DNA of 61,757 nt from contig JACDGM010000006.1 in assembly GCA_013815325.1 (NCBI GenBank), positions 1 to 61,757 on the forward strand, read 5' to 3'. This stretch comes from Chthoniobacterales bacterium. GTDB taxonomy: Bacteria > Verrucomicrobiota > Verrucomicrobiia > Chthoniobacterales > UBA10450. Shown here piece by piece: positions 1 to 61,757 of the stretch. Both the position numbers and the translations under genes were made by a program. The notes beneath the pieces were generated by a model. It made no database searches, was not told where the DNA came from, and saw only the letters and a program-made list of their open reading frames with translations. Positions within the stretch are counted from its first letter, which is position 1. The number at the start of each line of letters is the position of its first letter.

Positions 1-360
<360 letters not shown>

Positions 361-596
361 CATTTACTTTTCAATTAACCCGCCGCGTCGGCCTTAAATC
401 TGATGCGGCGGCAAATTGAGGGGAATGACAAATTAACAAAACGAAGCCTAAAAACTGTTGGAAAACTTCCTGTATGTAGATTTCAGAGAATCAGTCGTTC
501 TTTGCAGAAAGAATATTGTAGGTGCGCTGCCCCAGCGCAGATCTCGATCCGCTGGGACATTCGTCAGACGATAGGGCCGAAGCCGCGGCCTTACCG
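361..596 (+). other. 23S-5S internal transcribed spacer
   Basis: This spacer of about 236 bases separates the 23S and 5S genes. I see no tRNA in it. It contains several short complementary segments (for example around 376-412 and 498-512) that could form processing stems. The short open frames here are unlikely to be translated because the region is a transcribed rRNA spacer. Confidence 0.7.
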
Positions 597-711
597 TCTG
601 GTGACAATAGCGCAGTGGCCCCACCCGTTCCCATTCCGAACACGGAAGTGAAACGCTGCAGCCCCGATGGTAGTGCTTCTATAGGTTGTGCGAGAGTAGG
701 ACGTTGCCAGA
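597..711 (+). rRNA. rrf: 5S ribosomal RNA
   Basis: The 115-base segment has the 5S hallmarks. These are the CCGAACACGGAAGTGAAAC block near 635-653, CCCCGATGGTAGTG near 662-675 and GCGAGAGTAGGACG near 690-703. The terminal stem pairs TCTGGTGAC at 597 with GTTGCCAGA ending at 711, which sets the boundaries. It is cotranscribed with the 23S gene and followed at once by a terminator hairpin. Confidence 0.95.
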
Positions 712-714
712 ACT

Positions 715-751
715 AAAGCCCCGCTGTCTGTAAACAAGCAGCGGGGCTTTT
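715..751 (+). terminator. Rho-independent terminator of the rRNA operon
   Basis: A GC-rich stem (AAAGCCCCGCTG pairing with CAGCGGGGCTTT) with a short loop is followed by a T-rich run (TTTTGCTTTCT). It starts 4 bases after the 5S gene, as expected for the end of an rRNA transcription unit. Confidence 0.9.
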
Positions 752-793
752 GCTTTCTGCTCATGCCACGTCAAACCACAACTGACGTCATCA

Positions 794-967
794 TCAATTT
801 CTCGGCCTTGGGACGATGCGCTTAACCTGATACTGGCCAAGCTTCTCCGCTACGATTTGGTTGACCAGGTGCGTCATGGGAATCTCGAACGATTTCGCTT
901 CCAGATATAATTTGGAAAAAACCAGATCGCGCCGAATCTGCGGCGAGTAGTCCCTTTCCTGCGACAT
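794..967 (-). CDS. 57-aa small protein, possibly ribbon-helix-helix
   Basis: A short reverse-strand frame runs from ATG at 967 to TGA at 794 and gives a 57-residue protein beginning MSQERDYSPQIRRDL. A strong ribosome binding site (AAAGGAGGT, 6 bases before the ATG) supports real translation. The segment IPMTHLVNQIVAEKLGQY (about residues 29-46) resembles the helical part of ribbon-helix-helix DNA-binding proteins. That similarity is weak and the function is unknown. It lies between the rRNA terminator and a KTSC gene on the same strand, about 45 bases downstream of that gene, so the two may share a transcript. Similar-sized proteins of this type often act as antitoxins or small regulators, but no toxin partner is visible. 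Confidence 0.6.
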   Translation of the reverse strand: MSQERDYSPQIRRDLVFSKLYLEAKSFEIPMTHLVNQIVAEKLGQYQVKRIVPRPRN

Positions 968-1012
968 GGAGTACCTCCTTTCCCAGTCACAGGCCGCCTT
1001 CCGAACACTCGG

Positions 1013-1222
1013 TCAATCCAATCTTTCATAGCGATAATGCTCCTTCATACCGTTCCAGAACGCACCGGCCGAGTCTGCGCTCAGCAGCGCCTGGTAAGCC
1101 ATTTCCGGAACATTGAAATACCGATAGCTGTCGCCATTTCTGAATTCGACGATAAGACTCCGCTCTTTCTTGTCGTAAGTGACCGCCTCGATCGCAGAGG
1201 AGTCAAGTTTGACGCGTTTCAT
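1013..1222 (-). CDS. KTSC domain protein
   Basis: This 69-residue protein is essentially one KTSC domain, named for its occurrence at the C terminus of some lysyl-tRNA synthetases. The pattern V.LDSSAIEAVTYD, followed by L.VEFRNGDSYRYFNVP and ending LLSADSAGAFWN, matches the family from end to end. Stand-alone KTSC proteins of 60-80 residues are common in bacteria and their function is not established. Nucleic-acid binding is often assumed. The ATG at 1222 has no clear ribosome binding site. Its neighbours are the 57-aa gene downstream and a vsr-like remnant upstream. Confidence 0.8.
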   Translation of the reverse strand: MKRVKLDSSAIEAVTYDKKERSLIVEFRNGDSYRYFNVPEMAYQALLSADSAGAFWNGMKEHYRYERLD

Positions 1223-1399
1223 AGATCGGACGCTTTAACGTAAACTTGCTTATTGCCCACTGCGTGAGTTTGCCTCAATTTGCATCAACGCTGCTGTCGT
1301 AAAACGATAGCGAGCGCCACCAGGTCTGCAGGTTTCTTGTGAAATGGAAGCCACATGGCGGTTCGGATTAAACCCGACCAAGCGCTCGGATAACGCGCC

Positions 1400-1535
1400 T
1401 TGCGATCTCCCGAATAACCTCGCCGTTGCAGATCGCACTCCCACACTCGCAAGATGCGCCAGCCTTTACTTCGCAGAGTCTGTCTTATAGCCGACCACGC
1501 GCGATGTTGCGTTTGAACTTTGGCAGCCAGAATTC
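1400..1535 (-). pseudogene. Remnant of a very-short-patch-repair (Vsr-type) endonuclease
   Basis: Two pieces of a Vsr/DUF559-type nuclease sit in different frames on the reverse strand. FWLPKFKRNIAR is read at about 1533-1498, and GWRILRVWECDLQR at about 1470-1425. In intact Vsr proteins these two motifs are about 20 residues apart in one frame. A frameshift near 1490-1500 therefore separates them, and a TAA closes the first frame. The N-terminal catalytic half, with the FVDGCFWHGC region, is not found upstream. This is a truncated, frameshifted remnant. Vsr normally nicks T:G mismatches next to cytosine-methylated sites and works with MutS and MutL; mutS begins 100 bases away on the opposite strand. 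No DNA methyltransferase is present. Confidence 0.55.
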
Positions 1536-1634
1536 GTCGAGGATTCTCACGGTCACGCAGCTGCACGGGCTCAACGCGGCTGTTCGCCAAACAAGAAGCT
1601 GGCGTTTCTAGTGCGCTGATTCGATTCTTTGCCA

Positions 1635-4148
1635 ATGGCTCATGCTCTCACACCGATGATGCAACAGTATCAGCGCCTCCGCGCGAGCGTGCCGGAGGAT
1701 ACTCTGTTGCTCTTCCGGCTGGGTGACTTTTATGAGCTCTTCTTTGAAGACGCCAAAACCGCCTCCGTCCTGCTCAACCTGGCACTGACCAAACGCAATG
1801 ACGTTCCGATGTGTGGGATGCCGTATCACGCGGCGCAGAGTTACATCGCCAAGCTTATCAAAGCCGGCAGGCGCGTCGCGATCTGCGATCAGACGAGCGA
1901 GCCGCAACCTGGTAAGATCGTGTCGCGCGACATTACGCAGATCATTAGCGCCGGGACGGTAAGCGATCTGGATTTGCTGGAATCGAAGCGAGCCAACTAC
2001 CTCGGAGCAGTCTTCGTCGAATCCGGGGTTTTCGGCTTCGCTTACGCGGACCTCACCACCGGCGAATTCCGGCTGATGCAGCTAAATAACAAGGGCGCGC
2101 TCCTCGACGCACTCGCCCGAGTTTCGCCTTCCGAGTTACTGGCAAGCGACCAGCAACTGCAACAGTTCGCACAGATTCCGGGCACCCTCGCTTACGATCA
2201 CTATGCATTTCTTCCCGACAACGCCCTCTTCACACTCTGCGATCATTTCAAAGTCAAGTCACTCGATGGCTTCGGCTGCACCTCCCTCCCCCAGGCGATC
2301 GCCGCCGCCGGCGCGATTGTTCATTACCTCAAACATCAGCTACGCCGTAAAATCGATTACCTCACATCGCTGCGTTGCGAGGCGGCGAGCGACCACGTTC
2401 TGCTTGATGCCGCGACACAGACTAACCTGGAGCTGGTCGCTTCCCGCGGGGTGCGCGACACCAGCTTACTCGCGGCGCTCGACCGGACGGTAACGCCGAT
2501 GGGCGGCCGCCGGTTACGCGCTTGGATTCTGCAACCGATTCGTGAGCTCGCGGAGCTGGAAACCCGTCAGCAATTGATCGCAGATCTTTTGCAGGAATCA
2601 GACCTCTTGGGATCGCTGCGGGAAGCTTTGCGATCGATCCGCGATTTGGAACGAGCCGCCGGGCGCTTGAGCCAGGCCTCGGGCAACGCGCGCGACCTGG
2701 TTGCGCTAAAAGTTTCGCTCGAACAAATTCCGCACCTCAAAAGCGAACTACAGACGCTGCTCGATCGTTCCAGCTTCGGCGCGAATCGAGCGAGCGAGGC
2801 CGCTGGTCTCGAACTACTGGCGCAGCGACTTCACAACAATCTGCGAGAAATGCCCGAATTCGCTCGAAAGTTGGCTGACGCGCTCGCGGACGATCCGCCG
2901 CTCGTGCTGAAGGAGGGCGGTATTTTTCGCGACCGCTTTGATTCACAACTAGACGAGTTGCGGCAGGCTTCGCGCGACGGGAAAAATTGGATTACCGAAC
3001 TTCAGGATCGCGAAGTTAGCGAGACCGGCATCAAGTCGCTCAAGGTCCGTTTCAACTCCGTCTTCGGTTACTTCATCGAAATCACGAAATCGAATCTGGC
3101 CAGCGTGCCGGCGCGTTATACGCGGAAGCAGACCACCGTCGGCGGCGAACGTTTCATCACGCCCGAACTCAAGGAAATGGAGGCGAAAATTCTCGGCGCC
3201 GATGAGCGGGCGCGGCATCTCGAGTATCAGCTTTTCCAGACATTGCGTGAGGAGACGTTAGGCGAGCTTGGTCCGATTCAACAAACCGCCGCTGCGCTCG
3301 CGATTCTCGACGTGATTTGTTCCCTCGCGGAGACCGCGCGACTCTTTCACTACTGCCGGCCGAGACTCGATAACTCGCTTCGTCTCTGCCTGAAGGACGC
3401 CCGTCATCCTGTCCTCGATCAGAATCTCGCCGAAGAAAAATTTGTGCCTAACGACACCGATCTCGACGGCGAAAAGCTCCGTCTGGCCATCATCACCGGG
3501 CCGAACATGGCCGGAAAATCGACCTACATCCGCCAGGTGGCACTGATCGTTTTGATGGCACAGATCGGCAGCTTCGTGCCCGCGGCGAGCGCTGAGATTG
3601 GTCTGGTCGATCGCATCTTCACCCGCGTCGGCGCGAACGACGACCTCTCGCGCGGTCAATCCACCTTCATGGTTGAGATGAACGAGACGGCTAACATCGT
3701 CAACAACGCGACCGAGCGAAGCCTCATTATCCTCGACGAGATTGGCCGCGGCACTTCCACCTTCGATGGCCTTTCGATCGCTTGGAGTGTTGCCGAATTT
3801 CTGCACGACAAAATTAAAGCGCGCACCCTTTTCGCGACCCACTATCACGAGCTGACCAAGCTTGCGGAGCAGCGCAGCGGCGTCTCCAACTTCAACGTCG
3901 CCGTCCGCGAATGGAACGAGCAAATCATTTTCTTGCGCAAGATCGTCGCTGGAGGCACGGACAAAAGCTATGGCATTCAAGTCGCGCGCCTCGCGGGATT
4001 GCCGCGGGAGATTCTCGACCGCGCCAAGGACATTCTGTTGCATCTGGAGAACCCAAATGGGGCCGTAAAGAAGCCCGGCTCGGGAAAAGCGCGGCGCTCC
4101 CGCGGAATGCCGACACCACGAGAGAAGCCGCAACTCGACCTTCTCTAG
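1635..4148 (+). CDS. mutS: DNA mismatch repair protein MutS
   Basis: MutS scans DNA for mispairs and starts methyl-directed mismatch repair with MutL. The 837-residue product has the usual length. The N-terminal mismatch-recognition motif is at F32-Y33-E34. The ATPase has a Walker A motif GPNMAGKST near residue 622 and a Walker B motif LIILDEIGRGTS near 697. The C-terminal helix-turn-helix and dimer region is retained. I chose the ATG at 1635; a TTG two codons upstream (1629) is also in frame. There is no mutL in the window. The neighbouring gene upstream is a vsr-like remnant on the other strand, and a TPR gene follows closely. One copy of the dispersed 9-mer GCCTAACGA lies inside the gene at 3446-3454. 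Confidence 0.98.
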   Translation: MAHALTPMMQQYQRLRASVPEDTLLLFRLGDFYELFFEDAKTASVLLNLALTKRNDVPMCGMPYHAAQSYIAKLIKAGRRVAICDQTSEPQPGKIVSRDITQIISAGTVSDLDLLESKRANYLGAVFVESGVFGFAYADLTTGEFRLMQLNNKGALLDALARVSPSELLASDQQLQQFAQIPGTLAYDHYAFLPDNALFTLCDHFKVKSLDGFGCTSLPQAIAAAGAIVHYLKHQLRRKIDYLTSLRCEAASDHVLLDAATQTNLELVASRGVRDTSLLAALDRTVTPMGGRRLRAWILQPIRELAELETRQQLIADLLQESDLLGSLREALRSIRDLERAAGRLSQASGNARDLVALKVSLEQIPHLKSELQTLLDRSSFGANRASEAAGLELLAQRLHNNLREMPEFARKLADALADDPPLVLKEGGIFRDRFDSQLDELRQASRDGKNWITELQDREVSETGIKSLKVRFNSVFGYFIEITKSNLASVPARYTRKQTTVGGERFITPELKEMEAKILGADERARHLEYQLFQTLREETLGELGPIQQTAAALAILDVICSLAETARLFHYCRPRLDNSLRLCLKDARHPVLDQNLAEEKFVPNDTDLDGEKLRLAIITGPNMAGKSTYIRQVALIVLMAQIGSFVPAASAEIGLVDRIFTRVGANDDLSRGQSTFMVEMNETANIVNNATERSLIILDEIGRGTSTFDGLSIAWSVAEFLHDKIKARTLFATHYHELTKLAEQRSGVSNFNVAVREWNEQIIFLRKIVAGGTDKSYGIQVARLAGLPREILDRAKDILLHLENPNGAVKKPGSGKARRSRGMPTPREKPQLDLL

Positions 4149-4232
4149 CGATGAACTTCCCGCGAAGCCGGGGTGATTATTTCAATGACTCCGTGGCGCG
4201 CCCGTCGGATATTTCCCAATCTGTTTCCGCTC

Positions 4233-5648
4233 ATGCCTCTTCGAACCGAAAAAGATCTCAACGATCAACTCCGCGGCTACTGGCTCAAAGCCGTTGCTGC
4301 GATTGAATTGCGCAACTTCGGTTACGCCATCGAGCTGCTGGAAAATCTGCTCAAACAGGAGCCCGAATTTTTAGCCGGCCGGCGAATGTTGCGCCGCGCC
4401 GCAGTGACCCGCGCGAAGAGCGAAAAGAAGAGCTTTTTTAACATCTCCACCTCCCCTCTCGCGATCATGAAAGCGCAGCGGGAACTGAAAAAAGATCCGC
4501 GAAAAACCATCGAGCTTCTCGAAAAAATCCTTGAGAACGCACCGTACAATCAGCAAGCCAACATGCTCTTGAAGGACGCGGCAGTCGCCGCCGAATATCC
4601 CGAGATCGCGATCTTCGCAATGGAGACGCTGCTCGAACACGATCGCAACGAAGTAAAAGTGCTGCACGAGATTGGACGTCTTTATCACCGTTTCGGGCAG
4701 AGCGACAAAGCGGTCGGAGTTTACGGGCGCATCGCGGAAATCAATCCGACCGATCTCGACGCGATCAAGTTGGGAAAGGACGCATCAGCGCGCGCCTCGA
4801 TGAAAAGCGGCGGATGGAAAGAAGCGGAGAGTTATCGCGATTTAATCAAGGACAAGGAGACCGCCGTCTCACTCGAACAGCAAAACCGGATGCAGCTGAC
4901 GGGCGAAGCGCTTGAGCAACAGATCACCGAATTTTTTGTGCGGCACGAGGCCGAGCCGCAGAACGTCGATCTCGCGAAAAGGCTGGGAGCGTTGCACGAC
5001 CAGAAGGAAGACCTCGAGGGCGCTGTCGCCTGGTATCAATACGCAGTCGACCTCACGGACAGGAGTGACCCCGGCTTGGTGCGGAAAGTTACCGATCTGA
5101 AAATGCGGCAGCTCGAGCGCCGGATCCGCGAGGGCGAAGAATATCTCGCGGCGCCGGGCAACAACGACGAGGAATTCGCCGGCAAGCTGGCCGAACTGGA
5201 AGCGGCCAAGAAACAGCGTGCTGAAATCCTCATCGACGACGCCCGCAAGCGTCTAAATCGCAATCCGACCGATCTTCAACTCCGCTTCGAGCTTGGCGAG
5301 CACCTCACGACCGCGGGCAAGTATCGCGAGGCGCTCCCCGAGTTGCAGCGCGCCCGTCAGAACCCTAATGCGCGCCTCAGAGCCATGAATTTGTTAGGCC
5401 GCTGCTACCGCGAGCTCGGAATGCTCGATCTCGCCGCGAAGCAACTCGACGATGCCGCGAGGGAAATGCTTGGGATGGACGCCGTAAAAAAGGAAATCGT
5501 TTACAACCTCGGCCTGGTCTACGAGCAAATGGGCGACTCCGAAAAATACATCGAAGCGATGAAGAAGATCTACGAGACGGAATATGGATATCGGGACGTA
5601 GCGGAGCGGGTCGAGCGCTCTTACAGCCGCGCGGCCGAGAGCGGCTAG
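4233..5648 (+). CDS. TPR-repeat protein
   Basis: The product (about 471 residues) is made largely of alpha-helical pair repeats of the tetratricopeptide type, for example YAIELLENLLKQEPEFLAG near the N terminus and AVGVYGRIAEINPTDLDAI in the middle. A charged, possibly coiled segment follows near residues 280-340, and more TPRs follow to the end. There is no convincing signal peptide, so it is probably a cytoplasmic scaffold. The start is uncertain. I favour the ATG at 4233 (MPLRTEKDLNDQ). In-frame GTG at 4173 and ATG at 4185 would add an unconserved-looking leader. None has a good ribosome binding site. It follows mutS closely and may be cotranscribed. No specific function can be assigned. 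Confidence 0.85.
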   Translation: MPLRTEKDLNDQLRGYWLKAVAAIELRNFGYAIELLENLLKQEPEFLAGRRMLRRAAVTRAKSEKKSFFNISTSPLAIMKAQRELKKDPRKTIELLEKILENAPYNQQANMLLKDAAVAAEYPEIAIFAMETLLEHDRNEVKVLHEIGRLYHRFGQSDKAVGVYGRIAEINPTDLDAIKLGKDASARASMKSGGWKEAESYRDLIKDKETAVSLEQQNRMQLTGEALEQQITEFFVRHEAEPQNVDLAKRLGALHDQKEDLEGAVAWYQYAVDLTDRSDPGLVRKVTDLKMRQLERRIREGEEYLAAPGNNDEEFAGKLAELEAAKKQRAEILIDDARKRLNRNPTDLQLRFELGEHLTTAGKYREALPELQRARQNPNARLRAMNLLGRCYRELGMLDLAAKQLDDAAREMLGMDAVKKEIVYNLGLVYEQMGDSEKYIEAMKKIYETEYGYRDVAERVERSYSRAAESG

Positions 5649-5792
5649 CTCAGCGTTTTCCGCTTGCCCTCTTTGCGTTAGGTCTAGGCGGCCTCACCCG
5701 CCGGGACCGGATTTTTACGGCCGGAACGGCCGATCAGCGCGAAGAATTTTAGCCGGTAATCGGCACCAACAAACAACCAAACCACAGCAATC

Positions 5793-6356
5793 ATGAAAAA
5801 ATATCTAATGTTTAGCAGCCGCGCGGCGATCGCAGCGATCGCGACCGCGGGCTTATGCCTCGTTTCCGTGGCCCAGGCGACGGATGAAACCAAGTCGGAT
5901 TCCGATACGAGCAAAACCTCCTCGACGCTCAGCGCGAAGGACAAAATGTTCGTCAAACATGCCGCGAAGGGCGGGATGAAAGAAGTCCAAATGGGTGAGA
6001 TGGGCGAGAAACAAGCGAAGAGCGACGACGTAAAAAAAATCGCGGAGAAGATCGTGACCGATCACAAAGCCGTCAACGAAGAGCTCAAGGATCTCGCCGA
6101 GAAAAAGAGTGTAACCCTCCCGACTGAGGCCAAGATGTCGAAGAAGATGGAGAAGATGAGCGGCGACAACTTCGACAAAGACTATCTCATGGCGATGAAG
6201 ACAGATCATGAGAAGGACATTGCGGCTTTCGAGAAGGAAGCGAACGACAGCGGCAGCGCTGAAGATGCCGACGTCAAGGCGTGGGCGGAGAAGACGCTCC
6301 CGACGCTCAAAGAGCATCTCTCGATGATCAACGACGCGCTCGCAAAAATGAAGTAA
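5793..6356 (+). CDS. DUF4142 family periplasmic protein
   Basis: The 187-residue product has an N-terminal signal peptide (MKKYLMFSSRAAIAAIATAG then a cleavage-like AQA) and a Lys/Glu-rich mature domain of about 140 residues. That domain matches DUF4142: long helices with the KIAEKIVTDHKAVNEELK segment, and DYLMAMKTDHEKDI containing a conserved Asp/His pair. DUF4142 proteins have a ferritin-like four-helix fold and are exported. Their role is unknown, though they are often linked to stress. The gene is monocistronic: 140 bases of spacer precede it and a strong hairpin follows. Confidence 0.88.
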   Translation: MKKYLMFSSRAAIAAIATAGLCLVSVAQATDETKSDSDTSKTSSTLSAKDKMFVKHAAKGGMKEVQMGEMGEKQAKSDDVKKIAEKIVTDHKAVNEELKDLAEKKSVTLPTEAKMSKKMEKMSGDNFDKDYLMAMKTDHEKDIAAFEKEANDSGSAEDADVKAWAEKTLPTLKEHLSMINDALAKMK

Positions 6357-6378
6357 GCCGCTCCGCCGAACGACACGG

Positions 6379-6411
6379 TGCGGCGCCTCGCAAGGGCGCC
6401 GCATTTTGTTT
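6379..6411 (+). terminator. Terminator after the DUF4142 gene
   Basis: A stem of TGCGGCGCC and GGCGCCGCA with a short loop is followed by TTTTGTTT. It lies 23 bases after the DUF4142 stop codon. Confidence 0.8.
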
Positions 6412-7147
6412 GCGGGATGCAGATTAAACCTCTCGAGCCGGACGCGCCGTTGCCCCGAGCTTTCGCCAGACACCAGCCCCTAGATCACCAATACGGACTA
6501 CGCGGCACCGGCTCGGACGGTTGATTCGACGCGCCTAACGACCGCCCCGGCGGCTTGCGGCGTCCCAACTCATCACACATTAAACGCTTCACGCGGGACG
6601 CGGAGGTGGGATCCGCGACTTTGGGCTATCGCCCATCTCCTTAACCTGCGGATGGGCTGCTTCCTCTTCCAGCTCCCGCCAAGCTGTCACTATACGCCTG
6701 CCCGCTTGCACCGAATCCTCTCACAACTGGACCCGGCCCGGCGGAACGTCGTGGAATTTCGGGGCCATAGTTGATGGGTCGGTTTGGTGAACCAGTTTGC
6801 CGTCGGCAGGTCAGCCGCGTAGAACTCTCCGCGCCCATGCCGTAGAACCACCCCGAGCAGCCGACGTTGACGCGCGGCAAAGGCGGAGCCGAGGCTCTCA
6901 AGGATAACAAGGTCCGCGTCGCGCTCCCATGCGAGCCGGATGGCGTCACGTCTCGATTTCCCGCACCCCAGCGACCAAGAAATAATGGGACCTTGTTTCG
7001 GGTGGTATGGGCCTACGAAGACTCTGCCGACTCGTTAGTCTGTGCGGCGAAAACTCCGCGGCGCATGGCTCACCTGAAAAGTAACAAACGAGTAACCTTT
7101 CCGCGTTCGCATCGAAGAAGGAGTTCATCCAATCTCTGCCTACACCT
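6412..7147. other. Long intergenic region, no supported gene
   Basis: This stretch of about 735 bases holds no frame I can defend. The open frames on both strands have no recognisable domain and no ribosome binding site. One copy of the 9-mer GCCTAACGA lies at 6533-6541. A plausible ribosome binding site (GAAGGAG near 7118) lies rather far upstream of the ATG at 7148. Confidence 0.5.
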
Positions 7148-8619
7148 ATGAAAAAAGCATTTAAAGATCTGTTTCCTGTCGGGCCTGCTTTATTCGCTGT
7201 TCTGTTGCTCGGCAGCGCCGGCGTTGCCTTTGCCGGTAGCGCGACATGGGATCTCAACCCCGCAACGAACAACTGGAATGCGGCGGTGAATTGGACGCCG
7301 GATACAGTCCCAAACGGCCCGACACGGCGACTTTTGCGATATCGAATAAGACGAAGATCTCCATTACCGCTCAATCGCAGCCGCACGGGTGAGTCTGTTC
7401 GTCAGCGGCGTCGGCATAACAGATAACTCGGGAGTAACTCAAAATTTTGTCACGGACACGGATCGCAGACATAACCAGTCGACCATTACCTTTGTCGGCA
7501 GTGCGGCCGCGGGCGATGCGACTTACACCAACTTCGGCGCGATCGTGCAGAACGCGTTTGGGGGTCACGTTGAGTTCTTCAACACCGCGACGGCGGGAAC
7601 TGGCACGTTCGTGATCGGCGGCGGGGCAGTGCAAGGAGCTAGCGGCGCGGGTGTCCTGTTCTTCGATGCCTCGAGCGCGGGCAGCGGCACTTTCCATATC
7701 AATGGTGGCGCGGTGAACGGTGCTGGCTTTGGCGACGTCGAGTTCATCAATACATTAACCGCGGACCGCGCTACCCTGATCGCTGACGGCGGTCTCGGTG
7801 GCGGCGCAGGGGCGACGATCTTTTTCTTTGACGATTCGAAAGGCGGGAGCGCGAACATCACCATTTCCGGTAACGGCAATCTCGACCTCAGTTTTCACAA
7901 TCCGCCCGGGGTAACTATCGGTTCTCTGCAAGGTGACGGCCTGGTGTTTCTCGGCTCGGATACGCTAGCTGTAAATAACAAGTCCAACCCACTCTACGCC
8001 GGCGTGATCGCCGACGGTGGTTTCAATGGCGGTACGGGTGGCGCTTTCGTGAAGAATGGGCAAGGGACATTAGACCTTACGGGCGCGAACACCTACACGG
8101 GCGGCACAACGATCAATGCCGGAACACTGCTGGTCGATAACACGACCGGATCTGCTACGGGCGCCGGCCCCCGTGCAGGTGAAGTCCGGCGCCTTGGGCG
8201 GCGCAGGAACGATCGCGGGGCCGGTAAGGATAGGGGCTGGCACGCCGGGTAACGGCGCGTTTCTCACACCCGGCCGAAGCTTCACGCATCCCGGCTTACT
8301 TGCGATCCTGAGCAGATTGACGTTTGACTCCGATGGTTTCTTTAACGTCGGGTTGGCGAAGCCTTCCGTGGTTGGCGAAGTGGTGGCGAATGGTGTTGCG
8401 ATCAACAGCGGTGCAAGCTTTGCGTTTTTCAACAACCGCGGCGTCACCGTTCCGGTGGGAACGTTCTTAACGGTGATTAGTAATACCTCGGCCAGCCCGA
8501 TCGCCGGAGTCTTTGATAACCTTCCGGACGGCCTGGTTTTCACCGACCACGGAAACACCTTTGAGGTGAGCTACGAAGGTGGCGACGGGAACGATCTGAC
8601 GTTGACGAGTGTGCCGTAA
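7148..8619 (+). pseudogene. Decayed secreted autotransporter-associated beta-strand protein
   Basis: The region encodes one protein broken into three frames. It starts with a signal peptide (MKKAFKDLF then a hydrophobic stretch to VAFAGSATWDL). It continues with Gly/Thr/Asn-rich beta-strand repeats such as GTGTFVIGGGAVQGASGAG and GSGTFHINGGAVNGAGFG. It ends with the typical VTVPVGTFLTVISNTSASPI and GDGNDLTLTSVP segments. Frame breaks lie near 7318-7322 (after DTVPNGP), 7384-7390 and 8155-8175 (after NTTGSATGAGP). Intact relatives are secreted or surface proteins of several hundred residues with autotransporter-associated beta-strand (PATR-type) repeats, and are abundant in Verrucomicrobiota. 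The breaks could be sequencing errors, but neighbouring decayed genes argue for real decay. Confidence 0.75.
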
Positions 8620-8664
8620 GGCACATGGCGCTGCGATTACTTCTGGAACTCCTTGACTTAGCGC

Positions 8665-8905
8665 GGGTGTCTCACCCGGTCGAGGGAGCAGGGCGAAGTG
8701 AAAGGCTGGTGACTCTCGATTCGGACGGCGTGCGCTGCGATCTCGGCGGGCCGCGCGAGCAGAGGCCGGAACTTCCCGCGGTCAAGCACTTCGAGCCATT
8801 GCTGATGGGCGCGTTCCTTGTAGCCGCGCTCCCACTCGAAATAGGTCTCGTCGAGGAAGTCACCTTGAAGTAACGCAGGAACTTAAGGCGACAACGCGGA
8901 TGGTT
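8665..8905 (-). pseudogene. Fragment of an unidentified protein
   Basis: On the reverse strand an open stretch reads LDETYFEWERGYKERAHQQW and then a Pro/Ala-containing segment with EIAAHAVRIES. It has the composition of a real globular protein, unlike the other frames here. It has no start codon: an in-frame TAA lies just upstream, and the preceding residues (RLKFLRYF) are in another frame, so a frameshift near 8870 is likely. Its 3' end runs into a small palindrome (GCGGGTGTCTCACCCG, near 8660-8675) that belongs to a repeat family seen elsewhere in the window. I do not recognise the family. Confidence 0.35.
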
Positions 8906-9466
8906 TCATTTTCATTTCCTGAAGAGATCGCAGCCCGACAAAAAGTTGGACTTCGTTGATCCGGCAGGCATGCGCGCCAGCCCGGCGGTGAAGCGCGTTA
9001 CCGCAGAAAGGGCGAGCAAATCCAGAATGAGTTAAAATAGTCCGCGTCCGACGGGTTGTAGCATCCGCCTGTTCTCAGCGGATTCCTCGCAGGCGGACCA
9101 CTCTTGGGGAGGATGCACTGAGGACAGCGCACGCTACATTTCGCCTATCTCTTATGCTTCCGCGGATTGGAAGTGTATGACACGCTCCAGGTGAGAAACA
9201 TTTTGTGTTTCTCGCCCTTTTCATCCCGTGCGTTGAATTTTTCCTCCTTTTTGCGGGTCCTGCCGGTTTGTTTGCTTTTCTTCGGCTCGATTTGAGAGAT
9301 GTCAGCTTACACACCAAAAGGCCTTCTATGGCCAAAGGGTGCAAAGGTTATGATGCAGTTGGAGCTGGGGCTACGTCGATTCTGCTGCAGGATGGCTTAG
9401 CGTCATGGGATGCTTCGGCGGCCGATGCAGTGGCGGTCTGGAGTGGATAACTAAGGAGGGAATCGA
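8906..9466. other. Intergenic region with repeat, no supported gene
   Basis: Apart from the palindromic element at 9057-9138, nothing here is convincing. A short open stretch near 8950-9035 on the plus strand may be another protein remnant, but it has no start codon and no recognisable motif. The sequence just downstream of 9450 is the 3' flank of the oxidase gene on the minus strand. Confidence 0.4.
9057..9138. repeat. Miniature repeat with TGTAGC...GCTACA ends
   Basis: An 82-base element begins TGTAGCATCCGCCTG and ends CGCACGCTACA. Its terminal six bases are inverted repeats. Internal hairpin-forming segments (ATCCGCCTG...CAGGCGGA) are present. The same ends occur on the element at 22743-22817. 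No gene is inside it. Confidence 0.5.
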
Positions 9467-10564
9467 CTACGGCTGGAGCAGCCACCTACCGATATCGCTG
9501 AGTGTCGAGCAGCCGCACAAGAGCATCGCTTCATCCAACTCACGCCTTAGTATTTCGAGGACCTGAGAGGCGCCTTCTTCGCCAGACACGCACAATCCCC
9601 ATAAAACGGGCCGGCCGACCAGGACCGCACGCGCCCCGAGCGCAATCGCCTTGAGCACATCGCTGCCACGGCGAATCCCGCCGTCAACATAGACCTCGCA
9701 AAGATCGCCCACCGCCTCGACTACATGAGGCAGCGCCTCGCACGTGGCCGGCGCGGTATCGAGCTGTCGTCCGCCATGATTGGATACCACCACGGCCTTT
9801 GCGCCCTGCTCCGCCGCCCGGCGTGCGTCGTCACCGCGGCAGACGCCTTTCACCACCACCGGTAATCGAGTAGCGCGGCATAACCACTCCAGATCATCGA
9901 ATCCAAGGTCTTCCTTAAAATTTGCTCTCACGTAGGCGGCAAGGCCGGAGCCTTGCACCTCAGGAAAGTTACCCTTGCCTAACGACGCGAGATTCTCCAC
10001 CACGAGACCATCCGGCAATCGGAAGCTGTTTCGCGCATCCCGTTCGCGGGTGCCCAACCCCGGCGCATCCACAGTTAGAACGATTGCCTCCGCCCCGGCG
10101 GCCTCCGCCCGCCGTACCAGCTCGACGGTGATCTCCCGATCTTTATAGATATATAGCTGGAACCAGCGCGGGCTGGCCGCCTGTGCAAAGACTAACTCCA
10201 TCGCGGTGTTGGAGAGTGAACTGAGAATAAACAAAGCCCCAACCGCCCTGGCGGCTTGAGCAGTGGCTATCTCACCCGCCTCGCAGGCCAGTTTATGAAA
10301 AGCGGTAGGCGCTACCACGATCGGCATGGAGACCGGCTGGCCAAGCACGGTCGTGCTCATGTCGCGGTTCGCAACTCCCGCCAGAACCCGGTAGTGAAGC
10401 TTAAATCGCGTCCAGCTCGCCGTGTTCTCTTGAAGGGTCACCTCATCCAGCGCTCCGCCTTCGTAATAGTCAAACGCCTCCTGCGAGAGTGCGCGTCGCG
10501 CCGCACGTGCGTAATCTGCGACGCTTAGGAGCGCTTCCATACCGTTCAATCGACTATTACGCAA
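9467..10564 (-). CDS. FMN-dependent alpha-hydroxy-acid oxidase/dehydrogenase
   Basis: The 365-residue product matches the L-lactate/glycolate oxidase family, which oxidises 2-hydroxy acids to 2-keto acids with FMN. The N-terminal segment AFDYYEGGALDEVTLQENTA, the FMN-binding MPIVVAPTAFHKLA and the active-site signature SNHGGRQLD (near residue 262, holding the catalytic His and substrate-binding Arg) are all present. The C-terminal VYVDGGIRRGSDVLKA and ALGARAVLVGRP complete the TIM barrel. No N-terminal cytochrome domain is present, so it is of the soluble oxidase type. The substrate cannot be told from sequence. The start may be the ATG at 10564 or the internal one nine codons on. One 9-mer GCCTAACGA is inside (9976-9984). 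Confidence 0.92.
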   Translation of the reverse strand: MRNSRLNGMEALLSVADYARAARRALSQEAFDYYEGGALDEVTLQENTASWTRFKLHYRVLAGVANRDMSTTVLGQPVSMPIVVAPTAFHKLACEAGEIATAQAARAVGALFILSSLSNTAMELVFAQAASPRWFQLYIYKDREITVELVRRAEAAGAEAIVLTVDAPGLGTRERDARNSFRLPDGLVVENLASLGKGNFPEVQGSGLAAYVRANFKEDLGFDDLEWLCRATRLPVVVKGVCRGDDARRAAEQGAKAVVVSNHGGRQLDTAPATCEALPHVVEAVGDLCEVYVDGGIRRGSDVLKAIALGARAVLVGRPVLWGLCVSGEEGASQVLEILRRELDEAMLLCGCSTLSDIGRWLLQP

Positions 10565-10637
10565 CGGAGGTGATTGCTTCAGAATTTCCTATCGTAACTG
10601 TCACTCTGAAGTGCGTTCCGACTTTAGACGCCGCCCT

Positions 10638-11449
10638 TCAGGACCGAGCCTGCAGGACGATGGCCCTCCTCGGAACACGAATATCTGTTTCTCCGAACCG
10701 CTCTATGATCGCTTGAGCTACGGCCTTGGTAATAACCGGCAATAATGACAGGTCGCGTTCGGCGATGGCCGCGGCCACCGGATTTCCCCTGCACTAAACC
10801 TGCGGCGGCGTCTTCCGCGCGGCTAGCCGCACCGACTTTCGCCACGACTTCGATTTTGATTTCTCGAAAGCCGGCTTCCCCTAGCACGCGTTCTACCTCA
10901 TCCTGATGATGATACCCGAACGGGACTTCGTAGAATGCGGGTAGGTCTTTATCGAAATCGCTAACGATAATATGCTGTGTAAGTTGCCCCAGCGCGTTGT
11001 GCTGGATGGCGTCCCAGACGTTAAAGAGAAACAAGCCGCCCGGCTTGAGAACGCGGTAAGCTTCGCGTGCAGCCAGCGCTTTATCCGGCACGAACACGAT
11101 ATCGAACTGGCATATCACAGCATCGAACATCCCGTCGCCGAAAGGCAGGCTACACGCATCAGCCAGCAGCCATTGCACAACTTCGTTTTCACGGAACTTG
11201 GCCGCCGCGTGCCGAAACATCGGTTCGTTCAAATCCGTCGCGTTCAGTTTCACTGTGGAAGGTAGATGAGTCCGCAAGGCGCGCGTCAAGATGCCGGTGC
11301 CGCAGGCGATCTCCAAAACGGAACTGTTTTCGGAAACCTGCAAGCGTGCGGCGAGATCTTCGGCGTAAGGCTGGAACAATATTGGCCCGAGGTAGCGATC
11401 ATATGCCGCAGGGGATCGACCCGGAAAAACGTGCGTGTTCGTCTTTCAT
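10638..11449 (-). pseudogene. Class I SAM-dependent methyltransferase, frameshifted twice
   Basis: An open core reads FQPYAEDLAARLQV, the SAM-binding motif I VLEIACGTGILTRAL, motif II/III ATDLNEPM and LADACSLPFGDGMFDAVICQ, and RVLKPGGLFLFNVWD. Both ends are displaced. The natural N terminus MKDEHARFSGSIP starts from ATG at 11449 but is one frame off from the following YDRYLGPILFQPYA. The natural C terminus (NPVAAAIAERDLSLLPVITK, then RRAIVLQARS and a stop at 10638) is reached only by shifting frame at the AAA near 10783-10786. Both shifts are one-base events. The intact ancestor would be about 270 residues. The methylated substrate is unknown. Without the shifts it would be a functional-looking enzyme, so read errors should be excluded. 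Confidence 0.75.
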
Positions 11450-11695
11450 ATTGCCGCTCCCGGAATGTAACTTTACTTTGGGTTTTTGCACGTCGCGATT
11501 CTAAAATAGCTAGACGATAGATCATGAAATGGGAAATGCCTGACTTTGTTACATGCGGTTGGGGTTTGACTCTATCTCTTTAGGTCTATCGTGATTGTTG
11601 GCGGACTGGGGTAAATCCTTTTCATACGCGCATCCTCCTCCATTTCTCCGCGATTTCCATTGCCTCGATCCGCAACTTTCGCGACACTGGAAAGG

Positions 11696-12337
11696 ATGCG
11701 CCGCCTTCGGATTCTGCTTGCGACTCTTTGTCTGACTCTTTTCACCCCTGGTTTCGTCTCGTCGGAGGCCGCTTCCTCCGGCCAGCTCTACACCTTCTAT
11801 GGACAGGTCAAAACGGTCGATCTTGCAGCCAAAACGCTCATGATCCAGTCGGGAGACAAGAGTTTCGTTTTTCACTATACGGACGAGACGAAGATTAGCA
11901 GCTACAACGGGTACATCAGGTGGGACAAAGTCAGACCAGGCCAGGGCGCGACGGTAGTGATGCGACTAGGCGAAGGGAACGTCGGGATCGCGGTCAAAGT
12001 TCGCTTCGAGGTCGATGGTGGCCGGGCCGCAAATCTAGCGCTCTTTTCCGCCCGCACGATAAGGGGCGAAAACGTCTCAGGGATCGCAGTGAGTAACTAC
12101 GTCGACTACGAGCCGCCGGGCGACCTCTTCCATCGCGCAATCGACCTCGGGTCGGCCGCGGGTCTGTTCCTTATCTCGGTTCAGCCGGATGGGACGGCTG
12201 GGAAAGTGACGCCGCTCAAGTCGCTTGGATATGCCGAACTGGATAAGCGGGCGGCCACATGGATAAGGAAATGGAAGTTTCACGCGAACAGTGTGAGCGA
12301 AGTGCGCATACCGGTCGCTATCTCCCGGGTGTGGTAG
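11696..12337 (+). CDS. Secreted protein with TonB-C-like end
   Basis: The product (213 residues from ATG at 11696) has a signal peptide (MRRLRILLATLCLTLFTPGF) and a beta-rich middle region with YTFYGQVKTVDLAAKTLMIQ. Its C-terminal half (about residues 140-210: LFLISVQPDGTAGKVTPLKS followed by AATWIRKWKFHA and VRIPVAISRVW) looks like the TonB C-terminal fold. In that fold, paired Gly/Lys and TrpKF motifs are typical of energy-transducing or substrate-binding domains. It lacks the transmembrane anchor and Pro-rich linker of true TonB. It is probably a periplasmic protein of unknown role. Similar proteins are common in Verrucomicrobiota. The gene stands alone. Confidence 0.65.
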   Translation: MRRLRILLATLCLTLFTPGFVSSEAASSGQLYTFYGQVKTVDLAAKTLMIQSGDKSFVFHYTDETKISSYNGYIRWDKVRPGQGATVVMRLGEGNVGIAVKVRFEVDGGRAANLALFSARTIRGENVSGIAVSNYVDYEPPGDLFHRAIDLGSAAGLFLISVQPDGTAGKVTPLKSLGYAELDKRAATWIRKWKFHANSVSEVRIPVAISRVW

Positions 12338-12761
12338 CCAATGCCTGAGCTCCGGCAGCTGGGCGGGCAGGTAGCAGAGGGGAGGTGCTCCGCCTAAGCC
12401 GTGGACGGGCTACGCGGCGGCGAGCCGCACGTGCAGTCTCTACTGCACCTACTGATGCATTCACTTACACCCGAGCGTGGGAGTGCAAGTGAATGTGAAG
12501 GGGTAAGTGTAAGTGTAACTGCAAGTCAGAGTCTGACAACAAATAGGTTAGCTAAGAAGGTCCGAATATTTGGGAAGGAGCGTTACAGTATACGGGACGC
12601 TTCCATGCTGGAAAATAGCCCAAATCTGAAGCGCGAGCGAAAGCTTCGCTGTCTCGCGAGACTGGTCTCCTTCGGCTCGTGTTTTGACAATATCTTTGCT
12701 TGATCTTTGGCTTGACCGTGCTTTCCTAAATTCAGACGGCATCTGTAAGGAGACTCAAACC
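12338..12761. other. Intergenic region upstream of the amidase, with a hairpin
   Basis: No gene is supported. A perfect 9-base inverted repeat (CATTCACTT at 12458-12466, AAGTGAATG at 12487-12495) with a 20-base loop is the main structure. GTAAGTGTAAGTG repeats follow it. The end of the region carries the ribosome binding site (GTAAGGAG) of the amidase gene. Confidence 0.5.
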
Positions 12762-14525
12762 ATGAAAACTATTAAAGAAATTCTTCTCGTTTTGACTTGC
12801 ACGGCATTGGCGCTCAGCGCGCGAGCTGGCCGGGAGGAGGGTGTTCCGACGCGGCATAACGAAGCGACTATCGCCCAGCTCCAGACAGAGATGGCCTCGG
12901 GGAAGCTCACTTCAGTAGAGCTGACCAGGGAATACATCGCCCGCATCGGTGGGCTGGACCAGGGTAAGGAAGGGGTTAACTCGATCATTCAGCTCAACCC
13001 AGACGCGCTGAAGATGGCGGAACACGCAGACCAACTGCGCCGCCACGGCACGGTGCTGGGGCCACTCCATGGCATTCCCGTGTTGCTCAAGGACAACATC
13101 GATACCGGCGATAAGATGCAGACTAGCGCCGGATCGTTTGCCCTCGTCGGCAAGCCTGCTCTCCACGACTCCACCGTCGCCGCCAATCTGCGCGCGGGCG
13201 GTGCCGTCATCCTTGGCAAAACGAATCTTTCGGAGTGGGCGAACTTTCGCTCCTTTGAAGCCACCAGTGGCTGGTCGGGTCGTGGCGGGCAGACCAACAA
13301 CCCCTATGGCCTCGATCGCAATCCGTGCGGCTCAAGCGCCGGCTCCGCCGCGGCCACCTCCGCGAATTTTGCCGCAGTCTCGTTAGGCAGTGAGACCGAC
13401 GGCAGCATCGTCTGCCCGGGTAACGCCAACGGCGTCGCCGCCATCAAGCCGACAGTAGGTCTTACCAGCCGTGCCGGGGTGGTGCCGATCTCGCATACCC
13501 AGGATACGATCGGTCCGCACGGGCGCACGGTGGCCGATGCCGCCGCAGCCCTCGGGGTGATCCAAAGCCGCACCTACGATGGACGCGATGCTGCCACTGG
13601 CGGCGTCCCGCTCGGTTGGCAGCACACAGGCAAGACCCGTCCCAAGAACATTCCCACGGACTACACCCAATTCGTAGACCCGAATGGCCTTAAGGGTGCG
13701 AGACTTGGCCTGACTCGTGCAGGCCTGAACGGATTCGACCCGAACGTGCCGACACCACAACCGGTGCTCGACGCCTTCGAGAACGCGGTGGCTGCCCTCA
13801 CCGAGGCCGGCGCCACCGTGATTGATCTCGATGCCGCGGGCTTCACCTTCCCGTCGGCTGACGGGGAGTTCTTCGTGCTGCTCTACGATTTCAAGGGCGA
13901 TATCGCGAGTTACTTCGCCACCCGCGTCGGGGTGCCTGTGGCGGGCGGGACACTTCAGGATGCGATCGAGTTTAACGATGCCCATGCGAATATCGAGCTG
14001 CCGTACTTTAACCAGGACATCTTCCTCCTCGCGCAGACCATCAAGCTCGACCCCAACTTCGTCGATCCAACCTTCGGCCTGTCTTACAACCAGGCGCTCT
14101 TAATCGATCATAACGTGGGAGTCAACGGGATCGACGCGGCCATCAGTAAGTTCCACCTCGATGCGGTGGTGTCGGCGACCGATAACCCGGCGTGGGCCAC
14201 CGATCTGCTCTACGGCGACCGCTTCATCTTCGGGACCTCGGGCCTCGCAGCAGCACCTGGATATCCTATCGTCCAGGTACCCGCAGGCCAGGTCTTCGGC
14301 CTGCCGCTCGGCATCAGCTTCTTTGGCACGGCATTTAGCGAGCCCACTCTGATCAAGCTAGCCTCTGGCTTCGAGGCTGTGACTCAGGCGCGCGCGCGTA
14401 ACCTGCCAACCTTCGCCGACACGCTTCCCAATCGTCATATTCAAGGCACCGGGCTGCAGCCGCCCCGCCAGAATGCGGCGACGGTGAAACCGCAGGACGC
14501 CAGGAAGATGCCGCACCACATGTAG
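12762..14525 (+). CDS. Secreted amidase (amidase signature family)
   Basis: The enzyme hydrolyses carboxamide bonds. The substrate is not predictable. From ATG at 12762 the product has 587 residues, begins with a signal peptide (MKTIKEILLVLTCTALALSA) and is probably periplasmic. The amidase-signature catalytic triad is visible: Lys110 in LLKDNIDT, cis-Ser191 in CGSSAGSAAA and nucleophile Ser215 in SETDGSIVCPG. The 24-residue distance between the two serines is that of the family. A good ribosome binding site (AAGGAG) lies 9-14 bases before the ATG. One 9-mer TCGTTAGGC (13380-13388) encodes the Ser-Leu-Gly just before the nucleophile loop and uses a rare TTA codon. The gene is followed by a perfect hairpin. 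Confidence 0.93.
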   Translation: MKTIKEILLVLTCTALALSARAGREEGVPTRHNEATIAQLQTEMASGKLTSVELTREYIARIGGLDQGKEGVNSIIQLNPDALKMAEHADQLRRHGTVLGPLHGIPVLLKDNIDTGDKMQTSAGSFALVGKPALHDSTVAANLRAGGAVILGKTNLSEWANFRSFEATSGWSGRGGQTNNPYGLDRNPCGSSAGSAAATSANFAAVSLGSETDGSIVCPGNANGVAAIKPTVGLTSRAGVVPISHTQDTIGPHGRTVADAAAALGVIQSRTYDGRDAATGGVPLGWQHTGKTRPKNIPTDYTQFVDPNGLKGARLGLTRAGLNGFDPNVPTPQPVLDAFENAVAALTEAGATVIDLDAAGFTFPSADGEFFVLLYDFKGDIASYFATRVGVPVAGGTLQDAIEFNDAHANIELPYFNQDIFLLAQTIKLDPNFVDPTFGLSYNQALLIDHNVGVNGIDAAISKFHLDAVVSATDNPAWATDLLYGDRFIFGTSGLAAAPGYPIVQVPAGQVFGLPLGISFFGTAFSEPTLIKLASGFEAVTQARARNLPTFADTLPNRHIQGTGLQPPRQNAATVKPQDARKMPHHM

Positions 14526-14564
14526 CCGAGAATTTGGGTTAGCGGCTCTGTCCGCAAGAGTGAC

Positions 14565-14592
14565 GCGGCCAAGGGAAAGCTCCCTTGGCCGC
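14565..14592. terminator. Perfect 12-bp hairpin after the amidase gene
   Basis: GCGGCCAAGGGA and TCCCTTGGCCGC pair perfectly around a 4-base loop, 40 bases after the amidase stop codon. There is no T-run, so it may be a repeat element or a Rho-independent-like stop of weak quality. It sits between the convergent amidase and a ScyD-like remnant. Confidence 0.5.
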
Positions 14593-14617
14593 TCCTACGT
14601 TACCCGATAGGGACAGC

Positions 14618-14745
14618 TTATTGCAGCGCGACCTTATCGATCTCACCCTTCCCTGGAGGGCCAAAGCCCCAAACAGAGACATAAATGTTGCCGTTCGGTC
14701 CGAAGGTCATGCCGGTCGTGTTTTCCAAGGAATAGAAGTTAAGTT
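14618..14745 (-). pseudogene. C-terminal remnant of a ScyD/ScyE-like beta-propeller protein
   Basis: Only the last 41 codons remain: a reverse-strand stretch ends TGMTFGPNGNIYVSVWGFG, then PPGKGEIDKVALQ and TAA. This GPNGNIYVS motif and a Gly-rich end are typical of ScyD/ScyE family and NHL-like secreted propellers. Upstream, the frame runs into a decayed palindromic repeat (about 14786-14870), so the rest of the gene has been lost. No start codon can be assigned. Confidence 0.55.
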
Positions 14746-14785
14746 TCATCTCATAACTGTGCCGCAAAGCGTGTCCTCCCGAGCG

Positions 14786-14870
14786 CATTGAGGGGACCTC
14801 ACGGGCCGTCTCGGGGTTATCCTGGAGGTTCTGCGCTGCGCTCAGAATGAGCATCCTATTTTGAGATGGC
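14786..14870. repeat. Decayed copy of the GTCATCCYGAGC palindromic repeat
   Basis: The block reads GAGGGGACCTCACGGG at about 14791, then CTGCGCTGCGCTCAGAATGAGC at its end. It resembles the inner and outer arms of the better elements at 27287-27408 and 36211-36312 but with several mismatches. It abuts the ScyD-like remnant. Confidence 0.4.
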
Positions 14871-14911
14871 TTAGAGCGTCTCATGAACCTTCACACTGGC
14901 TCCCACTCTCA

Positions 14912-15301
14912 TCACACCCTTCCATCGAGCACCTTCTTCAGGAGGTGGCGATGGCAATGCATCTCATCTTCGGCGCAGTTGCAGAGGAGCGTCACTGTTC
15001 CGCTGCTCGCGAGATGCTGCAGAAGCCGCAGCGTGAACTTCTGCCCGTTGTTCTTGATCTTCTTGTTGCGGATATCGATACAGCCTCCTTCGCTTAGCTC
15101 CTGCACGTAGCGACGGCTGTACTCTGCCAGCCGATTTGTCCTGAGAATAGCGTCTCGCAGTTTTTCGCTCGGTCCGAGGTTCGCCATCCAAACGTCGTAA
15201 CGATCCTTCGGTAACCCGCGCCCGCGTCCGCGCGCGACGACAATCCGCAGTCCATCCTTAGCCTGGTCGATCGGTGTCTCGACCGACTTTGTGTTCACCA
15301 T
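14912..15301 (-). CDS. DUF488 family protein
   Basis: The 129-residue product matches DUF488, a small family of unknown function related to nucleic-acid-modifying enzymes. It has the I..ARGRGRGLPKDRYDVWMA block, the NLGPSEKL segment (the family's LAPS motif) and the C-terminal GTVTLLCNCAEDEMHCHRHL with conserved Cys and His residues. Length is usual for the family. It may act alone; it and the GNAT gene upstream of it lie on the same strand about 100 bases apart. No ribosome binding site is obvious, so the start is uncertain. Confidence 0.8.
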   Translation of the reverse strand: MVNTKSVETPIDQAKDGLRIVVARGRGRGLPKDRYDVWMANLGPSEKLRDAILRTNRLAEYSRRYVQELSEGGCIDIRNKKIKNNGQKFTLRLLQHLASSGTVTLLCNCAEDEMHCHRHLLKKVLDGRV

Positions 15302-15405
15302 GAGATATGCTGTGCCGCGGCGCGAAGAATGGCAAGATTGCGGAATGTCCGGTCTGGATCTACTTCGCCTTTCGTGTTTTAGTCAATCAGGCGCCGCAAA
15401 TCCCA

Positions 15406-15924
15406 TTACGAAGTGGCGAACACTTTCACCTCTGTGGCGCCCGACTCCAGTCGAGCCATGCGTTCGAAGCGAAACCCGAGTTTCTCCAGAAGCCTGACCG
15501 AGACGTGATTGTCTTGAGAAGTGACAGCGAGTAGTCGCGGAATCCCGAAAGCGCCTCGTCCGTATTCCATGACCGCCCCGGCTGCCTCGAAGGCAAATCC
15601 TTTCCCCCAGAATGAGGGCAGAAATGCAAATCCAAGATCGATCTCCTCCAGTGATTCACGCTTGATCAAGCCGCATATCCCAATGGGCTCGCCACTTCCT
15701 TTCAGTTCGACCAAATACAGGCCGAAGCCGAGTCGCCGGTACATCGCGACCGGACGATTCTCGATGTAATTACGAGCGTCTTCGACCGTGCGGACGCTTT
15801 TGTCACCGATATAATTCAGCCACGACGGCTCATTGAGGAGCTGAAGAATAAACGCCGCATCGTCTGTCCCGAGCCGTCGCAGCACCAGCCGCTCGGTTTC
15901 TAGGACCTTCAGGTAGGATTTCAC
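15406..15924 (-). CDS. GNAT family N-acetyltransferase (RimJ/RimL type)
   Basis: The 172-residue product transfers an acetyl group from acetyl-CoA to an amine, possibly a protein N terminus or small molecule. It starts with the typical LETERLVLRRLGTDDAAFI and has IGICGLIKRESLEEIDLGFA. The acetyl-CoA-binding segment FWGKGFAFEAAGAVMEYG follows, with a degenerate Q/RxxGxG/A loop. It ends NHVSVRLLEKLGFRFE. That layout is the ribosomal-protein-acetyltransferase-like subgroup. The specific substrate is not predictable. It lies in the low-density region with decayed genes but is itself intact. Confidence 0.88.
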   Translation of the reverse strand: MKSYLKVLETERLVLRRLGTDDAAFILQLLNEPSWLNYIGDKSVRTVEDARNYIENRPVAMYRRLGFGLYLVELKGSGEPIGICGLIKRESLEEIDLGFAFLPSFWGKGFAFEAAGAVMEYGRGAFGIPRLLAVTSQDNHVSVRLLEKLGFRFERMARLESGATEVKVFATS

Positions 15925-16337
15925 GACTTCGCCATCAATCTCACCGTTTCAGATCCGCCGCAAAGTCAGCCAACTAGCGAGGGCGGTGGTCTTCAAAAAT
16001 CGAAACCGCTGGGGAGCGATGACTTGGACGAAGTCTGAAAGGTGAGCTGCCGGCCACTGACGAATCGTTCAAGTATCTGCCGCAATACTGTCGGGGCGAG
16101 GAGATGCACTTCCTCGAGCGCGCCGCACCTTTGAATTGTGGATAAGAAACTCTTACCCCTTCTAATTGCCCCGCAATAGCCGCCCCTGTCGCGACCCTAT
16201 TCTCTTCCCAAAACCGCGTGAGGCGCAGCTATGTTGGAGGCGATATCTGTTTGATAACTGGGCGCTACTCCTCAACGCCGTCACGCTGCTCGTCATTAGG
16301 GCGACAGCGAACGCCGTGGTCCAACTGCGTCACTGCG
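15925..16337. other. Intergenic region, no supported gene
   Basis: I see no gene, tRNA or strong repeat here. Short open frames on the plus strand show no conserved motif. The right edge merges into a broken gene. Confidence 0.4.
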
Positions 16338-16590
16338 TGCCCAGAACACCCTTAACGCCGAGTTGGCGATTCTGAAGGACTGGAGCGATCGGCACCTCCG
16401 TGATTGGCGGTATTACATCGCGGGGGAACTGGCGAAGTTCAAAGATCCCGATTTCCTCGCCGAGTACGATCTGCCCGAGGGGGACCGCTCGCGGCATCTC
16501 GAACTTTACGCGCGCGCGACCGGCTGGAGCAGATCGGCGCGACCGCGTCCGCCGGAAAATCGAGATTGCGGCGCGGCGCGATTAATCTGA
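16338..16590 (+). pseudogene. Broken fragment of an unidentified protein
   Basis: A stretch with the look of a real protein reads AQNTLNAELAILKDWSDRHL, then RDWRYYIAGELAKFKDPDFL and AEYDLPEGDRSRHLELYAR. After the GC-repeat tract CGCGCGCGCGACC near 16509-16521, the plausible continuation jumps frame (RDRLEQI). It then jumps again to reach RVRRKIEIAARRD and TAA near 16585. Each uninterrupted frame alone gives a poor ending. No start codon is evident upstream. I do not recognise the family. The slippery GC tract explains the decay. Confidence 0.4.
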
Positions 16591-16605
16591 GTTTGCACCG
16601 CACTC

Positions 16606-17676
16606 ATGGGACGTTCGAAATCGAAAAACGCCGGCTTGATCGGGCTCGGCATCATCGGCACGCGCGTCGCGGCGACGCTGCGCAAGCGCGGGCTGCGGGT
16701 TTACGTTTGGAACCGCACGCCGCGGCCGGAACAGAATTTTGTCGGGTCGCCGGTGGAGGTCGCTGAGCTCTGCGACATCGTGCAAATCTTTGTGTCCGAC
16801 GACGCGGCGCTCCTCGAGATCGTTAGGCAGTTGGTGCCCGGCCTCGGCCCGCAGCACGTCGTCACGGCGCACAGCACCGTCTCACCGGAGACTGTCACGG
16901 CCGCCGCTGGAATGGTGCAACGGCGCGGAGCTCGTTTTCTCGACGCACCGTTCACCGGGAGCAAGGTGGCGGCGGAAAATGGGCAGCTCGTTTATTACAT
17001 TGGCGGCGACGGAGCCGCGCTCAAGCAGGCCCGCCCGATCCTTGAAGCGAGCAGCAAGGAGATTGTGATGATCGGCGAGATCGGCGACGCGACGGTGATG
17101 AAGGTGGCGACTAACATTATCACGGCGGCGACCGCGCAGGTGGGCGCGGAAGCTCTCGCGCTCGTGCGCAAAGCGGGCCTCTCGGCGGAGCTTTTCAGCC
17201 ATGCGATGAAGCACAACGCGACCAATTCCGTGACCCTGGAAATGAAGGTGCCGATGATGGAAGCGGGCAATTTCGAGCCACATTTTTCGGTCAAGCACAT
17301 GCTCAAGGATGTGCGCATCGCGTCGAAGCTGGCGCAGAAATATTCTCTCACTTTGCCGGTGACGGAGGCGTCTGGCGACATGCTTCTCGATGAAATAGCA
17401 CGCGGACATGGCGATGCCGATTATTCTTCCGTGGCGCAGAAGTATTTTCCCGCGCGAGAGGAATTCGTCCCCGCGCCGGAGAAAGCGGAGGCTCCACAAC
17501 CCGCGGAAGAAAAACCGGTCGCGCCCGAGCCTGTTGTTGTCGCGGTGGCGCAGGAAGAGGCGGAGCCGGGCGTGGAAGAAGTTCCGGAAGGCGTCAATCT
17601 TTCAGGCGGTTTCCGCGGTTGGTTGAGCCGGCGGACGCTGCGACGGGAAGCGCGAGAGGATGCCAGTGCTGTTTGA
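16606..17676 (+). CDS. NAD(P)-dependent beta-hydroxyacid dehydrogenase with C-terminal extension
   Basis: The 356-residue product is a 3-hydroxyisobutyrate dehydrogenase / GLYR1-type enzyme. It has a Rossmann motif GLIGLGIIGTRVA (residues 10-22), substrate-binding FLDAPFTGSKVAAENGQL and a catalytic Lys166 in GDATVMKVATN. The helical C-terminal domain holds the VKHMLKDVRIASKLA motif. The substrate cannot be told apart (hydroxyisobutyrate, tartronate semialdehyde, glyoxylate). After the catalytic domain, about 65 residues rich in Pro, Glu and Val (from about 285) form an unusual disordered tail. The gene overlaps the following ygfZ by 17 bases, so the two are probably translated together. A 9-mer TCGTTAGGC is at 16820-16828. 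Confidence 0.9.
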   Translation: MGRSKSKNAGLIGLGIIGTRVAATLRKRGLRVYVWNRTPRPEQNFVGSPVEVAELCDIVQIFVSDDAALLEIVRQLVPGLGPQHVVTAHSTVSPETVTAAAGMVQRRGARFLDAPFTGSKVAAENGQLVYYIGGDGAALKQARPILEASSKEIVMIGEIGDATVMKVATNIITAATAQVGAEALALVRKAGLSAELFSHAMKHNATNSVTLEMKVPMMEAGNFEPHFSVKHMLKDVRIASKLAQKYSLTLPVTEASGDMLLDEIARGHGDADYSSVAQKYFPAREEFVPAPEKAEAPQPAEEKPVAPEPVVVAVAQEEAEPGVEEVPEGVNLSGGFRGWLSRRTLRREAREDASAV

Positions 17677-18523
17677 TCTGTCCGGGCGCGCGAAGTTGCG
17701 GCTCACCGGGGCCGACCGGATTCGCTATCTCAACGGCCAGGTCACGAACGACGTGCGCAAGGCGAACGCCAACCTCTCGATGGCGGCGTGCGTCCTCAGT
17801 GCGAAGGGCAAAATCGATGCGCTGATTTATATCACGGGTGGCGAGGACGAACTGCTGCTCGATGCCGATCCGGAACTGCGCGAAACGCTGGCGCAACGGC
17901 TGGAGCGCTACATCATTGCCGACGACGTCACGATCGCGGACATAACGGGCGCGTTCGCTCTCTTCCACAGCATCGGGGAAGCGCCGCCCCTTTTGCCTAA
18001 CGAGTCGCACTGGCGCCGCGGGAAGCGTTTTGGCCTGGCCGGCTGGGATTTGCTCGTCGCAGCCGCCGAGCACGACCGCGTGCTGCAAGCGCTCGCCGCG
18101 ATGGATTCGGTTTGCGACGCGGAATCGGCGGAGCGTTTCCGCATAGAGCAAGGGGTGCCCCGCTGGGGGCGCGAACTGACCGATCAAATCATCCCGGTGG
18201 AAGCCAATCTCGAAGGCGAGGCAATCGATTACGCGAAAGGCTGCTACATCGGCCAGGAAGTGATTTCGCGGATGAAAATGTCCGGGCAAACGAACAAGCG
18301 GCTTTGCGGTTTGGTCTCGCTCCAGGGCACACCGCTCTCGCTGGCGATGAAACTCTTCACCCCCGATGGCCGCAAAGAGGTTGGCTGGATCACCAGCGCC
18401 ACGCAGAGCGCACGATCAGGCAAAGAAATCGCGCTCGGCTTTGTTAAGCGCGGGTTTAACGAGAGGGGCACAAAACTAGAAGCGGAAGGCACCGTCGAAG
18501 TAGTCGCGCTGCCTTTTCGTTAG
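17660..18523 (+). CDS. ygfZ: YgfZ/GcvT-domain folate-binding protein
   Basis: The 287-residue product belongs to the YgfZ/IBA57 family of tetrahydrofolate-binding proteins that help make or repair Fe-S clusters in some enzymes. The diagnostic motif KGCYIGQEVISRM (near residues 193-205) and the folate-binding GADRIRYLNGQVTNDV near the start are present. Overall length fits the family. It overlaps the dehydrogenase gene by 17 bases. The usual Fe-S partners are not in the window. One GCCTAACGA is at 17995-18003, where it encodes Pro-Asn-Glu. Confidence 0.92.
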   Translation: MPVLFDLSGRAKLRLTGADRIRYLNGQVTNDVRKANANLSMAACVLSAKGKIDALIYITGGEDELLLDADPELRETLAQRLERYIIADDVTIADITGAFALFHSIGEAPPLLPNESHWRRGKRFGLAGWDLLVAAAEHDRVLQALAAMDSVCDAESAERFRIEQGVPRWGRELTDQIIPVEANLEGEAIDYAKGCYIGQEVISRMKMSGQTNKRLCGLVSLQGTPLSLAMKLFTPDGRKEVGWITSATQSARSGKEIALGFVKRGFNERGTKLEAEGTVEVVALPFR

Positions 18524-18652
18524 GGGAGCACGGGGTGCCACCCCGTGGATCGCGGGAGTCTCCCGCGACGAACTTTCGAACGTGCAATCTGCGGACGGAA
18601 GCTCGTCGGCGGAAACTCCGCCGACCAGACGGGCTGGCAGCCCGTGCTCCCC
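18523..18652. repeat. Palindromic repeat with GGGGAGCAC...GTGCTCCCC ends
   Basis: The 130-base element has perfect 9-base terminal inverted repeats, GGGGAGCAC at 18523-18531 and GTGCTCCCC at 18644-18652. Internal hairpins include CGGCGGAAACTCCGCCG. It begins at the stop codon of ygfZ. A second, longer member lies at 54266-54479. No gene is inside. Confidence 0.75.
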
Positions 18653-18715
18653 CGACCGCAGGCGGATGTGGATTGACCCTCGCGAAATCACTCCCTAGTT
18701 TTGCGCCTCGCTCGC

Positions 18716-19882
18716 ATGGCCAAAGTCAGCGTCAAAAATCTTTCCAAGATCTACGCCGGAGAAAAAGGGCAGGATGTGATCGCGGTCAAGGACGTTAATC
18801 TCGAGGTCGCGGACCGCGAGTTTTTCGTCCTCGTCGGCCCCTCGGGTTGCGGGAAATCCACCACTCTCCGCATGATCGCCGGACTCGAAGAGATTTCGCG
18901 AGGCGACGTGTCCATCGATGACAAGCGGGTCAATGGCGTCGCGCCGAAGGACCGCGGCACCGCGATGGTCTTCCAAGATTACGCGCTCTATCCGCACATG
19001 AGCGTCTTCGACAATCTCGCCTTTGGCTTGAAGCTGCGGAGATTTTCGAAAGCGGAAATCAAGAAGCGCGTGCTGGAGGCGGCGAGCATTCTCGGCATCG
19101 AAAGCGTGCTCGAACGCAAACCGAAAGCGCTCTCGGGCAGTCAGCGGCAGCGGGTCGCGCTAGGGCGCACGATCGTTAGGCAAGCAAAAATCCTTCTCTT
19201 CGACGAACCGCTCTCCAACCTCGACGCGAGCGTGCGCGTGCAGATGCGGACAGAAATCACCAGGCTTCACCAACGCCTCCAGGCGACGATGATCTACGCC
19301 ACGCATGATCCGACCGAGGCGATGGCGCTGGGCGATCGCATCGCGATCATGAACGACGGCGTCGTGCAGCAAAACAACACAGCGCTCAAACTCTACAATG
19401 AGCCGGTCAATCTTTTCGTGGCCGGTTTTTTCGGTAGCCCGCCGATGAATTTCATCAGCGGCACGCTCAAGGCGGACGGCGAAAAAATTCGCTTCTGCGA
19501 AAGCGAAGGCGGCACCATCAATGTCGTGTTTCCCGCAGGCGAAAAACCTGCGGCGCGAGAATATATCGGCAAGCCAATCATTCTCGGCATCCGGCCGGAA
19601 GATTTCGACGTGACAAAATTCGACCGAGAAGAGGGCCGTCGCCTTGCTGCTGCGAACGGCTTTCCGGCGATCGTCGACATTGTCGAACCGATGGGTGCAC
19701 AGACGAATCTTTATGTCCAAACTGGGGCGCACACGCTCGTCTGCCGGAGCCAGGAGCTGATCGAACACAGCGAAGCCGGGCGCCGTTTCCACTTCGAGAT
19801 GAACTTGGGGAAAGTTAGTCTTTTCGACCCCGTTTCGACCCGGCGCCTCGCCTTCGATCCCGACAAGCAAACGGGTGCATAG
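18716..19882 (+). CDS. ABC transporter ATP-binding protein (MalK/UgpC type)
   Basis: The 388-residue product powers sugar or glycerol-phosphate import of the CUT1 type. It has a Walker A motif GPSGCGKST near residues 41-49, a Q-loop MVFQDYALYPHM, the signature LSGSQRQRVALGR near 139 (Ser for the usual second Gly) and Walker B ILLFDEPLS near 160. The C-terminal third is the OB-fold regulatory domain (MalK/TOBE-like, with ILGIRPEDF). Permease and binding-protein genes are absent from the window, so it may be a shared ATPase used by several transporters, as MsiK is. The start at 18716 gives the usual MAKVSVKNLSK N terminus. A 9-mer TCGTTAGGC at 19173-19181 lies just before Walker B. Confidence 0.95.
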   Translation: MAKVSVKNLSKIYAGEKGQDVIAVKDVNLEVADREFFVLVGPSGCGKSTTLRMIAGLEEISRGDVSIDDKRVNGVAPKDRGTAMVFQDYALYPHMSVFDNLAFGLKLRRFSKAEIKKRVLEAASILGIESVLERKPKALSGSQRQRVALGRTIVRQAKILLFDEPLSNLDASVRVQMRTEITRLHQRLQATMIYATHDPTEAMALGDRIAIMNDGVVQQNNTALKLYNEPVNLFVAGFFGSPPMNFISGTLKADGEKIRFCESEGGTINVVFPAGEKPAAREYIGKPIILGIRPEDFDVTKFDREEGRRLAAANGFPAIVDIVEPMGAQTNLYVQTGAHTLVCRSQELIEHSEAGRRFHFEMNLGKVSLFDPVSTRRLAFDPDKQTGA

Positions 19883-19937
19883 ATTTGCTTGCTAACGATT
19901 AAGTTGCTCGCGTATAAACAGCGTTTGCCCTCCGGGA

Positions 19938-20609
19938 GTGCAACCCTCAACTCGAATACCCAACACTGTGAATCAACAATTACTTGCCGAAATCGGCCGC
20001 ACCCAGCGGCTGGAAATCCTTAACACCCTCAAGCGCACGCGCGGATTGTCGGTCAACCAACTCGTCGCCCGCATGCACATGAGTTACATGGGCATCAAGC
20101 AGCATTGTCTTACCCTCGAACGCGATGGTTATCTCGACACCTGGCGGCGCCCGCAAAAAATGGGTCGCCCGGAAATGGTCTACCGGCTGACCCGGCGCAG
20201 CCACGGTCTTTTCCAGGCCGACAGCAACGCTTTTACTCTTGATTTGCTCGATTCCATCCAGGAAATCCACGGACCGAATGCGCCGGAGAAACTGCTCTAC
20301 AATCTTTTTGAGCGGAAAGCCGAGCAGCTCAAACCGAAGATCAATGGCGAGACTGTCGAACTGCGCGCGAAAGAGCTGGCGACGTTCCGCGACGCGGAAG
20401 GCTACATGGCGCAATACATCTCGGAACCAGGCGAGGGCGGCCCACAAATTCTTGAGTGCCACAGCCCGATCATGAACCTGGTCGAGAAATACAAGTTCAT
20501 CGGCAAGCTTGAGCAGGATATGTTTGAGAAGCTCTTGCAGGTGCCAGTGCGGCGCGAAGAAACCTGGACTTCCGGCCTCTTCGAAGCGGCATTTTATTTC
20601 GCGGTCTGA
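19938..20609 (+). CDS. Winged-helix transcriptional regulator (ArsR/DeoR-like)
   Basis: The 223-residue product has an N-terminal winged helix (RLEILNTLKRTRGLSVNQLV, recognition helix MSYMGIKQHCLTLERDGYL, wing RRPQKMGRPEMVYRLT). A C-terminal effector-like domain of about 130 residues has an ECHSPI motif. This layout is that of COG2345-type regulators, to which the iron-sulfur sensor SufR belongs, but the Cys set needed for a cluster is not clearly present. It starts with GTG at 19938. It lies between the ABC ATPase and glgE on the same strand and could control either; no operator is clear. Confidence 0.8.
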   Translation: MQPSTRIPNTVNQQLLAEIGRTQRLEILNTLKRTRGLSVNQLVARMHMSYMGIKQHCLTLERDGYLDTWRRPQKMGRPEMVYRLTRRSHGLFQADSNAFTLDLLDSIQEIHGPNAPEKLLYNLFERKAEQLKPKINGETVELRAKELATFRDAEGYMAQYISEPGEGGPQILECHSPIMNLVEKYKFIGKLEQDMFEKLLQVPVRREETWTSGLFEAAFYFAV

Positions 20610-20765
20610 TTCCAGCCTGCAAGGAATTTTTTTAATCGCAGAGAGCGCAAAGGTTTGAGGCTGCTGCCGCCCGCAAAATCTTCCGGGACTTCTTCGTCTC
20701 TGCGTCCTCTGCGGTTAGTTTCCCCACGCCGATTCACCCTTTCGTCCGTGTGGAATCTCGATTGA

Positions 20766-22739
20766 TTGCTGCCCGTGGCCAGTCGATTCCCCGCCGCCGT
20801 TATCGAAAACCTGCGGCCGCTCAGTGATGGCGGACGTTACCCGATCAAACGGGTGGTGGGCGAGGACGTGGTGGTGGAAGCGGATGTTTTTAAAGATGGG
20901 CACGATGTGGTTGCCGCGGCGCTGAAATGGCGCGCGGCCGGTGAAACGCGATGGAACGAAACGACCATGGAGCTCATCGATAACGATCGCTGGCGGGGCG
21001 TTTGTTCGCTCTACACAAACGCCATTTACGAGTACACGGTCGAAGCCTGGACCGACGTTTTCGCCGGCTGGCGGCATGAATTCGGCGCGAAATTTGAGGC
21101 CGGGATCGCGAACCTTAACAGTGAAAAGCTCGAAGGCGCAACGCTCCTGAATGTCGCCCGTAAGCGCGCCCGCGGAGCTGATGCGAAAAGGCTGCGCGAA
21201 TTCGCCGAGCAGATGCGCACCGGCGAAAACGCCGACGTCAACCGCATTGCCCACTCCGGCGAATTAGAAGTGCTCATGGCCACCTACGCGCCGCGCTTCG
21301 GCGCCACGCAATACACGCCCCCGCCGCGGGTAATCGTTGATCGCGTCGCCGCGCGCACCGCCGCCTGGTATGAGTTCTTTCCCCGTTCGGCCGAAGGCCG
21401 CGCTGGGCGCGGCTCGACTTTGCGCGACTGTCTCGGCCGCGTCGACGATGCGAAGGCGATGGGATTCGACGTGATTTATTTTCCGCCGATCCATCCGATT
21501 GGCCTAACGAATCGAAAAGGACGCAACAATTCCGTCACTTGTGAGCCGGACGAGCCGGGCGTCCCCTATGCGATCGGCAACCGCAACCTCGGCCTGCCCA
21601 ATGGTGGCGGACATAAGGACATCGAGCCCTCGTTAGGCACGCTCGAGGATTTCGCCTGGCTGAAGGGGGAGATCAAAAGCCGCGGGATGGAGATCGCGCT
21701 CGACTTCGCGATCAACTGCTCGCCCGACCATCCTTACGTCGCAGAGCATCCCGATTGGTTCTACAAACGCCCGGACGGCACGATCAAATACGCTGAGAAC
21801 CCGCCGAAAAAATACGAAGACATTTATCCGCTGAACTTTCGTTGCGCCGACTGGCAGGCGCTTTGGGAGGAAATGAAAAGCATCATCCTTTTCTGGGCGG
21901 AGCGCGGCGTGCGCACCTTCCGGGTCGATAACCCGCACACCAAACCGGTCGCATTTTGGGAATTCCTCATCGCCGGCGTGCGCCAGAAATTTCCCGACAC
22001 GGTTTTCCTCTCGGAAGCTTTCACGAAACCAAAAATGATGAAGGTGCTGGCCAAGGCCGGCTTCACCCAGAGCTATACTTATTTCACTTGGCGGACGGGG
22101 AAAAAGGAGTTAATCGAGTATTTCACGGAGCTGACGCAGACGGAGATGCGCGAATATTTTCGAGGCAATCTCTTCACAAACACGCCCGATATTTTGCCGC
22201 TCCATTTGCAGACCGGCGGCCGGGCGGCCTTTGCGATTCGCGCCGTGCTCGCGGCGACGTTGTCGAGCGTCTACGGCATCTACAGCGGGTTCGAGCTGTG
22301 CGAAGACGCCGCGCTTCCCGGCCGCGAAGAGTATCTCGATTCCGAAAAATATCAGTTCAAGGAGCGCGACTGGGATGCGCCCGGCAACATCAAAGAGCTG
22401 ATCACGAAGCTGAACCGGATTCGGCGCCAGAACCGCGCGCTACATCTCTACGACAACCTCCGTTTCCACCTCGCGGAGAACGAGGCGATTCTTTTCTACA
22501 GCAAGATGACGCCGGCGCGGGACAGCATCATTCTCGTAGTGGTGAATCTCGATCCGTTGCACACGCAGACGGCGTTTGTGCATGCCCCGGTGGAGGATTT
22601 CGGAGAGCTCGGTGGCGATAGTTATGAGGTGCAGGATTTGTTGAGCGACGAGCGCTACGTCTGGCACGGCCGGCGCAATTACGTTGCGCTCCATTCCGCC
22701 TTGCAGCCCGCGCATATCTTTCGTGTGCGCCGGCTGTAG
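20766..22739 (+). CDS. glgE: Maltosyltransferase GlgE (GH13)
   Basis: The 657-residue enzyme extends alpha-1,4-glucan using maltose 1-phosphate. It has the family's N-terminal beta domain, then the GH13 barrel with the nucleophile Asp388 in FRVDNPHTKP and acid/base Glu417 in FLSEAFTKP. The spacing of 29 residues between them equals that in Streptomyces GlgE. The IGLTNRKGRNNSVTCEPDEP stretch and GHKDIEPSLGTLEDF are typical. The partners of the trehalose route (treS, pep2/mak, glgB) are not in this window. It could work with a maltokinase encoded elsewhere. Two 9-mers (21502-21510 and 21630-21638) are inside, one of them forcing TTA. Confidence 0.95.
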   Translation: MLPVASRFPAAVIENLRPLSDGGRYPIKRVVGEDVVVEADVFKDGHDVVAAALKWRAAGETRWNETTMELIDNDRWRGVCSLYTNAIYEYTVEAWTDVFAGWRHEFGAKFEAGIANLNSEKLEGATLLNVARKRARGADAKRLREFAEQMRTGENADVNRIAHSGELEVLMATYAPRFGATQYTPPPRVIVDRVAARTAAWYEFFPRSAEGRAGRGSTLRDCLGRVDDAKAMGFDVIYFPPIHPIGLTNRKGRNNSVTCEPDEPGVPYAIGNRNLGLPNGGGHKDIEPSLGTLEDFAWLKGEIKSRGMEIALDFAINCSPDHPYVAEHPDWFYKRPDGTIKYAENPPKKYEDIYPLNFRCADWQALWEEMKSIILFWAERGVRTFRVDNPHTKPVAFWEFLIAGVRQKFPDTVFLSEAFTKPKMMKVLAKAGFTQSYTYFTWRTGKKELIEYFTELTQTEMREYFRGNLFTNTPDILPLHLQTGGRAAFAIRAVLAATLSSVYGIYSGFELCEDAALPGREEYLDSEKYQFKERDWDAPGNIKELITKLNRIRRQNRALHLYDNLRFHLAENEAILFYSKMTPARDSIILVVVNLDPLHTQTAFVHAPVEDFGELGGDSYEVQDLLSDERYVWHGRRNYVALHSALQPAHIFRVRRL

Positions 22740-22742
22740 CGC

Positions 22743-22817
22743 TGTAGCGCAGGTGTCCCACCCGCGTCGAGGGTTGCCCACGGCCTTCGCCCTTGCGGGT
22801 CAGAGACCCGCGCTACA
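22743..22817. repeat. Palindromic repeat with TGTAGCGC...GCGCTACA ends
   Basis: A 75-base element starts TGTAGCGC and ends GCGCTACA. Its internal arms are GTGTCCCACCCGC and GCGGGTCAGAGACCCGC. It starts 4 bases after the glgE stop. The arm GCGGGTCAGAGACCCGC is found again, in frame, within the TPR gene at 39893-39909, and the element at 9057-9138 shares its terminal bases. Confidence 0.65.
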
Positions 22818-22864
22818 TGGGTTGCATCGCCAACCCTCGCGCCTATGATATGCCGCAAGTGAGC

Positions 22865-23632
22865 ATGAGACGTTTCTTTTCACTGCTCGTCCTTTTCGCG
22901 AGCGCCGCTTCCGGTTTCGCGCAAGCCGCTCCGCCCGATCAGCCGATCCTTCCGCGCACCACAAATATCCTCGAAGCGATGATGGCGGCCGGGCCCGTCA
23001 TAGTGCTGCTCTTTCTCCTTTCGATCTTCTCGGTCGCGATGATCGTCGTTTATTTTTTCACAATTCGACGCGGCGCGATCGTGACGAGCGGCTACATGGC
23101 CACGGCAGATGCCCTTCTGCGGAAACGCGATTATCTCGGCTTGCTCGCGGTCTCGAATCGTCATGGCGAAGCGATCGCTCGCGTGGTGCAGAAGACGCTC
23201 GATTTTATGACGAAAAATCCGAACGCTGATTTCGCGCAGGCGCGCGAGATTGCGGAAACCGAGGGCACGCGCGTCGCCACGAACCTGCACAACCGCGTCA
23301 CCTATCTTGCCGATATCGGCACGATCGGGCCACTCGTGGGATTGTTCGGCACCGTCATCGGCATCATCCACTCGTTCGGCGCGCTCGGTTCCGACCTCGG
23401 ACCGAGCCGTTACACGCTTCTCTCGAAAGGAATTAGCGAGGCGCTCATCAACACCTGCGGCGGCCTTGGCATCGGCATCACCGCGATGATTTTCTACGCG
23501 TTTTTCCGCGGCCGTTCGCAACGCCTTATCTCCGATCTTGAATCCGCTTCCACGCACATCGTCGCGCTTCTCTCGCTCCAGCAGACACGCCGCTCCGAAC
23601 GCGCGCCGGTTCTGCTTGAAGATGAATTTTGA
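22865..23632 (+). CDS. exbB: MotA/TolQ/ExbB proton channel family protein
   Basis: The 255-residue product is the proton-channel subunit of a Tol-Pal or Ton energising complex in the inner membrane. A signal-like N terminus (MRRFFSLLVLFASAASGF) is followed by a membrane segment GPVIVLLFLLSIFSVAMIVV. A long cytoplasmic loop follows, then two C-terminal membrane segments with the family's IGTIGPLVGLFGTVIGIIHS and LGIGITAMIFYAFF. I chose the ATG at 22865; ATG at 22850 is also in frame. It is the first gene of an operon with the ExbD-like gene (52 bases on) and a large TPR gene. One 9-mer TCGTTAGGC is at 23636-23644, just after the stop. Confidence 0.92.
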   Translation: MRRFFSLLVLFASAASGFAQAAPPDQPILPRTTNILEAMMAAGPVIVLLFLLSIFSVAMIVVYFFTIRRGAIVTSGYMATADALLRKRDYLGLLAVSNRHGEAIARVVQKTLDFMTKNPNADFAQAREIAETEGTRVATNLHNRVTYLADIGTIGPLVGLFGTVIGIIHSFGALGSDLGPSRYTLLSKGISEALINTCGGLGIGITAMIFYAFFRGRSQRLISDLESASTHIVALLSLQQTRRSERAPVLLEDEF

Positions 23633-23684
23633 GCATCGTTAGGCCTGGCAAATTTAGCGTCCTCCCCAGGCGTTTGCTCGTCCG

Positions 23685-24092
23685 ATGAATTTCCGCAGCC
23701 GCACCGTTCCGCAGCATCCCGGCATCCAGCTCGCGCCCCTCGTTGACGTGCTTTTGCTGCTGCTGATTTTTTTCCTTATGACCTGGAACGCCGCGCGCAA
23801 TGAAAACGAGCTCGACGTCAAAGTGCCGAAAGCGAGCGCGGCGAGGGAAAAATCCGCGCCGATCGGCGATGTGATCGTGAATGTGAAAGCAGACGGCAAC
23901 GTGGTCGTGAATCGGCGCACGCTTTCCGGCCCTGACCTAACGACGCTCTTGCAAGGGCTGGTGAAGCTCAATGCCGATCAGGCCGTCGTCATTCGCGGCG
24001 ACGAAGCGGGCGCTTACAAGAACATCGTCAACGTCCTCAACATTTGCAGCGAAGCCGGCATCAGCAACGTCGCCTTCGCCACGGCAAAATGA
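23685..24092 (+). CDS. exbD: ExbD/TolR family protein
   Basis: The 135-residue product is the second subunit of the proton channel. It has a short cytoplasmic N terminus, a single membrane segment that contains the essential Asp (LAPLVDVLLLLLIFFLMTW), and a periplasmic domain with VNVKADGNVVVNRRTL and AVVIRGDEAGAYKNIVNVLN. The length is usual. Its stop codon overlaps the ATG of the TPR gene by 4 bases (ATGA), so translation is coupled. It works with the gene upstream. Confidence 0.93.
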   Translation: MNFRSRTVPQHPGIQLAPLVDVLLLLLIFFLMTWNAARNENELDVKVPKASAAREKSAPIGDVIVNVKADGNVVVNRRTLSGPDLTTLLQGLVKLNADQAVVIRGDEAGAYKNIVNVLNICSEAGISNVAFATAK

Positions 24093-26623
24093 AGTTTGCT
24101 CTCGGATGCGCGGCGCTCCTCCTCGCCGCGCCGCTCGCCTTCGCGCAAAACGAGCCGCCGGTGCGCCGGGCGATCCCCGTGCACGAGCCGCCCGTGGCGC
24201 GCGCGCTCCCGGTGGAAGCCTCTGAAGCGCAACCGGCGGAAACGCCCACGATTCGCCGCGCCCTCCCCGTTCCCGAAGAGCCCGAGACAATCGCGCCCAC
24301 GCCGTCGCCGGCTCCCGCGGCTGCGCCTAACGAGGCCGCGCCTAACGAGAGTCCAGCGGACGAAAATGCGGAGTCGCCCGATCAAGCTCAGCTGAATTAC
24401 GCGAACGGGCTTTTCGGCCGCAAGCTCTACGATCTCGCGGTGCCGGAATACGAGAAATTCCTCGGTCTCTATCCCCGTTCGCTCGATCGCGCGTCGGTTT
24501 ATTTTTACATGGGGGAATCGTATCGCGCACTCGGTCGCACGGCCGCGGCGCGGAGCAGTTTTCAAAATCTCCTCACCAATTTTCCGGAAAGTGAATTAGC
24601 GGGCCCATCCTCCTACGGTCTCGCGGAAATCTTCTTTAACGAGAAAGACTACGAATCCGCGCGGCCCCTTTTCCATCGCGCGGCGGCGCAGGCGAAAGCT
24701 TCGGCTCTCGCGCTTTCCGCCCGCTATTTCGAGGCGCGTTGTCTCGAGAGCCTCGAGCGCAAGGATGAAGCCCGCGACATTTATCAGCAGGTCGTCGCCG
24801 TTCCGAATCCCAACCCGTACCGCGACGATTCACGCCTCGCGATCGGGACGATCTTCCTCGAGAAAGGCCGCAAAGCGGATGCCCTCGCTCAATTTGAAGC
24901 ACTCGCCGGCGAGACTGCCAAAGCCGCGCTCAAAGCCGAGGCGACGGTCCGCGCCGGTTCGCTTGCGCTCGATCTCGCGCAATCCGAAAAAGGCAAGCCC
25001 GACAAAGCGATGACGGCGAAAGCGAAGGCCTTGTTGCAGAAAGGCCGCACCCTGCCGGAGGCCGGACGCTGGAGCGGGATCGCGGCGGTTGGACTTCTGC
25101 GTCTCGAATATCAAGGCGGGCAATACGCGCAAGCCGTCGCCGATTACGACAAGAGTATCACGCAGGTCCCCGAGGAAGCGCGGCCGGAAATGATGCTGCT
25201 GGCGGCGAACAGCCAGCGGCAACTCGGCCACTACAAGGACGCGCAAACGCTCTACCGCCAGATCATTCAAAAATATCCGGCGCGCGAAGAGGCGAAGGAC
25301 GCGCAGTATCAGCACCTGATCGGTCTCTACAACGCCAACGATCCGGCGTTGCGTAGCGAGATCGACCAGTTCATCGCGACCAATCCGAGCGGCGAGCACA
25401 GCGAGCAGGCGCGGCTGCTCAAGGCCGAGGCTCTCTACAAAGGGAAGGATTTCGCGGGCGCGGCGTCCGTCTATACGGGGCTGCGCGTCTCGAAGTTGTC
25501 CGACAAACTGCGGGCCGAAGCTGCCTTCAAACTTGGTTGGTGTTATGTGCAAACGAAAGAGCCGGCGCAGGTCATTGAAGCCTTCACTTATTTCCTCCAA
25601 GCATATCCCGACAGCGACGAAACGGCCTCAGCCCTCGCGCAGCGCGCACTCGCCTACCAGGAAGCAAAACAATACGCACCCGCGCTCGAAGATCTGGCGA
25701 CGTTGTTGAGGAGATTCCCGAAAGCGCGCGAGCGCGAAGCGGCGCTCCAGCAAAAGGCCTTGCTCCTCGGCCAAACCGATAACGCCAAGAGTATGGCGGA
25801 GGCGTTCGGGCAATTGCTGAAGGAATACCCGAAGAGCGCCGCCGCCGCGCAGGCGCACTATTACATCGGCAAATCCTCCTTCGAAGCGAAGGACTACGAG
25901 ACCGGGCTGAAGGAATTAAAAATGGCGCGGCAGCTCAACCCCGACCAATACGCGACGCCCGCGACCCTCCGCATCATGTCCTCCTATTTTTACCTGAAGC
26001 AGCGCGACGCCCTTGCCAAAGAGGTCACGAGCTTCTTCGCGAAAACGCCTGACGGCCAGGTGCCGGCGGAGTTGCTGCAGTGGCTCGGGCTGGAATTCTA
26101 TAACGCGAAAGATTACGCCGCCGCCGCCAAATACCTCACCGCTCTGAGCAAGAGCGGCAACGTCGCGAGTGTGCCGCCCGCATTCTGGTTTTACCTCGGC
26201 GATGCCGAGATGAAATTGAATCAGCCTAACGAGGCCGCGACCGCGCTGACCAAATTTCTCGCCTCTGCCACCGATCCCGCCGCCAAAGCGAAAGCGCTGC
26301 TCACGTTAGGCGAGGCCAAAATCGGCGCGCATAAGCCGGACGACGCCGAAAAAATCGCGAACGAAATCATGACCTTGCAGCCGGAAGGCCGGGTCAACGC
26401 GCAAGCGCGCCTCCTCGCCGGCGACGTCGAAATGGAGCGGAGCAAATTCGAAGACGCCGGCAAAGCATTCATGGGCGTGGCTCTCCTCTACGACGACCCG
26501 GAGATTACGCCGCAGGCGCTCGACAAAGCGGCCAAGGCCTACGCCAAAGCCGGCAAAGCGGACGAGGCCGACCGTGCCCGCACCCAGCTCCATCAAAAAT
26601 ATCCCGACTTCGCCGGCGGCTAA
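24089..26623 (+). CDS. Periplasmic TPR protein of the ExbB/ExbD operon
   Basis: The 844-residue product has a signal peptide (MKFALGCAALLLAAPLAFAQ) and a Pro/Glu/Ala-rich stretch to about residue 105. About 20 TPR-like helix pairs follow over the rest of the length (for example YANGLFGRKLYDLAVPEYEK and YRALGRTAAARSSFQNLLTN). The ExbB/ExbD/TPR order suggests a role like CpoB/YbgF at the Tol complex, but the protein is far larger. Its ATG overlaps the exbD stop by 4 bases. Two 9-mers (24325-24333, 24340-24348) sit 15 bases apart in the linker and encode Pro-Asn-Glu each time. Function beyond scaffolding is not known. Confidence 0.88.
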   Translation: MKFALGCAALLLAAPLAFAQNEPPVRRAIPVHEPPVARALPVEASEAQPAETPTIRRALPVPEEPETIAPTPSPAPAAAPNEAAPNESPADENAESPDQAQLNYANGLFGRKLYDLAVPEYEKFLGLYPRSLDRASVYFYMGESYRALGRTAAARSSFQNLLTNFPESELAGPSSYGLAEIFFNEKDYESARPLFHRAAAQAKASALALSARYFEARCLESLERKDEARDIYQQVVAVPNPNPYRDDSRLAIGTIFLEKGRKADALAQFEALAGETAKAALKAEATVRAGSLALDLAQSEKGKPDKAMTAKAKALLQKGRTLPEAGRWSGIAAVGLLRLEYQGGQYAQAVADYDKSITQVPEEARPEMMLLAANSQRQLGHYKDAQTLYRQIIQKYPAREEAKDAQYQHLIGLYNANDPALRSEIDQFIATNPSGEHSEQARLLKAEALYKGKDFAGAASVYTGLRVSKLSDKLRAEAAFKLGWCYVQTKEPAQVIEAFTYFLQAYPDSDETASALAQRALAYQEAKQYAPALEDLATLLRRFPKAREREAALQQKALLLGQTDNAKSMAEAFGQLLKEYPKSAAAAQAHYYIGKSSFEAKDYETGLKELKMARQLNPDQYATPATLRIMSSYFYLKQRDALAKEVTSFFAKTPDGQVPAELLQWLGLEFYNAKDYAAAAKYLTALSKSGNVASVPPAFWFYLGDAEMKLNQPNEAATALTKFLASATDPAAKAKALLTLGEAKIGAHKPDDAEKIANEIMTLQPEGRVNAQARLLAGDVEMERSKFEDAGKAFMGVALLYDDPEITPQALDKAAKAYAKAGKADEADRARTQLHQKYPDFAGG

Positions 26624-26640
26624 ACTAGCCTAACGAATTA

Positions 26641-26730
26641 AGGTAGACAGGATTAACTGGATTAACAGGATTAGAAGGAGAGCTGCGATCGCTCTCTTTT
26701 TAATCTAATTAAAACCTGCTAATCCTGTCC
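26641..26730. repeat. Inverted repeat GACAGGATTA...CTAATCCTGTCC
   Basis: The segment reads TAGACAGGATTAACTGGATT near its left end and TGCTAATCCTGTCCATCC at its right. A central hairpin GAGAGCTGCGATCGCTCTC is also present. This type of degenerate ATTAACAGGATTA element is dispersed in many soil-bacterial genomes. Its right arm forms the last codons and stop of the truncated imuB gene. Confidence 0.6.
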
Positions 26731-27248
26731 ATCCTTCCCAGCGTCTCAATCGGCAACGGCGCGAGAAATTTTTCCGGATCGTCGATCTGCAAGACCGGCC
26801 GCGCCAGACACGCCGCGAGAAAACTCAAATCGGGCGTCGCCGCCAGACCGGCTTGTGCCGTCAAGTTCAGTCGCGCCAATTGCCTAACGACACCTTCGAC
26901 GTTTTCCCGGCAGTTTTTGCGTGAGGTAAACCGCACCGTGCAAATCCCGGGCGCGGTCGCTTCGATCTCCGGCGCGAGGGTGGCCGCCTGATGGAGCAAA
27001 ATCTCCCCGGCAATTTTCTCCTGCGCGCGGACCCGCGATGTGATCGTTAGGCTAAGGCAACGGGCCAGACCCTGGCTGGCCGTCATTCCCGCGCTCACCC
27101 CTGCCTCCGCCGCTGACGACGTCACCTGCAGGATCAGTGCTTTGGTTTGCTCATCGTCGAGGAGCGCGACCGGCTGGCGGTGCAATTCCGGTGCATGGTG
27201 AAGCGCCGCCTGCAAAACAAAATCCGGCAGATAAATCGCGGCAAACAT
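26709..27248 (-). CDS. imuB: ImuB-like Y-family polymerase homologue, C-terminally truncated
   Basis: The 179-residue product is only the N-terminal part of an ImuB-type (catalytically inactive Y-family) protein; full proteins have 400-500 residues. It starts MFAAIYLPDFVLQAALHHAP and includes RQPVALLDDE, then AGVSAGMTASQGLARC and QAGLAATPDLSFLAACLARP, typical of the palm region. Translation runs into the dispersed repeat at 26641-26730, whose sequence supplies the last residues (about RMDRISRF). No further ImuB sequence follows. The mutasome is therefore probably broken. It lies downstream of imuA on the same strand, with another repeat between them. Confidence 0.7.
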   Translation of the reverse strand: MFAAIYLPDFVLQAALHHAPELHRQPVALLDDEQTKALILQVTSSAAEAGVSAGMTASQGLARCLSLTITSRVRAQEKIAGEILLHQAATLAPEIEATAPGICTVRFTSRKNCRENVEGVVRQLARLNLTAQAGLAATPDLSFLAACLARPVLQIDDPEKFLAPLPIETLGRMDRISRF

Positions 27249-27286
27249 CAGATCGTCATCGTAAATCCCGGGCTCGGAAAAAGTTG

Positions 27287-27408
27287 GTCATCCCGAGCCG
27301 CGCAGACGGCGAGGGACCTCACCTATGAAATGGCCGCCTTCACTCACAGAAGAAAACGCGGACTGCGTTGATGAGCTCCTTCGCCGCGCTGCGCCGGCTC
27401 AGGATGAC
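27287..27408. repeat. Palindromic repeat GTCATCCCGAGC...GCTCAGGATGAC
   Basis: A 122-base element with 12-base terminal inverted repeats (one mismatch) lies between imuA and imuB. Internal GAGGGACCTCACC and CTCCTTCGCCGCGCTGCGCC segments are typical of this family. The best member is at 36211-36312. Confidence 0.75.
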
Positions 27409-27420
27409 AACTTTTTTAGA

Positions 27421-28083
27421 TCATCCCGCACGCGCGATTTCCCGCTCGCTCCATTTGTTAAGCTGGGCGCGCTGCACTCGAATTTTTAGCTGCGTCTGCA
27501 AATCCGCTGCCTCGCAGTCGAGCTGCGGGAGCGTCCACTGATTCTCCAACGCCAGTTTCCATTGCGCGCTGCTAATCATGCTCTCGCCTGTCAGGACCAG
27601 AAAAGCCGTCGGCGCAGGCTCAACCAAACGCTGCAACCGGTACCAATTGCTCTGTGGAATTTTGCGCAGTTCCGCCGCTGGATTGAGCACGAGGTCGAGA
27701 ATCACGAGCGAAAAATTCCCATCGCGCACGAGGAGGTCAGCCGCCTGCATCGCTTCGCTCGCCTCGTGGCAACGGACCCAGAGCAGATGCCGCAAGGCCG
27801 GAGCACCAACCGATTCCAGATCGAACGAATCGCGGCCATCGATCAGCGCCATGAAATAACGGTCGCGCCAAGCCCGCTGCAGGAGCGCAGCAATGAGCGT
27901 GGCGCTCCCGGCGTTCGGGGCCGCGCTGCTCAATTCCGTGACTGCGCCTTTCGTTAGGCCACCCGCAAGCGCTTCGTCGAAACCCCTCAGGCCGGTCACT
28001 AACTGATCGCCTGAGGGGAGCGGTTCCTGCGGAAAGCGTTCCGCGAGCAGTTTGCGCAAATTGACGATTTTGCCCGCCGCCAT
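27421..28083 (-). CDS. imuA: ImuA-like RecA-fold protein
   Basis: The 220-residue product resembles ImuA, the RecA-like protein that works with ImuB and DnaE2 in SOS mutagenesis. It has the FPQEPLPSGDQLVTGLRGFD start with LAGGLTKGAVTELSSAAPN, and ALIDGRDSFD, VRCHEASEAMQAADLLVR and LVILDL as expected. The nucleotide-binding loop (SAAPNAGSAT) lacks the usual Lys, so ATP binding is doubtful. I chose the ATG at 28083; a GTG at 28098 is also in frame. An inverted repeat 22-47 bases upstream looks like a LexA box. Confidence 0.75.
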   Translation of the reverse strand: MAAGKIVNLRKLLAERFPQEPLPSGDQLVTGLRGFDEALAGGLTKGAVTELSSAAPNAGSATLIAALLQRAWRDRYFMALIDGRDSFDLESVGAPALRHLLWVRCHEASEAMQAADLLVRDGNFSLVILDLVLNPAAELRKIPQSNWYRLQRLVEPAPTAFLVLTGESMISSAQWKLALENQWTLPQLDCEAADLQTQLKIRVQRAQLNKWSEREIARAG

Positions 28084-28104
28084 TCCGCAGCATCGCACGG
28101 AAGC

Positions 28105-28130
28105 GCAATATGTTCAAAAAAACATATTGC
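28105..28130 (-). promoter_or_regulatory. Candidate LexA operator upstream of imuA
   Basis: Two 10-base arms (GCAATATGTT and AACATATTGC) are perfectly complementary around a 6-base spacer. Inside is TGTTC-N4-AAACA, which differs by one base from the TGTTC-N4-GAACA motif that, as I recall, is reported for Verrucomicrobiota LexA. It lies about 22-47 bases before the imuA ATG. SOS control of imuA-imuB is known in other phyla, so the place fits. LexA itself is not in the window. Confidence 0.6.
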
Positions 28131-28159
28131 CCGCACGACTCGACAGCCTGGAGCCTGTG

Positions 28160-29185
28160 TTACGACCTAAAGTCCGCGACGAAATCCGCAATGTCGCGCT
28201 CCGTCACCGACCACGAGCACATCAGACGATAAATATCCGGCTCGATGAATTTGTAAAAATGCCAGCCGCGTGCGTGCAATTGCGCAACTTTTTCGTCAGG
28301 GAGCCGCAGGAAAAGCGCGTTCGCTTCGCGCGGGAAAGCGAGAATGGCACCGAGTTGATGGGCAAGTTCCGTCGCCGCCTCATTCGCGTGCCGGGCGTTT
28401 TTCAGCCAGACGTCATCCGAGAGCAGGGCTGCCCAAGGCGCGGCGATGAAGCGCAATTTAGAAGCGAGCTGCGCTCCCTGTTTCGCGCGATAATCGAATT
28501 CGCGCGCCAGCTCCCGATCGAAGAACACGACCAGCTCGCCGGCCGCGGTGCCGTTCTTCGTTCCACCGAAAGCGAGCACGTCGACGCCGCGCTCCCAGGT
28601 GATCTCTTTCGGGCGGCAACCTAACGACGCCACCGCGTTGGCGAAACGCGCCCCGTCCATATGCACGTGGAGCGAGTGCTTTTGCGCAAAAGTGGCGACC
28701 GCTTCGAGATCGTTAGGCGTGTAGACCGTTCCCAATTCCGTCGCCTGCGTCACGCTAATCACGCGCGGCTTCGGCGAATGCAGCTCGGGCTGGCGCGCGA
28801 TCACCTCGGCGGCTTCGGTCAGATCGATTTTGCCGTTTGTCCCGGAGACGCGAAGCAGCTTCGAGCCGCCGGAAAAAAATTCCGGCGCACCGCATTCATC
28901 CGTCTCGATGTGCGCGTGCTCGTGGCAGAGCACGCTCTGAAAAGGGCGGCAGAGTTGGGCGAGGGCGAGGGCATTAGCAGCGGTCCCGTTGAAGACGAAA
29001 AAGGTCTGGCAAGCGGTCTCGAAGAGCTCGCAGATTTGCGCGCAGACGCGCGTCGTCCAGCGATCGTCGCCATAGGAAGAAACGGCGCCCTCATTCGCCT
29101 CCGTGAGAGCGGCCCAGGCTTCCGGACAAATGGCGGCGGTGTTGTCGCTGGCGAATTCGTAGCGGTCGCGATTCGGCATGGGCAA
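28160..29185 (-). CDS. ltaE: Low-specificity L-threonine aldolase
   Basis: The 341-residue PLP enzyme cleaves L-threonine or L-allo-threonine to glycine and acetaldehyde. It has ASDNTAAICPEAWAALTEAN near the N terminus, HAHIETDECGAPEFFSGGSK, the aspartate that binds the PLP ring in VHMDGARFANAVASLG, and the Schiff-base Lys in FGGTKNGTAAGE. Length fits the family. It is on the same strand as imuA but upstream of it, with the LexA-like repeat between. Two copies of CCTAACGA/TCGTTAGG are inside (28620, 28710). Confidence 0.92.
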   Translation of the reverse strand: MPMPNRDRYEFASDNTAAICPEAWAALTEANEGAVSSYGDDRWTTRVCAQICELFETACQTFFVFNGTAANALALAQLCRPFQSVLCHEHAHIETDECGAPEFFSGGSKLLRVSGTNGKIDLTEAAEVIARQPELHSPKPRVISVTQATELGTVYTPNDLEAVATFAQKHSLHVHMDGARFANAVASLGCRPKEITWERGVDVLAFGGTKNGTAAGELVVFFDRELAREFDYRAKQGAQLASKLRFIAAPWAALLSDDVWLKNARHANEAATELAHQLGAILAFPREANALFLRLPDEKVAQLHARGWHFYKFIEPDIYRLMCSWSVTERDIADFVADFRS

Positions 29186-29306
29186 AGTCGTAACGCAGTC
29201 CGCGGTTCGGGCAACCGCCTAACGAAAAGGAAACGCCTAGCCGGAAGCGACCTTGATCTAACCCTCAGGCCACTCCCGCCAGGCGACTCACCTCTATTTG
29301 CCAACC

Positions 29307-29423
29307 TTAGCTGCAACCGCGCAGCAAAAATATGACCAACAAGATCGGAATGGGGATGCCGAGGAGCCAAAGGAGCATGTAACCCAGAGCACCGACTTCC
29401 TTGATTCGTTTGGTTAGTTTCAT
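29307..29423 (-). CDS. 38-aa single-span membrane protein
   Basis: A very short reverse-strand gene (ATG at 29423, TAA at 29307) reads MKLTKRIKEVGALGYMLLWL followed by LGIPIPILLVIFLLRGCS. A basic N terminus, a Pro-containing hydrophobic span and a short positive end with Cys make a typical small inner-membrane protein. Proteins with a similar GIPIPILL core occur in other bacteria and have no known function. No ribosome binding site is evident. It lies between putA and ltaE. Confidence 0.55.
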   Translation of the reverse strand: MKLTKRIKEVGALGYMLLWLLGIPIPILLVIFLLRGCS

Positions 29424-29564
29424 AATGGAGTTGGTTGCATCCATTGATTCGGAACGAAGCATCGCGTTGATCCTATTCAGCCGAAGAATTCGTCACGGAT
29501 TTTCACAGCTCGCCGTTGATTCCGGCGTCTTTGCCGAAAGGCGCAGCCCGCTTTATCCTCGGCC

Positions 29565-32500
29565 ATGACTGACCTACAAGCCGACGTGGAACGGCGCGGC
29601 GAACAGATTTTCGAGTTGGTCGATCGCCATCCGGAGTCGCTCTTCAGCAAGGCCGGATTTTATCAGCGCATGATGGCTTTCTCGATGCGCGACGAGCGTT
29701 TCAAGGTGCAGATGTTTCGCTTCGTCGACGTTCTCGCATCGCTCCGGCATTCCGGCGATATCGTCGAGCATCTGCGCGAATATTTCGCTGGGATGGACAA
29801 CAGCGTCATCCCGATGATGCAGACCGGCCTCCGTGCCGCCGGCATTTTTCCGTGGCTGACCGCCTTTATCCTGCGCCGCAATGTCTCCGGGATGGCGCGG
29901 CAATTCATCGCCGGGCGCGACGGCGCCGACGTGATGAAGACGCTGCGGACGAAACGAAAGGAGAAGATCGGGTTTACGGTGGATTTGTTAGGCGAAGCGG
30001 TCGTGAGCGAGAAAGAGGCGGATGAATATGCGGCCCGCGCGATGGAGTTGCTCGAGACCTTGTCGCGCGAGACGCGCGGCTGGACCGACCCGTTAGGCAA
30101 AAACGCCGAGCTTTTTCCGGTGGTGAATCTCTCGGTCAAGATATCAGCTTTCTATTCGCAGATGAATCCGGCGGATCCGGATGAAGCAGTCGAGCATCTC
30201 GCGCCCAAGCTCCGGCCGATCCTGCGCCGCGCGAAAGAGGTGGGCGCGTTCGTTAATTTCGACATGGAGAGCTACGCGCATAAGAACGCGACGCTTCAGC
30301 TCTTCAAGAAGCTTTTGACGGAGGCAGAGTTCACGGATTGGCCACAAGCCGGGATCGTCATCCAGGCCTATCTCCGCGACTCGGAGCGCGACCTGCGCGC
30401 CCTGATTGATTGGGGCCGACAGCGCGGGACACGCTTCGCTGTTCGCCTCGTGAAAGGCGCTTACTGGGATTACGAGAAGATCGTCTCGTCGCAGAATGGC
30501 TGGCTTTGCCCGGTCTATCTGCAGAAGCCCGAGAGCGACGCCAATTTCGAGGCCTGCACGCGCGTCCTTCTGGACAACGAATCGATCGTCACGTCGGCGT
30601 TCGGCTCGCACAACGTCCGCAGCATCGCCTATGCGATGGCCTGCGCGGAGCAGCGCGCGATCGATAAGAGCCGGTTCGAGTTTCAACTGCTTTATGGCAT
30701 GGCGGGGCCGATCAAGCGCGCCCTTGTCGAGATGGGTTACCGCGTGCGCGAATACTCGCCCGTGGGCGAGCTCCTCCCCGGCATGTCTTATCTCGTTAGG
30801 CGGCTGCTCGAGAACACTTCCAACGAAGGATTTCTCCGTGCCAAATTCTCCGATAACCTCTCCCCGGCGCAGTTGCTCCGCGATCCGGATGAACTGATCA
30901 CGAGCGACGCCAGCATCGAACCGCCGGTGGAGATGGAACCCGACCGCGACTACTCCAGCAACGGCGCCGGCCGCGATACCCCGCCCGGCGACACCTACGA
31001 TAACGCTCCGCTCGTAAATTTCGTCCACCGCCAGACGCAGGAACAAATGAAGACGGCGCTGCGCGAAGTGCGGGCTCGTTTCGGTCGGGAATATCCCCTA
31101 ACGATCAAAGGCGAAAGAGTGACAACTGGAAAATGGATGCCGTCGGTGAATCCGAGTCTGCCTAACGAGATTGTTGGAAAGGTGGCCGACGCTGGGATCC
31201 CCGAAGCCGAGCGCGCCATCAAAGCCGCCCGCGCCGCTTTCGATCAGTGGTCGCGCACTTCCGTCGAACGTCGCGCGGCGTTGCTGGAGAACGTCGCCGC
31301 GATCATGGAGCGCCGCCGCTTCGAGCTATCCGCGGTCGAGGTTTTCGAGGTCGGGAAGCCTTGGGCGGAAGCCGATGGCGACATCCGCGAGGCGATGGAT
31401 TTTCTTCTCTTCTACGCCCAGCAAATGCGGCTCATCGGCCGGCCGCAGATCACGCAGCATGTGCCGGGAGAGGAAAATTATCAGCACTATTGGGCGCGCG
31501 GCGTCGCCCTCGTGATCGCGCCATGGAATTTTCCGATCGCGATTCTTTGCGGAATGGTTTCGGCGGCGCTCGTTACAGGCAACACCGTGATCATGAAACC
31601 GGCCGAGCAGTCGGCGATTTGTGGAGCGCTTCTCATGGAGATGTTTGAGGAAGCCGGGGTGCCCGCGGGCGTGCTCAATTTCATCAATGGCGACGGCGCG
31701 GTCGTTGGCGCGCATTTGGTTGATCACCCTGACGTCGATCTGATCGCTTTCACCGGCTCACGCGAAGTTGGATTGAAAATCTGGGAGGCCGGAGGCAAGA
31801 CGCGTCCCGGCCAGCGCGAGCTCAAACGCGTCATCTGCGAGATGGGCGGCAAGAACGCCATCATCGTCGATTCCGACGCCGACCTCGACGAGACGATCGT
31901 CGATTCGATCTACTCGGCGTTTGGTTATCAAGGACAGAAATGTTCCGCGCTCTCGCGGCTTATCGTGCTCGAAGAAAATTACGATCGTTGTATGGAGCGG
32001 CTGCTCGCGGCGGCGGGAAGTTTGCGCGTCGGCAATCCGGAAGATCCCAGTATCACAGTCGGGCCCGTGATCGACGACGTGGCACACCAGCGCATCCTCG
32101 AGACGATTCAGCGCGCCAAGAGTGAAGCGACCCTGGCTTTTCAGGCGAAGGATGTGCCTAACGACGGTTACTTCGTGCCGCCGACGATCTTCACCGACGT
32201 CAAGCCGAGCGCGCGGATTGCGCAGGAGGAAATTTTTGGGCCGGTCCTAAGTGTCATCAAAGTGCGCGACCTCGACGAAGCGCTCGAGGTTGCGAATGGC
32301 ACCGACTACGCCCTCACCGCCGGCTTCTTCTCGCGCAGCCCCGCGAACATCGAAAGGGTCAAAGGCGAACTGGTCGCGGGCAACGTTTATATCAATCGCT
32401 CCTGCACTGGCGCGGTCGTAGGGCGGCATCCGTTCGGCGGATTCAAGATGAGCGGCGGCGGGACGAAAGCGGGCGGGGGCGATTACCTGCTGCAATTCCT

Positions 32501-32633
32501 GCTCCCGCGCATCGTCACCGAAAACATCATGCGCCACGGTTTCGCCCCGGAAGCGACGCCGCGCTATCGCGACGAGTTTGTCGTTAGGCGACCCGGTTCG
32601 ACCGTGATCGAGAATTACAAGGCACGGAGTTAG
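29565..32633 (+). CDS. putA: Bifunctional proline dehydrogenase / pyrroline-5-carboxylate dehydrogenase
   Basis: The 1022-residue enzyme oxidises proline to glutamate in two steps with channelling of the intermediate. The first half is a FAD-binding proline dehydrogenase barrel (VVNLSVKISAFYSQMNPADP, VRLVKGAYWDYEK, YMAGPIKRAL-like LYGMAGPIKRALVEMGYRVR). The second is an aldehyde dehydrogenase with a FTGSREVGLKIWEAGG NAD-binding loop and the catalytic Cys793 in GQKCSALSRL. It lacks the N-terminal DNA-binding domain of E. coli PutA, as in shorter PutAs. Its 3' end is repeated at 33878-34275. Six copies of the 8-mer CCTAACGA/TCGTTAGG lie within it (30793, 31097, 31160, 32156, 32581) or near its 3' end. 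Confidence 0.96.
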   Translation: MTDLQADVERRGEQIFELVDRHPESLFSKAGFYQRMMAFSMRDERFKVQMFRFVDVLASLRHSGDIVEHLREYFAGMDNSVIPMMQTGLRAAGIFPWLTAFILRRNVSGMARQFIAGRDGADVMKTLRTKRKEKIGFTVDLLGEAVVSEKEADEYAARAMELLETLSRETRGWTDPLGKNAELFPVVNLSVKISAFYSQMNPADPDEAVEHLAPKLRPILRRAKEVGAFVNFDMESYAHKNATLQLFKKLLTEAEFTDWPQAGIVIQAYLRDSERDLRALIDWGRQRGTRFAVRLVKGAYWDYEKIVSSQNGWLCPVYLQKPESDANFEACTRVLLDNESIVTSAFGSHNVRSIAYAMACAEQRAIDKSRFEFQLLYGMAGPIKRALVEMGYRVREYSPVGELLPGMSYLVRRLLENTSNEGFLRAKFSDNLSPAQLLRDPDELITSDASIEPPVEMEPDRDYSSNGAGRDTPPGDTYDNAPLVNFVHRQTQEQMKTALREVRARFGREYPLTIKGERVTTGKWMPSVNPSLPNEIVGKVADAGIPEAERAIKAARAAFDQWSRTSVERRAALLENVAAIMERRRFELSAVEVFEVGKPWAEADGDIREAMDFLLFYAQQMRLIGRPQITQHVPGEENYQHYWARGVALVIAPWNFPIAILCGMVSAALVTGNTVIMKPAEQSAICGALLMEMFEEAGVPAGVLNFINGDGAVVGAHLVDHPDVDLIAFTGSREVGLKIWEAGGKTRPGQRELKRVICEMGGKNAIIVDSDADLDETIVDSIYSAFGYQGQKCSALSRLIVLEENYDRCMERLLAAAGSLRVGNPEDPSITVGPVIDDVAHQRILETIQRAKSEATLAFQAKDVPNDGYFVPPTIFTDVKPSARIAQEEIFGPVLSVIKVRDLDEALEVANGTDYALTAGFFSRSPANIERVKGELVAGNVYINRSCTGAVVGRHPFGGFKMSGGGTKAGGGDYLLQFLLPRIVTENIMRHGFAPEATPRYRDEFVVRRPGSTVIENYKARS

Positions 32634-32655
32634 ACTTTGCCGGCAACGCTCCACA

Positions 32656-33704
32656 ATGAGCATCATTATTTCGAAAGACGGTAAGCATGCCAGAAAGCTC
32701 GACCGGCAGGTCATTCATCAGGAAGATTACTTGCAACAATACATCGACAGGAATTCGGACTGCATTCCCCTCCATGACTTGAAAGAGAATTTTCGGCTGC
32801 TGCCCCTCATCCGAGAATTCACCACACCTCGAGGAGGATGCATCGATCTCGAGGAGGATGCATCGATCTGCTCGCCGCCGACGCCGATGGAGAGATTTAC
32901 ATCATCGAAACGAAGCTCGCGAAGAACGCTGACAAACGTCGAATCATCGCTCAAGCGCTTGATTACGGCGCAGCGATATGGGGCAATCCATCGCAGCTTC
33001 TCGCGCGATTGGAAGATTTGGATTGGCGGAATCGGCTGCTGGGTTTTTTGGGCGGCGATGAAGACGCACTATCGGATCGTATCGCGGCAATCGAGCGAAA
33101 TGCCAGGATGGGTCGCTTCTAGTTTGTCCTGCTGATGGACCAACTCGACGACGGTCTCCGTGAACTGATTTCCTTCGTGAATAAGAACAGTTAGTTCAAG
33201 GTCCTTGGGGTCGAGTTAGATTTTTACCGTCACGAGGAATTCGAAATCGTTATTCCGAAGCTTTACGGCGCCGAAAGCGCGAACGATCCGGCGAGCCCTG
33301 CTTCCGGTAGCGAGCGGCGGAAAAGGAAGTGGGATGAGGAGTCGTTTTTTGCGAATGCAAAGGAACGGCTTGACGTTGATGCTCTGAGAGTCGTGCAAGA
33401 CCTTCACGATCAAAGCAAAGCCGTAGGTGGCGTTGTGGTCGGGACCGACACATCATTCAACGTGACTTTTCAGCAAGTCCACAAGCCGCTCTTCTACGCT
33501 TTCTCGGGGCGAGATTTGGAGTTGGATTTTCCACAGCTTACGAGGTGTGATCCGGCCTACGCGCACAAGCTGCGAGAACGGTTAGAACAAACCGGATTTC
33601 TCAAGGCTTCTGACCCACAGAAAAATCCGCGCATTTCCTTTGTGGCGCTGGGACCGAGGGTTAACGAGTTTGTGCAAGTCATTCAACAATCGCTCGACTC
33701 TTGA
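32656..33704 (+). pseudogene. PD-(D/E)XK-like nuclease gene, disrupted
   Basis: The gene reads MSIIISKDGKHARKLDRQVI and so on to TTPRGGCIDL, then should continue LAADADGEIYIIETKLAKNA. The IDL...IYIIETKL pattern is a PD-(D/E)XK core (Asp, then Glu-x-Lys). An exact 20-base tandem duplication (CGAGGAGGATGCATCGATCT, twice, at about 32830-32869) shifts the frame between these parts. Further on, the same frame meets two TAG codons (33120-33122 and 33192-33194). It then goes on in frame through FKVLGVELDFYRHEEFEIVI to a C-terminal domain that ends at TGA 33704. The intact protein would have about 340 residues. Biological role is not known; such proteins are often defence or repair nucleases. Confidence 0.75.
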
Positions 33705-33782
33705 TCTGACGAGTCTTTCCGTTTTCGCACAGATTCAGGAGGAGTTGGAGGCCCGATGTTTTGATCGCATCGTTAGTCCATC

Positions 33783-33877
33783 GTGAAAGTGCCGCGGCCC
33801 AGATTGCCTGTGTGCCGGGGGAGGTAGAGACAAACCTTCGCAAGACCGGCGAGTTTGCCGAGCGCGCGCGAAAGCGG
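33783..33877 (+). pseudogene. Duplicated 5' fragment of the nitrilase gene
   Basis: The 95 bases starting GTGAAAGTGCCGCGGCCCAG closely match the first about 100 bases of the intact nitrilase gene at 34720 (GTGAAAATCGCCGCCGCTCA). They share the GCCTG-GTGCCGGG-GAG stretch and GCCGAGCGCGCG. A one-base deletion near 33790 breaks the frame. It joins abruptly, at about 33877, to a piece of putA. The two pieces mark the junction of a former tandem duplication. Confidence 0.8.
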
Positions 33878-34275
33878 GCAGAAGGAACTTTCTGCCTGTC
33901 CTACAGCCTGATCAAAGTGCGGAGTCTCTACAAAGGCTGGAGGTGCCAACGGCGCCGACTACGCGCTAACCGCTGGCTTCTTCTCGCGCAGCCCGAACAT
34001 TGAGCGGGATAAAGGCGAACTGGTCGCGGGCAACGTTTATATCAATCGCTCCTGCACCGGCGCGGTCGTAGGGCGGCATCCCTTCGGCGGATTCAGGGAG
34101 CGGCGGCAGGATGAAAGCGGGCGGGGGCGATTACCTGCTGCAATTCTTGCTCCCGCGCATCGTCACCGAAAACATCATGCGCCACGGTTTCGCCCCGGAA
34201 GCGACGCCGCGCTACCGCGACGAGTTCGTCGCGAGGGAACCTGGGACGACAGCGGTAAAAGAGCGCGGTCGTTAG
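33878..34275 (+). pseudogene. Duplicated 3' fragment of putA
   Basis: About 398 bases match the last part of putA (from about 32228 to its stop). The match is nearly perfect over 34010-34095 and 34110-34230 (GCGGGCAACGTTTATATCAA; AAACATCATGCGCCACGGTT). Small insertions and deletions near 33960-34000 and 34100 break the frame. It ends at a TAG (34273-34275) inside a TCGTTAGGC copy, whereas the intact putA carries its copy of that 9-mer 48 bases before its own stop. Not functional. Confidence 0.85.
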
Positions 34276-34313
34276 GCGCGGGCTGCAGTCATTGCAGACG
34301 AAGCGATGCCGGC

Positions 34314-34610
34314 TTAGAGGCCGAGCGGATTGCCGTGGAGGAGCAGGCGAATGACTGTGTAGATCATGTAGAATACAGGCCAGGCGGCGATCAGCATGAT
34401 GACTCCCAAGACAAGCATCTCCCGGTCGTGTTCGCGCCTCGATTCGCGGAGAAACTCGCGGTTGAATTTGTTGAAGCGATGCGCGGGAGAATCGTCCCCG
34501 CCGCCAGACCAGGAAGAGCCCCGCCAGTCGCTCAGGTCGGATTGAAAGCAAGCGTCGACGAGCGGGAAACGGCCTCTCCCGGAGCGAGCGAAGGGCGGCT
34601 GCGGTTTCAT
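34314..34610 (-). CDS. Small membrane protein, unknown function
   Basis: The reverse-strand frame ends in a clear membrane span (EMLVLGVIMLIAAWPVFYMI then YTVIRLLLHGNPLGL), preceded by a charged segment NREFLRESRREHDRE. Counted from ATG at 34610 it has 98 residues. The N-terminal part (MKPQPPFARSGRGRFP) looks less convincing, and the true start may be further in. It fills the gap between the putA fragment and the nitrilase gene. I do not recognise the family. Confidence 0.4.
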   Translation of the reverse strand: MKPQPPFARSGRGRFPLVDACFQSDLSDWRGSSWSGGGDDSPAHRFNKFNREFLRESRREHDREMLVLGVIMLIAAWPVFYMIYTVIRLLLHGNPLGL

Positions 34611-34719
34611 AAGCAAAGAATTCGGTTGCAGGAAAGATGCCACGGCCGGGCGTAAGCGAAAGGAACAACCTGCGGTCACGATCATTTGCGGAGACCAGGG
34701 AAGAGCGCAGCTTCTCGGC

Positions 34720-35535
34720 GTGAAAATCGCCGCCGCTCAAATCGCCTGCGTGCCGGGCGAGCTGAAGAGCAACCTTCACAAGATCGGCCAGTTCGCCGAG
34801 CGCGCGAAAGTGGCGGGGGTGGAGTTAGTCGTCTTTCCCGAGATGGCTGATACCGGCTACGTCATGCCGATCATTCGAGCCTCGGCCATGCCTTGGAAGG
34901 AGGGCGCGGTGCCGGCGCTGCAAGAGATGGCGCAGCGTCTTTCGCTCGCCATCATCTGTGGCGTCTCGGAGCGGGAAGACGCAGCGATTTATAACTCTCA
35001 AGTCTTTGTCGATGCCAAAGGTCAGATCGCGGGGAGATACCGTAAGACTCACTTATTCTGCGCCGGTGCGGTGGATGAAAAGGAATGCTTCTCGCCGGGC
35101 GATGAGTTATCGACTGTCGCGTGGAACGGATTTCGACTCGGTCTCAGTATCTGTTATGACCTGCGCTTTCCCGAAGTCTATCGCAGGATGGCCGCGGAGG
35201 AGAACGCGAATGTTTTCATCGTTTCCTCTGCGTGGCCTTTTCCTCGTCTCGAACATCTGCGCATCCTCACGCTCGCGCGGGCGATCGAAAACCAGAGCTA
35301 TCTCGTGCTCGCGAACCGGGTCGGCACGGACGACCGGCTGACCTTTTGCGGTGGTTCCGCGATTATCGATCCTGATGGTGCGATCCTCGCCGCCGCCTCG
35401 TCGGAAGGCGAAGAGTTAGTCATTGCGGAGTTATCGCACGAGAGACTCCGGTCGGTGCGGGAGCGCATGGCTGTGTTTGCGCATCGGCGAAGCAATCTCT
35501 ACCGAAGCGTGCGGATACGGATTGATCGGGGATAG
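34720..35535 (+). CDS. Carbon-nitrogen hydrolase (nitrilase superfamily)
   Basis: The 271-residue enzyme hydrolyses a C-N bond (amide or nitrile). The Glu-Lys-Cys triad is complete: Glu41 in VFPEMADTGY, Lys109 in GRYRKTHLF and Cys145 in SICYDLRFPE. The overall order is that of the omega-amidase / N-carbamoyl-putrescine-type branches. It starts at GTG 34720. The last 105 bases overlap the 3' end of the opposite-strand gene at 35431. A damaged copy of its 5' end lies at 33783. Confidence 0.92.
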   Translation: MKIAAAQIACVPGELKSNLHKIGQFAERAKVAGVELVVFPEMADTGYVMPIIRASAMPWKEGAVPALQEMAQRLSLAIICGVSEREDAAIYNSQVFVDAKGQIAGRYRKTHLFCAGAVDEKECFSPGDELSTVAWNGFRLGLSICYDLRFPEVYRRMAAEENANVFIVSSAWPFPRLEHLRILTLARAIENQSYLVLANRVGTDDRLTFCGGSAIIDPDGAILAAASSEGEELVIAELSHERLRSVRERMAVFAHRRSNLYRSVRIRIDRG

Positions 35536-36339
35536 GTCGTGCTGCCGGTTAAGGAGGCGCGTCCCGGCCGCGGCGACCTTTTGCAAGAGACGAAGGCGCG
35601 CGGCTGCGGAGCTGTCGTGCCAGGCGGGCTTGCGCGAGAGCGCGAGCACACCGGCCTTCTCCACGAGCAGCCCCCAGGCTGGTGGCGTTTCCGGTTCGCG
35701 CAGCAAATCGTTAGGCACGACGAGGAAGAAGAGGTTGGCGCAGGCGTAGCGGGCGAGCTTTTCGAATTTCCGCCCATCGCGCAGTTGACGCTGCAAAGCG
35801 GCCAGCTCGCGGTTGGCTCGCCGATAGCCGCGGTGCTCGATCGCGTCGAAGTCGTGTGCTTCCCACTCGGGGAAAAGTGTGTCGCCCGTGCGCAAGGTGG
35901 GATAATGAATGCGCAGGTGCTTTTCGAGAATCTGGCGGCGGCGATAAACCGTCTCGAGACGCGCGAGCGCCTCTGGGCTGCGGCAATCGTTCCGGCGCAG
36001 GTCGGAGGTAGATTGTTTGCACTCGAAGACGGCGGTGAGGCCGAGGTTGCCGTTTCGCTCTGGCCGATAGGCGGCGACGTCTGCGCGGTAACGACATTGC
36101 GGGAGGGCGACCTCGAGCGCGCAAATCGGGTAGCCATTTTCCTGCGCCCAGAGGAGGGCGAGGCGTTTGAGTTGCAAATGGGCCGCGGTCTCGCTCCGGT
36201 TTTGCGCTTTGTCATCCCGAGCGGCGCGAGGCTCCTCAGCGAGAACCCCTGGGATTGCTGGCAATGGGCGATCGGCGAGGGTCGTGAGGTCCCTCGCTCC
36301 GCTCGGGATGACAGAGGTTTTGCCTAACGACGCGTCCAC
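35431..36339 (-). CDS. PD-(D/E)XK-like protein with repeat-derived N terminus
   Basis: The 302-residue frame starts with about 45 residues that are the translation of a palindromic repeat (SVIPSGARDLTTLADRPLPA, then EEPRAARDDK). It then becomes a proper protein: TAAHLQLKRLALLWAQENGY, a PD-(D/E)XK-like core with RADVAAYRPE and AVFECKQSTSD (Asp, then Glu-x-Lys), and a helical part with ANLFFLVVPNDLL. This resembles MmcB/nuclease-like DNA-repair proteins; the assignment is tentative. The start is hard to place because the repeat has entered the 5' end and no better start follows it. Its ATG region overlaps the end of hemB by 16 bases, and its 3' end overlaps the nitrilase gene by 105 bases. Confidence 0.6.
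   Translation of the reverse strand: MDASLGKTSVIPSGARDLTTLADRPLPAIPGVLAEEPRAARDDKAQNRSETAAHLQLKRLALLWAQENGYPICALEVALPQCRYRADVAAYRPERNGNLGLTAVFECKQSTSDLRRNDCRSPEALARLETVYRRRQILEKHLRIHYPTLRTGDTLFPEWEAHDFDAIEHRGYRRANRELAALQRQLRDGRKFEKLARYACANLFFLVVPNDLLREPETPPAWGLLVEKAGVLALSRKPAWHDSSAAARLRLLQKVAAAGTRLLNRQHDLSPINPYPHASVEIASPMRKHSHALPHRPESLVR
36211..36312. repeat. Palindromic repeat with perfect 12-bp ends (GTCATCCCGAGC)
   Basis: The best member of the family: GTCATCCCGAGC at 36211-36222 and GCTCGGGATGAC at 36301-36312 are exact inverted repeats, 102 bases overall. Inner arms GGCGCGAGGCTCCTCAGCGAG and GGTCCCTCGCTCC are present. It lies inside the 5' part of the PD-(D/E)XK-like coding frame without breaking it. 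Confidence 0.85.
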
Positions 36340-37310
36340 TCGGCCAGCTCCCGCGCCCAGTAGGTGATGATGAGATCGGCGCCGGCGCGCTTCAACCCGG
36401 TCACGATTTCGAGCACGGCGGCACGCTCGTCCAGCCAGCCCTTTTCGACGGCGGCTTTGACCATCGCGTATTCGCCGCTGACGTGATAGACCGCCGTCGT
36501 TAGGCCAAAACGCTCCCGCACCCGCCAGAGAATATCGAGGTAAGGCAAGGCCGGCTTCACGAGCACGATGTCGGCGCCCTCCGCGACGTCGAGCGCCACT
36601 TCGCGAAGCGCTTCGTTGGCGTTGGCGGGATCCATTTGGTAGCCGCGGCGGTCGCCAAACTGCGGCGGGCTCTCCGCGGCTTCGCGGAACGGGCCGTAAA
36701 ACGCGGAGGCGAATTTTGCGGCGTAACTCATGATGCCGGTCTGGTCGAAGCCCGCGCGGTCGAGCGCTTCGCGAATCGCGCCGATGCGGCCGTCCATCAT
36801 GTCGCTTGGCGCCACAAGATCGGCGCCGGCCGCGGCGTGGGAGAGCGCGGTTTTCACGAGCAGCTCGACGCTCTCGTCGTTAAGCACGTGGAAATGATCG
36901 CCGTCGATCCGAGTCACGCCGCAGTGCCCGTGACTCATGTATTCGCAAAGGCAGACGTCCGTGATGACGAGCAGCTCGGGACACTCCGCTTTGATCGCGC
37001 GAACCGCTTGCTGAACCACACCGTCGCCGGCATAGGCGCCGGAGGCTTGTTCGTCTTTCTCGTTAGGGATTCCGAAAAGGAGGACAGCCTGGAGACCGGT
37101 ATCAGCGGCGCGCGCGGCTTCGGCAGCGACTTCGTTAGGCGCGAGTTGCTCGACTCCGGGCATGCTCCCGATGGCGCGGCGGCTCTGAATTTTCTCGCTG
37201 ACGAAGAGCGGAAGAATAAAATCGTTAGGCGTGAGGACGGTTTCGCGCACGAGGTCGCGCAGGGCCGCGCTGCGGCGCAGGCGGCGCGGCCGCTGGAGCA
37301 GTTTTCTCAC
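36324..37310 (-). CDS. hemB: Delta-aminolevulinic acid dehydratase (porphobilinogen synthase)
   Basis: HemB joins two molecules of 5-aminolevulinate to porphobilinogen for haem synthesis. The 328-residue product has the metal-binding CLCEYMSHGHCG, the Schiff-base lysines (SYAAKFASAFYGPFREA and VLVKPALPYLD) and HVSGEYAMVKAA, as in the family. The start is a GTG at 37310, at the base of a large stem-loop. It carries six or more copies of the 8-mer TCGTTAGG (36322, 36497, 37060, 37132, 37222), one of the highest densities in the window. Confidence 0.96.
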   Translation of the reverse strand: MRKLLQRPRRLRRSAALRDLVRETVLTPNDFILPLFVSEKIQSRRAIGSMPGVEQLAPNEVAAEAARAADTGLQAVLLFGIPNEKDEQASGAYAGDGVVQQAVRAIKAECPELLVITDVCLCEYMSHGHCGVTRIDGDHFHVLNDESVELLVKTALSHAAAGADLVAPSDMMDGRIGAIREALDRAGFDQTGIMSYAAKFASAFYGPFREAAESPPQFGDRRGYQMDPANANEALREVALDVAEGADIVLVKPALPYLDILWRVRERFGLTTAVYHVSGEYAMVKAAVEKGWLDERAAVLEIVTGLKRAGADLIITYWARELAEWTRR

Positions 37311-37389
37311 GCGGCGAGAGTACGTGGGTGGTTTCGAACTGGCAACTCTGCCGGGTGGCGCATGCGCTACCCGGAGTTGTCTCGCCGCG
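37310..37389. promoter_or_regulatory. Nested inverted repeat between hemB and coaX
   Basis: An outer stem pairs CGCGGCGAGA (37310-37319) with TCTCGCCGCG (37380-37389). An inner stem pairs CAACTC..CCGGGTGGCG (37343-37360) with CGCTACCCGG AGTTG (37365-37379), with few mismatches. The hemB GTG codon lies at the foot of the outer stem, and the coaX start is 25 bases to the right. It could act as a control structure or be a repeat of a further type. It is not a tRNA. Confidence 0.5.
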
Positions 37390-37413
37390 CGCCGCGGTGT
37401 TTGTTGCCGCTCG

Positions 37414-38166
37414 TTGAAGCGTGCCGCGGATTACCTGCTCGTCGACGTGAGCAATTCGTTCACGAAGCTCGCTTTCGCGTCGACCGACAGAATCGGGGCG
37501 GCAGAACGATTGCCAACGTCGGAACTGAACGCAGCATCGTTAGGCAAAATATTGGTGCGCCGCCGCGTCGGCCGGATCGTCGTCTGTTCGGTCGTTCCGC
37601 AAAAGAACGCGCTCGTCCGCCAGGTCGCCGGGCGCATTCCGGTGACGTTCGTTAGCGCCAAGAGCGAACTCGGGGTGGGCGTCGATTATCCGCAGCCGCG
37701 CACGATCGGCGCGGACCGGCTCGCGAACGCGGCGGCGGTGGCGGAAATCTACGGCTGCCCGGCGGTGGTGGTGGATTTTGGAACGGCGGTGACCTTCGAC
37801 GTCATCTCGGCCGAACGCCGTTATATCGGCGGCGTGATTGCCCCCGGGCTCGAAGCGATGACGAGCTATTTATATAAGAGGACGGCGCTGCTGCCGAAGT
37901 TGACGCTCTCCGAACCGCGCCGTGCGGTCGGTAAATCGACGCGCGCGGCGATGATGTCGGGCGCGGTCTTTGGTTACCGCGGCTTGGTAAAGGAAATACT
38001 GGCGAAGATTTCGCGAGAAACGTTCGGCAAGCAAAAGGTGAACGTCATCGCGACGGGCGGCTACGCCCGTTTGATCGCAGAGAAAATGCCAGAGATCGAC
38101 GCGGTCCATCCCCACTTGACGCTGGAGGGATTGCGTATCGTCGGTAATCTCGAATCCGTTAGGTAG
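37414..38166 (+). CDS. coaX: Type III pantothenate kinase
   Basis: CoaX phosphorylates pantothenate in the first step of coenzyme A synthesis. It has the ASKHA-fold pattern: LLVDVSNSFTKLAFAS near the start (phosphate 1), the IGADRLANAAAVAEI motif, VVVDFGTAVTFDVIS (the DFGTA motif) and GGVIAPGLEAMTSYLY. ATGGYARLIA is near the end. About 250 residues, usual for the family. The likely start is TTG at 37414, as no ATG or GTG fits. It is divergent from hemB. One TCGTTAGGC is at 37537-37545. Confidence 0.92.
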   Translation: MKRAADYLLVDVSNSFTKLAFASTDRIGAAERLPTSELNAASLGKILVRRRVGRIVVCSVVPQKNALVRQVAGRIPVTFVSAKSELGVGVDYPQPRTIGADRLANAAAVAEIYGCPAVVVDFGTAVTFDVISAERRYIGGVIAPGLEAMTSYLYKRTALLPKLTLSEPRRAVGKSTRAAMMSGAVFGYRGLVKEILAKISRETFGKQKVNVIATGGYARLIAEKMPEIDAVHPHLTLEGLRIVGNLESVR

Positions 38167-38228
38167 TGGCGTGATCACAAAAAAGGCGATCGGGATTGAT
38201 TTCGGGGGCGCCAGTGCGAAACCAGTAG

Positions 38229-38768
38229 TTAATGCCTAACGACGATCTCGTGGCTGAGCAAGCGCTCGCCCTCGAACTCGAAATAGCCGGCGAAATGTTC
38301 GCCCCGAACGAGCAGCGGCAGCCAGTGCCGGTCGTCCTCCCACATTTCGTGATACGGGATGCGGTCGAGCGGAGTCCAGAGCGGGAGGGCCTCTTCGGTT
38401 TCGTGGGGTTCGCCTGCGAATTGAAACGCCACGAAAACGGCGCAGTGCAAACTGTAGCTATTTTCTCGGAACTGAAAGTGCAATTCGCCGCGCTGCTCGG
38501 CGTCGAGCGGCCGGATGCCGAGTTCCTCGTATGTTTCGCGCAGCGCCGACTCGAGCGCGGTCTCTCCCGGATCGACCTTGCCGCCGGGGCCGTTGATCTT
38601 CCCCGCCCCGAAGCCGCGCTTCTTGCGGATGAGCAGAATCTCGGCGCCACGGAGGACGAAGCAAAGGTTGGCGCGTTGACGCGGCTGCCAATTGCTCCAA
38701 TCAAGCGTTCGGGCTAGAGGATTTTGGGCGTTCACCTGCGTGCAGCCGGCCGCGCCAAACGCCGACAT
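38229..38768 (-). CDS. Nudix hydrolase, MTH1-like (oxidised nucleotide sanitation)
   Basis: The 179-residue enzyme has a perfect Nudix box (G-x5-E-x7-REUxEExGU, from GGKVDPGETALESALRETYE). It has an N-terminal NLCFVLRGAEILLIRKKRGF with GAGKINGPGG. The C-terminal part (YHEMWEDDRHWLPLLVRGEH then FAGYFEFEGE) closely follows the human MTH1 (NUDT1) pattern. That group hydrolyses 8-oxo-dGTP and related oxidised purine nucleotides. The substrate here is inferred. The stop region contains a GCCTAACGA copy (38234-38242). Confidence 0.9.
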   Translation of the reverse strand: MSAFGAAGCTQVNAQNPLARTLDWSNWQPRQRANLCFVLRGAEILLIRKKRGFGAGKINGPGGKVDPGETALESALRETYEELGIRPLDAEQRGELHFQFRENSYSLHCAVFVAFQFAGEPHETEEALPLWTPLDRIPYHEMWEDDRHWLPLLVRGEHFAGYFEFEGERLLSHEIVVRH

Positions 38769-38833
38769 CGGGAGCTGGTCCGAAATTCCTTGCCAGTTGT
38801 CATTCCGGCCCGTGCAGGCTTCTTGTGACGATC

Positions 38834-40720
38834 ATGAAGTTCGGAAGATTTGCGGCCACCTATTTCCTGGCTGTGAGCTCGTTTGCGGCGAGCGGCGTCG
38901 CCCCTACCAAGCCGGAACTCGCCACCATGTATGATAAGGCGGCGGGGGAATTGGCCGCTAATCATATTGACAAAGCGCTGCAAGAACTGGATGCGATCGA
39001 CGCTCGCCAGCCGGGCCTGGCCGAGGTGCAAAATCTCCGCGGTGTGGTTGCGATGGAGCAGGGCGAATACAATCAAGCGGAGGCGGAGTTTCGCAAGGCG
39101 CTCGGAATCGATCCGAAATTATTGCACGCGGCTTTTAACCTGGCCGACATCCCGTTCCTGAAAAAAGATTGGGCGCAAGCGCGAGCTCGATTTGAAGCGC
39201 TGCTGAAAAGAGTGCCGGGTGAACTGCGGGAAACGATCGTCCCGCTGATCGAATACAAGATTCTGCTCACAGTTCTGTTCCAGAATAAGGAGGAGGAGAT
39301 CGGGGCGATCTTGAGCAAATTGAAAGGTTGGAACGGAAGCCCGGCGTTTGCTTACGCGGAAGCGGCGATTGCGCTCCATCGTCACAAGCAAAAAGAAGGC
39401 AGCGAGTGGATGGCGGCCGCGGAGAAGGATTTCTCCGCGCAAGAGAACAAGCTCTTTCTCGAATCATTCTACGAAGTCGGTTGGTTGCAGAGGCCGCCCG
39501 GCGAGCCGCGCTCAGTTGCTGATTTTAGCTCTCCGGCGGAAAGGACGGCGCCGGCGAGCGTGAATGCGCAGACAAATTTCGAGCAGGCGAAACGCGCTTT
39601 CGAGACGCGCGATTTCGATCACGCGTTGAAGTTCCTCGACCGCGCGGATGAGAGCGCGCCCGAGCCAGCGGCCTCAGACAATCTGCGCGCACAAATTTTG
39701 CTCGAGCAGAACAAGTTCGACGAAGCCGAGGCCGCTTTGCAAAAGGCAGCGCGGACTGATCCGGCCTCGTGGGAAGCGAGATACATCCTCGCCCAGATTT
39801 CGTTTCGGAAGAAGGATTACGCCGAGGCGCGGGCTCGACTGGAGGCGCTTCTCGCGGAGGCGCCCAGCGGCATCAAAAACCAAACGAGCCTCGCGGGTCA
39901 GAGACCCGCGCCCCAGGCCAGCGTGCAACTGATCAGGTATCAGATTTTCCTTACGCTTCTGCTCGAGGGCAATGAGAGCGCGGCGCAGCAGCGGATGGAG
40001 CAGTTCAAGTTTACGGACGAGACGCCGGCGCTCTATTACGCGCAAGCAGCCTGGAGCTTTCAGCACAAAAACTCAAAGCAGGCGAGTGAGTGGATCGCTT
40101 CCGCAGGCAAACTTTTTTCGCCGGCGCTCAACTCCGCATTTGCGAACTCGCTGGCTGACCTCGGTTGGTTAGGCGAGCAACGGGCAGGACCTGCCTCGAC
40201 GCAGGCTGCTCCATCGCCTCAGCCTGCCCCGGTTCTCGTTCCCAACCCGGCGAATTCTCCACCCGTTCCGGTCGTTGCGGAAGGCCAGATCACTGCGCCG
40301 CCAATGGTCACTCGCATTACACCTTCGAGCGATTCATCGCCGGCCGCCTCTGCTTCAGCAGAGAGGAAAACATCCAGCCCGGCCGGCCAACAGTCGTTAG
40401 GCGAAACGAAGAAGAAACGTCGTCGTCAGCGCGCGAAACCGACCGTCGCAATGTCGCCCGCTTCGCCGGCCGCAAGAGCCGGGACTCGACGCGCCGCGCC
40501 GGTTGATTCGGCGACGCCACGTAGAGCCGTGGCACTCTCGCCCGCCGGCCCCGCCGCGACTCCGCGGCCGCCTTTTCTCGACCGCCTCGCGCGGACGCTG
40601 CTTCGGCCATTTAAACGGCGGAACCAGAAGAGTGATAGAGGTGACCCTGGCCAGGTAGCCGGCTCCCAGCCAGCGAGCAATGGTACAACGCCGGTCCCCC
40701 GGCGCCCACCGCAGAATTAA
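38834..40720 (+). CDS. Exported TPR protein, paralogue 1
   Basis: The product (about 628 residues from ATG at 38834) has a signal peptide (MKFGRFAATYFLAVSSFAAS) and two similar TPR modules (about residues 27-200 and 245-430). Each has the pattern ELDAIDARQPGL or DRADESAPEP, then LRGVVAMEQGEYNQAEAEFR, PFLKKDWAQARARFEALL and FAYAEAAIALHRHKQKEGSE. A Pro/Ala/Ser-rich, Lys/Arg-rich tail follows. It is about 50 percent identical by eye to the N-terminal part of the next gene. A 13-residue insert (about TSLAGQRPAPQAS, at about 39883-39921) is absent from the paralogue and comes from a palindromic repeat. Function unknown. Confidence 0.8.
   Translation: MKFGRFAATYFLAVSSFAASGVAPTKPELATMYDKAAGELAANHIDKALQELDAIDARQPGLAEVQNLRGVVAMEQGEYNQAEAEFRKALGIDPKLLHAAFNLADIPFLKKDWAQARARFEALLKRVPGELRETIVPLIEYKILLTVLFQNKEEEIGAILSKLKGWNGSPAFAYAEAAIALHRHKQKEGSEWMAAAEKDFSAQENKLFLESFYEVGWLQRPPGEPRSVADFSSPAERTAPASVNAQTNFEQAKRAFETRDFDHALKFLDRADESAPEPAASDNLRAQILLEQNKFDEAEAALQKAARTDPASWEARYILAQISFRKKDYAEARARLEALLAEAPSGIKNQTSLAGQRPAPQASVQLIRYQIFLTLLLEGNESAAQQRMEQFKFTDETPALYYAQAAWSFQHKNSKQASEWIASAGKLFSPALNSAFANSLADLGWLGEQRAGPASTQAAPSPQPAPVLVPNPANSPPVPVVAEGQITAPPMVTRITPSSDSSPAASASAERKTSSPAGQQSLGETKKKRRRQRAKPTVAMSPASPAARAGTRRAAPVDSATPRRAVALSPAGPAATPRPPFLDRLARTLLRPFKRRNQKSDRGDPGQVAGSQPASNGTTPVPRRPPQN
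39893..39909. repeat. Palindrome GCGGGTCAGAGACCCGC inside a coding region
   Basis: The 17-base palindrome is identical to the inner arm of the element at 22743-22817. It lies, in frame, in the TPR gene and encodes the AGQRPA part of a 13-residue insertion. The adjacent paralogue has no such insertion at the matching place (KNQ then AAQLIKYKIF). Confidence 0.8.
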
Positions 40721-40758
40721 CACTTGTGGTCGACAATGGCTTCGCGTTTGATGCCGCT

Positions 40759-43700
40759 ATGATGAAGATAGCTCGCGCCGCGGTCATCTTTCTGCTGGTT
40801 CTAAGCTCTTTCGCGGCCGCCGCCGCAGGCCCGACGAAGACCGAGTTGGAGACGATGTATGACAAGGCGTTTCGCGAGTTCGACGCCAGTCATTACGACG
40901 CCGCCCTCACAGCTCTCGACGCGATCGATGCACGTCAGCCTGACCTCGCGGAGTCCCAAAATCTACGTGGCGTCGTCTTGATGCGGAAGGGCGAATACAA
41001 CAAAGCGGAAGCGGCGCTGCGCAAAGCGCTCAAGATCGAGCCGAACTTCTGGAACGCCAGCTTCAATCTCTCGGAAGTCCCCTTCCTGAAGAAGGATTGG
41101 GCCGAAGCGCGAAATCGTTTCGAAGCGCTCGTGGCCGGCAAGAGCGATGAGATGAAAGGCGAGACCCGCCTCCTCATTCAATACAAAATCCTCCTCACCT
41201 TCGTGCTCCAGGGGAAGGAGAACACGGTCGATTGGATGGTGAACAAATTCGAAGCGGAGAAGGAGAGCCCAGCTCTCTATTATTCCAACGCCGCCATCGC
41301 CCTCCACCGCAATAACCAGAAGGAGGCGAAGGAATGGATGGATGCAGCGGAGAAGCATTATCCGGCGTCGTTGAACAAACTTTTCGCGGAATCGTTTTAC
41401 GAAGTCGGCTGGCTGACCAAACCGGCGGGCGACAGCCGCGCCGCGATCGAGGTCAATTCCAACTCGGACCGGGACGCACGGATGAAAGCGGATGCGCAGG
41501 CGAATTTTGAACGGGCCGAACGCTCCTTCCAGCAGCGCGATTTTCCAGCGGCGCGGAAGTTCCTCGATCTGGCCGATGCAGGCGCGCCCAATCAGGCCGC
41601 TTCCCTCAATCTTCGTGGCGAAATTTTCATGGAGGAGAAGAAGTTCGACGAAGCCGAGCAGGTCTTCACCCAGGCCGTCGCGGCGGACCCAAAATTCCGC
41701 GAAGCCCAATACAATCTGGCGCAGATTCCATTCGAGAAAAAAGATTATGGCAAGTCGCGTGAGCGGCTTGAGGCGCTCTTCGGCGCAACTCCTGGCGGCG
41801 AAAAAAACCAGGCCGCGCAGCTGATCAAATACAAGATTTTCATGACTCTTCTGCTCGAGGGAAACGACACCCAGGCGCAAAAGATGATGGATCAATTCAA
41901 ATTCACCGGCGATACGCCGGCGCTCTATTACGCGCAGGCGGCCTGGGGTTTTAAACACGATAATCCCGACCAGGGAAACGACTGGATCAAATCCGCGCGC
42001 AAGATTTACTCGCCGGCGTTGAACATCATTTTCGCCGATACGTTCTACGACCTTGGCTGGCTAAAACGCGCGCCCGACACCGCTCCGCCCACCGCCGCGC
42101 TCGCGCAGGCGGACGCGGGTCAGGAGGCAGGTCCTACTCCCACGATGCGTTTCGGCGAAGCGGAATCGGTCCTCCCGCCCTCGGCGACTGGAGACGAGGA
42201 GGCTAATGTTGCGCTGGCGACTTTGGACGCCAGCTTGAACGCTTCGCCCGTCGCGGTCACGCCCGCGCCGCTAGCTTCAGCCACGCCTGCCGTGGCTGTG
42301 TCGTCGCCGGTTGCTGTTCCGGCCGCAAGTGCAACCCCGGCGGTTGTCGCCCAGGCTTCACCTTTGGCGACGGCAAACCCTTTGCCGGCACAAGCCGTCG
42401 CGAAGAAGGGTAACGTGCCCGCTCCGAAAGCTTCGGCTCCTGCAATTGTCGCGGCCAGTTCGGCGATCACTCCGGCGCCAACCGCGCTGGCTCCGGCGCG
42501 AATTCCCGAACGGTCCCAACCACGTTTCGCGGAAATGATGGGCCGCGCGACCGATCCGCAAACGCTTCTTTTTGGCGGCTTGCTCCTGGGCGGTCTGGTA
42601 ATCCTTGGCTGGGTCATCGTGCAGCAAATGCGGCGTCAATTGCCGGGTGCTTCGCTCGATGGAGCCGCCGTGCCGCTGACTGAGTCGCCTTCCGACGGAA
42701 GTGACCCAAGCGTTGGCGACGAGCGGCGCATTTCCGCTGAGCATCTGGAAGTTGGGCCGCCGAAGCTCTCGTTTCGGTTAGAGGGGTGCGAGTCGGCCGC
42801 GCGCCCGGCGATGCAGCCGGCCAGTGCCCTCGAAGGAGGCAACATAGCTTCCGACTTCAAACAGCAAGCGGCAATCTTGCCTAACGAACCCCCAGCGTCC
42901 GTTTCTGAAGTCACGCCGCCCGTAGCCTCCCCGGATTCACCCGCCGAAAAAAATCCACAGACTCGAGAACCTCCGGCTTTGCCTAACGAATCAAAGACTC
43001 CGCTGGCGCCGCTCAAGGCTTCATTGCGCGACGAGAAGGAGGTTTCACTCGCGGCTGCGCCGCAACCGTTTCTCCCCTCCGCTCCGCCTGGAAACATCGC
43101 CGAACCGAAAGCGGCGGTTACTGAACCAAAAGAACTTGCGGCTGGGGTCGAACATACCACTGCCGCCGGGCCGCCCGGGCACCGCGAGGAACCGGTCGGC
43201 CAGGGACAGCCGATTTCGCGACTTACTCCCATCGCTCCCACTCCGCCAATCGCCTTCGAATTGACCGCGCTGAAAACGGAACCCGAGGCCAAACCCGATC
43301 AAGCTCCCGTTCGCCTTGAGCGCGAGCCTGTCGCGATCAGGGCGATCGCCGGGGCGCAGGCAGCGCCGCAGGCTTCCGTTGAAACTTCTTCTTTCAATTC
43401 TAAGATCACCAACAAACCAACCAAACCACCGTCAACTACTCTCGTTATCATGCCTGAATCGTCCATCACTCCTATCTCCCCCGACGTGCGAACTTCCAAG
43501 CCGACCGTGGCGGTCCAACAGCCTGCTGGCAGTATGCCCACTGCGGTGCAACTGACCTTCTCACTCGAGATCGTCTCCATGCAGCTCACCCCTGCTTTCG
43601 GGATGCATGGTCTGCAGCTGAAGCCGACCTCGAAAGTCGTGAGTATGCGGCTCGCGCCTTCCCAGCAGCCGCAGCCGCCGATGAATCTGCAGGTCACTTT

Positions 43701-44127
43701 CGAGCTGGCCAATATTCAACTCTCTGATGGGGCGATCGGCACCATTCGCCTCGCCCCCACAGCTCAGGAAAAGCCGGCCGTTCTTTCCTCGCCCTCTTTT
43801 GCCGTCTCGGGATTGGAGCTGATCGCCAGCGCCGGAAGTGCACCGCTTCAATTGACTCCGTCTCATCAGGAACAAGCCTCGGTTCATCTCACTGCTGAAT
43901 TCCAGATCACCGCTGTCGAATTTTCTCCACTTTTTGAGATCACGGCGATTGTCTTGAACTCGACTTCAAAGAAAGTCTCCATGCAGCTGCCAGTTTCGGG
44001 GCCGAGCTCGATCGATTCGGCGCCGGTTTTCGAGATTGAGAATGTCCAATTGGGCGGCAACAGCGAGCTGGGAATAATTCAGGTAGCCCCGATGGGCGCT
44101 TCCGCTCGCCTAACGACACCTCGCTAG
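40759..44127 (+). CDS. Large TPR protein with C-terminal membrane span and beta-repeat region, paralogue 2
   Basis: The product (about 1122 residues from ATG at 40759) begins with a signal-like segment and two TPR modules like those of the preceding gene (ELDAIDARQPDL pattern, then PFLKKDWAEARNRFEALVAG and ALYYSNAAIALHRNNQKEAK). A Pro/Ala-rich stretch follows, then a membrane span (LLFGGLLLGGLVILGWVIVQ, near residue 610) and a long Pro/Glu-rich linker. The last 200 residues carry repeated beta-strand units such as VQLTFSLEIVSMQLTPAF and FELANIQLSDGAIGTIRLAP. This domain order is unusual. It is likely anchored in the inner membrane with TPRs in the periplasm. Function unknown. Three 9-mers are inside the 3' third. 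Confidence 0.8.
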   Translation: MMKIARAAVIFLLVLSSFAAAAAGPTKTELETMYDKAFREFDASHYDAALTALDAIDARQPDLAESQNLRGVVLMRKGEYNKAEAALRKALKIEPNFWNASFNLSEVPFLKKDWAEARNRFEALVAGKSDEMKGETRLLIQYKILLTFVLQGKENTVDWMVNKFEAEKESPALYYSNAAIALHRNNQKEAKEWMDAAEKHYPASLNKLFAESFYEVGWLTKPAGDSRAAIEVNSNSDRDARMKADAQANFERAERSFQQRDFPAARKFLDLADAGAPNQAASLNLRGEIFMEEKKFDEAEQVFTQAVAADPKFREAQYNLAQIPFEKKDYGKSRERLEALFGATPGGEKNQAAQLIKYKIFMTLLLEGNDTQAQKMMDQFKFTGDTPALYYAQAAWGFKHDNPDQGNDWIKSARKIYSPALNIIFADTFYDLGWLKRAPDTAPPTAALAQADAGQEAGPTPTMRFGEAESVLPPSATGDEEANVALATLDASLNASPVAVTPAPLASATPAVAVSSPVAVPAASATPAVVAQASPLATANPLPAQAVAKKGNVPAPKASAPAIVAASSAITPAPTALAPARIPERSQPRFAEMMGRATDPQTLLFGGLLLGGLVILGWVIVQQMRRQLPGASLDGAAVPLTESPSDGSDPSVGDERRISAEHLEVGPPKLSFRLEGCESAARPAMQPASALEGGNIASDFKQQAAILPNEPPASVSEVTPPVASPDSPAEKNPQTREPPALPNESKTPLAPLKASLRDEKEVSLAAAPQPFLPSAPPGNIAEPKAAVTEPKELAAGVEHTTAAGPPGHREEPVGQGQPISRLTPIAPTPPIAFELTALKTEPEAKPDQAPVRLEREPVAIRAIAGAQAAPQASVETSSFNSKITNKPTKPPSTTLVIMPESSITPISPDVRTSKPTVAVQQPAGSMPTAVQLTFSLEIVSMQLTPAFGMHGLQLKPTSKVVSMRLAPSQQPQPPMNLQVTFELANIQLSDGAIGTIRLAPTAQEKPAVLSSPSFAVSGLELIASAGSAPLQLTPSHQEQASVHLTAEFQITAVEFSPLFEITAIVLNSTSKKVSMQLPVSGPSSIDSAPVFEIENVQLGGNSELGIIQVAPMGASARLTTPR

Positions 44128-44271
44128 GGTAGGGGATTGGAGCGCGCCGCCGGTATTACTGCACGAGGTCCTTCCTTCCCAAGCGAGTCGCGGGGTTCCG
44201 TGGCGAATACGAAGGTAACGCCGCTGGTTTCATCGGCCCGCTAGGCAACGCTTGAATTGCGCCGCCGCGGG

Positions 44272-45381
44272 CTACTTGAAGTTCTTCCAGTTGAGCGAGC
44301 GCAACTGTTTCGGCAGAAACTCACCGTCGCGCCGGATAAGCTCGTCATCGAAGTAAACTGCGCCGCCGCCGTATTCCTTCCGCTGGATGCAAACCATATC
44401 CCAGTGAACCTGGCTGCGATTGCCGTTATCAGCCTCCTGGTAGGCCTGGCCAGGCGTGAAGTGAAACGAGCCGGCGATCTTTTCGTCGAAAAGAATGTCG
44501 CGCATCGGCTCGCGAATGTAAGGATTGCAGCCTAACGAGAACTCGCCAATGTAGCGGGCCCCCGCGTCGGAATCGAGCACCTCATTCAGCTTCTTCGTTT
44601 GGTTGCTCGTTGCTTCGACGATTTTTCCGTCTCGGAAATCGAGTCGGATGTTGTCGAAACCGGTGCTCTGATAAATGCTCGGAACGTTAAAGGTGACGTG
44701 GCCCTGGACGGAATTTTTCACGGGACAACTGAAAACCTCACCGTCGGGAATGTTGCGGTCGCCCCCGCAAATGATCGCGGAAATACCTTTAATGCTGAAA
44801 CGCAAATCGGTCTCGGGACCCTTGACTTGTACCTTGTCAGTCTTTTCCATGAGCGCTTTCAGGGCCTTCATCCCGGGCTGCAATTTGCGGTAGTCGAGCG
44901 TGCAGACTTTGAAGAAAAAGTCCTCAAACGCTTCCGTGCTCATGCCGGCCAGTTGCGCCATCGCCGGAGTCGGCCAGCGCAGCACGACCCATTTGGTTTT
45001 TTGTACGCGCTGGTCCTGCACCGCGCGCATTTTTTTCGCGACCAGCTTCAGCCGATCGATCGGCACATCGGCCAGCTCGCTAATGTTATGGCTGCCGCGC
45101 ACCGCGATGTAGGCGTCCATTTTTTTCATGCGCGCGAGCTCGTGCGTCGCCGCCAGGCCGAGCTGTTTTTCGTTCGCGCCGAGCGCGAGCTCGCGGCTGA
45201 CCCGTGCCCGTTGAATCTGGGAGAAGGGGACGGCGCCGGCTTTGCGCGCGGCGCGGATGAGCGCAATCGTCATTTCCTCAGGCGCATCGAAGGACTCGAT
45301 CAGGACCTTTTCGTCGCGCTGCAGATCGGTGGAATAATGGACGAGAAGGGAAGCGAGCTGGTCGAAACGGTCGTCTTGCAT
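44272..45381 (-). CDS. M29 family aminopeptidase
   Basis: The 369-residue protein matches the M29 (AmpS/aminopeptidase T) metallopeptidases that remove N-terminal residues. Metal ligands are visible: Glu in NIPDGEVFS, Glu in [11 protein letters not shown], His in [16 protein letters not shown], His and Asp in [10 protein letters not shown]. The catalytic Tyr/Asp loop [17 protein letters not shown] ends the chain. Length is somewhat shorter than the 400-410 of T. aquaticus enzymes but the core is complete. One GCCTAACGA (44530-44538) is inside. Confidence 0.9.
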
Positions 45382-45460
45382 AGGCGATTATCATTCCATC
45401 GCGGTCGAGTGTTGCAAATCCTCAGCTTTCTCATCGTGCTCGTCGATTCGTTAGGGCAAC

Positions 45461-46666
45461 TTACAGCCAAAGCACACCGACGAGAATCGTTAGGATAGTG
45501 AGCGGTGCGCCGACTTTGAAGTAAGTCCAAAAGCTGATCTCGATGTGATGCGCACGGGCGCGCTGCACGACGATGAGGTTCGCGATCGAACCGAGGATGG
45601 TGAAGTTGCCGGCCAGGGTCGAAGCCATCGCCACCACCAGCCATGCTCGCTGTTGATCGGCTAACTGCGCAATGAACGGCTTGAGCACGAGCACCGCCGG
45701 GACGTTGCTCACCAGGTTCGAGAGCGCGGCGGTGACGAAGCTAAGGAGCGCGGTTTTTTCCAGGTGCAGCGCCTTGACTTGCGCGAGGATCTGCGGGTCG
45801 AGTACGCTTTTCTCCAGGGCGGCGACGACGATGAAGAGGCCGCTGAACATGACGAGGAGCGACCAATCGATCTCGCGATAAACTTTCGCCGGTTTCAAGC
45901 GGCGGGTAAGCAGGAGCAGAGCGCCCGCGAGGATGGCGACTTTCGCCGCCGGTTGGCCGAGAAAAAACGCGACGACCATGGCCGCCGTTAGGAGCACGGC
46001 TTTCCAGAGCAGGGGCCAGTTTGCGCTCACTTCGAACGACTCACCCTCGAGCCGCGCGCGCGTCCAGAATTCGTTAGGGAAAAAAAACGCGAGGAGCGCG
46101 GCAGTGAGAGCGAGGCCGATCGCAGCGATCGGCGAAAGCGCGGCGGCGAAGCGGCCATACGGAATATGCGAGAGGCTGCCGATGATAATGTTTTGCGGGT
46201 TGCCGGTGATGGTCGCGGTGCTGCCGACATTCGACGCCATTGCGACCGCGAGGAGATACGGAATCGGATTGCGCCGCAGGCGAGTGACCAGCTCGAAGAC
46301 GAGTGGCGTGAGCACGATGCAGATCGTGTCGTTAACCAAAAACGCCGAAAAAATTCCCGAAACGAGGGTGACAGCGACGAGCAGAATGAGCGGATGCCGC
46401 GCGCGGGTCACGCCCCAGTTGTTGACCACGCCGAAAAAACCGCTCAAGCGCAGATTGGCGACCACGATCATCATACCGAGGAGGAGCGTGATGGTGTCGA
46501 AGTCGATCGCCCGATACGCTTCGGGAAGGGTGAGAACGCCGCACGCGACCATGAGCGCGGCGCCGAGGAGCGCCGCCCCGGCGCGGTCGATGCGCAACGG
46601 CGGCAGCCGTCCGATCCCGATGATCACGTAGGTGAGCGCAAAGATCGCGACGGCAATCCATTTCAT
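45461..46666 (-). CDS. SLC13/ArsB-type anion transporter
   Basis: The 401-residue integral membrane protein has about 11 hydrophobic spans. Diagnostic segments are FDTITLLLGMMIVVANLRLS and a SxxNxxTxxxxP-like hairpin (SNVGSTATITGNPQNIIIGS), found in the ArsB/NhaD/CitM ion-transporter superfamily. A second hairpin is at ALSNLVSNVPAVLVLKPFI and ASTLAGNFTILGSIANLIVV. The substrate is not predictable. It is on the same strand as the M29 peptidase and CHASE3-like genes. Three 8-mers (45448, 45487, 46072) are inside or near. Confidence 0.88.
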   Translation of the reverse strand: MKWIAVAIFALTYVIIGIGRLPPLRIDRAGAALLGAALMVACGVLTLPEAYRAIDFDTITLLLGMMIVVANLRLSGFFGVVNNWGVTRARHPLILLVAVTLVSGIFSAFLVNDTICIVLTPLVFELVTRLRRNPIPYLLAVAMASNVGSTATITGNPQNIIIGSLSHIPYGRFAAALSPIAAIGLALTAALLAFFFPNEFWTRARLEGESFEVSANWPLLWKAVLLTAAMVVAFFLGQPAAKVAILAGALLLLTRRLKPAKVYREIDWSLLVMFSGLFIVVAALEKSVLDPQILAQVKALHLEKTALLSFVTAALSNLVSNVPAVLVLKPFIAQLADQQRAWLVVAMASTLAGNFTILGSIANLIVVQRARAHHIEISFWTYFKVGAPLTILTILVGVLWL

Positions 46667-46688
46667 ACCAGCTGCGCGTGCGAATCGC

Positions 46689-47501
46689 TCATTGTTCCTG
46701 CGGAGAGCGGACTTGTGGAAGTCCCCGGGCTAATTCCTTTTCGAGCTCGCCGATCGCGTCCTGAGTGTTCGAGGGCGGATGCGGCGCTGGTTTCTGCTGG
46801 CGGGGAGCGCGCACGTTTTCGGTCAGCGCGGCGACGCGGCTTACGACGCGCCGGTTAAAAAAATAAAAGGCCGCCCCGCGCGTCCCGAGGCCGAGGAGGA
46901 GAGTGGCGGCGATCGTTAGGTAATCGCGCCGGCGCACCCGTTCGATGTCCGACAAACGCGCGGCAAGAAGCTCTTGTTCCGCGCCGCGCATGGCGCGCAA
47001 TTGCGCGCGCAGAATGTCCATCGCCGCTTTGCTGCGCGCGAGATCCTGGTTGCCTGAGCCGGGATTCGAGACGGCCGCGCGCAGCCGCGCGAAGATCGTC
47101 ATCTCCTGCGCGGCCGTCTCCTGGATGGCCGCGAGCCGGGCTCGCTTTTCGCGCCGCGGCTGCTCGCCAGGCTCGGTTTCAACCAGCACGTGCAGCGTGG
47201 CCAGCTCTTTGCCTAACGACTGCACGGCGCGGTCGTAAGGCTGCAGAAATTCCGCTTGCCTAACGAGTAAATAACCGCGCAGTCCCGTCTCGGCATTGAG
47301 CATAAGGGTGGAAAGCTGGCCGAGGCCCTCGACCAACTCAGTGTGATGAGCAAGCGCGCTCTCCGTGCGCGCGCGCTCGCGATTGCCGAAAAAGGCGAGC
47401 GAGGCGGAAAAAATCACGGCAATCAAGGGCAGCGCAGCCAGGATGCCGCCCAAAGTTCGCAATGACAAATGCGACCAAAAAGCCTCGAATTTGCCGTCCA
47501 T
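46689..47501 (-). CDS. CHASE3-domain membrane protein without a signalling output
   Basis: From ATG at 47501 the product has 270 residues. A membrane span (LGGILAALPLIAVIFSASLA) is followed by a periplasmic four-helix CHASE3-like domain with LSTLMLNAETGLRGYLLVRQ. A second span (YLTIAATLLLGLGTRGAAFY) and a short coiled cytoplasmic end follow. CHASE3 domains usually feed a histidine kinase, cyclase or methyl-accepting protein; none follows here, so it may be a stand-alone sensor or a truncated one. Three 8-mers (46913, 47211, 47258) are inside. Confidence 0.75.
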   Translation of the reverse strand: MDGKFEAFWSHLSLRTLGGILAALPLIAVIFSASLAFFGNRERARTESALAHHTELVEGLGQLSTLMLNAETGLRGYLLVRQAEFLQPYDRAVQSLGKELATLHVLVETEPGEQPRREKRARLAAIQETAAQEMTIFARLRAAVSNPGSGNQDLARSKAAMDILRAQLRAMRGAEQELLAARLSDIERVRRRDYLTIAATLLLGLGTRGAAFYFFNRRVVSRVAALTENVRAPRQQKPAPHPPSNTQDAIGELEKELARGLPQVRSPQEQ

Positions 47502-47668
47502 CGGATGAATCACAGAGACACAAAACACGCGAAGGTTCAGAGGAGAATCAAAAAATGGTCTCGCTGCCCTCTCTGTCTCTGGAGGTGAATCTTCTCGTCG
47601 CAAGGGAAACGACCGCCGCAGGACTTTCCCGCGGCGGCCGGGACTTTGACCTGAATTGAATCCTGCGC

Positions 47669-48406
47669 CTAACGAGCGAAGATCGCCGCGTCACGCGCCG
47701 CGCCGAGATCGGGCAGAATCCGCCTGCCATCGCCGGTCACCTGCACGTCGGCGATGATGGCCCCCTGGTAAACCAGCGGGACGCGCCAGAAACCTTCCCG
47801 CGGCATCACCTCCGCGCCGCCGGCGGCGCGCAATCCCCTAACGATTTCGGGGAGCCTGCCTTTGAGTTGCGCGGCGTCCATCGCAGGGCCGGCGGGCGGC
47901 GGGGCCGGATTGGTGCTGGCCGGAGCTGGCGACGGCGCTCCTGCGTCGGGCGGAGGCATGGGCGCGCCCGGCATCGGCTCGGGCCGCATTCCTTTGGGCA
48001 GAACGGTTCCATCGGCTGGATTGAAAGCGATCCGGGCGATCTCCTTGCCTTGATACAGGATCGAGGCCTCGAGCTGCTTTTCCCTACGCGGCGCGGTCTT
48101 TTCCCAAACCTGCCCCGGCGCGAAAGAACCGGCGGCATCGGCCACGAGTTTGGTTGCGCCAGCCGCGGCGCGCGGGTCCACCGGGCGCGCGTTCATCTCC
48201 CGACCGCGCGGCCCGCCATCGGGCGGAGGCGGCGGGCGATTTCCTTTTTTGCCGTCATGCGGCGGCGGTGGCGGCGCTTCTTCGTCGTTAGGCGGCGGCG
48301 GCGGTGCGTCCGGCGCTTGCGCCAGGCTCCAGGAGGCGCAGCCCAAGCCGGTGACGAGGACCGCGCTGACGATCAGTTTTCGAATCAATGGTTTTGTGGT
48401 TTTCAT
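47669..48406 (-). CDS. Secreted proline-rich protein, unknown function
   Basis: The 245-residue product has a signal peptide (MKTTKPLIRKLIVSAVLVTG then CASWSLAQ). A low-complexity Pro stretch follows, then two similar small domains (about 95-150 and 190-240). Each contains a YQGKEIA / YQGAIIA strand followed by ADGTVLP or GDGRRILP, so the protein looks like an internally duplicated fold with a Pro linker. A strong ribosome binding site (AAAGGAGG) precedes the ATG at 48406. A sigma-54 promoter match lies directly upstream. It is divergent from the MFS-kinase-regulator operon. Confidence 0.75.
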   Translation of the reverse strand: MKTTKPLIRKLIVSAVLVTGLGCASWSLAQAPDAPPPPPNDEEAPPPPPHDGKKGNRPPPPPDGGPRGREMNARPVDPRAAAGATKLVADAAGSFAPGQVWEKTAPRREKQLEASILYQGKEIARIAFNPADGTVLPKGMRPEPMPGAPMPPPDAGAPSPAPASTNPAPPPAGPAMDAAQLKGRLPEIVRGLRAAGGAEVMPREGFWRVPLVYQGAIIADVQVTGDGRRILPDLGAARDAAIFAR

Positions 48407-48421
48407 ACGCGTCCTCCTTTC

Positions 48422-48436
48422 GCAATGCTCGTGCCA
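48422..48436 (-). promoter_or_regulatory. Sigma-54 promoter match (TGGCAC-N5-TTGC)
   Basis: On the minus strand TGGCACGAGCATTGC is a perfect match to the -24/-12 consensus. It lies just before the Pro-rich secreted-protein gene. The expected start site (12 bases after the final C, about 48410) would be only 4 bases from the ATG at 48406, so the ribosome binding site would not be in the transcript. This makes a coincidence possible, or means the mRNA is almost leaderless. A NtrC-type activator gene is 3 kb away. Confidence 0.5.
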
Positions 48437-48613
48437 GGCGGCTGGAACTGACTTAAGCGACTGGTTTCTATTGCTTTGAGAATACTCAACGTTTAGGTCG
48501 ACGGCTCCATTCCGTCTGGAGGGAGGACAGATTGCGTCTGGTGACCGGACGAATCGTGCCTGTTCTGATGACTCTCCGTAAGTTAGCTGCCTAACGAGCC
48601 TAAGACGCCTGAT

Positions 48614-48632
48614 TTGTCCGGCCAGCGGACAA
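48614..48632. promoter_or_regulatory. Palindrome TTGTCCG-N5-CGGACAA (operator or enhancer candidate)
   Basis: A perfect 7-base inverted repeat with 5-base spacer lies in the divergent intergenic region. It is about 200 bases upstream of the sigma-54 match and about 107 bases before the MFS gene. This fits a two-fold symmetric binding site, such as an enhancer for an NtrC-family regulator. Binding is not shown. Confidence 0.5.
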
Positions 48633-48738
48633 TGAGCGTCCGATTATCATGCAGGCCCGCTGCTGCGGTTCGGGCCTTGCCCTTGGAAGAACACCGTTTT
48701 GCGCTTCGCACGTTTCCTGCAATAGGCCGCGCACCTAT

Positions 48739-50076
48739 ATGACCAGTCTTTCCAAGTCCAAACGTTCTTCGGCGAAACCCTCCACTTCGAAAGGCGACGA
48801 CTCGAAGCGCGGGAGCGTGCGCGCGCTCATGACGCTCAATTTTTTCATCGCCGACGTGCAGAACGGCATGGGCGCGTTCGTCGCGCTCTATTTGATGGCG
48901 GGCGTTGGCTGGAACGCCGCGCAGATCGGCACCGCGCTCGCCGCCGGGAGCATCGCGCAGGTCCTCGCGCAGACTCCAGCAGGCGCGCTCATCGATCAAC
49001 TCCGCCAGAAGCGCGCGCTCATCATTACGGGCGGGGTCATGATCGCGATCGGCTGCTTGTCCATTGCGCTGCTCAGTACGCTCACCGTTGTCACCGCAGG
49101 TCAGGCGCTGATCGGCGTGGCCGGCGCGATTTTTCCGCCCTGTCTCGCGGCCATCGCGCTCGGCCTCGTCGGCCGCAAACGGATGGATCGGCAAATGGGG
49201 ACCAACCAGGCGTTCAACGCCGCCGGCAACATGACCGCGGCGGTCGTCTTCGGCGTGGTCGGATATTTTTTTGGCCTCAAATGGATGTTCTATCTCGTCG
49301 TTGTCTTCGTCGTGATCGCGATCATATGCGTGCTCCGGATCAAACCCGGCGACATTGATTTCGATCTCGCCCGCGGCGCGGACAGAGATGGCGCCGCGCC
49401 TAACGAATGCGTGGAAAAACCAAAAGGCGTCTGGAACGGACTCAAGGATTTGCTGGTTTGTTTCGGGCAACTATTCAAACAGCAGGCGGTCCTCGTCTTT
49501 CTGGTTTCGGCCGTGATCTTTCATTTCGCCAATGCCGCGATGGTGCCGCTGGTCACGGAGTTGCTCGGGAAAAATCAAGGTGTCGATAAGGCGATCCTTT
49601 TCACCTCGGGATACATGGTCGCGTCGCAATTTGTTTTCATCATCGTCGCGGCGTTGAGCGGACGGCTCGCGAGCAAGATCGGGCGCAAGCCGCTTTTCCT
49701 TTTCGCCTTCGCCGCGCTCGCGGTGCGCGGCCTCCTTTATACGCTCAGCCGCAATCCGGTCGCCTTGATCGCGGTGCAATGCATGGATGGTTTGGGCGCC
49801 GGAATTTTCGGCGTCGTCGCCGTCCTCATCATCGCCGACCTAACGAAAGGCACGGGGCGTTTCAACGCCGCCCAGGGCGCCATCGCGACCGCGCAAGGGA
49901 CAGGCGCGTTCTTGAGCAACTCGATCGCCGGTTACGTCGTGCATCACGCGGGCGCGAACGCCGCCTTTTACATGCTCGCCGCCATCGCCGCCGTCGGGCT
50001 GATCTTTTTCTGGCTCTTGATGCCCGAGACTAAGGGGATCGCGCATGGGAACCAGGCAGCGCCAGCGGCCGCATGA
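48739..50076 (+). CDS. MFS transporter
   Basis: The 445-residue product has 12 predicted membrane spans of the major facilitator superfamily. A charged N terminus (MTSLSKSKRSS) precedes the first span. The motif-A-like loop DQLRQKRALIITGG lies between spans 2 and 3, and a second at SGRLASKIGRKPLFLFAF. The cytoplasmic loop contains a GCCTAACGA copy (49398) that encodes Pro-Asn-Glu. Substrate unknown. It overlaps the histidine kinase gene by 4 bases (ATGA), so it is the first gene of a three-gene operon. ATG at 48739 is chosen over an upstream frame start. Confidence 0.9.
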   Translation: MTSLSKSKRSSAKPSTSKGDDSKRGSVRALMTLNFFIADVQNGMGAFVALYLMAGVGWNAAQIGTALAAGSIAQVLAQTPAGALIDQLRQKRALIITGGVMIAIGCLSIALLSTLTVVTAGQALIGVAGAIFPPCLAAIALGLVGRKRMDRQMGTNQAFNAAGNMTAAVVFGVVGYFFGLKWMFYLVVVFVVIAIICVLRIKPGDIDFDLARGADRDGAAPNECVEKPKGVWNGLKDLLVCFGQLFKQQAVLVFLVSAVIFHFANAAMVPLVTELLGKNQGVDKAILFTSGYMVASQFVFIIVAALSGRLASKIGRKPLFLFAFAALAVRGLLYTLSRNPVALIAVQCMDGLGAGIFGVVAVLIIADLTKGTGRFNAAQGAIATAQGTGAFLSNSIAGYVVHHAGANAAFYMLAAIAAVGLIFFWLLMPETKGIAHGNQAAPAAA

Positions 50077-51569
50077 AATTTTCGCTTCGCGCCGCTCTGG
50101 CCGGTCTTTGGCTGCTTATTCTCGTGCTCTGTCTCGCGCTCGCGGTTTTGATGCGCGGGTTATTCGAGCAAGGCGTCGGTGCGCAGCTTTCGCAGGGAAC
50201 GCAGAAAATTGATCGCGCGGGGCAGGAAGCAGCGCGGCGCTTCGAGCGTTATCGAGCAACCTTTAAAGGCCGGCCACCGCCCCTGAATGATCCGCAGGTG
50301 CGCACTGATTTGCAGACGATGCTGAGCGTTGCCCTGGCCGATTATCCAGGCGTGGAAGGTGGTTTCTGGAGCGGACCCGAGACGTCGTTAGGCTACGCTT
50401 TTCCCACGCACGATTCCGGCGCGCCGAAGAAGGATTTGCCGCGCACGGAATTGCCGCAGATCAAAGAGCTGGTGCAAGCCAGCCTAACGGCTCGCGCGCC
50501 GCGCGATCGTCGCTTCGACGGCAACCGCGCCTCCCTTTTGCTTCACGCGCAACCGTTGCCCGGTCCGCCGCCGAACCTCGCCGTCTGGACGATGACGCGC
50601 GCGCCGCTCGACGTCGGCGAGTCGTATCAGCGACTCACGCTCGGGCTTGGAGTTTTGCTTCTGCTCGCGCTCGGCAGCGGTCTTTGGCTGCTGCGTCTCC
50701 TGCGGCGCTGGACCAAACACATCGGCCGGCTTGAGAACGCGATTGCCTCCACCCCGCTCGAGGAATTGCCGCCTTTGCCCGCGACGGGTGAGCGCGAGCT
50801 GGATCGAATCGTGGTCGCTTTTAACCAGCTTAATGGCCGGTTGAGAACCTCGCGCGAAGAAGGCGCGCGGCTCGGGCGCGATCTCGCCCGGGCCGACCGG
50901 CTCGCCGCGGTCGGGCGCATGGCCGCCGGGCTCACGCACGAAATCGGAAATCCTCTCGCCGCCATGCGGCTGCGCGCGGAGAACGCCATCGGTGCGGACC
51001 ATGAGCGCGCGCAGACCGCCCTCCGCGCCGTGCTCGGGCAGATCGGTCGTCTTGAGGAATTGCTCGGCGCGCTGCGACTCCTAACGCGCACCGGAGAGAT
51101 CCGTTCCCAACCGGTCGCGCTCGTTCCCTACTTGCGGGAACAGTTGGAAGCCGTCCGGCCGCAGGCGACCAAAAGCGGAATCACACTCGCACTCGAGCCC
51201 GCACCGCCGGAGGACGCGCGCTGGAATTTCGACGAGAAGAGTGTGGCGCGTGCGCTCGGAAATTTGTTGTTGAACGCAATCCAGCACACGTCGTTAGGCG
51301 GGCGCATCACCCTTGGCGCCGAGGTTTCCGAAGAGTGCTGCCGCTTTCGCGTGGCCGACAGCGGCGCGGGCGTCGCCGCCGCCGAGAGCGAGCGCATCTT
51401 CGAGCCGTTTGTCACCGGCCGGGCGGAAGGCATGGGCCTGGGCTTGAGCCTGGTGCGCGAAATCGCCGAGGCGCACGGCGGGAAGGCGATCTGCCTAACG
51501 AGTCCGGTAACGCCCGAGACACGCGGCGCGGTCTTCATTCTCGAAATACCGCGATGGCAAAAATCCTGA
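50073..51569 (+). CDS. Sensor histidine kinase (NtrB-like)
   Basis: The 498-residue kinase has an N-terminal span, a periplasmic region of about 160 residues and a second span (LTLGLGVLLLLALGSGLWLL). A HAMP linker and a catalytic core follow. The phospho-acceptor is His289 (in LTHEIGNPLAAM). The ATPase has the N box (LGNLLLNAIQHTS), the G1 box (DSGAGVAA) and the G2 box (GMGLGLSLVREIAEAHGG). Its ATG overlaps the MFS stop. The next gene (NtrC-type regulator) overlaps by 16 bases, so they form a pair. The signal is not known. Three 9-mers are inside. Confidence 0.95.
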   Translation: MKFSLRAALAGLWLLILVLCLALAVLMRGLFEQGVGAQLSQGTQKIDRAGQEAARRFERYRATFKGRPPPLNDPQVRTDLQTMLSVALADYPGVEGGFWSGPETSLGYAFPTHDSGAPKKDLPRTELPQIKELVQASLTARAPRDRRFDGNRASLLLHAQPLPGPPPNLAVWTMTRAPLDVGESYQRLTLGLGVLLLLALGSGLWLLRLLRRWTKHIGRLENAIASTPLEELPPLPATGERELDRIVVAFNQLNGRLRTSREEGARLGRDLARADRLAAVGRMAAGLTHEIGNPLAAMRLRAENAIGADHERAQTALRAVLGQIGRLEELLGALRLLTRTGEIRSQPVALVPYLREQLEAVRPQATKSGITLALEPAPPEDARWNFDEKSVARALGNLLLNAIQHTSLGGRITLGAEVSEECCRFRVADSGAGVAAAESERIFEPFVTGRAEGMGLGLSLVREIAEAHGGKAICLTSPVTPETRGAVFILEIPRWQKS

Positions 51570-52924
51570 TCGTGGACGATGACGCCGCCTTCGCCGAGGG
51601 ACTGGCGGAAACGCTGAGCGATCTGAGCCATTCCCCCGCGCTGGCCGAAAGCGGCGAACGCGCGCTCGTTCTTTTGCAGGGCGACGATTGCGGCGGTTTC
51701 GACCTCGTCTTTCTCGACCTGCGGATGCGCGGGATGGACGGCCTGGAGACTTTGCGCCGGATCAAGGAGAAGCCGGAGTGCGCCGAGCTGCCCGTCGTGA
51801 TGCTGACCGCGCACGCCGATGGCGCAAACACGATCGAAGCGATGAAGCTCGGCGCCTTCGATCACCTAACGAAACCGATCGGGCGCGAAGACGTGCGGGC
51901 GGTGCTCGGTCGCGCCTTGAGCCGGCCGCGCGCCGGCAAACGCGCGCCGGCCGCTGGCTTGCGGCCTAACGACGATCGCTTGATCGGCTCGAGCGCCGCG
52001 ATGCGCGAAGTGCAAAAGCTCATCGGCCTCGCTGCCGGCGGTGATGTCACTGTGCTCATACAAGGCGAGACCGGCACCGGCAAAGAGGAAGTCGCGCACG
52101 CGCTCCACCGGCACGGGCCGCGCGCGGGCAAACCGTTCGTCGCGGTCAATTGCGCGGCCATTCCCGCTGAGCTTTTGGAGAGCGAGCTCTTCGGCCACGT
52201 CCGCGGCGCGTTTACGGGCGCGATGCGCGACCGCGTCGGGCGTTTTCGGGAAGCCAATAACGGCACATTGTTCCTCGACGAAATCGGTGACATGACGCCG
52301 GCGATGCAGGCGAAAATTTTGCGCGTTTTGCAGGATCGCCTGATCACGCCGATCGGATCCAGCACTTCTCAACGTGTGGATGTCCGCATCATCGCGGCCA
52401 CACATCGCGACCTGATCGCGATGGTGAAGGAGGGCGCCTTTCGCGAAGACCTTTTTTATCGGCTCAACGTTCTGCGCATCAGCCTGCCGCCCTTGCGCGA
52501 ACGCGGCGCGGACATTCTCGTCCTGGCCGAACATTTCCTGCGCGAGCTCGCGCCCGAAAATCCCAAGCGGCTCACGCCCGCCGCGGCCGAAGCGCTCCTC
52601 GCGAATAGCTGGCCCGGCAATGTGCGCGAGCTGCGCAACCTCCTCCAGCAAGCGACCCTCACAGTGCGCAAATCGGTAATCGACCGCGCCGACCTTCCGC
52701 TCGGCCTCGCCTCGTCGCCGCCGCCCGAAACGATCGAGGCGCTCCTCCTTCTTCCCTTTAGCGAAGCGACAAGCCGTTTGGAAAAATTGTTGCTCGAGCG
52801 CGCGCTATGCGAAGCCGACGGCAATCGCGCAGAAGCGGCTCGCCGCCTGGGCATTCATCGCCAGTTTCTCTACGCGAAGTTGAAAGAGCACGGCTTGGGA
52901 GATAAGCCGAGCTCCGAAATTTGA
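51554..52924 (+). CDS. Sigma-54-dependent response regulator (NtrC family)
   Basis: The 456-residue activator has a receiver domain (phospho-Asp55, in LVFLDLRMRGMDG), an AAA+ domain with Walker A GETGTGKEE near residue 171 and the sigma-54 contact loop GAFTGA near 218. A Fis-type helix-turn-helix at the end (GNRAEAARRLGIHRQFLYAK) completes it. It is expected to activate sigma-54 promoters upon phosphorylation by the kinase upstream. The nearest candidate promoter is upstream of the Pro-rich gene (48422-48436). Confidence 0.96.
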   Translation: MAKILIVDDDAAFAEGLAETLSDLSHSPALAESGERALVLLQGDDCGGFDLVFLDLRMRGMDGLETLRRIKEKPECAELPVVMLTAHADGANTIEAMKLGAFDHLTKPIGREDVRAVLGRALSRPRAGKRAPAAGLRPNDDRLIGSSAAMREVQKLIGLAAGGDVTVLIQGETGTGKEEVAHALHRHGPRAGKPFVAVNCAAIPAELLESELFGHVRGAFTGAMRDRVGRFREANNGTLFLDEIGDMTPAMQAKILRVLQDRLITPIGSSTSQRVDVRIIAATHRDLIAMVKEGAFREDLFYRLNVLRISLPPLRERGADILVLAEHFLRELAPENPKRLTPAAAEALLANSWPGNVRELRNLLQQATLTVRKSVIDRADLPLGLASSPPPETIEALLLLPFSEATSRLEKLLLERALCEADGNRAEAARRLGIHRQFLYAKLKEHGLGDKPSSEI

Positions 52925-52949
52925 GGCGCGTGCGCTGCCCAAAGATACT

Positions 52950-54203
52950 TCAGCCGCGCGTTTTCTGCAGTTTCGCGGCGAAGGCGCCGTCGATTCCCTC
53001 GCGGAAGGGAAGTGTCTGCTCCGGTCTCGTTAGGCGAAAAGCAGGGTGCGTGCGCAGGAAGGCCGCAACCACTTCTTCGTTCTCTTCCGGTTCCAGGCTG
53101 CAGGTGCTGTAGACTAACGAACCACCCGGCTTGAGCAGCGGCGCGACATTTTCCAGAATGGCCAGTTGCTGCGCCCGCATCCGCGTGAAATCCTCTGGAC
53201 GCAAACGCCAGCGCACGTCGACCCGGCGGCGCATCACGCCCGTATTGCTGCAGGGTGCGTCGAGCAGGATGTTGTAAAACGATTGCGGCTGGAAAGCGGC
53301 GGCGCGAATCGATTCCGCGTCCAGCCAATTGCACCGGACAATGGTCGCGTTCGTCACGCCCAGCCTAACGAGATTGCCGCGGAGACGGGGGAGCCGCGCT
53401 TCGTCGCGATCGGCGGAGATGAGCGTGCCGCGGTTCATCATCATTCCTGCGAGGTAGGCGGATTTGCCGCCGGGCGCGGCGCAGGCGTCCAGCACGGTTT
53501 CTCCAGCTGAGGGCTGCAACAGTTCGCAGGCAAGCGCGGTGCTCGGATCCTGAATGTAACAGTCACCATTCGCCAGGGCCGCGGCGGGTTCCGGCAAATC
53601 GACGAAGCCCGCGTGTTCGCCTAACGAGACGCTGCCGGGGTATTTCTGCATGAAGGCAGCAGCGCTGATCTTGAGCGGGTTGATGCGCGCATGAACCGTC
53701 GCGGGCTGGTTGTTCCAGCGGCAGAGCTCGATCGCGGATTCCGTGCCAAATTGTTGCGTCCATTTTTTGACGAGAAATTTCGGCTCGGAAAACTGAGCCG
53801 CGAGTGGTAGAGCGCGAGCCAGTTTGGTTAGGTGATCCTTCTCGCAAAGCGCTCGGCGCAGGAGGGCGTTGATCAAACCGCGCGCCCGCGGCGGGGCGAG
53901 CTCGACGGTCTCGAAGACGGCGGCGTGCGCTGCAGTCTCGATGAGGAGGAGTTGGTAGAGACCGAGCCGGAGAATGTCGCGTGAGGTGGAATCAACCGGC
54001 GCGGAACGCAATTGCGTGATCCAGAAATCGAGCAGGGTGAGGTTGCGCAGGAGGCCGTAGAAAAGCTCGAGCGCGAAGGCGCGATCGGTGGAGCGGAGCG
54101 CGCTGCGGGCGAAAGTGTCGGCGACAATTTGATCGGCAAATTCTGTTCCGGTGCGCCAGCGACACAAGGAGGCGAGGGCTAGCGCGCGGCTCGATTGTTT
54201 CAT
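52950..54203 (-). CDS. rsmB: 16S rRNA m5C967 methyltransferase RsmB
   Basis: The 417-residue enzyme methylates C967 of 16S rRNA. The N-terminal NusB-like domain (RALALASLCRWRTGTEFADQ) is followed by a SAM-dependent methyltransferase domain. It has the motif VLDACAAPGGKSAYLAGMM, the motif DAPCSNTGVMRRRVDVRWRL and the catalytic-Cys motif VYSTCSLEPEENE. Length fits RsmB rather than RsmF. It is convergent with the regulator gene. Five or more 8-mers lie in it or beside it (53027, 53363, 53619, 54217). Confidence 0.95.
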   Translation of the reverse strand: MKQSSRALALASLCRWRTGTEFADQIVADTFARSALRSTDRAFALELFYGLLRNLTLLDFWITQLRSAPVDSTSRDILRLGLYQLLLIETAAHAAVFETVELAPPRARGLINALLRRALCEKDHLTKLARALPLAAQFSEPKFLVKKWTQQFGTESAIELCRWNNQPATVHARINPLKISAAAFMQKYPGSVSLGEHAGFVDLPEPAAALANGDCYIQDPSTALACELLQPSAGETVLDACAAPGGKSAYLAGMMMNRGTLISADRDEARLPRLRGNLVRLGVTNATIVRCNWLDAESIRAAAFQPQSFYNILLDAPCSNTGVMRRRVDVRWRLRPEDFTRMRAQQLAILENVAPLLKPGGSLVYSTCSLEPEENEEVVAAFLRTHPAFRLTRPEQTLPFREGIDGAFAAKLQKTRG

Positions 54204-54265
54204 CTCCTCACACTTCGCCTAACGAGGTTGTTTTCAAATCCCGCGGCGGGTGGATTGCTCTTTCG

Positions 54266-54479
54266 GGGGAGCACGGGTTGTTAACCCATCGATGCCGGGC
54301 AGTCTGCCGGCATCCGCGCGGAGATCGCGTTTGCGATTCGGTAGAGCATTGCTGCGCGTGGGGGACTCGACGTAGAACGCGTTTTCTCCGAATGAACGCG
54401 ATCGCATTTCGCCCGCGTCGCCTTGCGCACGGGTCGGAGGTAACACCTCCAACCGACGGGGTGGCAGCCCGTGCTCCCC
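54266..54479. repeat. Palindromic repeat with GGGGAGCAC...GTGCTCCCC ends (longer member)
   Basis: A 214-base copy of the element at 18523-18652 with the same 9-base ends, GGGGAGCAC at 54266-54274 and GTGCTCCCC at 54471-54479. Its inner hairpin GTCGGAGGTAACACCTCC is comparable to that of the first member. It is longer because of an extra internal block. It lies between rsmB and ugd, upstream of rsmB. Confidence 0.75.
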
Positions 54480-54520
54480 GGAAAATCATTCGCCCCAACC
54501 TGGAATATTCAACGCTTTCG

Positions 54521-55834
54521 TTAGGCCGACTTGCCGCGCGGCCGGCCGATCGAGCTGTAATAAAAGCCGAGCTTCTGCATCGTTTCCGGATCGTAAAGAT
54601 TACGGCCGTCGAAGATCATCGGCGTGTGCATTTTTTCTTTCACGGCCGCGAGATCGACGTTGCCGAATTCCGCCCATTCCGTCGCGATGATGAGCGCCTC
54701 CGCGTCTTCCAGCGCTTCCATTGCTGTATTCGTTAGGCGGGCATCCGCGATCGATTTCACTTCTCTCGCTTTTTCCATCCCTTTCGGATCGTAGGCGGAG
54801 ACTTTGGCGCCTTCGCGCAGCATGTCAGCGACGAGTTCGATCGCGACCGAGGAGCGGATGTCGTCGGTGTCGGGCTTGAAGGTCAAACCCCAGACCGCGA
54901 TTTTTTTATCACGCAAGACCCAGAGCGCATCGCGCACGGCTTTGAGGAAGCGATCCTTCTGAGTCGCGTTGATCCGCTGCACTTCTTTGAGCAGGTTAAA
55001 AGGCACGCCGAGCTGCTCGCTGATGGTGATGAAGGCGGCGATGTCCTTTGGAAAACAAGAGCCGCCGTAGCCGATGCCGGCGTTGAGGAAATTCCGGCCA
55101 ATGCGCCGATCCATTCCGATGCCGTCGGCCACTTTCTCGATGTCGGCGCCGCTCGCTTCGCAAATCGCAGAGACGGCGTTGATGTAGGAAATTTTAAGCG
55201 CAAGGAAAGAGTTGGCGGCGTGTTTGATCAACTCCGCGCTGTTGATGTCGGTGACGAGGATCGGCGCCATAAACGGCTCGTACACTTTCTTCATCAGATC
55301 GATCGCGCGCTCGCTCTGCGCACCGATGACGATGCGATCGGGCTTCATGAGGTCGGCCACGGCGCAACCTTCGCGGAGGAATTCCGGGTTGCTCACGACG
55401 TCAAACTCGGCGCCATGTTTGTTGTAGCGCTTGATCGACTCTGCGACTTTCTCGCCCGTTTTCACCGGGACCGTACTCTTATCGACGATCACCCGATAGC
55501 CGGTGAGGACTCCGGCGATTTCGCGGGCGACCTTTTCGATAAAGCTGAGATCGACGCTGCCGTCGGCATCCTGCGGCGTGGGCACGGCGATAAAAATAAC
55601 CTGCCCGCCATCGACGCCTTCCTTGATGCTGCCGGTGAAGCGCAATCGTCGCGCGGAGACATTGCGGTGAATGATTTCCTCGAGGCCCGGCTCGTAGATC
55701 GGAACCTTGCCTTGCTGAAGCGACTCGACTTTGCGCGGGTCGTTATCGACGCAGATGACGTTATGGCCGACATCGGCAAAACAGGCGCCGGTGACGAGCC
55801 CGACGTAGCCGGAGCCAATTATTGAGAGATCCAT
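54521..55834 (-). CDS. ugd: UDP-glucose 6-dehydrogenase
   Basis: The 437-residue enzyme makes UDP-glucuronate from UDP-glucose with two NAD. The Rossmann motif GSGYVGLVTGACFADVGH (residues 7-24) is followed by IAVPTPQDADGSVDLS, NPEFLREGCAVADLMKPDR and the catalytic Cys260 in GYGGSCFPKD. The product is used for envelope polysaccharides. Gene is complete. Two 9-mers (54518-54526 and 54730-54738) lie at and near its 3' end. An inverted repeat is on its 5' side. Confidence 0.96.
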   Translation of the reverse strand: MDLSIIGSGYVGLVTGACFADVGHNVICVDNDPRKVESLQQGKVPIYEPGLEEIIHRNVSARRLRFTGSIKEGVDGGQVIFIAVPTPQDADGSVDLSFIEKVAREIAGVLTGYRVIVDKSTVPVKTGEKVAESIKRYNKHGAEFDVVSNPEFLREGCAVADLMKPDRIVIGAQSERAIDLMKKVYEPFMAPILVTDINSAELIKHAANSFLALKISYINAVSAICEASGADIEKVADGIGMDRRIGRNFLNAGIGYGGSCFPKDIAAFITISEQLGVPFNLLKEVQRINATQKDRFLKAVRDALWVLRDKKIAVWGLTFKPDTDDIRSSVAIELVADMLREGAKVSAYDPKGMEKAREVKSIADARLTNTAMEALEDAEALIIATEWAEFGNVDLAAVKEKMHTPMIFDGRNLYDPETMQKLGFYYSSIGRPRGKSA

Positions 55835-55840
55835 GGGGAC

Positions 55841-55922
55841 ATTTCTGATTGCTGATTCCTGATTGCTGAGTTGGTCGCGAAGGGCGCTGGCTGATTTGAA
55901 TCAGAAATCAGCAATCAGAAAT
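55841..55922. repeat. 24-bp inverted repeat between ugd and lptD
   Basis: ATTTCTGATTGCTGATTCCT begins the left arm (55841-55864), and the right arm (55899-55922) is its complement with one mismatch, around a 34-base loop. AT-rich arms and no T-run suggest a small repeat element rather than a terminator. It lies upstream of ugd and downstream of lptD. Confidence 0.8.
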
Positions 55923-55937
55923 TCTCTTCGTTCTCTC

Positions 55938-58196
55938 TCACTGCGTTTGGTTGGTGCCGGCGGGATCGAAGTTCAAATCAAAACTGAACTTCGGAAACGC
56001 CTTCAGCGTGAAAGTGAAAAGCACGCCGTATTCCTTCACACCGCCGTTGTCACGGATGATCCCGCCAACCGAAGCGACCCAACTGGTGAGGTCGCGATAA
56101 ATTTCGTAGCGCTGCTGCTCGAGGATTTTTGTGGTGGCTTCGTATTGTTCGAGCGCGCCCACGCCCCAGTTGTCGTTGATCCGATAATAGCCACCGATCG
56201 TGTAGAGACTGCTGTCGAGGAAGAACGGATTGTTGTTCAGATAACGATGGCCCACGGTCAGCTGCGTATTCGCGGTCGGCTGGAAGCGAATGCTCGTGTC
56301 GACTTCGGTGAAGCCCTTGTCGAGCAGCGGCAACTGCGAATCGATCACCAGCGTCGCCCACGGCACCGGCGTGAAGGTAAGTTTATTAAAAACGTTGGAG
56401 AACTGGGTGCGATCGAAAGGGTTGTCGATGTTCACATCGAAATAGGTGTCCAGCTCGAGCCAGCTCACAGTTAAATCGTCGCGCCGGGTCTGCAAGCGGT
56501 TGCGCACGCCGACGCGCGCGATCGTCCAGTTATCGAGCGAATCGATCGAAGTGTATTGCGGAAAATCGATCGGCTTGAGTTTCGTTGAAGGCTGGAAGCG
56601 ATCGAACTGCAGGATCGATAGCGGATCCGCCGTCGGATTCGAGACGTAGGAGAAATTTCCGTAAGGCTGGATGATATGGCGCAAGCCATCGAGGCCCAGC
56701 ACCTGCGTCTGCACTTGCTCCCATGCGCGCGAGACCTTGAAGGACGCTTCCAGGCCGGCGTTGAAAACCGTGCGGAAAGTTTCGCCGCCCAAGAACAACG
56801 GATTCAGGGTCGGATCGATCGTTGGATTAGCAATTGGGAATTCCGGCGCGAGCGGATCGGGCGTCGTCGTCGGGAAAATGGTCTTCCCGAGGTCGCGGGT
56901 CTGGCTGTAATAGGTCTCGCGAAATCCTATTCGCGGCACCACCGCGAGCCAGCCGAAATAAGTGTTCGGGTAGGTCAGTTGATGGAAGGTGTCGATTCGA
57001 AAAACGCTGTAATCCTCGAAGATAGAGCCGGTCGGGAAATTCCGGTTGAGCTCCGCCGCGCTCGTCTCGCCTTCGTAAAAAATGGGACCGCCGAAGAGCG
57101 GCTGGCGTTTAAGGTCGAGGTCGATTTCCGGGAGGCGCTCCGTGTTTTCAAAGAATGAATTTACCTGATACCGCGCGTAGCCGGTGAGCGCATAATTGTC
57201 ACCCGTGAGGGTGAGAGCGACATTGTTATCCGGCTGCGGATTAATCCGGAACTCCGACGGAAAAAAATCCTGAAGCAGAACGGCATCGCTCAGTTTGTTG
57301 ATGTCCGTCGTCGCCTCGAGGTTGTCGGTAATCTTCGTGCGACTCTGCACCGAAAGGCGGTAGCGGTCTGCAGGAATTCCGCCGCGCGGCAGCGAGGTCC
57401 GGTTTAACTCGGGGTTTTGATCCTGCAGGTAATAGGTGGTGATTTTGGCCTTGCTCTTGTCGTTTTTCCCGTAGTGGATCTCCGAGTCCAATCCGATGGC
57501 TGCGCCCCGTTCGGTGCGGTAGTCGAGTCGAAAGGTTGTGCTGATTTTTTCCCCGATCGGGAAAGTGATTTTGCCTAACAATGAAGGTCCCCACGAGCTC
57601 AGGTAAGCCGGGGCGATTGCGTAACTGAATTCCTGGTCGAGCGGCTGATAAACGTAGGGCCACCAAAAGATCGGCACCTTTCCGACGTAGAAGGTGACGT
57701 TGCGAAGAATCACCCGGTCATCGGGGTAAATCCGCACCCCGGTCGCCTTCAACTGGAAATCCGGATGCGCTCTGTCGTCGGTCGTGAAGGTGCCGTTCTT
57801 GATTTTGTATTCCGCATCTGAAGTGCTGTCGATCGTCCGCCCGGAGACGAGGTAGGGGTAAGTGCCCGAGCGCATGTTGTGCGCCTGAATCGCTTTGGTG
57901 TCGAGGCTATAGGTGGCCTCCTCGCCAAGGTAAAGCGAGATCCCGCGATAAATGCGCACATTGCCCTTGAGAAGCAGCTCCCGTTTTGCTGAATCGTATT
58001 GCGCGAAGTCGGAATAAAGATCGGTATCGCCGAAATGGATCGCGACATTGTCCCGCGCGGTGGCGAGGCCGTTCTCGTAGGTGGTCTGGCCGGTTGAGTT
58101 GATTTCCACCGGGAGCGACCCGGGTCCTGTGAGTTCCTGCGCAAACGCGAGGCGCGCGGCGAGCAGGAAAAAGAGCAGGAAGACCGGCTTGCGCAT
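55938..58196 (-). CDS. lptD: LPS-assembly protein LptD (OstA)
   Basis: LptD is the outer-membrane barrel that inserts lipopolysaccharide. The 752-residue product has a signal peptide (MRKPVFLLFFLLAARLAFAQ), an N-terminal LptA/OstA-like jellyroll (YENGLATARDNVAIHFGDTD, LLLKGNVRIYRGI) and a large C-terminal barrel. The barrel starts about residue 190 and has alternating aromatic strands ending LKAFPKFSFDLNFDP. The two cysteine pairs that lock E. coli LptD are not obvious, as in many distant homologues. No LptE is present. It contains no copy of the 8-mer over 2.2 kb, unlike its neighbours. Confidence 0.82.
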   Translation of the reverse strand: MRKPVFLLFFLLAARLAFAQELTGPGSLPVEINSTGQTTYENGLATARDNVAIHFGDTDLYSDFAQYDSAKRELLLKGNVRIYRGISLYLGEEATYSLDTKAIQAHNMRSGTYPYLVSGRTIDSTSDAEYKIKNGTFTTDDRAHPDFQLKATGVRIYPDDRVILRNVTFYVGKVPIFWWPYVYQPLDQEFSYAIAPAYLSSWGPSLLGKITFPIGEKISTTFRLDYRTERGAAIGLDSEIHYGKNDKSKAKITTYYLQDQNPELNRTSLPRGGIPADRYRLSVQSRTKITDNLEATTDINKLSDAVLLQDFFPSEFRINPQPDNNVALTLTGDNYALTGYARYQVNSFFENTERLPEIDLDLKRQPLFGGPIFYEGETSAAELNRNFPTGSIFEDYSVFRIDTFHQLTYPNTYFGWLAVVPRIGFRETYYSQTRDLGKTIFPTTTPDPLAPEFPIANPTIDPTLNPLFLGGETFRTVFNAGLEASFKVSRAWEQVQTQVLGLDGLRHIIQPYGNFSYVSNPTADPLSILQFDRFQPSTKLKPIDFPQYTSIDSLDNWTIARVGVRNRLQTRRDDLTVSWLELDTYFDVNIDNPFDRTQFSNVFNKLTFTPVPWATLVIDSQLPLLDKGFTEVDTSIRFQPTANTQLTVGHRYLNNNPFFLDSSLYTIGGYYRINDNWGVGALEQYEATTKILEQQRYEIYRDLTSWVASVGGIIRDNGGVKEYGVLFTFTLKAFPKFSFDLNFDPAGTNQTQ

Positions 58197-58358
58197 CGCG
58201 GGAGGGCGAACGTAACGGAGCGCCGGGAGCGTTGCAAAGTATAAACCCTTTCACGTCGCTCGTGCTCGTGCTCGTGATCGGGTGAAGAACGAGCACGATC
58301 TCTTTTCTCCGGCCTGATCGGACATCCTGGACCCGCCGCGGCGAGTCCCTCCGAGCCG
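58197..58358. other. Intergenic region with a GCTCGTGCTCGTG repeat
   Basis: Only a short imperfect hairpin is seen, from the GCTCGTGCTCGTGCTCGTGATC tract (58258-58280) and the GAACGAGCACGATC tract (58287-58300). It lies between lptD and the chain-length-factor-like gene. No gene is supported. Confidence 0.4.
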
Positions 58359-59486
58359 CTAGGTGCGGAGCACGAGCGCGGCGACTTGTTGATTCAATCC
58401 GCACGTCGTCACGAAGGCGCGCCGCCAGGGCGCTGCGGCTGGATTTTCCGCGGTCGTTAGGTCGAAATCCGGAGGCGCGCCTAACAATGACGGCAGCTCC
58501 TGTTTTCGTAGCGCCTGCGCCGCGCAGATCACTTGCCAGATTCCGCCCGCCGCGACGCTTTCGCCGAGCGCCGGCTTTAGCGTGTAGATCGCCGCGTCGG
58601 GGTAACATTTCTCCGCCACGCTGCGCTCCGCCTGATCGATGAAGGTTCCGTTGGCGCTTGCAATCAGCAGGTCGGTCCGCTCGTTCGTCGCGCAGTCGCG
58701 GCCGATCTCGCCCAGCTGCCTAACGAGCTCGCGCTGCCGCGCAAAATTTCCTCCCGAATGAATCTGCTCGATCGCGACCGCGCCTTCCCGCGCCAGCAGC
58801 ACCGCGCCCGCGCCCTCGCTCAAAACCGTCCCGCGCGCCGGTCGCGCGAAGGGCTCGATCGGCGGCCCCGTGCGCAGCAGTCGCCAGTGGCGATAAGCAT
58901 CGCAGAGCAGCCAATCCACTTCCTCGGCGCCGACCACAAGACATCGCTCCAACTCCGGATTGGCCATCAAATCCTCCGCCATTTTCAACCCCAGAATTCC
59001 CACCGCGCCGTCGCCCACCAGCGTGTAACTCGCACCCGTGATCCCGAGGATTGCCGCGAGATGACTCGCCGGGGCGTTGAAAACCGTCTCGGGAAAAAGC
59101 AGAGGGCTGGCCGCTTGGGCGCCCGATTTCACGATCTCGTGATAGAAGCGCTTCGTATAAATCACCCCACCATTCGAGATGGCGAAAACCAACGCCGTCC
59201 GCGCCGCGGCCGCGGCGTCCAGCTCGAGGCCGGCATCGCGCAAGGCGGCCAGCCCTGCGACTACCGCAAAGCGCGAGATCGCGCTCGAGCGCCGGAGCCG
59301 CGGATGGCGCGCGGCTTCCGTGACTGCCTCAGGCGGCACGCGAAAGGCGACCGCGCCTTTTTCGCCTAACGAATCTCCTAACGACGACGCGTCCGCCGCT
59401 TCCCCGGCACGCAACTTTTCCCAGACGCCCTGGACCGTGCTCCCAAGCGGCGTGACCCATCCCAAACCCGCGAGGCGCGTACTCAT
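58359..59486 (-). CDS. Beta-ketoacyl synthase homologue without catalytic residues (chain-length-factor-like)
   Basis: The 375-residue protein has the thiolase fold of ketosynthases (VVAGLAALRDAGLELDAAAA, ALVFAISNGGVIYTKRFYHE). All three active-site residues have changed: the Cys loop reads YTLVGDGAVGI (no Cys), the first His loop reads IASANGTFIDQ (Asn for His), and the second reads LKPALGESVAAGG (Glu for His). This is the pattern of chain-length-factor partners of KS heterodimers. Its gene overlaps the preceding active KS by 4 bases (59483-59486), so a heterodimer is likely. The product type is unknown, with no ACP or other modifying genes nearby. Confidence 0.8.
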   Translation of the reverse strand: MSTRLAGLGWVTPLGSTVQGVWEKLRAGEAADASSLGDSLGEKGAVAFRVPPEAVTEAARHPRLRRSSAISRFAVVAGLAALRDAGLELDAAAAARTALVFAISNGGVIYTKRFYHEIVKSGAQAASPLLFPETVFNAPASHLAAILGITGASYTLVGDGAVGILGLKMAEDLMANPELERCLVVGAEEVDWLLCDAYRHWRLLRTGPPIEPFARPARGTVLSEGAGAVLLAREGAVAIEQIHSGGNFARQRELVRQLGEIGRDCATNERTDLLIASANGTFIDQAERSVAEKCYPDAAIYTLKPALGESVAAGGIWQVICAAQALRKQELPSLLGAPPDFDLTTAENPAAAPWRRAFVTTCGLNQQVAALVLRT

Positions 59487-60712
59487 GCCGCGCGCGCCGC
59501 GAGCACGATCGTTGCGTTCGTGCCCCCGAAGCCGAAGGAATTCGAGAGCGCCACGCGTGGGGCGGCGAGGCGCGGCTCGTTCGCGACGATGTCGAGAGCG
59601 AGATCGGCGTCAGGCGCGCGGAAGTTGATGTTCGCCGGCAGAAACCCGTGACGGAGCGCGAGAAGCGTAATCACTCCTTCGATCGCGCCGGCTGCGCCTA
59701 ACGAGTGGCCCATCATTCCTTTGGTCGAGCTCACTGGCACCCGCCCGAGCAGCTCGGCGATGGCCCGGCCTTCCGCGGCATCGTTGAATGGCGTCGCCGT
59801 CCCGTGTGCGTTAACGTAATCGACTTCGTGAGGCGCGAGCCCCGCGCTCGTAAGCGCGCGCTCCATCGCCTGGCGCGGGCCGATCCCGGACGGATGCGGC
59901 TGAGTGAGATGATGATTGTCGGTCGAGATGCCGTAGCCGGTAATTTCCGCAAGAATGCTGGCCCCGCGCGCTTCAGCCGACGCGAGATTTTCCAAGGCGA
60001 GAAGCGCCGCGCCTTCGCCGAGGACAAGGCCGCTGCGCCGGCCATCGAACGGCCGGCATTTATCCGGCGTCGAGGCTTGCAACGAATCGAACCCGACAAA
60101 GACCAGTTCCGAAAGCGCGTCGTAGCCGCCGGTCAAAATGCGTTCGTAGCGACCGGAGCGGATACACTCGAAGGCATGGCCGATCGCGTTCGTGCCGGAG
60201 GCACAGGCGTTGGCAATCACCTGGCAGGGCGAGGCAAGGCCGCAGGCTTCGAGCGCGTCCACCGCCGGTTTTTGCGGCGGATAATTCGCAATCCAAGCCG
60301 GCACCCGCCGCGCCCGCGCGTCCGGCTGCTGGAGCGCGCGGTAATACTGTTCGCCGAAACTCATTCCGCCGCTCGTAGTGCCGACGACGGTGATCTCCGG
60401 GCGGAACTCCGGCGCTTGGGCAAGCAATTCGCGCAGCGCACAGATCGTCATGCGCGAGACGCGATGGAGCCGGCGCGCCTTGCGGTGGTTAGGTAGGGCA
60501 TCGGCTAAACTTGCGTCCGCCACCTGCCCGGCAGTCGTGCAATGGCATTGCTCCACCGGGAAACGTGTCACCGGCGAAACGCAATCACGCGCCTCGCGCA
60601 ACGCGGCGAGGGTGGCCTCGAAGCCGAGGCCGAGCGGACTCACTACGCCGGCTGCGACCACCGCGACGCGCGCTCCTCTTCCCCTCTCGCGATTGCTCAC
60701 ATGGCCGGTCAT
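59483..60712 (-). CDS. Beta-ketoacyl-ACP synthase II-like (active ketosynthase)
   Basis: The enzyme condenses malonyl-ACP with an acyl chain. From ATG at 60712 it has 409 residues, like FabF. The Cys-His-His set is complete: Cys170 in IANACASGTNAIG, His in VNAHGTATPFND and His in KGMMGHSLGAAGA. The NSFGFGGTNATIVL motif is at the end. An upstream in-frame extension (60713-60829) covers a dispersed repeat and is unlikely to be translated. Together with the chain-length-factor-like gene it suggests a dedicated acyl or polyene chain rather than ordinary fatty-acid synthesis. Two or more 9-mers are inside (59696, 59364 in the neighbour). Confidence 0.9.
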   Translation of the reverse strand: MTGHVSNRERGRGARVAVVAAGVVSPLGLGFEATLAALREARDCVSPVTRFPVEQCHCTTAGQVADASLADALPNHRKARRLHRVSRMTICALRELLAQAPEFRPEITVVGTTSGGMSFGEQYYRALQQPDARARRVPAWIANYPPQKPAVDALEACGLASPCQVIANACASGTNAIGHAFECIRSGRYERILTGGYDALSELVFVGFDSLQASTPDKCRPFDGRRSGLVLGEGAALLALENLASAEARGASILAEITGYGISTDNHHLTQPHPSGIGPRQAMERALTSAGLAPHEVDYVNAHGTATPFNDAAEGRAIAELLGRVPVSSTKGMMGHSLGAAGAIEGVITLLALRHGFLPANINFRAPDADLALDIVANEPRLAAPRVALSNSFGFGGTNATIVLAARAA

Positions 60713-60721
60713 CCTCTCAGA

Positions 60722-60820
60722 CGTTAACCACGGATTGCGCGTATGACACTGATGAAGAAACGATCGGGGCTTTCTGACCTTTCTGATCTGTGAAATCCGC
60801 GTAATCCGCGGTGATTTTTC
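60722..60820. repeat. Degenerate inverted repeat with ACCACGGATTGCGCG...CCGCGGTG ends
   Basis: TTAACCACGGATTGCGCGTA near 60723 and GCGTAATCCGCGGTG near 60799 are imperfect inverted arms around TTTCTGACCTTTCTGATC. Such AACCACGGATTACACGG-type elements are widespread in soil bacteria. It lies between the ketosynthase gene and the RRM gene. Confidence 0.5.
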
Positions 60821-61004
60821 TGCCGGCAAGGCTGAGACTTTCCGCCGCTTATTCCGCTTGCGCTCGTTCCTAAACCACCTTACATAGCCGCCAGAAATAG
60901 CAGCTCGGGAAGTTGGTAAATCGCCAGTTGAGTTTTCAGTGGCGATTCGAAACCCGATGAGCGGGAACAGTGATCGGGCGGCGTTTCATTTTAAATAGAC
61001 TCAG
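60821..61004. other. Promoter region of the RRM gene
   Basis: No gene is supported between the repeat and the RRM gene. The ATG at 61005 has no clear ribosome binding site; the upstream ATTTTAAATAGACTCAG is AT-rich and could be a promoter or leader. Confidence 0.35.
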
Positions 61005-61403
61005 ATGGGCACCAAATTATACGTAGGAAATCTTTCCTTCAATACCACCGAAACCGATCTCCAGGACCTCTTTGCCCAGGCGGGCGCGGTCTCGGAAGTC
61101 ACCCTCATGCAGGATAAGTTCACCGGTAAATCGCGCGGGTTCGCCTTTGTCACGATGACCAACGAAGCCGATGCGCAAAAAGCGATCACTGAATTCAACG
61201 GCAAGACCGTGGAAGGCCGGCCATTAACTGTGAACGAAGCGCGGCCGCGTGAAGCCCGTCCCGGTGGCGGCGGCGGTGGCGGTCGCAGCGGCGGCTACGG
61301 TGGCGGCGGCGGCGGTGGAAGTCGTGGCGGTGGCGGTGGTTACGGCGGTGGTGGTGGTGGAAACCGCGATCGTGGTGGTTTTAACAGAAGAAGCGATTAT
61401 TAA
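61005..61403 (+). CDS. RNA-binding protein, single RRM with Gly-rich tail
   Basis: The 132-residue product has one RRM with RNP2 LYVGNL (residues 5-10) and RNP1 KSRGFAFV (42-49). The C-terminal tail from about residue 86 is a Gly/Arg/Ser/Tyr low-complexity stretch (GGGGGGR-type repeats, ending NRRSDY). Such cold-shock-like RBPs occur in cyanobacteria, Verrucomicrobiota and Bacteroidota, and bind single-stranded RNA. The gene is monocistronic with its own terminator. Confidence 0.93.
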   Translation: MGTKLYVGNLSFNTTETDLQDLFAQAGAVSEVTLMQDKFTGKSRGFAFVTMTNEADAQKAITEFNGKTVEGRPLTVNEARPREARPGGGGGGGRSGGYGGGGGGGSRGGGGGYGGGGGGNRDRGGFNRRSDY

Positions 61404-61426
61404 TTTTCAATACGATCAATTATTTG

Positions 61427-61452
61427 AAAGTCCGGCAGTGCCGGACTTTTTT
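61427..61452 (+). terminator. Terminator of the RRM gene
   Basis: AAAGTCCGGC and GCCGGACTTT pair around an AGT loop and are followed by TTTT. It lies 24 bases after the RRM stop codon. A strong Rho-independent terminator. Confidence 0.9.
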
Positions 61453-61592
61453 TGCTAAATATAGACCACCGTTAATCCGGTTTTGTATATCTATGCTGGA
61501 ATAGGAATATGAATATTCTACTAACTATGCAGGGTTAATAAAATGCGCCGTTTCTTCTATATCAATATAATTAATTATCGCAACGGTAATGT

Positions 61593-61757
61593 CTATTGAA
61601 GCTGTTTAATCCTAATGTTCCGGAAACTTACTTTGTTGCCATGGTATTGCAATAAAATGTAACCTTGATGAGCCTGCCCGAAACCGGGATAATTCTTGTA
61701 TTTACTCATAGTAATCAATTCACGAAACGCCGGGGAAGACCTGTCATACTCCAGCAC
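61593..61757 (-). CDS. DUF1080 (3-keto-disaccharide hydrolase) protein, C-terminal end (partial)
   Basis: The gene enters from the right edge on the minus strand and stops at TAG 61593. The 54 residues seen read VLEYDRSSPAFRELITMSKY and then KNYPGFGQAHQGYILLQYHG and NKVSFRNIRIKQLQ, the typical end of DUF1080 domains. These domains often occur in secreted glycoside or sugar-binding proteins of Bacteroidota, Planctomycetota and Verrucomicrobiota. The base composition is clearly lower in GC than the rest of the window, as is the 140-base intergenic stretch before it. This could be a transferred gene. Confidence 0.8.
   Translation of the reverse strand: MLEYDRSSPAFRELITMSKYKNYPGFGQAHQGYILLQYHGNKVSFRNIRIKQLQ

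Follow-up and report, generated by a model that had tools for sequence, protein, structure and literature searches.

The window, by which we mean the whole stretch of 61,757 nucleotides that was analysed, holds 41 ORFs called by script, five of which matched no Pfam family in a scan with E up to 1e-8 for most ORFs and 1e-5 for the rest. No competence gene was recognised among these 41 ORFs, in keeping with an initial annotation of this DNA that had seen none. The same annotation had put the GC content at roughly 60 percent (we measured 59.7%) and had claimed that a 9-mer is iterated between positions 3446 and 59704. We recovered this 9-mer, GCCTAACGA (hereafter word A), in 55 copies, the first starting and the last ending exactly at these positions (Table 1), with 0.30 copies expected from 100 dinucleotide shuffles, none of which reached 55. 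The octamer CCTAACGA, previously counted at about 68 copies (39 plus, 29 minus), occurred 69 times (39 plus, 30 minus) for an order-2 Markov expectation of 0.97. The flanks of the copies contained no conserved repeat, only a mild excess of pyrimidines over the four bases just upstream.

Table 1. Copies of word A in the window, with the gene where one was assigned.
Feature	Position	Strand	Basis
copy (MutS gene)	3446..3454	+	word match; gene by Pfam
copy	6533..6541	+	word match
copy	9977..9985	+	word match
copy	13380..13388	-	word match
copy	16820..16828	-	word match
copy	17995..18003	+	word match
copy	19173..19181	-	word match
copy	21502..21510	+	word match
copy	21630..21638	-	word match
copy	23636..23644	-	word match
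copy	24325..24333	+	word match
copy	24340..24348	+	word match
copy	26224..26232	+	word match
copy	26628..26636	+	word match
copy	26882..26890	+	word match
copy	27044..27052	-	word match
copy	27951..27959	-	word match
copy	28710..28718	-	word match
copy	29217..29225	+	word match
copy (PutA gene)	30793..30801	-	word match; gene by Pfam
copy (PutA gene)	31160..31168	+	word match; gene by Pfam
copy (PutA gene)	32156..32164	+	word match; gene by Pfam
copy (PutA gene)	32581..32589	-	word match; gene by Pfam
copy	34269..34277	-	word match
copy	35708..35716	-	word match
copy	36322..36330	+	word match
copy	36497..36505	-	word match
copy	37132..37140	-	word match
copy	37222..37230	-	word match
copy	37537..37545	-	word match
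copy	38234..38242	+	word match
copy	40394..40402	-	word match
copy	42879..42887	+	word match
copy	42981..42989	+	word match
copy	44108..44116	+	word match
copy	44530..44538	+	word match
copy	47211..47219	+	word match
copy	47258..47266	+	word match
copy	47667..47675	+	word match
copy	48285..48293	-	word match
copy	48589..48597	+	word match
copy	49398..49406	+	word match
copy	50385..50393	-	word match
copy	51291..51299	-	word match
copy	51493..51501	+	word match
copy	51964..51972	+	word match
copy	53027..53035	-	word match
copy	53363..53371	+	word match
copy	53619..53627	+	word match
copy	54217..54225	+	word match
copy	54518..54526	-	word match
copy	54730..54738	-	word match
copy	58718..58726	+	word match
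copy	59364..59372	+	word match
copy	59696..59704	+	word match

Word A was found 2754 times in the 4,151,608 bases of the genome (1431 and 1323 per orientation; 66 for the reversed control); it was found neither at its chance frequency genome-wide nor confined to one repeat family or to a few genes. Counting all 9-mers against an order-2 Markov model, as had been proposed, placed it first of 107,411 words, with 452 copies in 550.8 kb of the genome and 3.41 expected. With genes called by a simple custom script rather than a standard caller, 302 of 381 copies lay entirely inside called genes, which make up 80% of the DNA; genes rich in the word include those for DnaE, E2 (SucB-like), PutA and DsbD. 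The four stop-free phases contained 87, 74, 71 and 70 copies (the stop phases are empty within genes by construction), and this near equality places the constraint on the DNA and not on one peptide. Mismatched forms were enriched for changes at the ends of the word and rare in its centre. We observed no bias toward gene ends in this genome (KS against uniform, p 0.84 sense and 0.72 antisense). Gaps below 100 bp numbered 25 for 37.3 expected (p 0.016), and 15 for about 22 in the related genome G426; even spacing was nevertheless dropped as an argument, the gaps taken together not departing significantly from random (KS p 0.23, own genome).

We take GCCTAAC to resemble the R box of attC, a point in favour of the word being an integron residue (attC half sites) or the remnant of a dispersed repeat family. 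In attC sites two half sites in inverted orientation form a pair at a distance of about 50-150 bp, but word A showed no excess of opposite pairs at such a spacing, 14 of the 29 neighbour gaps of 100-200 bp being in opposite orientation. As the copies also lack conserved flanks and lie within housekeeping genes, we regard this origin as extremely improbable.

The initial annotation had read the weak orientation bias as evidence against Chi or KOPS, and we came to the same view. There was no strand polarity of word A over 12 draft contigs of its own genome (chi-square 10.5 against 1:1), and relative to the G-rich strand, with GC skew as an approximation of the replication arms, the copies divided 201 to 180. 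Chi sites are orientation-biased, and with them word A shares being short and frequent. A role as Chi, KOPS or another orientation-dependent recombination or segregation site would be compatible with the density and clade-specificity of the words, but strand bias was equally absent, on draft contigs, for word A and for a second word, B (described below), in genome G166 (chi-square 13.3 and 14.7, 14 loci) and for word B in genome G013 (4.5, 13 loci), which makes such a role very unlikely.

The count in related Verrucomicrobiota that had been called for restricted dense word A to part of one family of Chthoniobacterales, presumably the Udaeobacteraceae of GTDB. More than 1400 copies were present in seven of 83 family genomes, corresponding to all members of the genera g1, g207 and g3 in this set. 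Another set of genomes, marking a sister clade, was rich in the unrelated word AAGATCGACA (word B), and one genome, G166, carried both (4941 B and 1802 A); word B and this two-word genome lay outside the view of the initial annotation. Beyond the family, no genome in a draw of 387 from the phylum exceeded 133 copies of A or 167 of B. The reversed control of B contains CTAG and is depressed, and B was thus judged against Markov expectations and B-less genomes. The two genera dense in A only, g1 and g207, formed one ComEC clade (support 100/100), and the word dialects followed the phylogeny in this single-gene tree of 19 genomes. The reading phases of B in G166 were unequal (70, 67, 43, 16, 10 and 1), and antisense B was skewed toward gene starts (KS p 0.003). 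Two words seen in one 20-kb stretch of G045, from another family of the same class, were absent from two further stretches and were discarded. No comparable dispersed word was seen in the other sampled genomes, in samples of at most 20 kb that sparse words would escape.

In genes aligned with three congeners, the sites of word A were intact in 20 of 24, 7 of 12 and 4 of 10 cases, for 2.7, 1.4 and 0.9 expected, that is in 31 of 46 pooled comparisons for 5.0 expected, a single own site entering up to three of them. The G426 set included the overlapping loci L080 and L179, and reciprocal best matches ensured that an own gene was counted once. Third codon positions inside the word were identical in 123 of 138 cases (89%, against 54%), and the flanks were not conserved in these alignments. 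Between G426 and G427, word A was intact at one of six sites (0.5 expected), four others being one base off, and it was intact at none of 23 homologous places of G013. The word B sites of G013 were kept in G166 at 17 of 18 places; G166 has many additional B and A sites besides. A mutational or codon-usage artefact, for which only the shortness of the word speaks, can hardly be reconciled with this nucleotide-level identity, the lack of intact copies at the homologous places of G013, the equal spread over four reading phases and the Markov count (452 for 3.4), and we give it practically no credence.

Word A was missing over a restriction locus (HsdR/S/M), RHS genes and polysaccharide genes, in a partial annotation of its deserts (10 proteins scanned, from deserts other than C82 and C11, the two largest between copies) in which some deserts contained genes not identifiable as foreign. 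One of 30 viral stretches found via word A pairs was dense in the word and a second viral contig had several copies; mobile DNA is thus not free of it.

The competence machinery was widespread: ComEC was found in 19 of 19 genomes searched, DprA and a secretin each in 12 of 12, and prepilins in 4 of 4. In the genome of the window we identified ComEC and DprA, along with two matches to secretins and 11 to prepilins, which answers the suggestion to look for comEC and pilin genes there; G013 and G166 had 13 and 17 prepilin matches. Relatives that lack a dense word, G399 for example, had ComEC, DprA and secretins to an equal extent, and 10 of 14 control genomes had ComEC, so that the machinery does not discriminate the word carriers.

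This lack of tracking, which holds for both words, is one of the points in favour of a function like that of cyanobacterial HIP1, in which an orphan DNA methyltransferase, or a protein of the nucleoid or of DNA repair, would target the word, whose upkeep would serve chromosome structure, repair or expression rather than uptake. Such a role would give the same conservation between species, word B contains GATC, and HIPs are likewise short words that saturate a genome, are specific to clades and have given way to other words in some genomes (PMC4390886). The same source describes HIPs as palindromes tied to (orphan) methyltransferases of matching specificity (PMC4390886), whereas word A, as the initial annotation had pointed out, is not palindromic; this 9-mer holds no palindromic octamer, and B is not palindromic overall. 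HIP1 is less likely for this reason, and the gaps over restriction, RHS and polysaccharide loci fit uptake at least as well; we consider a HIP1-like role unlikely, if the most plausible of these alternatives.

A word repeated thousands of times and kept between species amid drifting surroundings has, by analogy, the look of the "self" tags for DNA uptake in two other bacterial families. Eight dialects are described for the DUS of Neisseriaceae, a short non-palindromic word often present in thousands of copies, genic ones included, whose dialects follow phylogeny and of which Simonsiella muelleri carries two in one genome (PMC3630211; PMC12616744). The S. muelleri dialects are one base apart whereas words A and B are unrelated, and DUS belong to another phylum and have the receptor ComP (PMC3630211; PMC12616744). 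The CTG core of DUS is missing from word A and its complement, and DUS form high numbers of inverted pairs, unlike word A (12 gaps below 60 bp for 19.5 expected, orientation not skewed). The USS of Pasteurellaceae share a 9-base core, many copies and two types per family, but are biased to gene ends, unlike word A, and their receptor ComN is a prediction (PMC12616744; PMC2346458). Word A and its complement also lack the GCGG core of USS, and word A has no downstream AT-rich tracts, only the pyrimidine excess just upstream.

We thus favour, as the probable reading, that word A serves self-recognition in DNA uptake by natural transformation in this family of soil Chthoniobacterales. Saturation, absence of polarity, nucleotide conservation, clade-specific words, gaps over some foreign-looking loci and a genome equipped with ComEC, DprA, secretins and pilins all point in this direction. 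Most sequence tests favour the uptake sequence proposed initially, whose function is one that we infer. In this model a protein exposed on the type IV pilus, most likely one of its minor pilins, would bind word-bearing DNA, the pilus would draw this DNA in through the secretin, ComEC would let one strand pass, and DprA and RecA would recombine that strand. Preferential uptake would let word-bearing alleles spread and persist, with transformation drive maintaining the word, and could leave a saturated chromosome, homologous sites held across species and few copies in new DNA. Word B would serve another part of the family, G166 being dense in both.

Uptake words are stated to be known only from Neisseriaceae and Pasteurellaceae (PMC12616744). 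That the words represent a third independent origin, outside Proteobacteria and in a common soil lineage, with A and B delimiting mating groups and G166 reading both, presumably with two receptors and word replacement in progress, seems to us an evenly balanced proposition. If true, it would supply a third example of uptake words, this time from a distant phylum, in which densities are graded over 83 genomes, the two words are unrelated and one genome is bilingual. Long-standing questions could then be tested: whether biased uptake alone creates words, how words get replaced and whether they act as sexual barriers between species. Abundant uncultured soil bacteria would, in that case, also be trading genes by transformation inside marked groups.

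The words offer a sequence tag for the receptor search. A pilin common to G426 and G166 (L199:2469-2924) was rejected as the receptor of word A: it had matches in seven of the 83 family genomes (E 1e-20), but of the five g1 genomes four lacked it, that of the window among them, as did G423. The L173/L184/L191 pilin group was set aside as well, the A-rich G427 having only a partial paralog match and full matches occurring in B genomes, G431 and G390 among them. A conserved pilin, which we read as GspH/FimT-like, is still a candidate.

The 9-mer GCCTAACGA (word A) occurs in 55 copies in the window against 0.30 in shuffles, and the octamer CCTAACGA in 69 copies (39 plus, 30 minus) against 0.97 expected, which bears out the enrichment in both orientations described in the initial annotation. 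The enrichment also held at the scale of the genome (4.15 Mb in 209 contigs, 94% complete, the window being contig C31). Word A was counted 2754 times genome-wide (1431 and 1323 on the deposited strands) and the reversed word 66 times; in 550.8 kb it ranked first among 107,411 distinct 9-mers by order-2 Markov departure with strands merged (452 observed, 3.41 expected). Strand counts per contig fitted 1:1 (chi-square 10.5, 12 contigs). The window itself is ordinary chromosome, with genes for MutS, PutA, ALAD, an RsmB-type methyltransferase, LptD and GlgE among others. No tRNA gene was found in it, and the earlier statement that it contains no competence gene stands, none being recognised with Pfam among its 41 called ORFs, five of which have no Pfam family.

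The flanks of word A were not conserved, except for a pyrimidine excess at the four upstream bases (62-71% C or T). Single-mismatch forms were commoner at both ends of the word (CCCTAACGA 42, GCCTAACAA 39 and GCCTAACGG 30 in 462 kb of the genome), central ones being rare in the same sequence. Among 369 neighbour gaps, the relative orientations of adjacent copies (100, 92, 91 and 86) revealed no preference and close inverted pairs were not in excess; terminators and attC sites thus do not account for the word. Close pairs of any kind were few, with six of the 369 gaps below 30 bases, one of them at 24325/24340 in the window. Called genes made up 80% of the sequence in which 381 copies were placed: 302 lay wholly within them, 58 were intergenic and 21 spanned a boundary. 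The 302 in-gene copies were spread over the four stop-free reading phases (87, 74, 71 and 70) and evenly along gene length, 158 being sense and 144 antisense. In the congener G426, raw counts leaned to sense (60 sense, 36 antisense).

In a draw of 387 genomes of the phylum, only our genome and G166 were high in word A, followed by one genus of another family (61-133), G013 (60) and G378 (59), all others having at most 29. A weak GCCTAACGA excess was observed in G187, G190 and G199, from another family of the class (f11, genus g40; 61-133 per genome), and GCCTAACAA was found 7 times in 80 kb of the first two against 0.22 expected. Our genome belongs to a family represented here by 83 genomes, which we take to be the Udaeobacteraceae of GTDB. 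Word A reached 1410-4605 copies in the five genomes of genus g1, 2147 in g207 and 1802 in g3, and 19-587 in the remaining 76. It was still the top 9-mer in the pools of g203 (20 versus 0.62 expected) and g205 (9 versus 0.16) and the second in that of g209 (8 versus 0.29), and was absent from 32 kb of g204. The comEC-flanking loci came from Chthoniobacterales, Spartobacteria and Verrucomicrobia MAGs, two of them labelled Candidatus Udaeobacter. Sample names, together with the part consulted of PMC7343977, point to soil as the habitat of these organisms. In another genome, G045, a 20-kb stretch (L064, G045:C1:1-20000) contained two locally repeated words, TTAGATCAGAC and TTACAGACAA; they were rejected as genome-wide words because two more 20-kb samples from G045 did not repeat them.

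G013, without dense word A, is saturated with the unrelated word B, AAGATCGACA, whose 9-mer AGATCGACA ranks first there (75 in 193 kb versus 2.61 expected). Within the family, AGATCGACA was high in G166 (4941), g208 (1157-1672, four genomes), g200 (1226), g201 (249-1190, six genomes), G013 (973), g199 (873) and g209 (137-892, 35 genomes), and low in g1 (69-89) and the remaining genera (29-139); outside the family it did not exceed 167 per genome in the 387-genome draw. G166 (2.9 Mb) thus carries 1802 copies of A besides its 4941 of B, and in 160 kb of it B (284 versus 2.57 expected) and A (106 versus 0.90) were both without strand polarity. Unlike those of A, the reading phases of B were uneven (70, 67, 43, 16, 10 and 1) and antisense copies leaned toward gene starts; its coding cost may therefore matter. 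Word B often forms direct tandem pairs in G166 (L023, L125, L186-L197): of 35 adjacent pairs of copies less than 60 bases apart, 22 were of this kind, with a spacing of 15 or 16 bases. A ComEC tree built from 19 genomes contained two clades of interest, each with 100/100 support. The first united g1 and g207, which are dense in A only; the second comprised G013, one g201 genome, two g209 genomes and G166, the genome dense in both words. Read on this single gene tree, the moderate A excess in genera that belong to neither clade hints that word A is older and B newer.

Conservation was scored in genes that align by reciprocal best match, at 73-75% nucleotide identity, with those of three congeners, the expected intact sites being derived from all other 9-base windows with the same codon phase. 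Word A sites of our genome were intact at 20 of 24 positions in G426, 7 of 12 in G424 and 4 of 10 in G427 (2.7, 1.4 and 0.9 expected); in the reverse view, the fractions were 20/26, 7/10 and 4/8. The weakest pair was G426 with G427 (1/6 intact, four off by one base). When all 46 comparisons of sites with these three genomes were pooled (G426, G424 and G427 against ours), 123 of 138 third codon positions within the word were identical versus 54% in the same genes, and identity at the 12 bases upstream and first 4 downstream (55-66%) was lower than the gene mean of 76%. Word A sites were intact in 6 of 34 cases in G166 (1.6 expected) and 0 of 23 in G013, without dense A (1.0 expected). For word B, 17 of 18 G013 sites were intact in G166 (1.5 expected) and 0 of 53 G166 sites in our genome (2.6 expected). 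Word A is a nine-base conservation island independent of reading phase, a pattern not expected from drift, codon usage or mutational bias; conservation alone leaves the reader of the word unspecified. The main rival to an uptake word is here a HIP-like element tied to a methyltransferase, a link made for such elements in the part consulted of PMC4390886.

Gaps above 8 kb between word A copies numbered 4 of 369 versus 0.3 expected in 462 kb. The annotation covers 10 desert proteins, all from outside the two largest gaps between copies, in C82 (19.7 kb) and C11 (9.6 kb); the deserts in C53 and C58 carry genes not callable as foreign. We infer that the deserts are acquired DNA. At the other extreme, 13 genes contain four or five copies, and the 10 scanned for families encode DnaE, E2, PutA, DsbD, asparagine synthase, phosphoglucomutase, a MacB-type permease, an amino acid permease and a protein kinase, the tenth matching no family.

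Location of word A deserts and of the rRNA genes of the window
Feature	Location	Remark
Desert: type I restriction locus (HsdR, HsdS, HsdM)	Contig C84, 11.4-19.6 kb	Adjoins 2-oxoacid dehydrogenase E2 gene with four word A copies
Desert: RHS genes	Contig C100	
Desert: polysaccharide genes (glycosyltransferase, Wzz, DegT, Gfo/Idh)	Start of C55 stretch	
23S rRNA gene 3' end, then 5S rRNA gene	Window, 1-712	

ComEC was present in 19/19 genomes searched, DprA in 12/12 and secretins in 12/12, and the competence machinery was no less complete where a dense word was lacking. Prepilin matches numbered 11 in our genome, 14 in G426, 17 in G166 and 13 in G013, and all four have orthologs of a pseudopilin gene cluster, whose pilin is read, without a Pfam scan, as GspH/FimT-like. 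Two pilin families, considered as word A receptors because of an apparent association with A, were rejected when their distribution proved not to match it.

Because of the saturation, the lack of polarity, the kept homologous sites, the unrelated words marking sister clades, the gaps over some acquired-looking loci and the presence of competence genes, the A/B pattern, judged from sequence, best fits uptake words. The uptake reading first proposed is thus retained, although not as DUS or USS proper: in contrast to the Neisseriaceae DUS, word A has no CTG core and no excess of inverted pairs, and in contrast to the Pasteurellaceae USS it has no GCGG core and no gene-end bias. If the inference holds, the words would work like DUS and USS while lying outside both. 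According to the part consulted of PMC12616744, these two families are the only ones known with uptake words. By titles, no report of uptake words in Verrucomicrobia, Spartobacteria, other phyla or Udaeobacter was found in the open-licence PMC literature, where word A as a text string returned only unrelated titles among the matches listed; a term search of the Udaeobacter paper (PMC7343977) gave no mention of competence, DNA uptake, pili or transformation.

Phages of word-bearing hosts may carry the words as well, because copies occur on L250, L235/L240, L259 and L284, among 58 viral stretches from three paired-word scans (30 via A pairs, 28 via B pairs); an uptake model must accommodate words on phage DNA. 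L250 (IMGVR_UViG_3300036819_000104, 1-12120), a phage contig with terminase gpA, lambda-type portal and S49 protease genes, has 9 word A copies in 12.1 kb, from 1.7 to 10 kb, near host density. L235 and L240 are one viral contig of 48% GC (IMGVR_UViG_3300036832_000197) with close direct A pairs and 7 copies in the 27.7 kb examined, a count that includes a stretch recurring at both contig ends. The other stretches found via A pairs have 2 or 3 word A copies each; among those found via B pairs, word B was counted 5 times in L259 and 4 times in L284.
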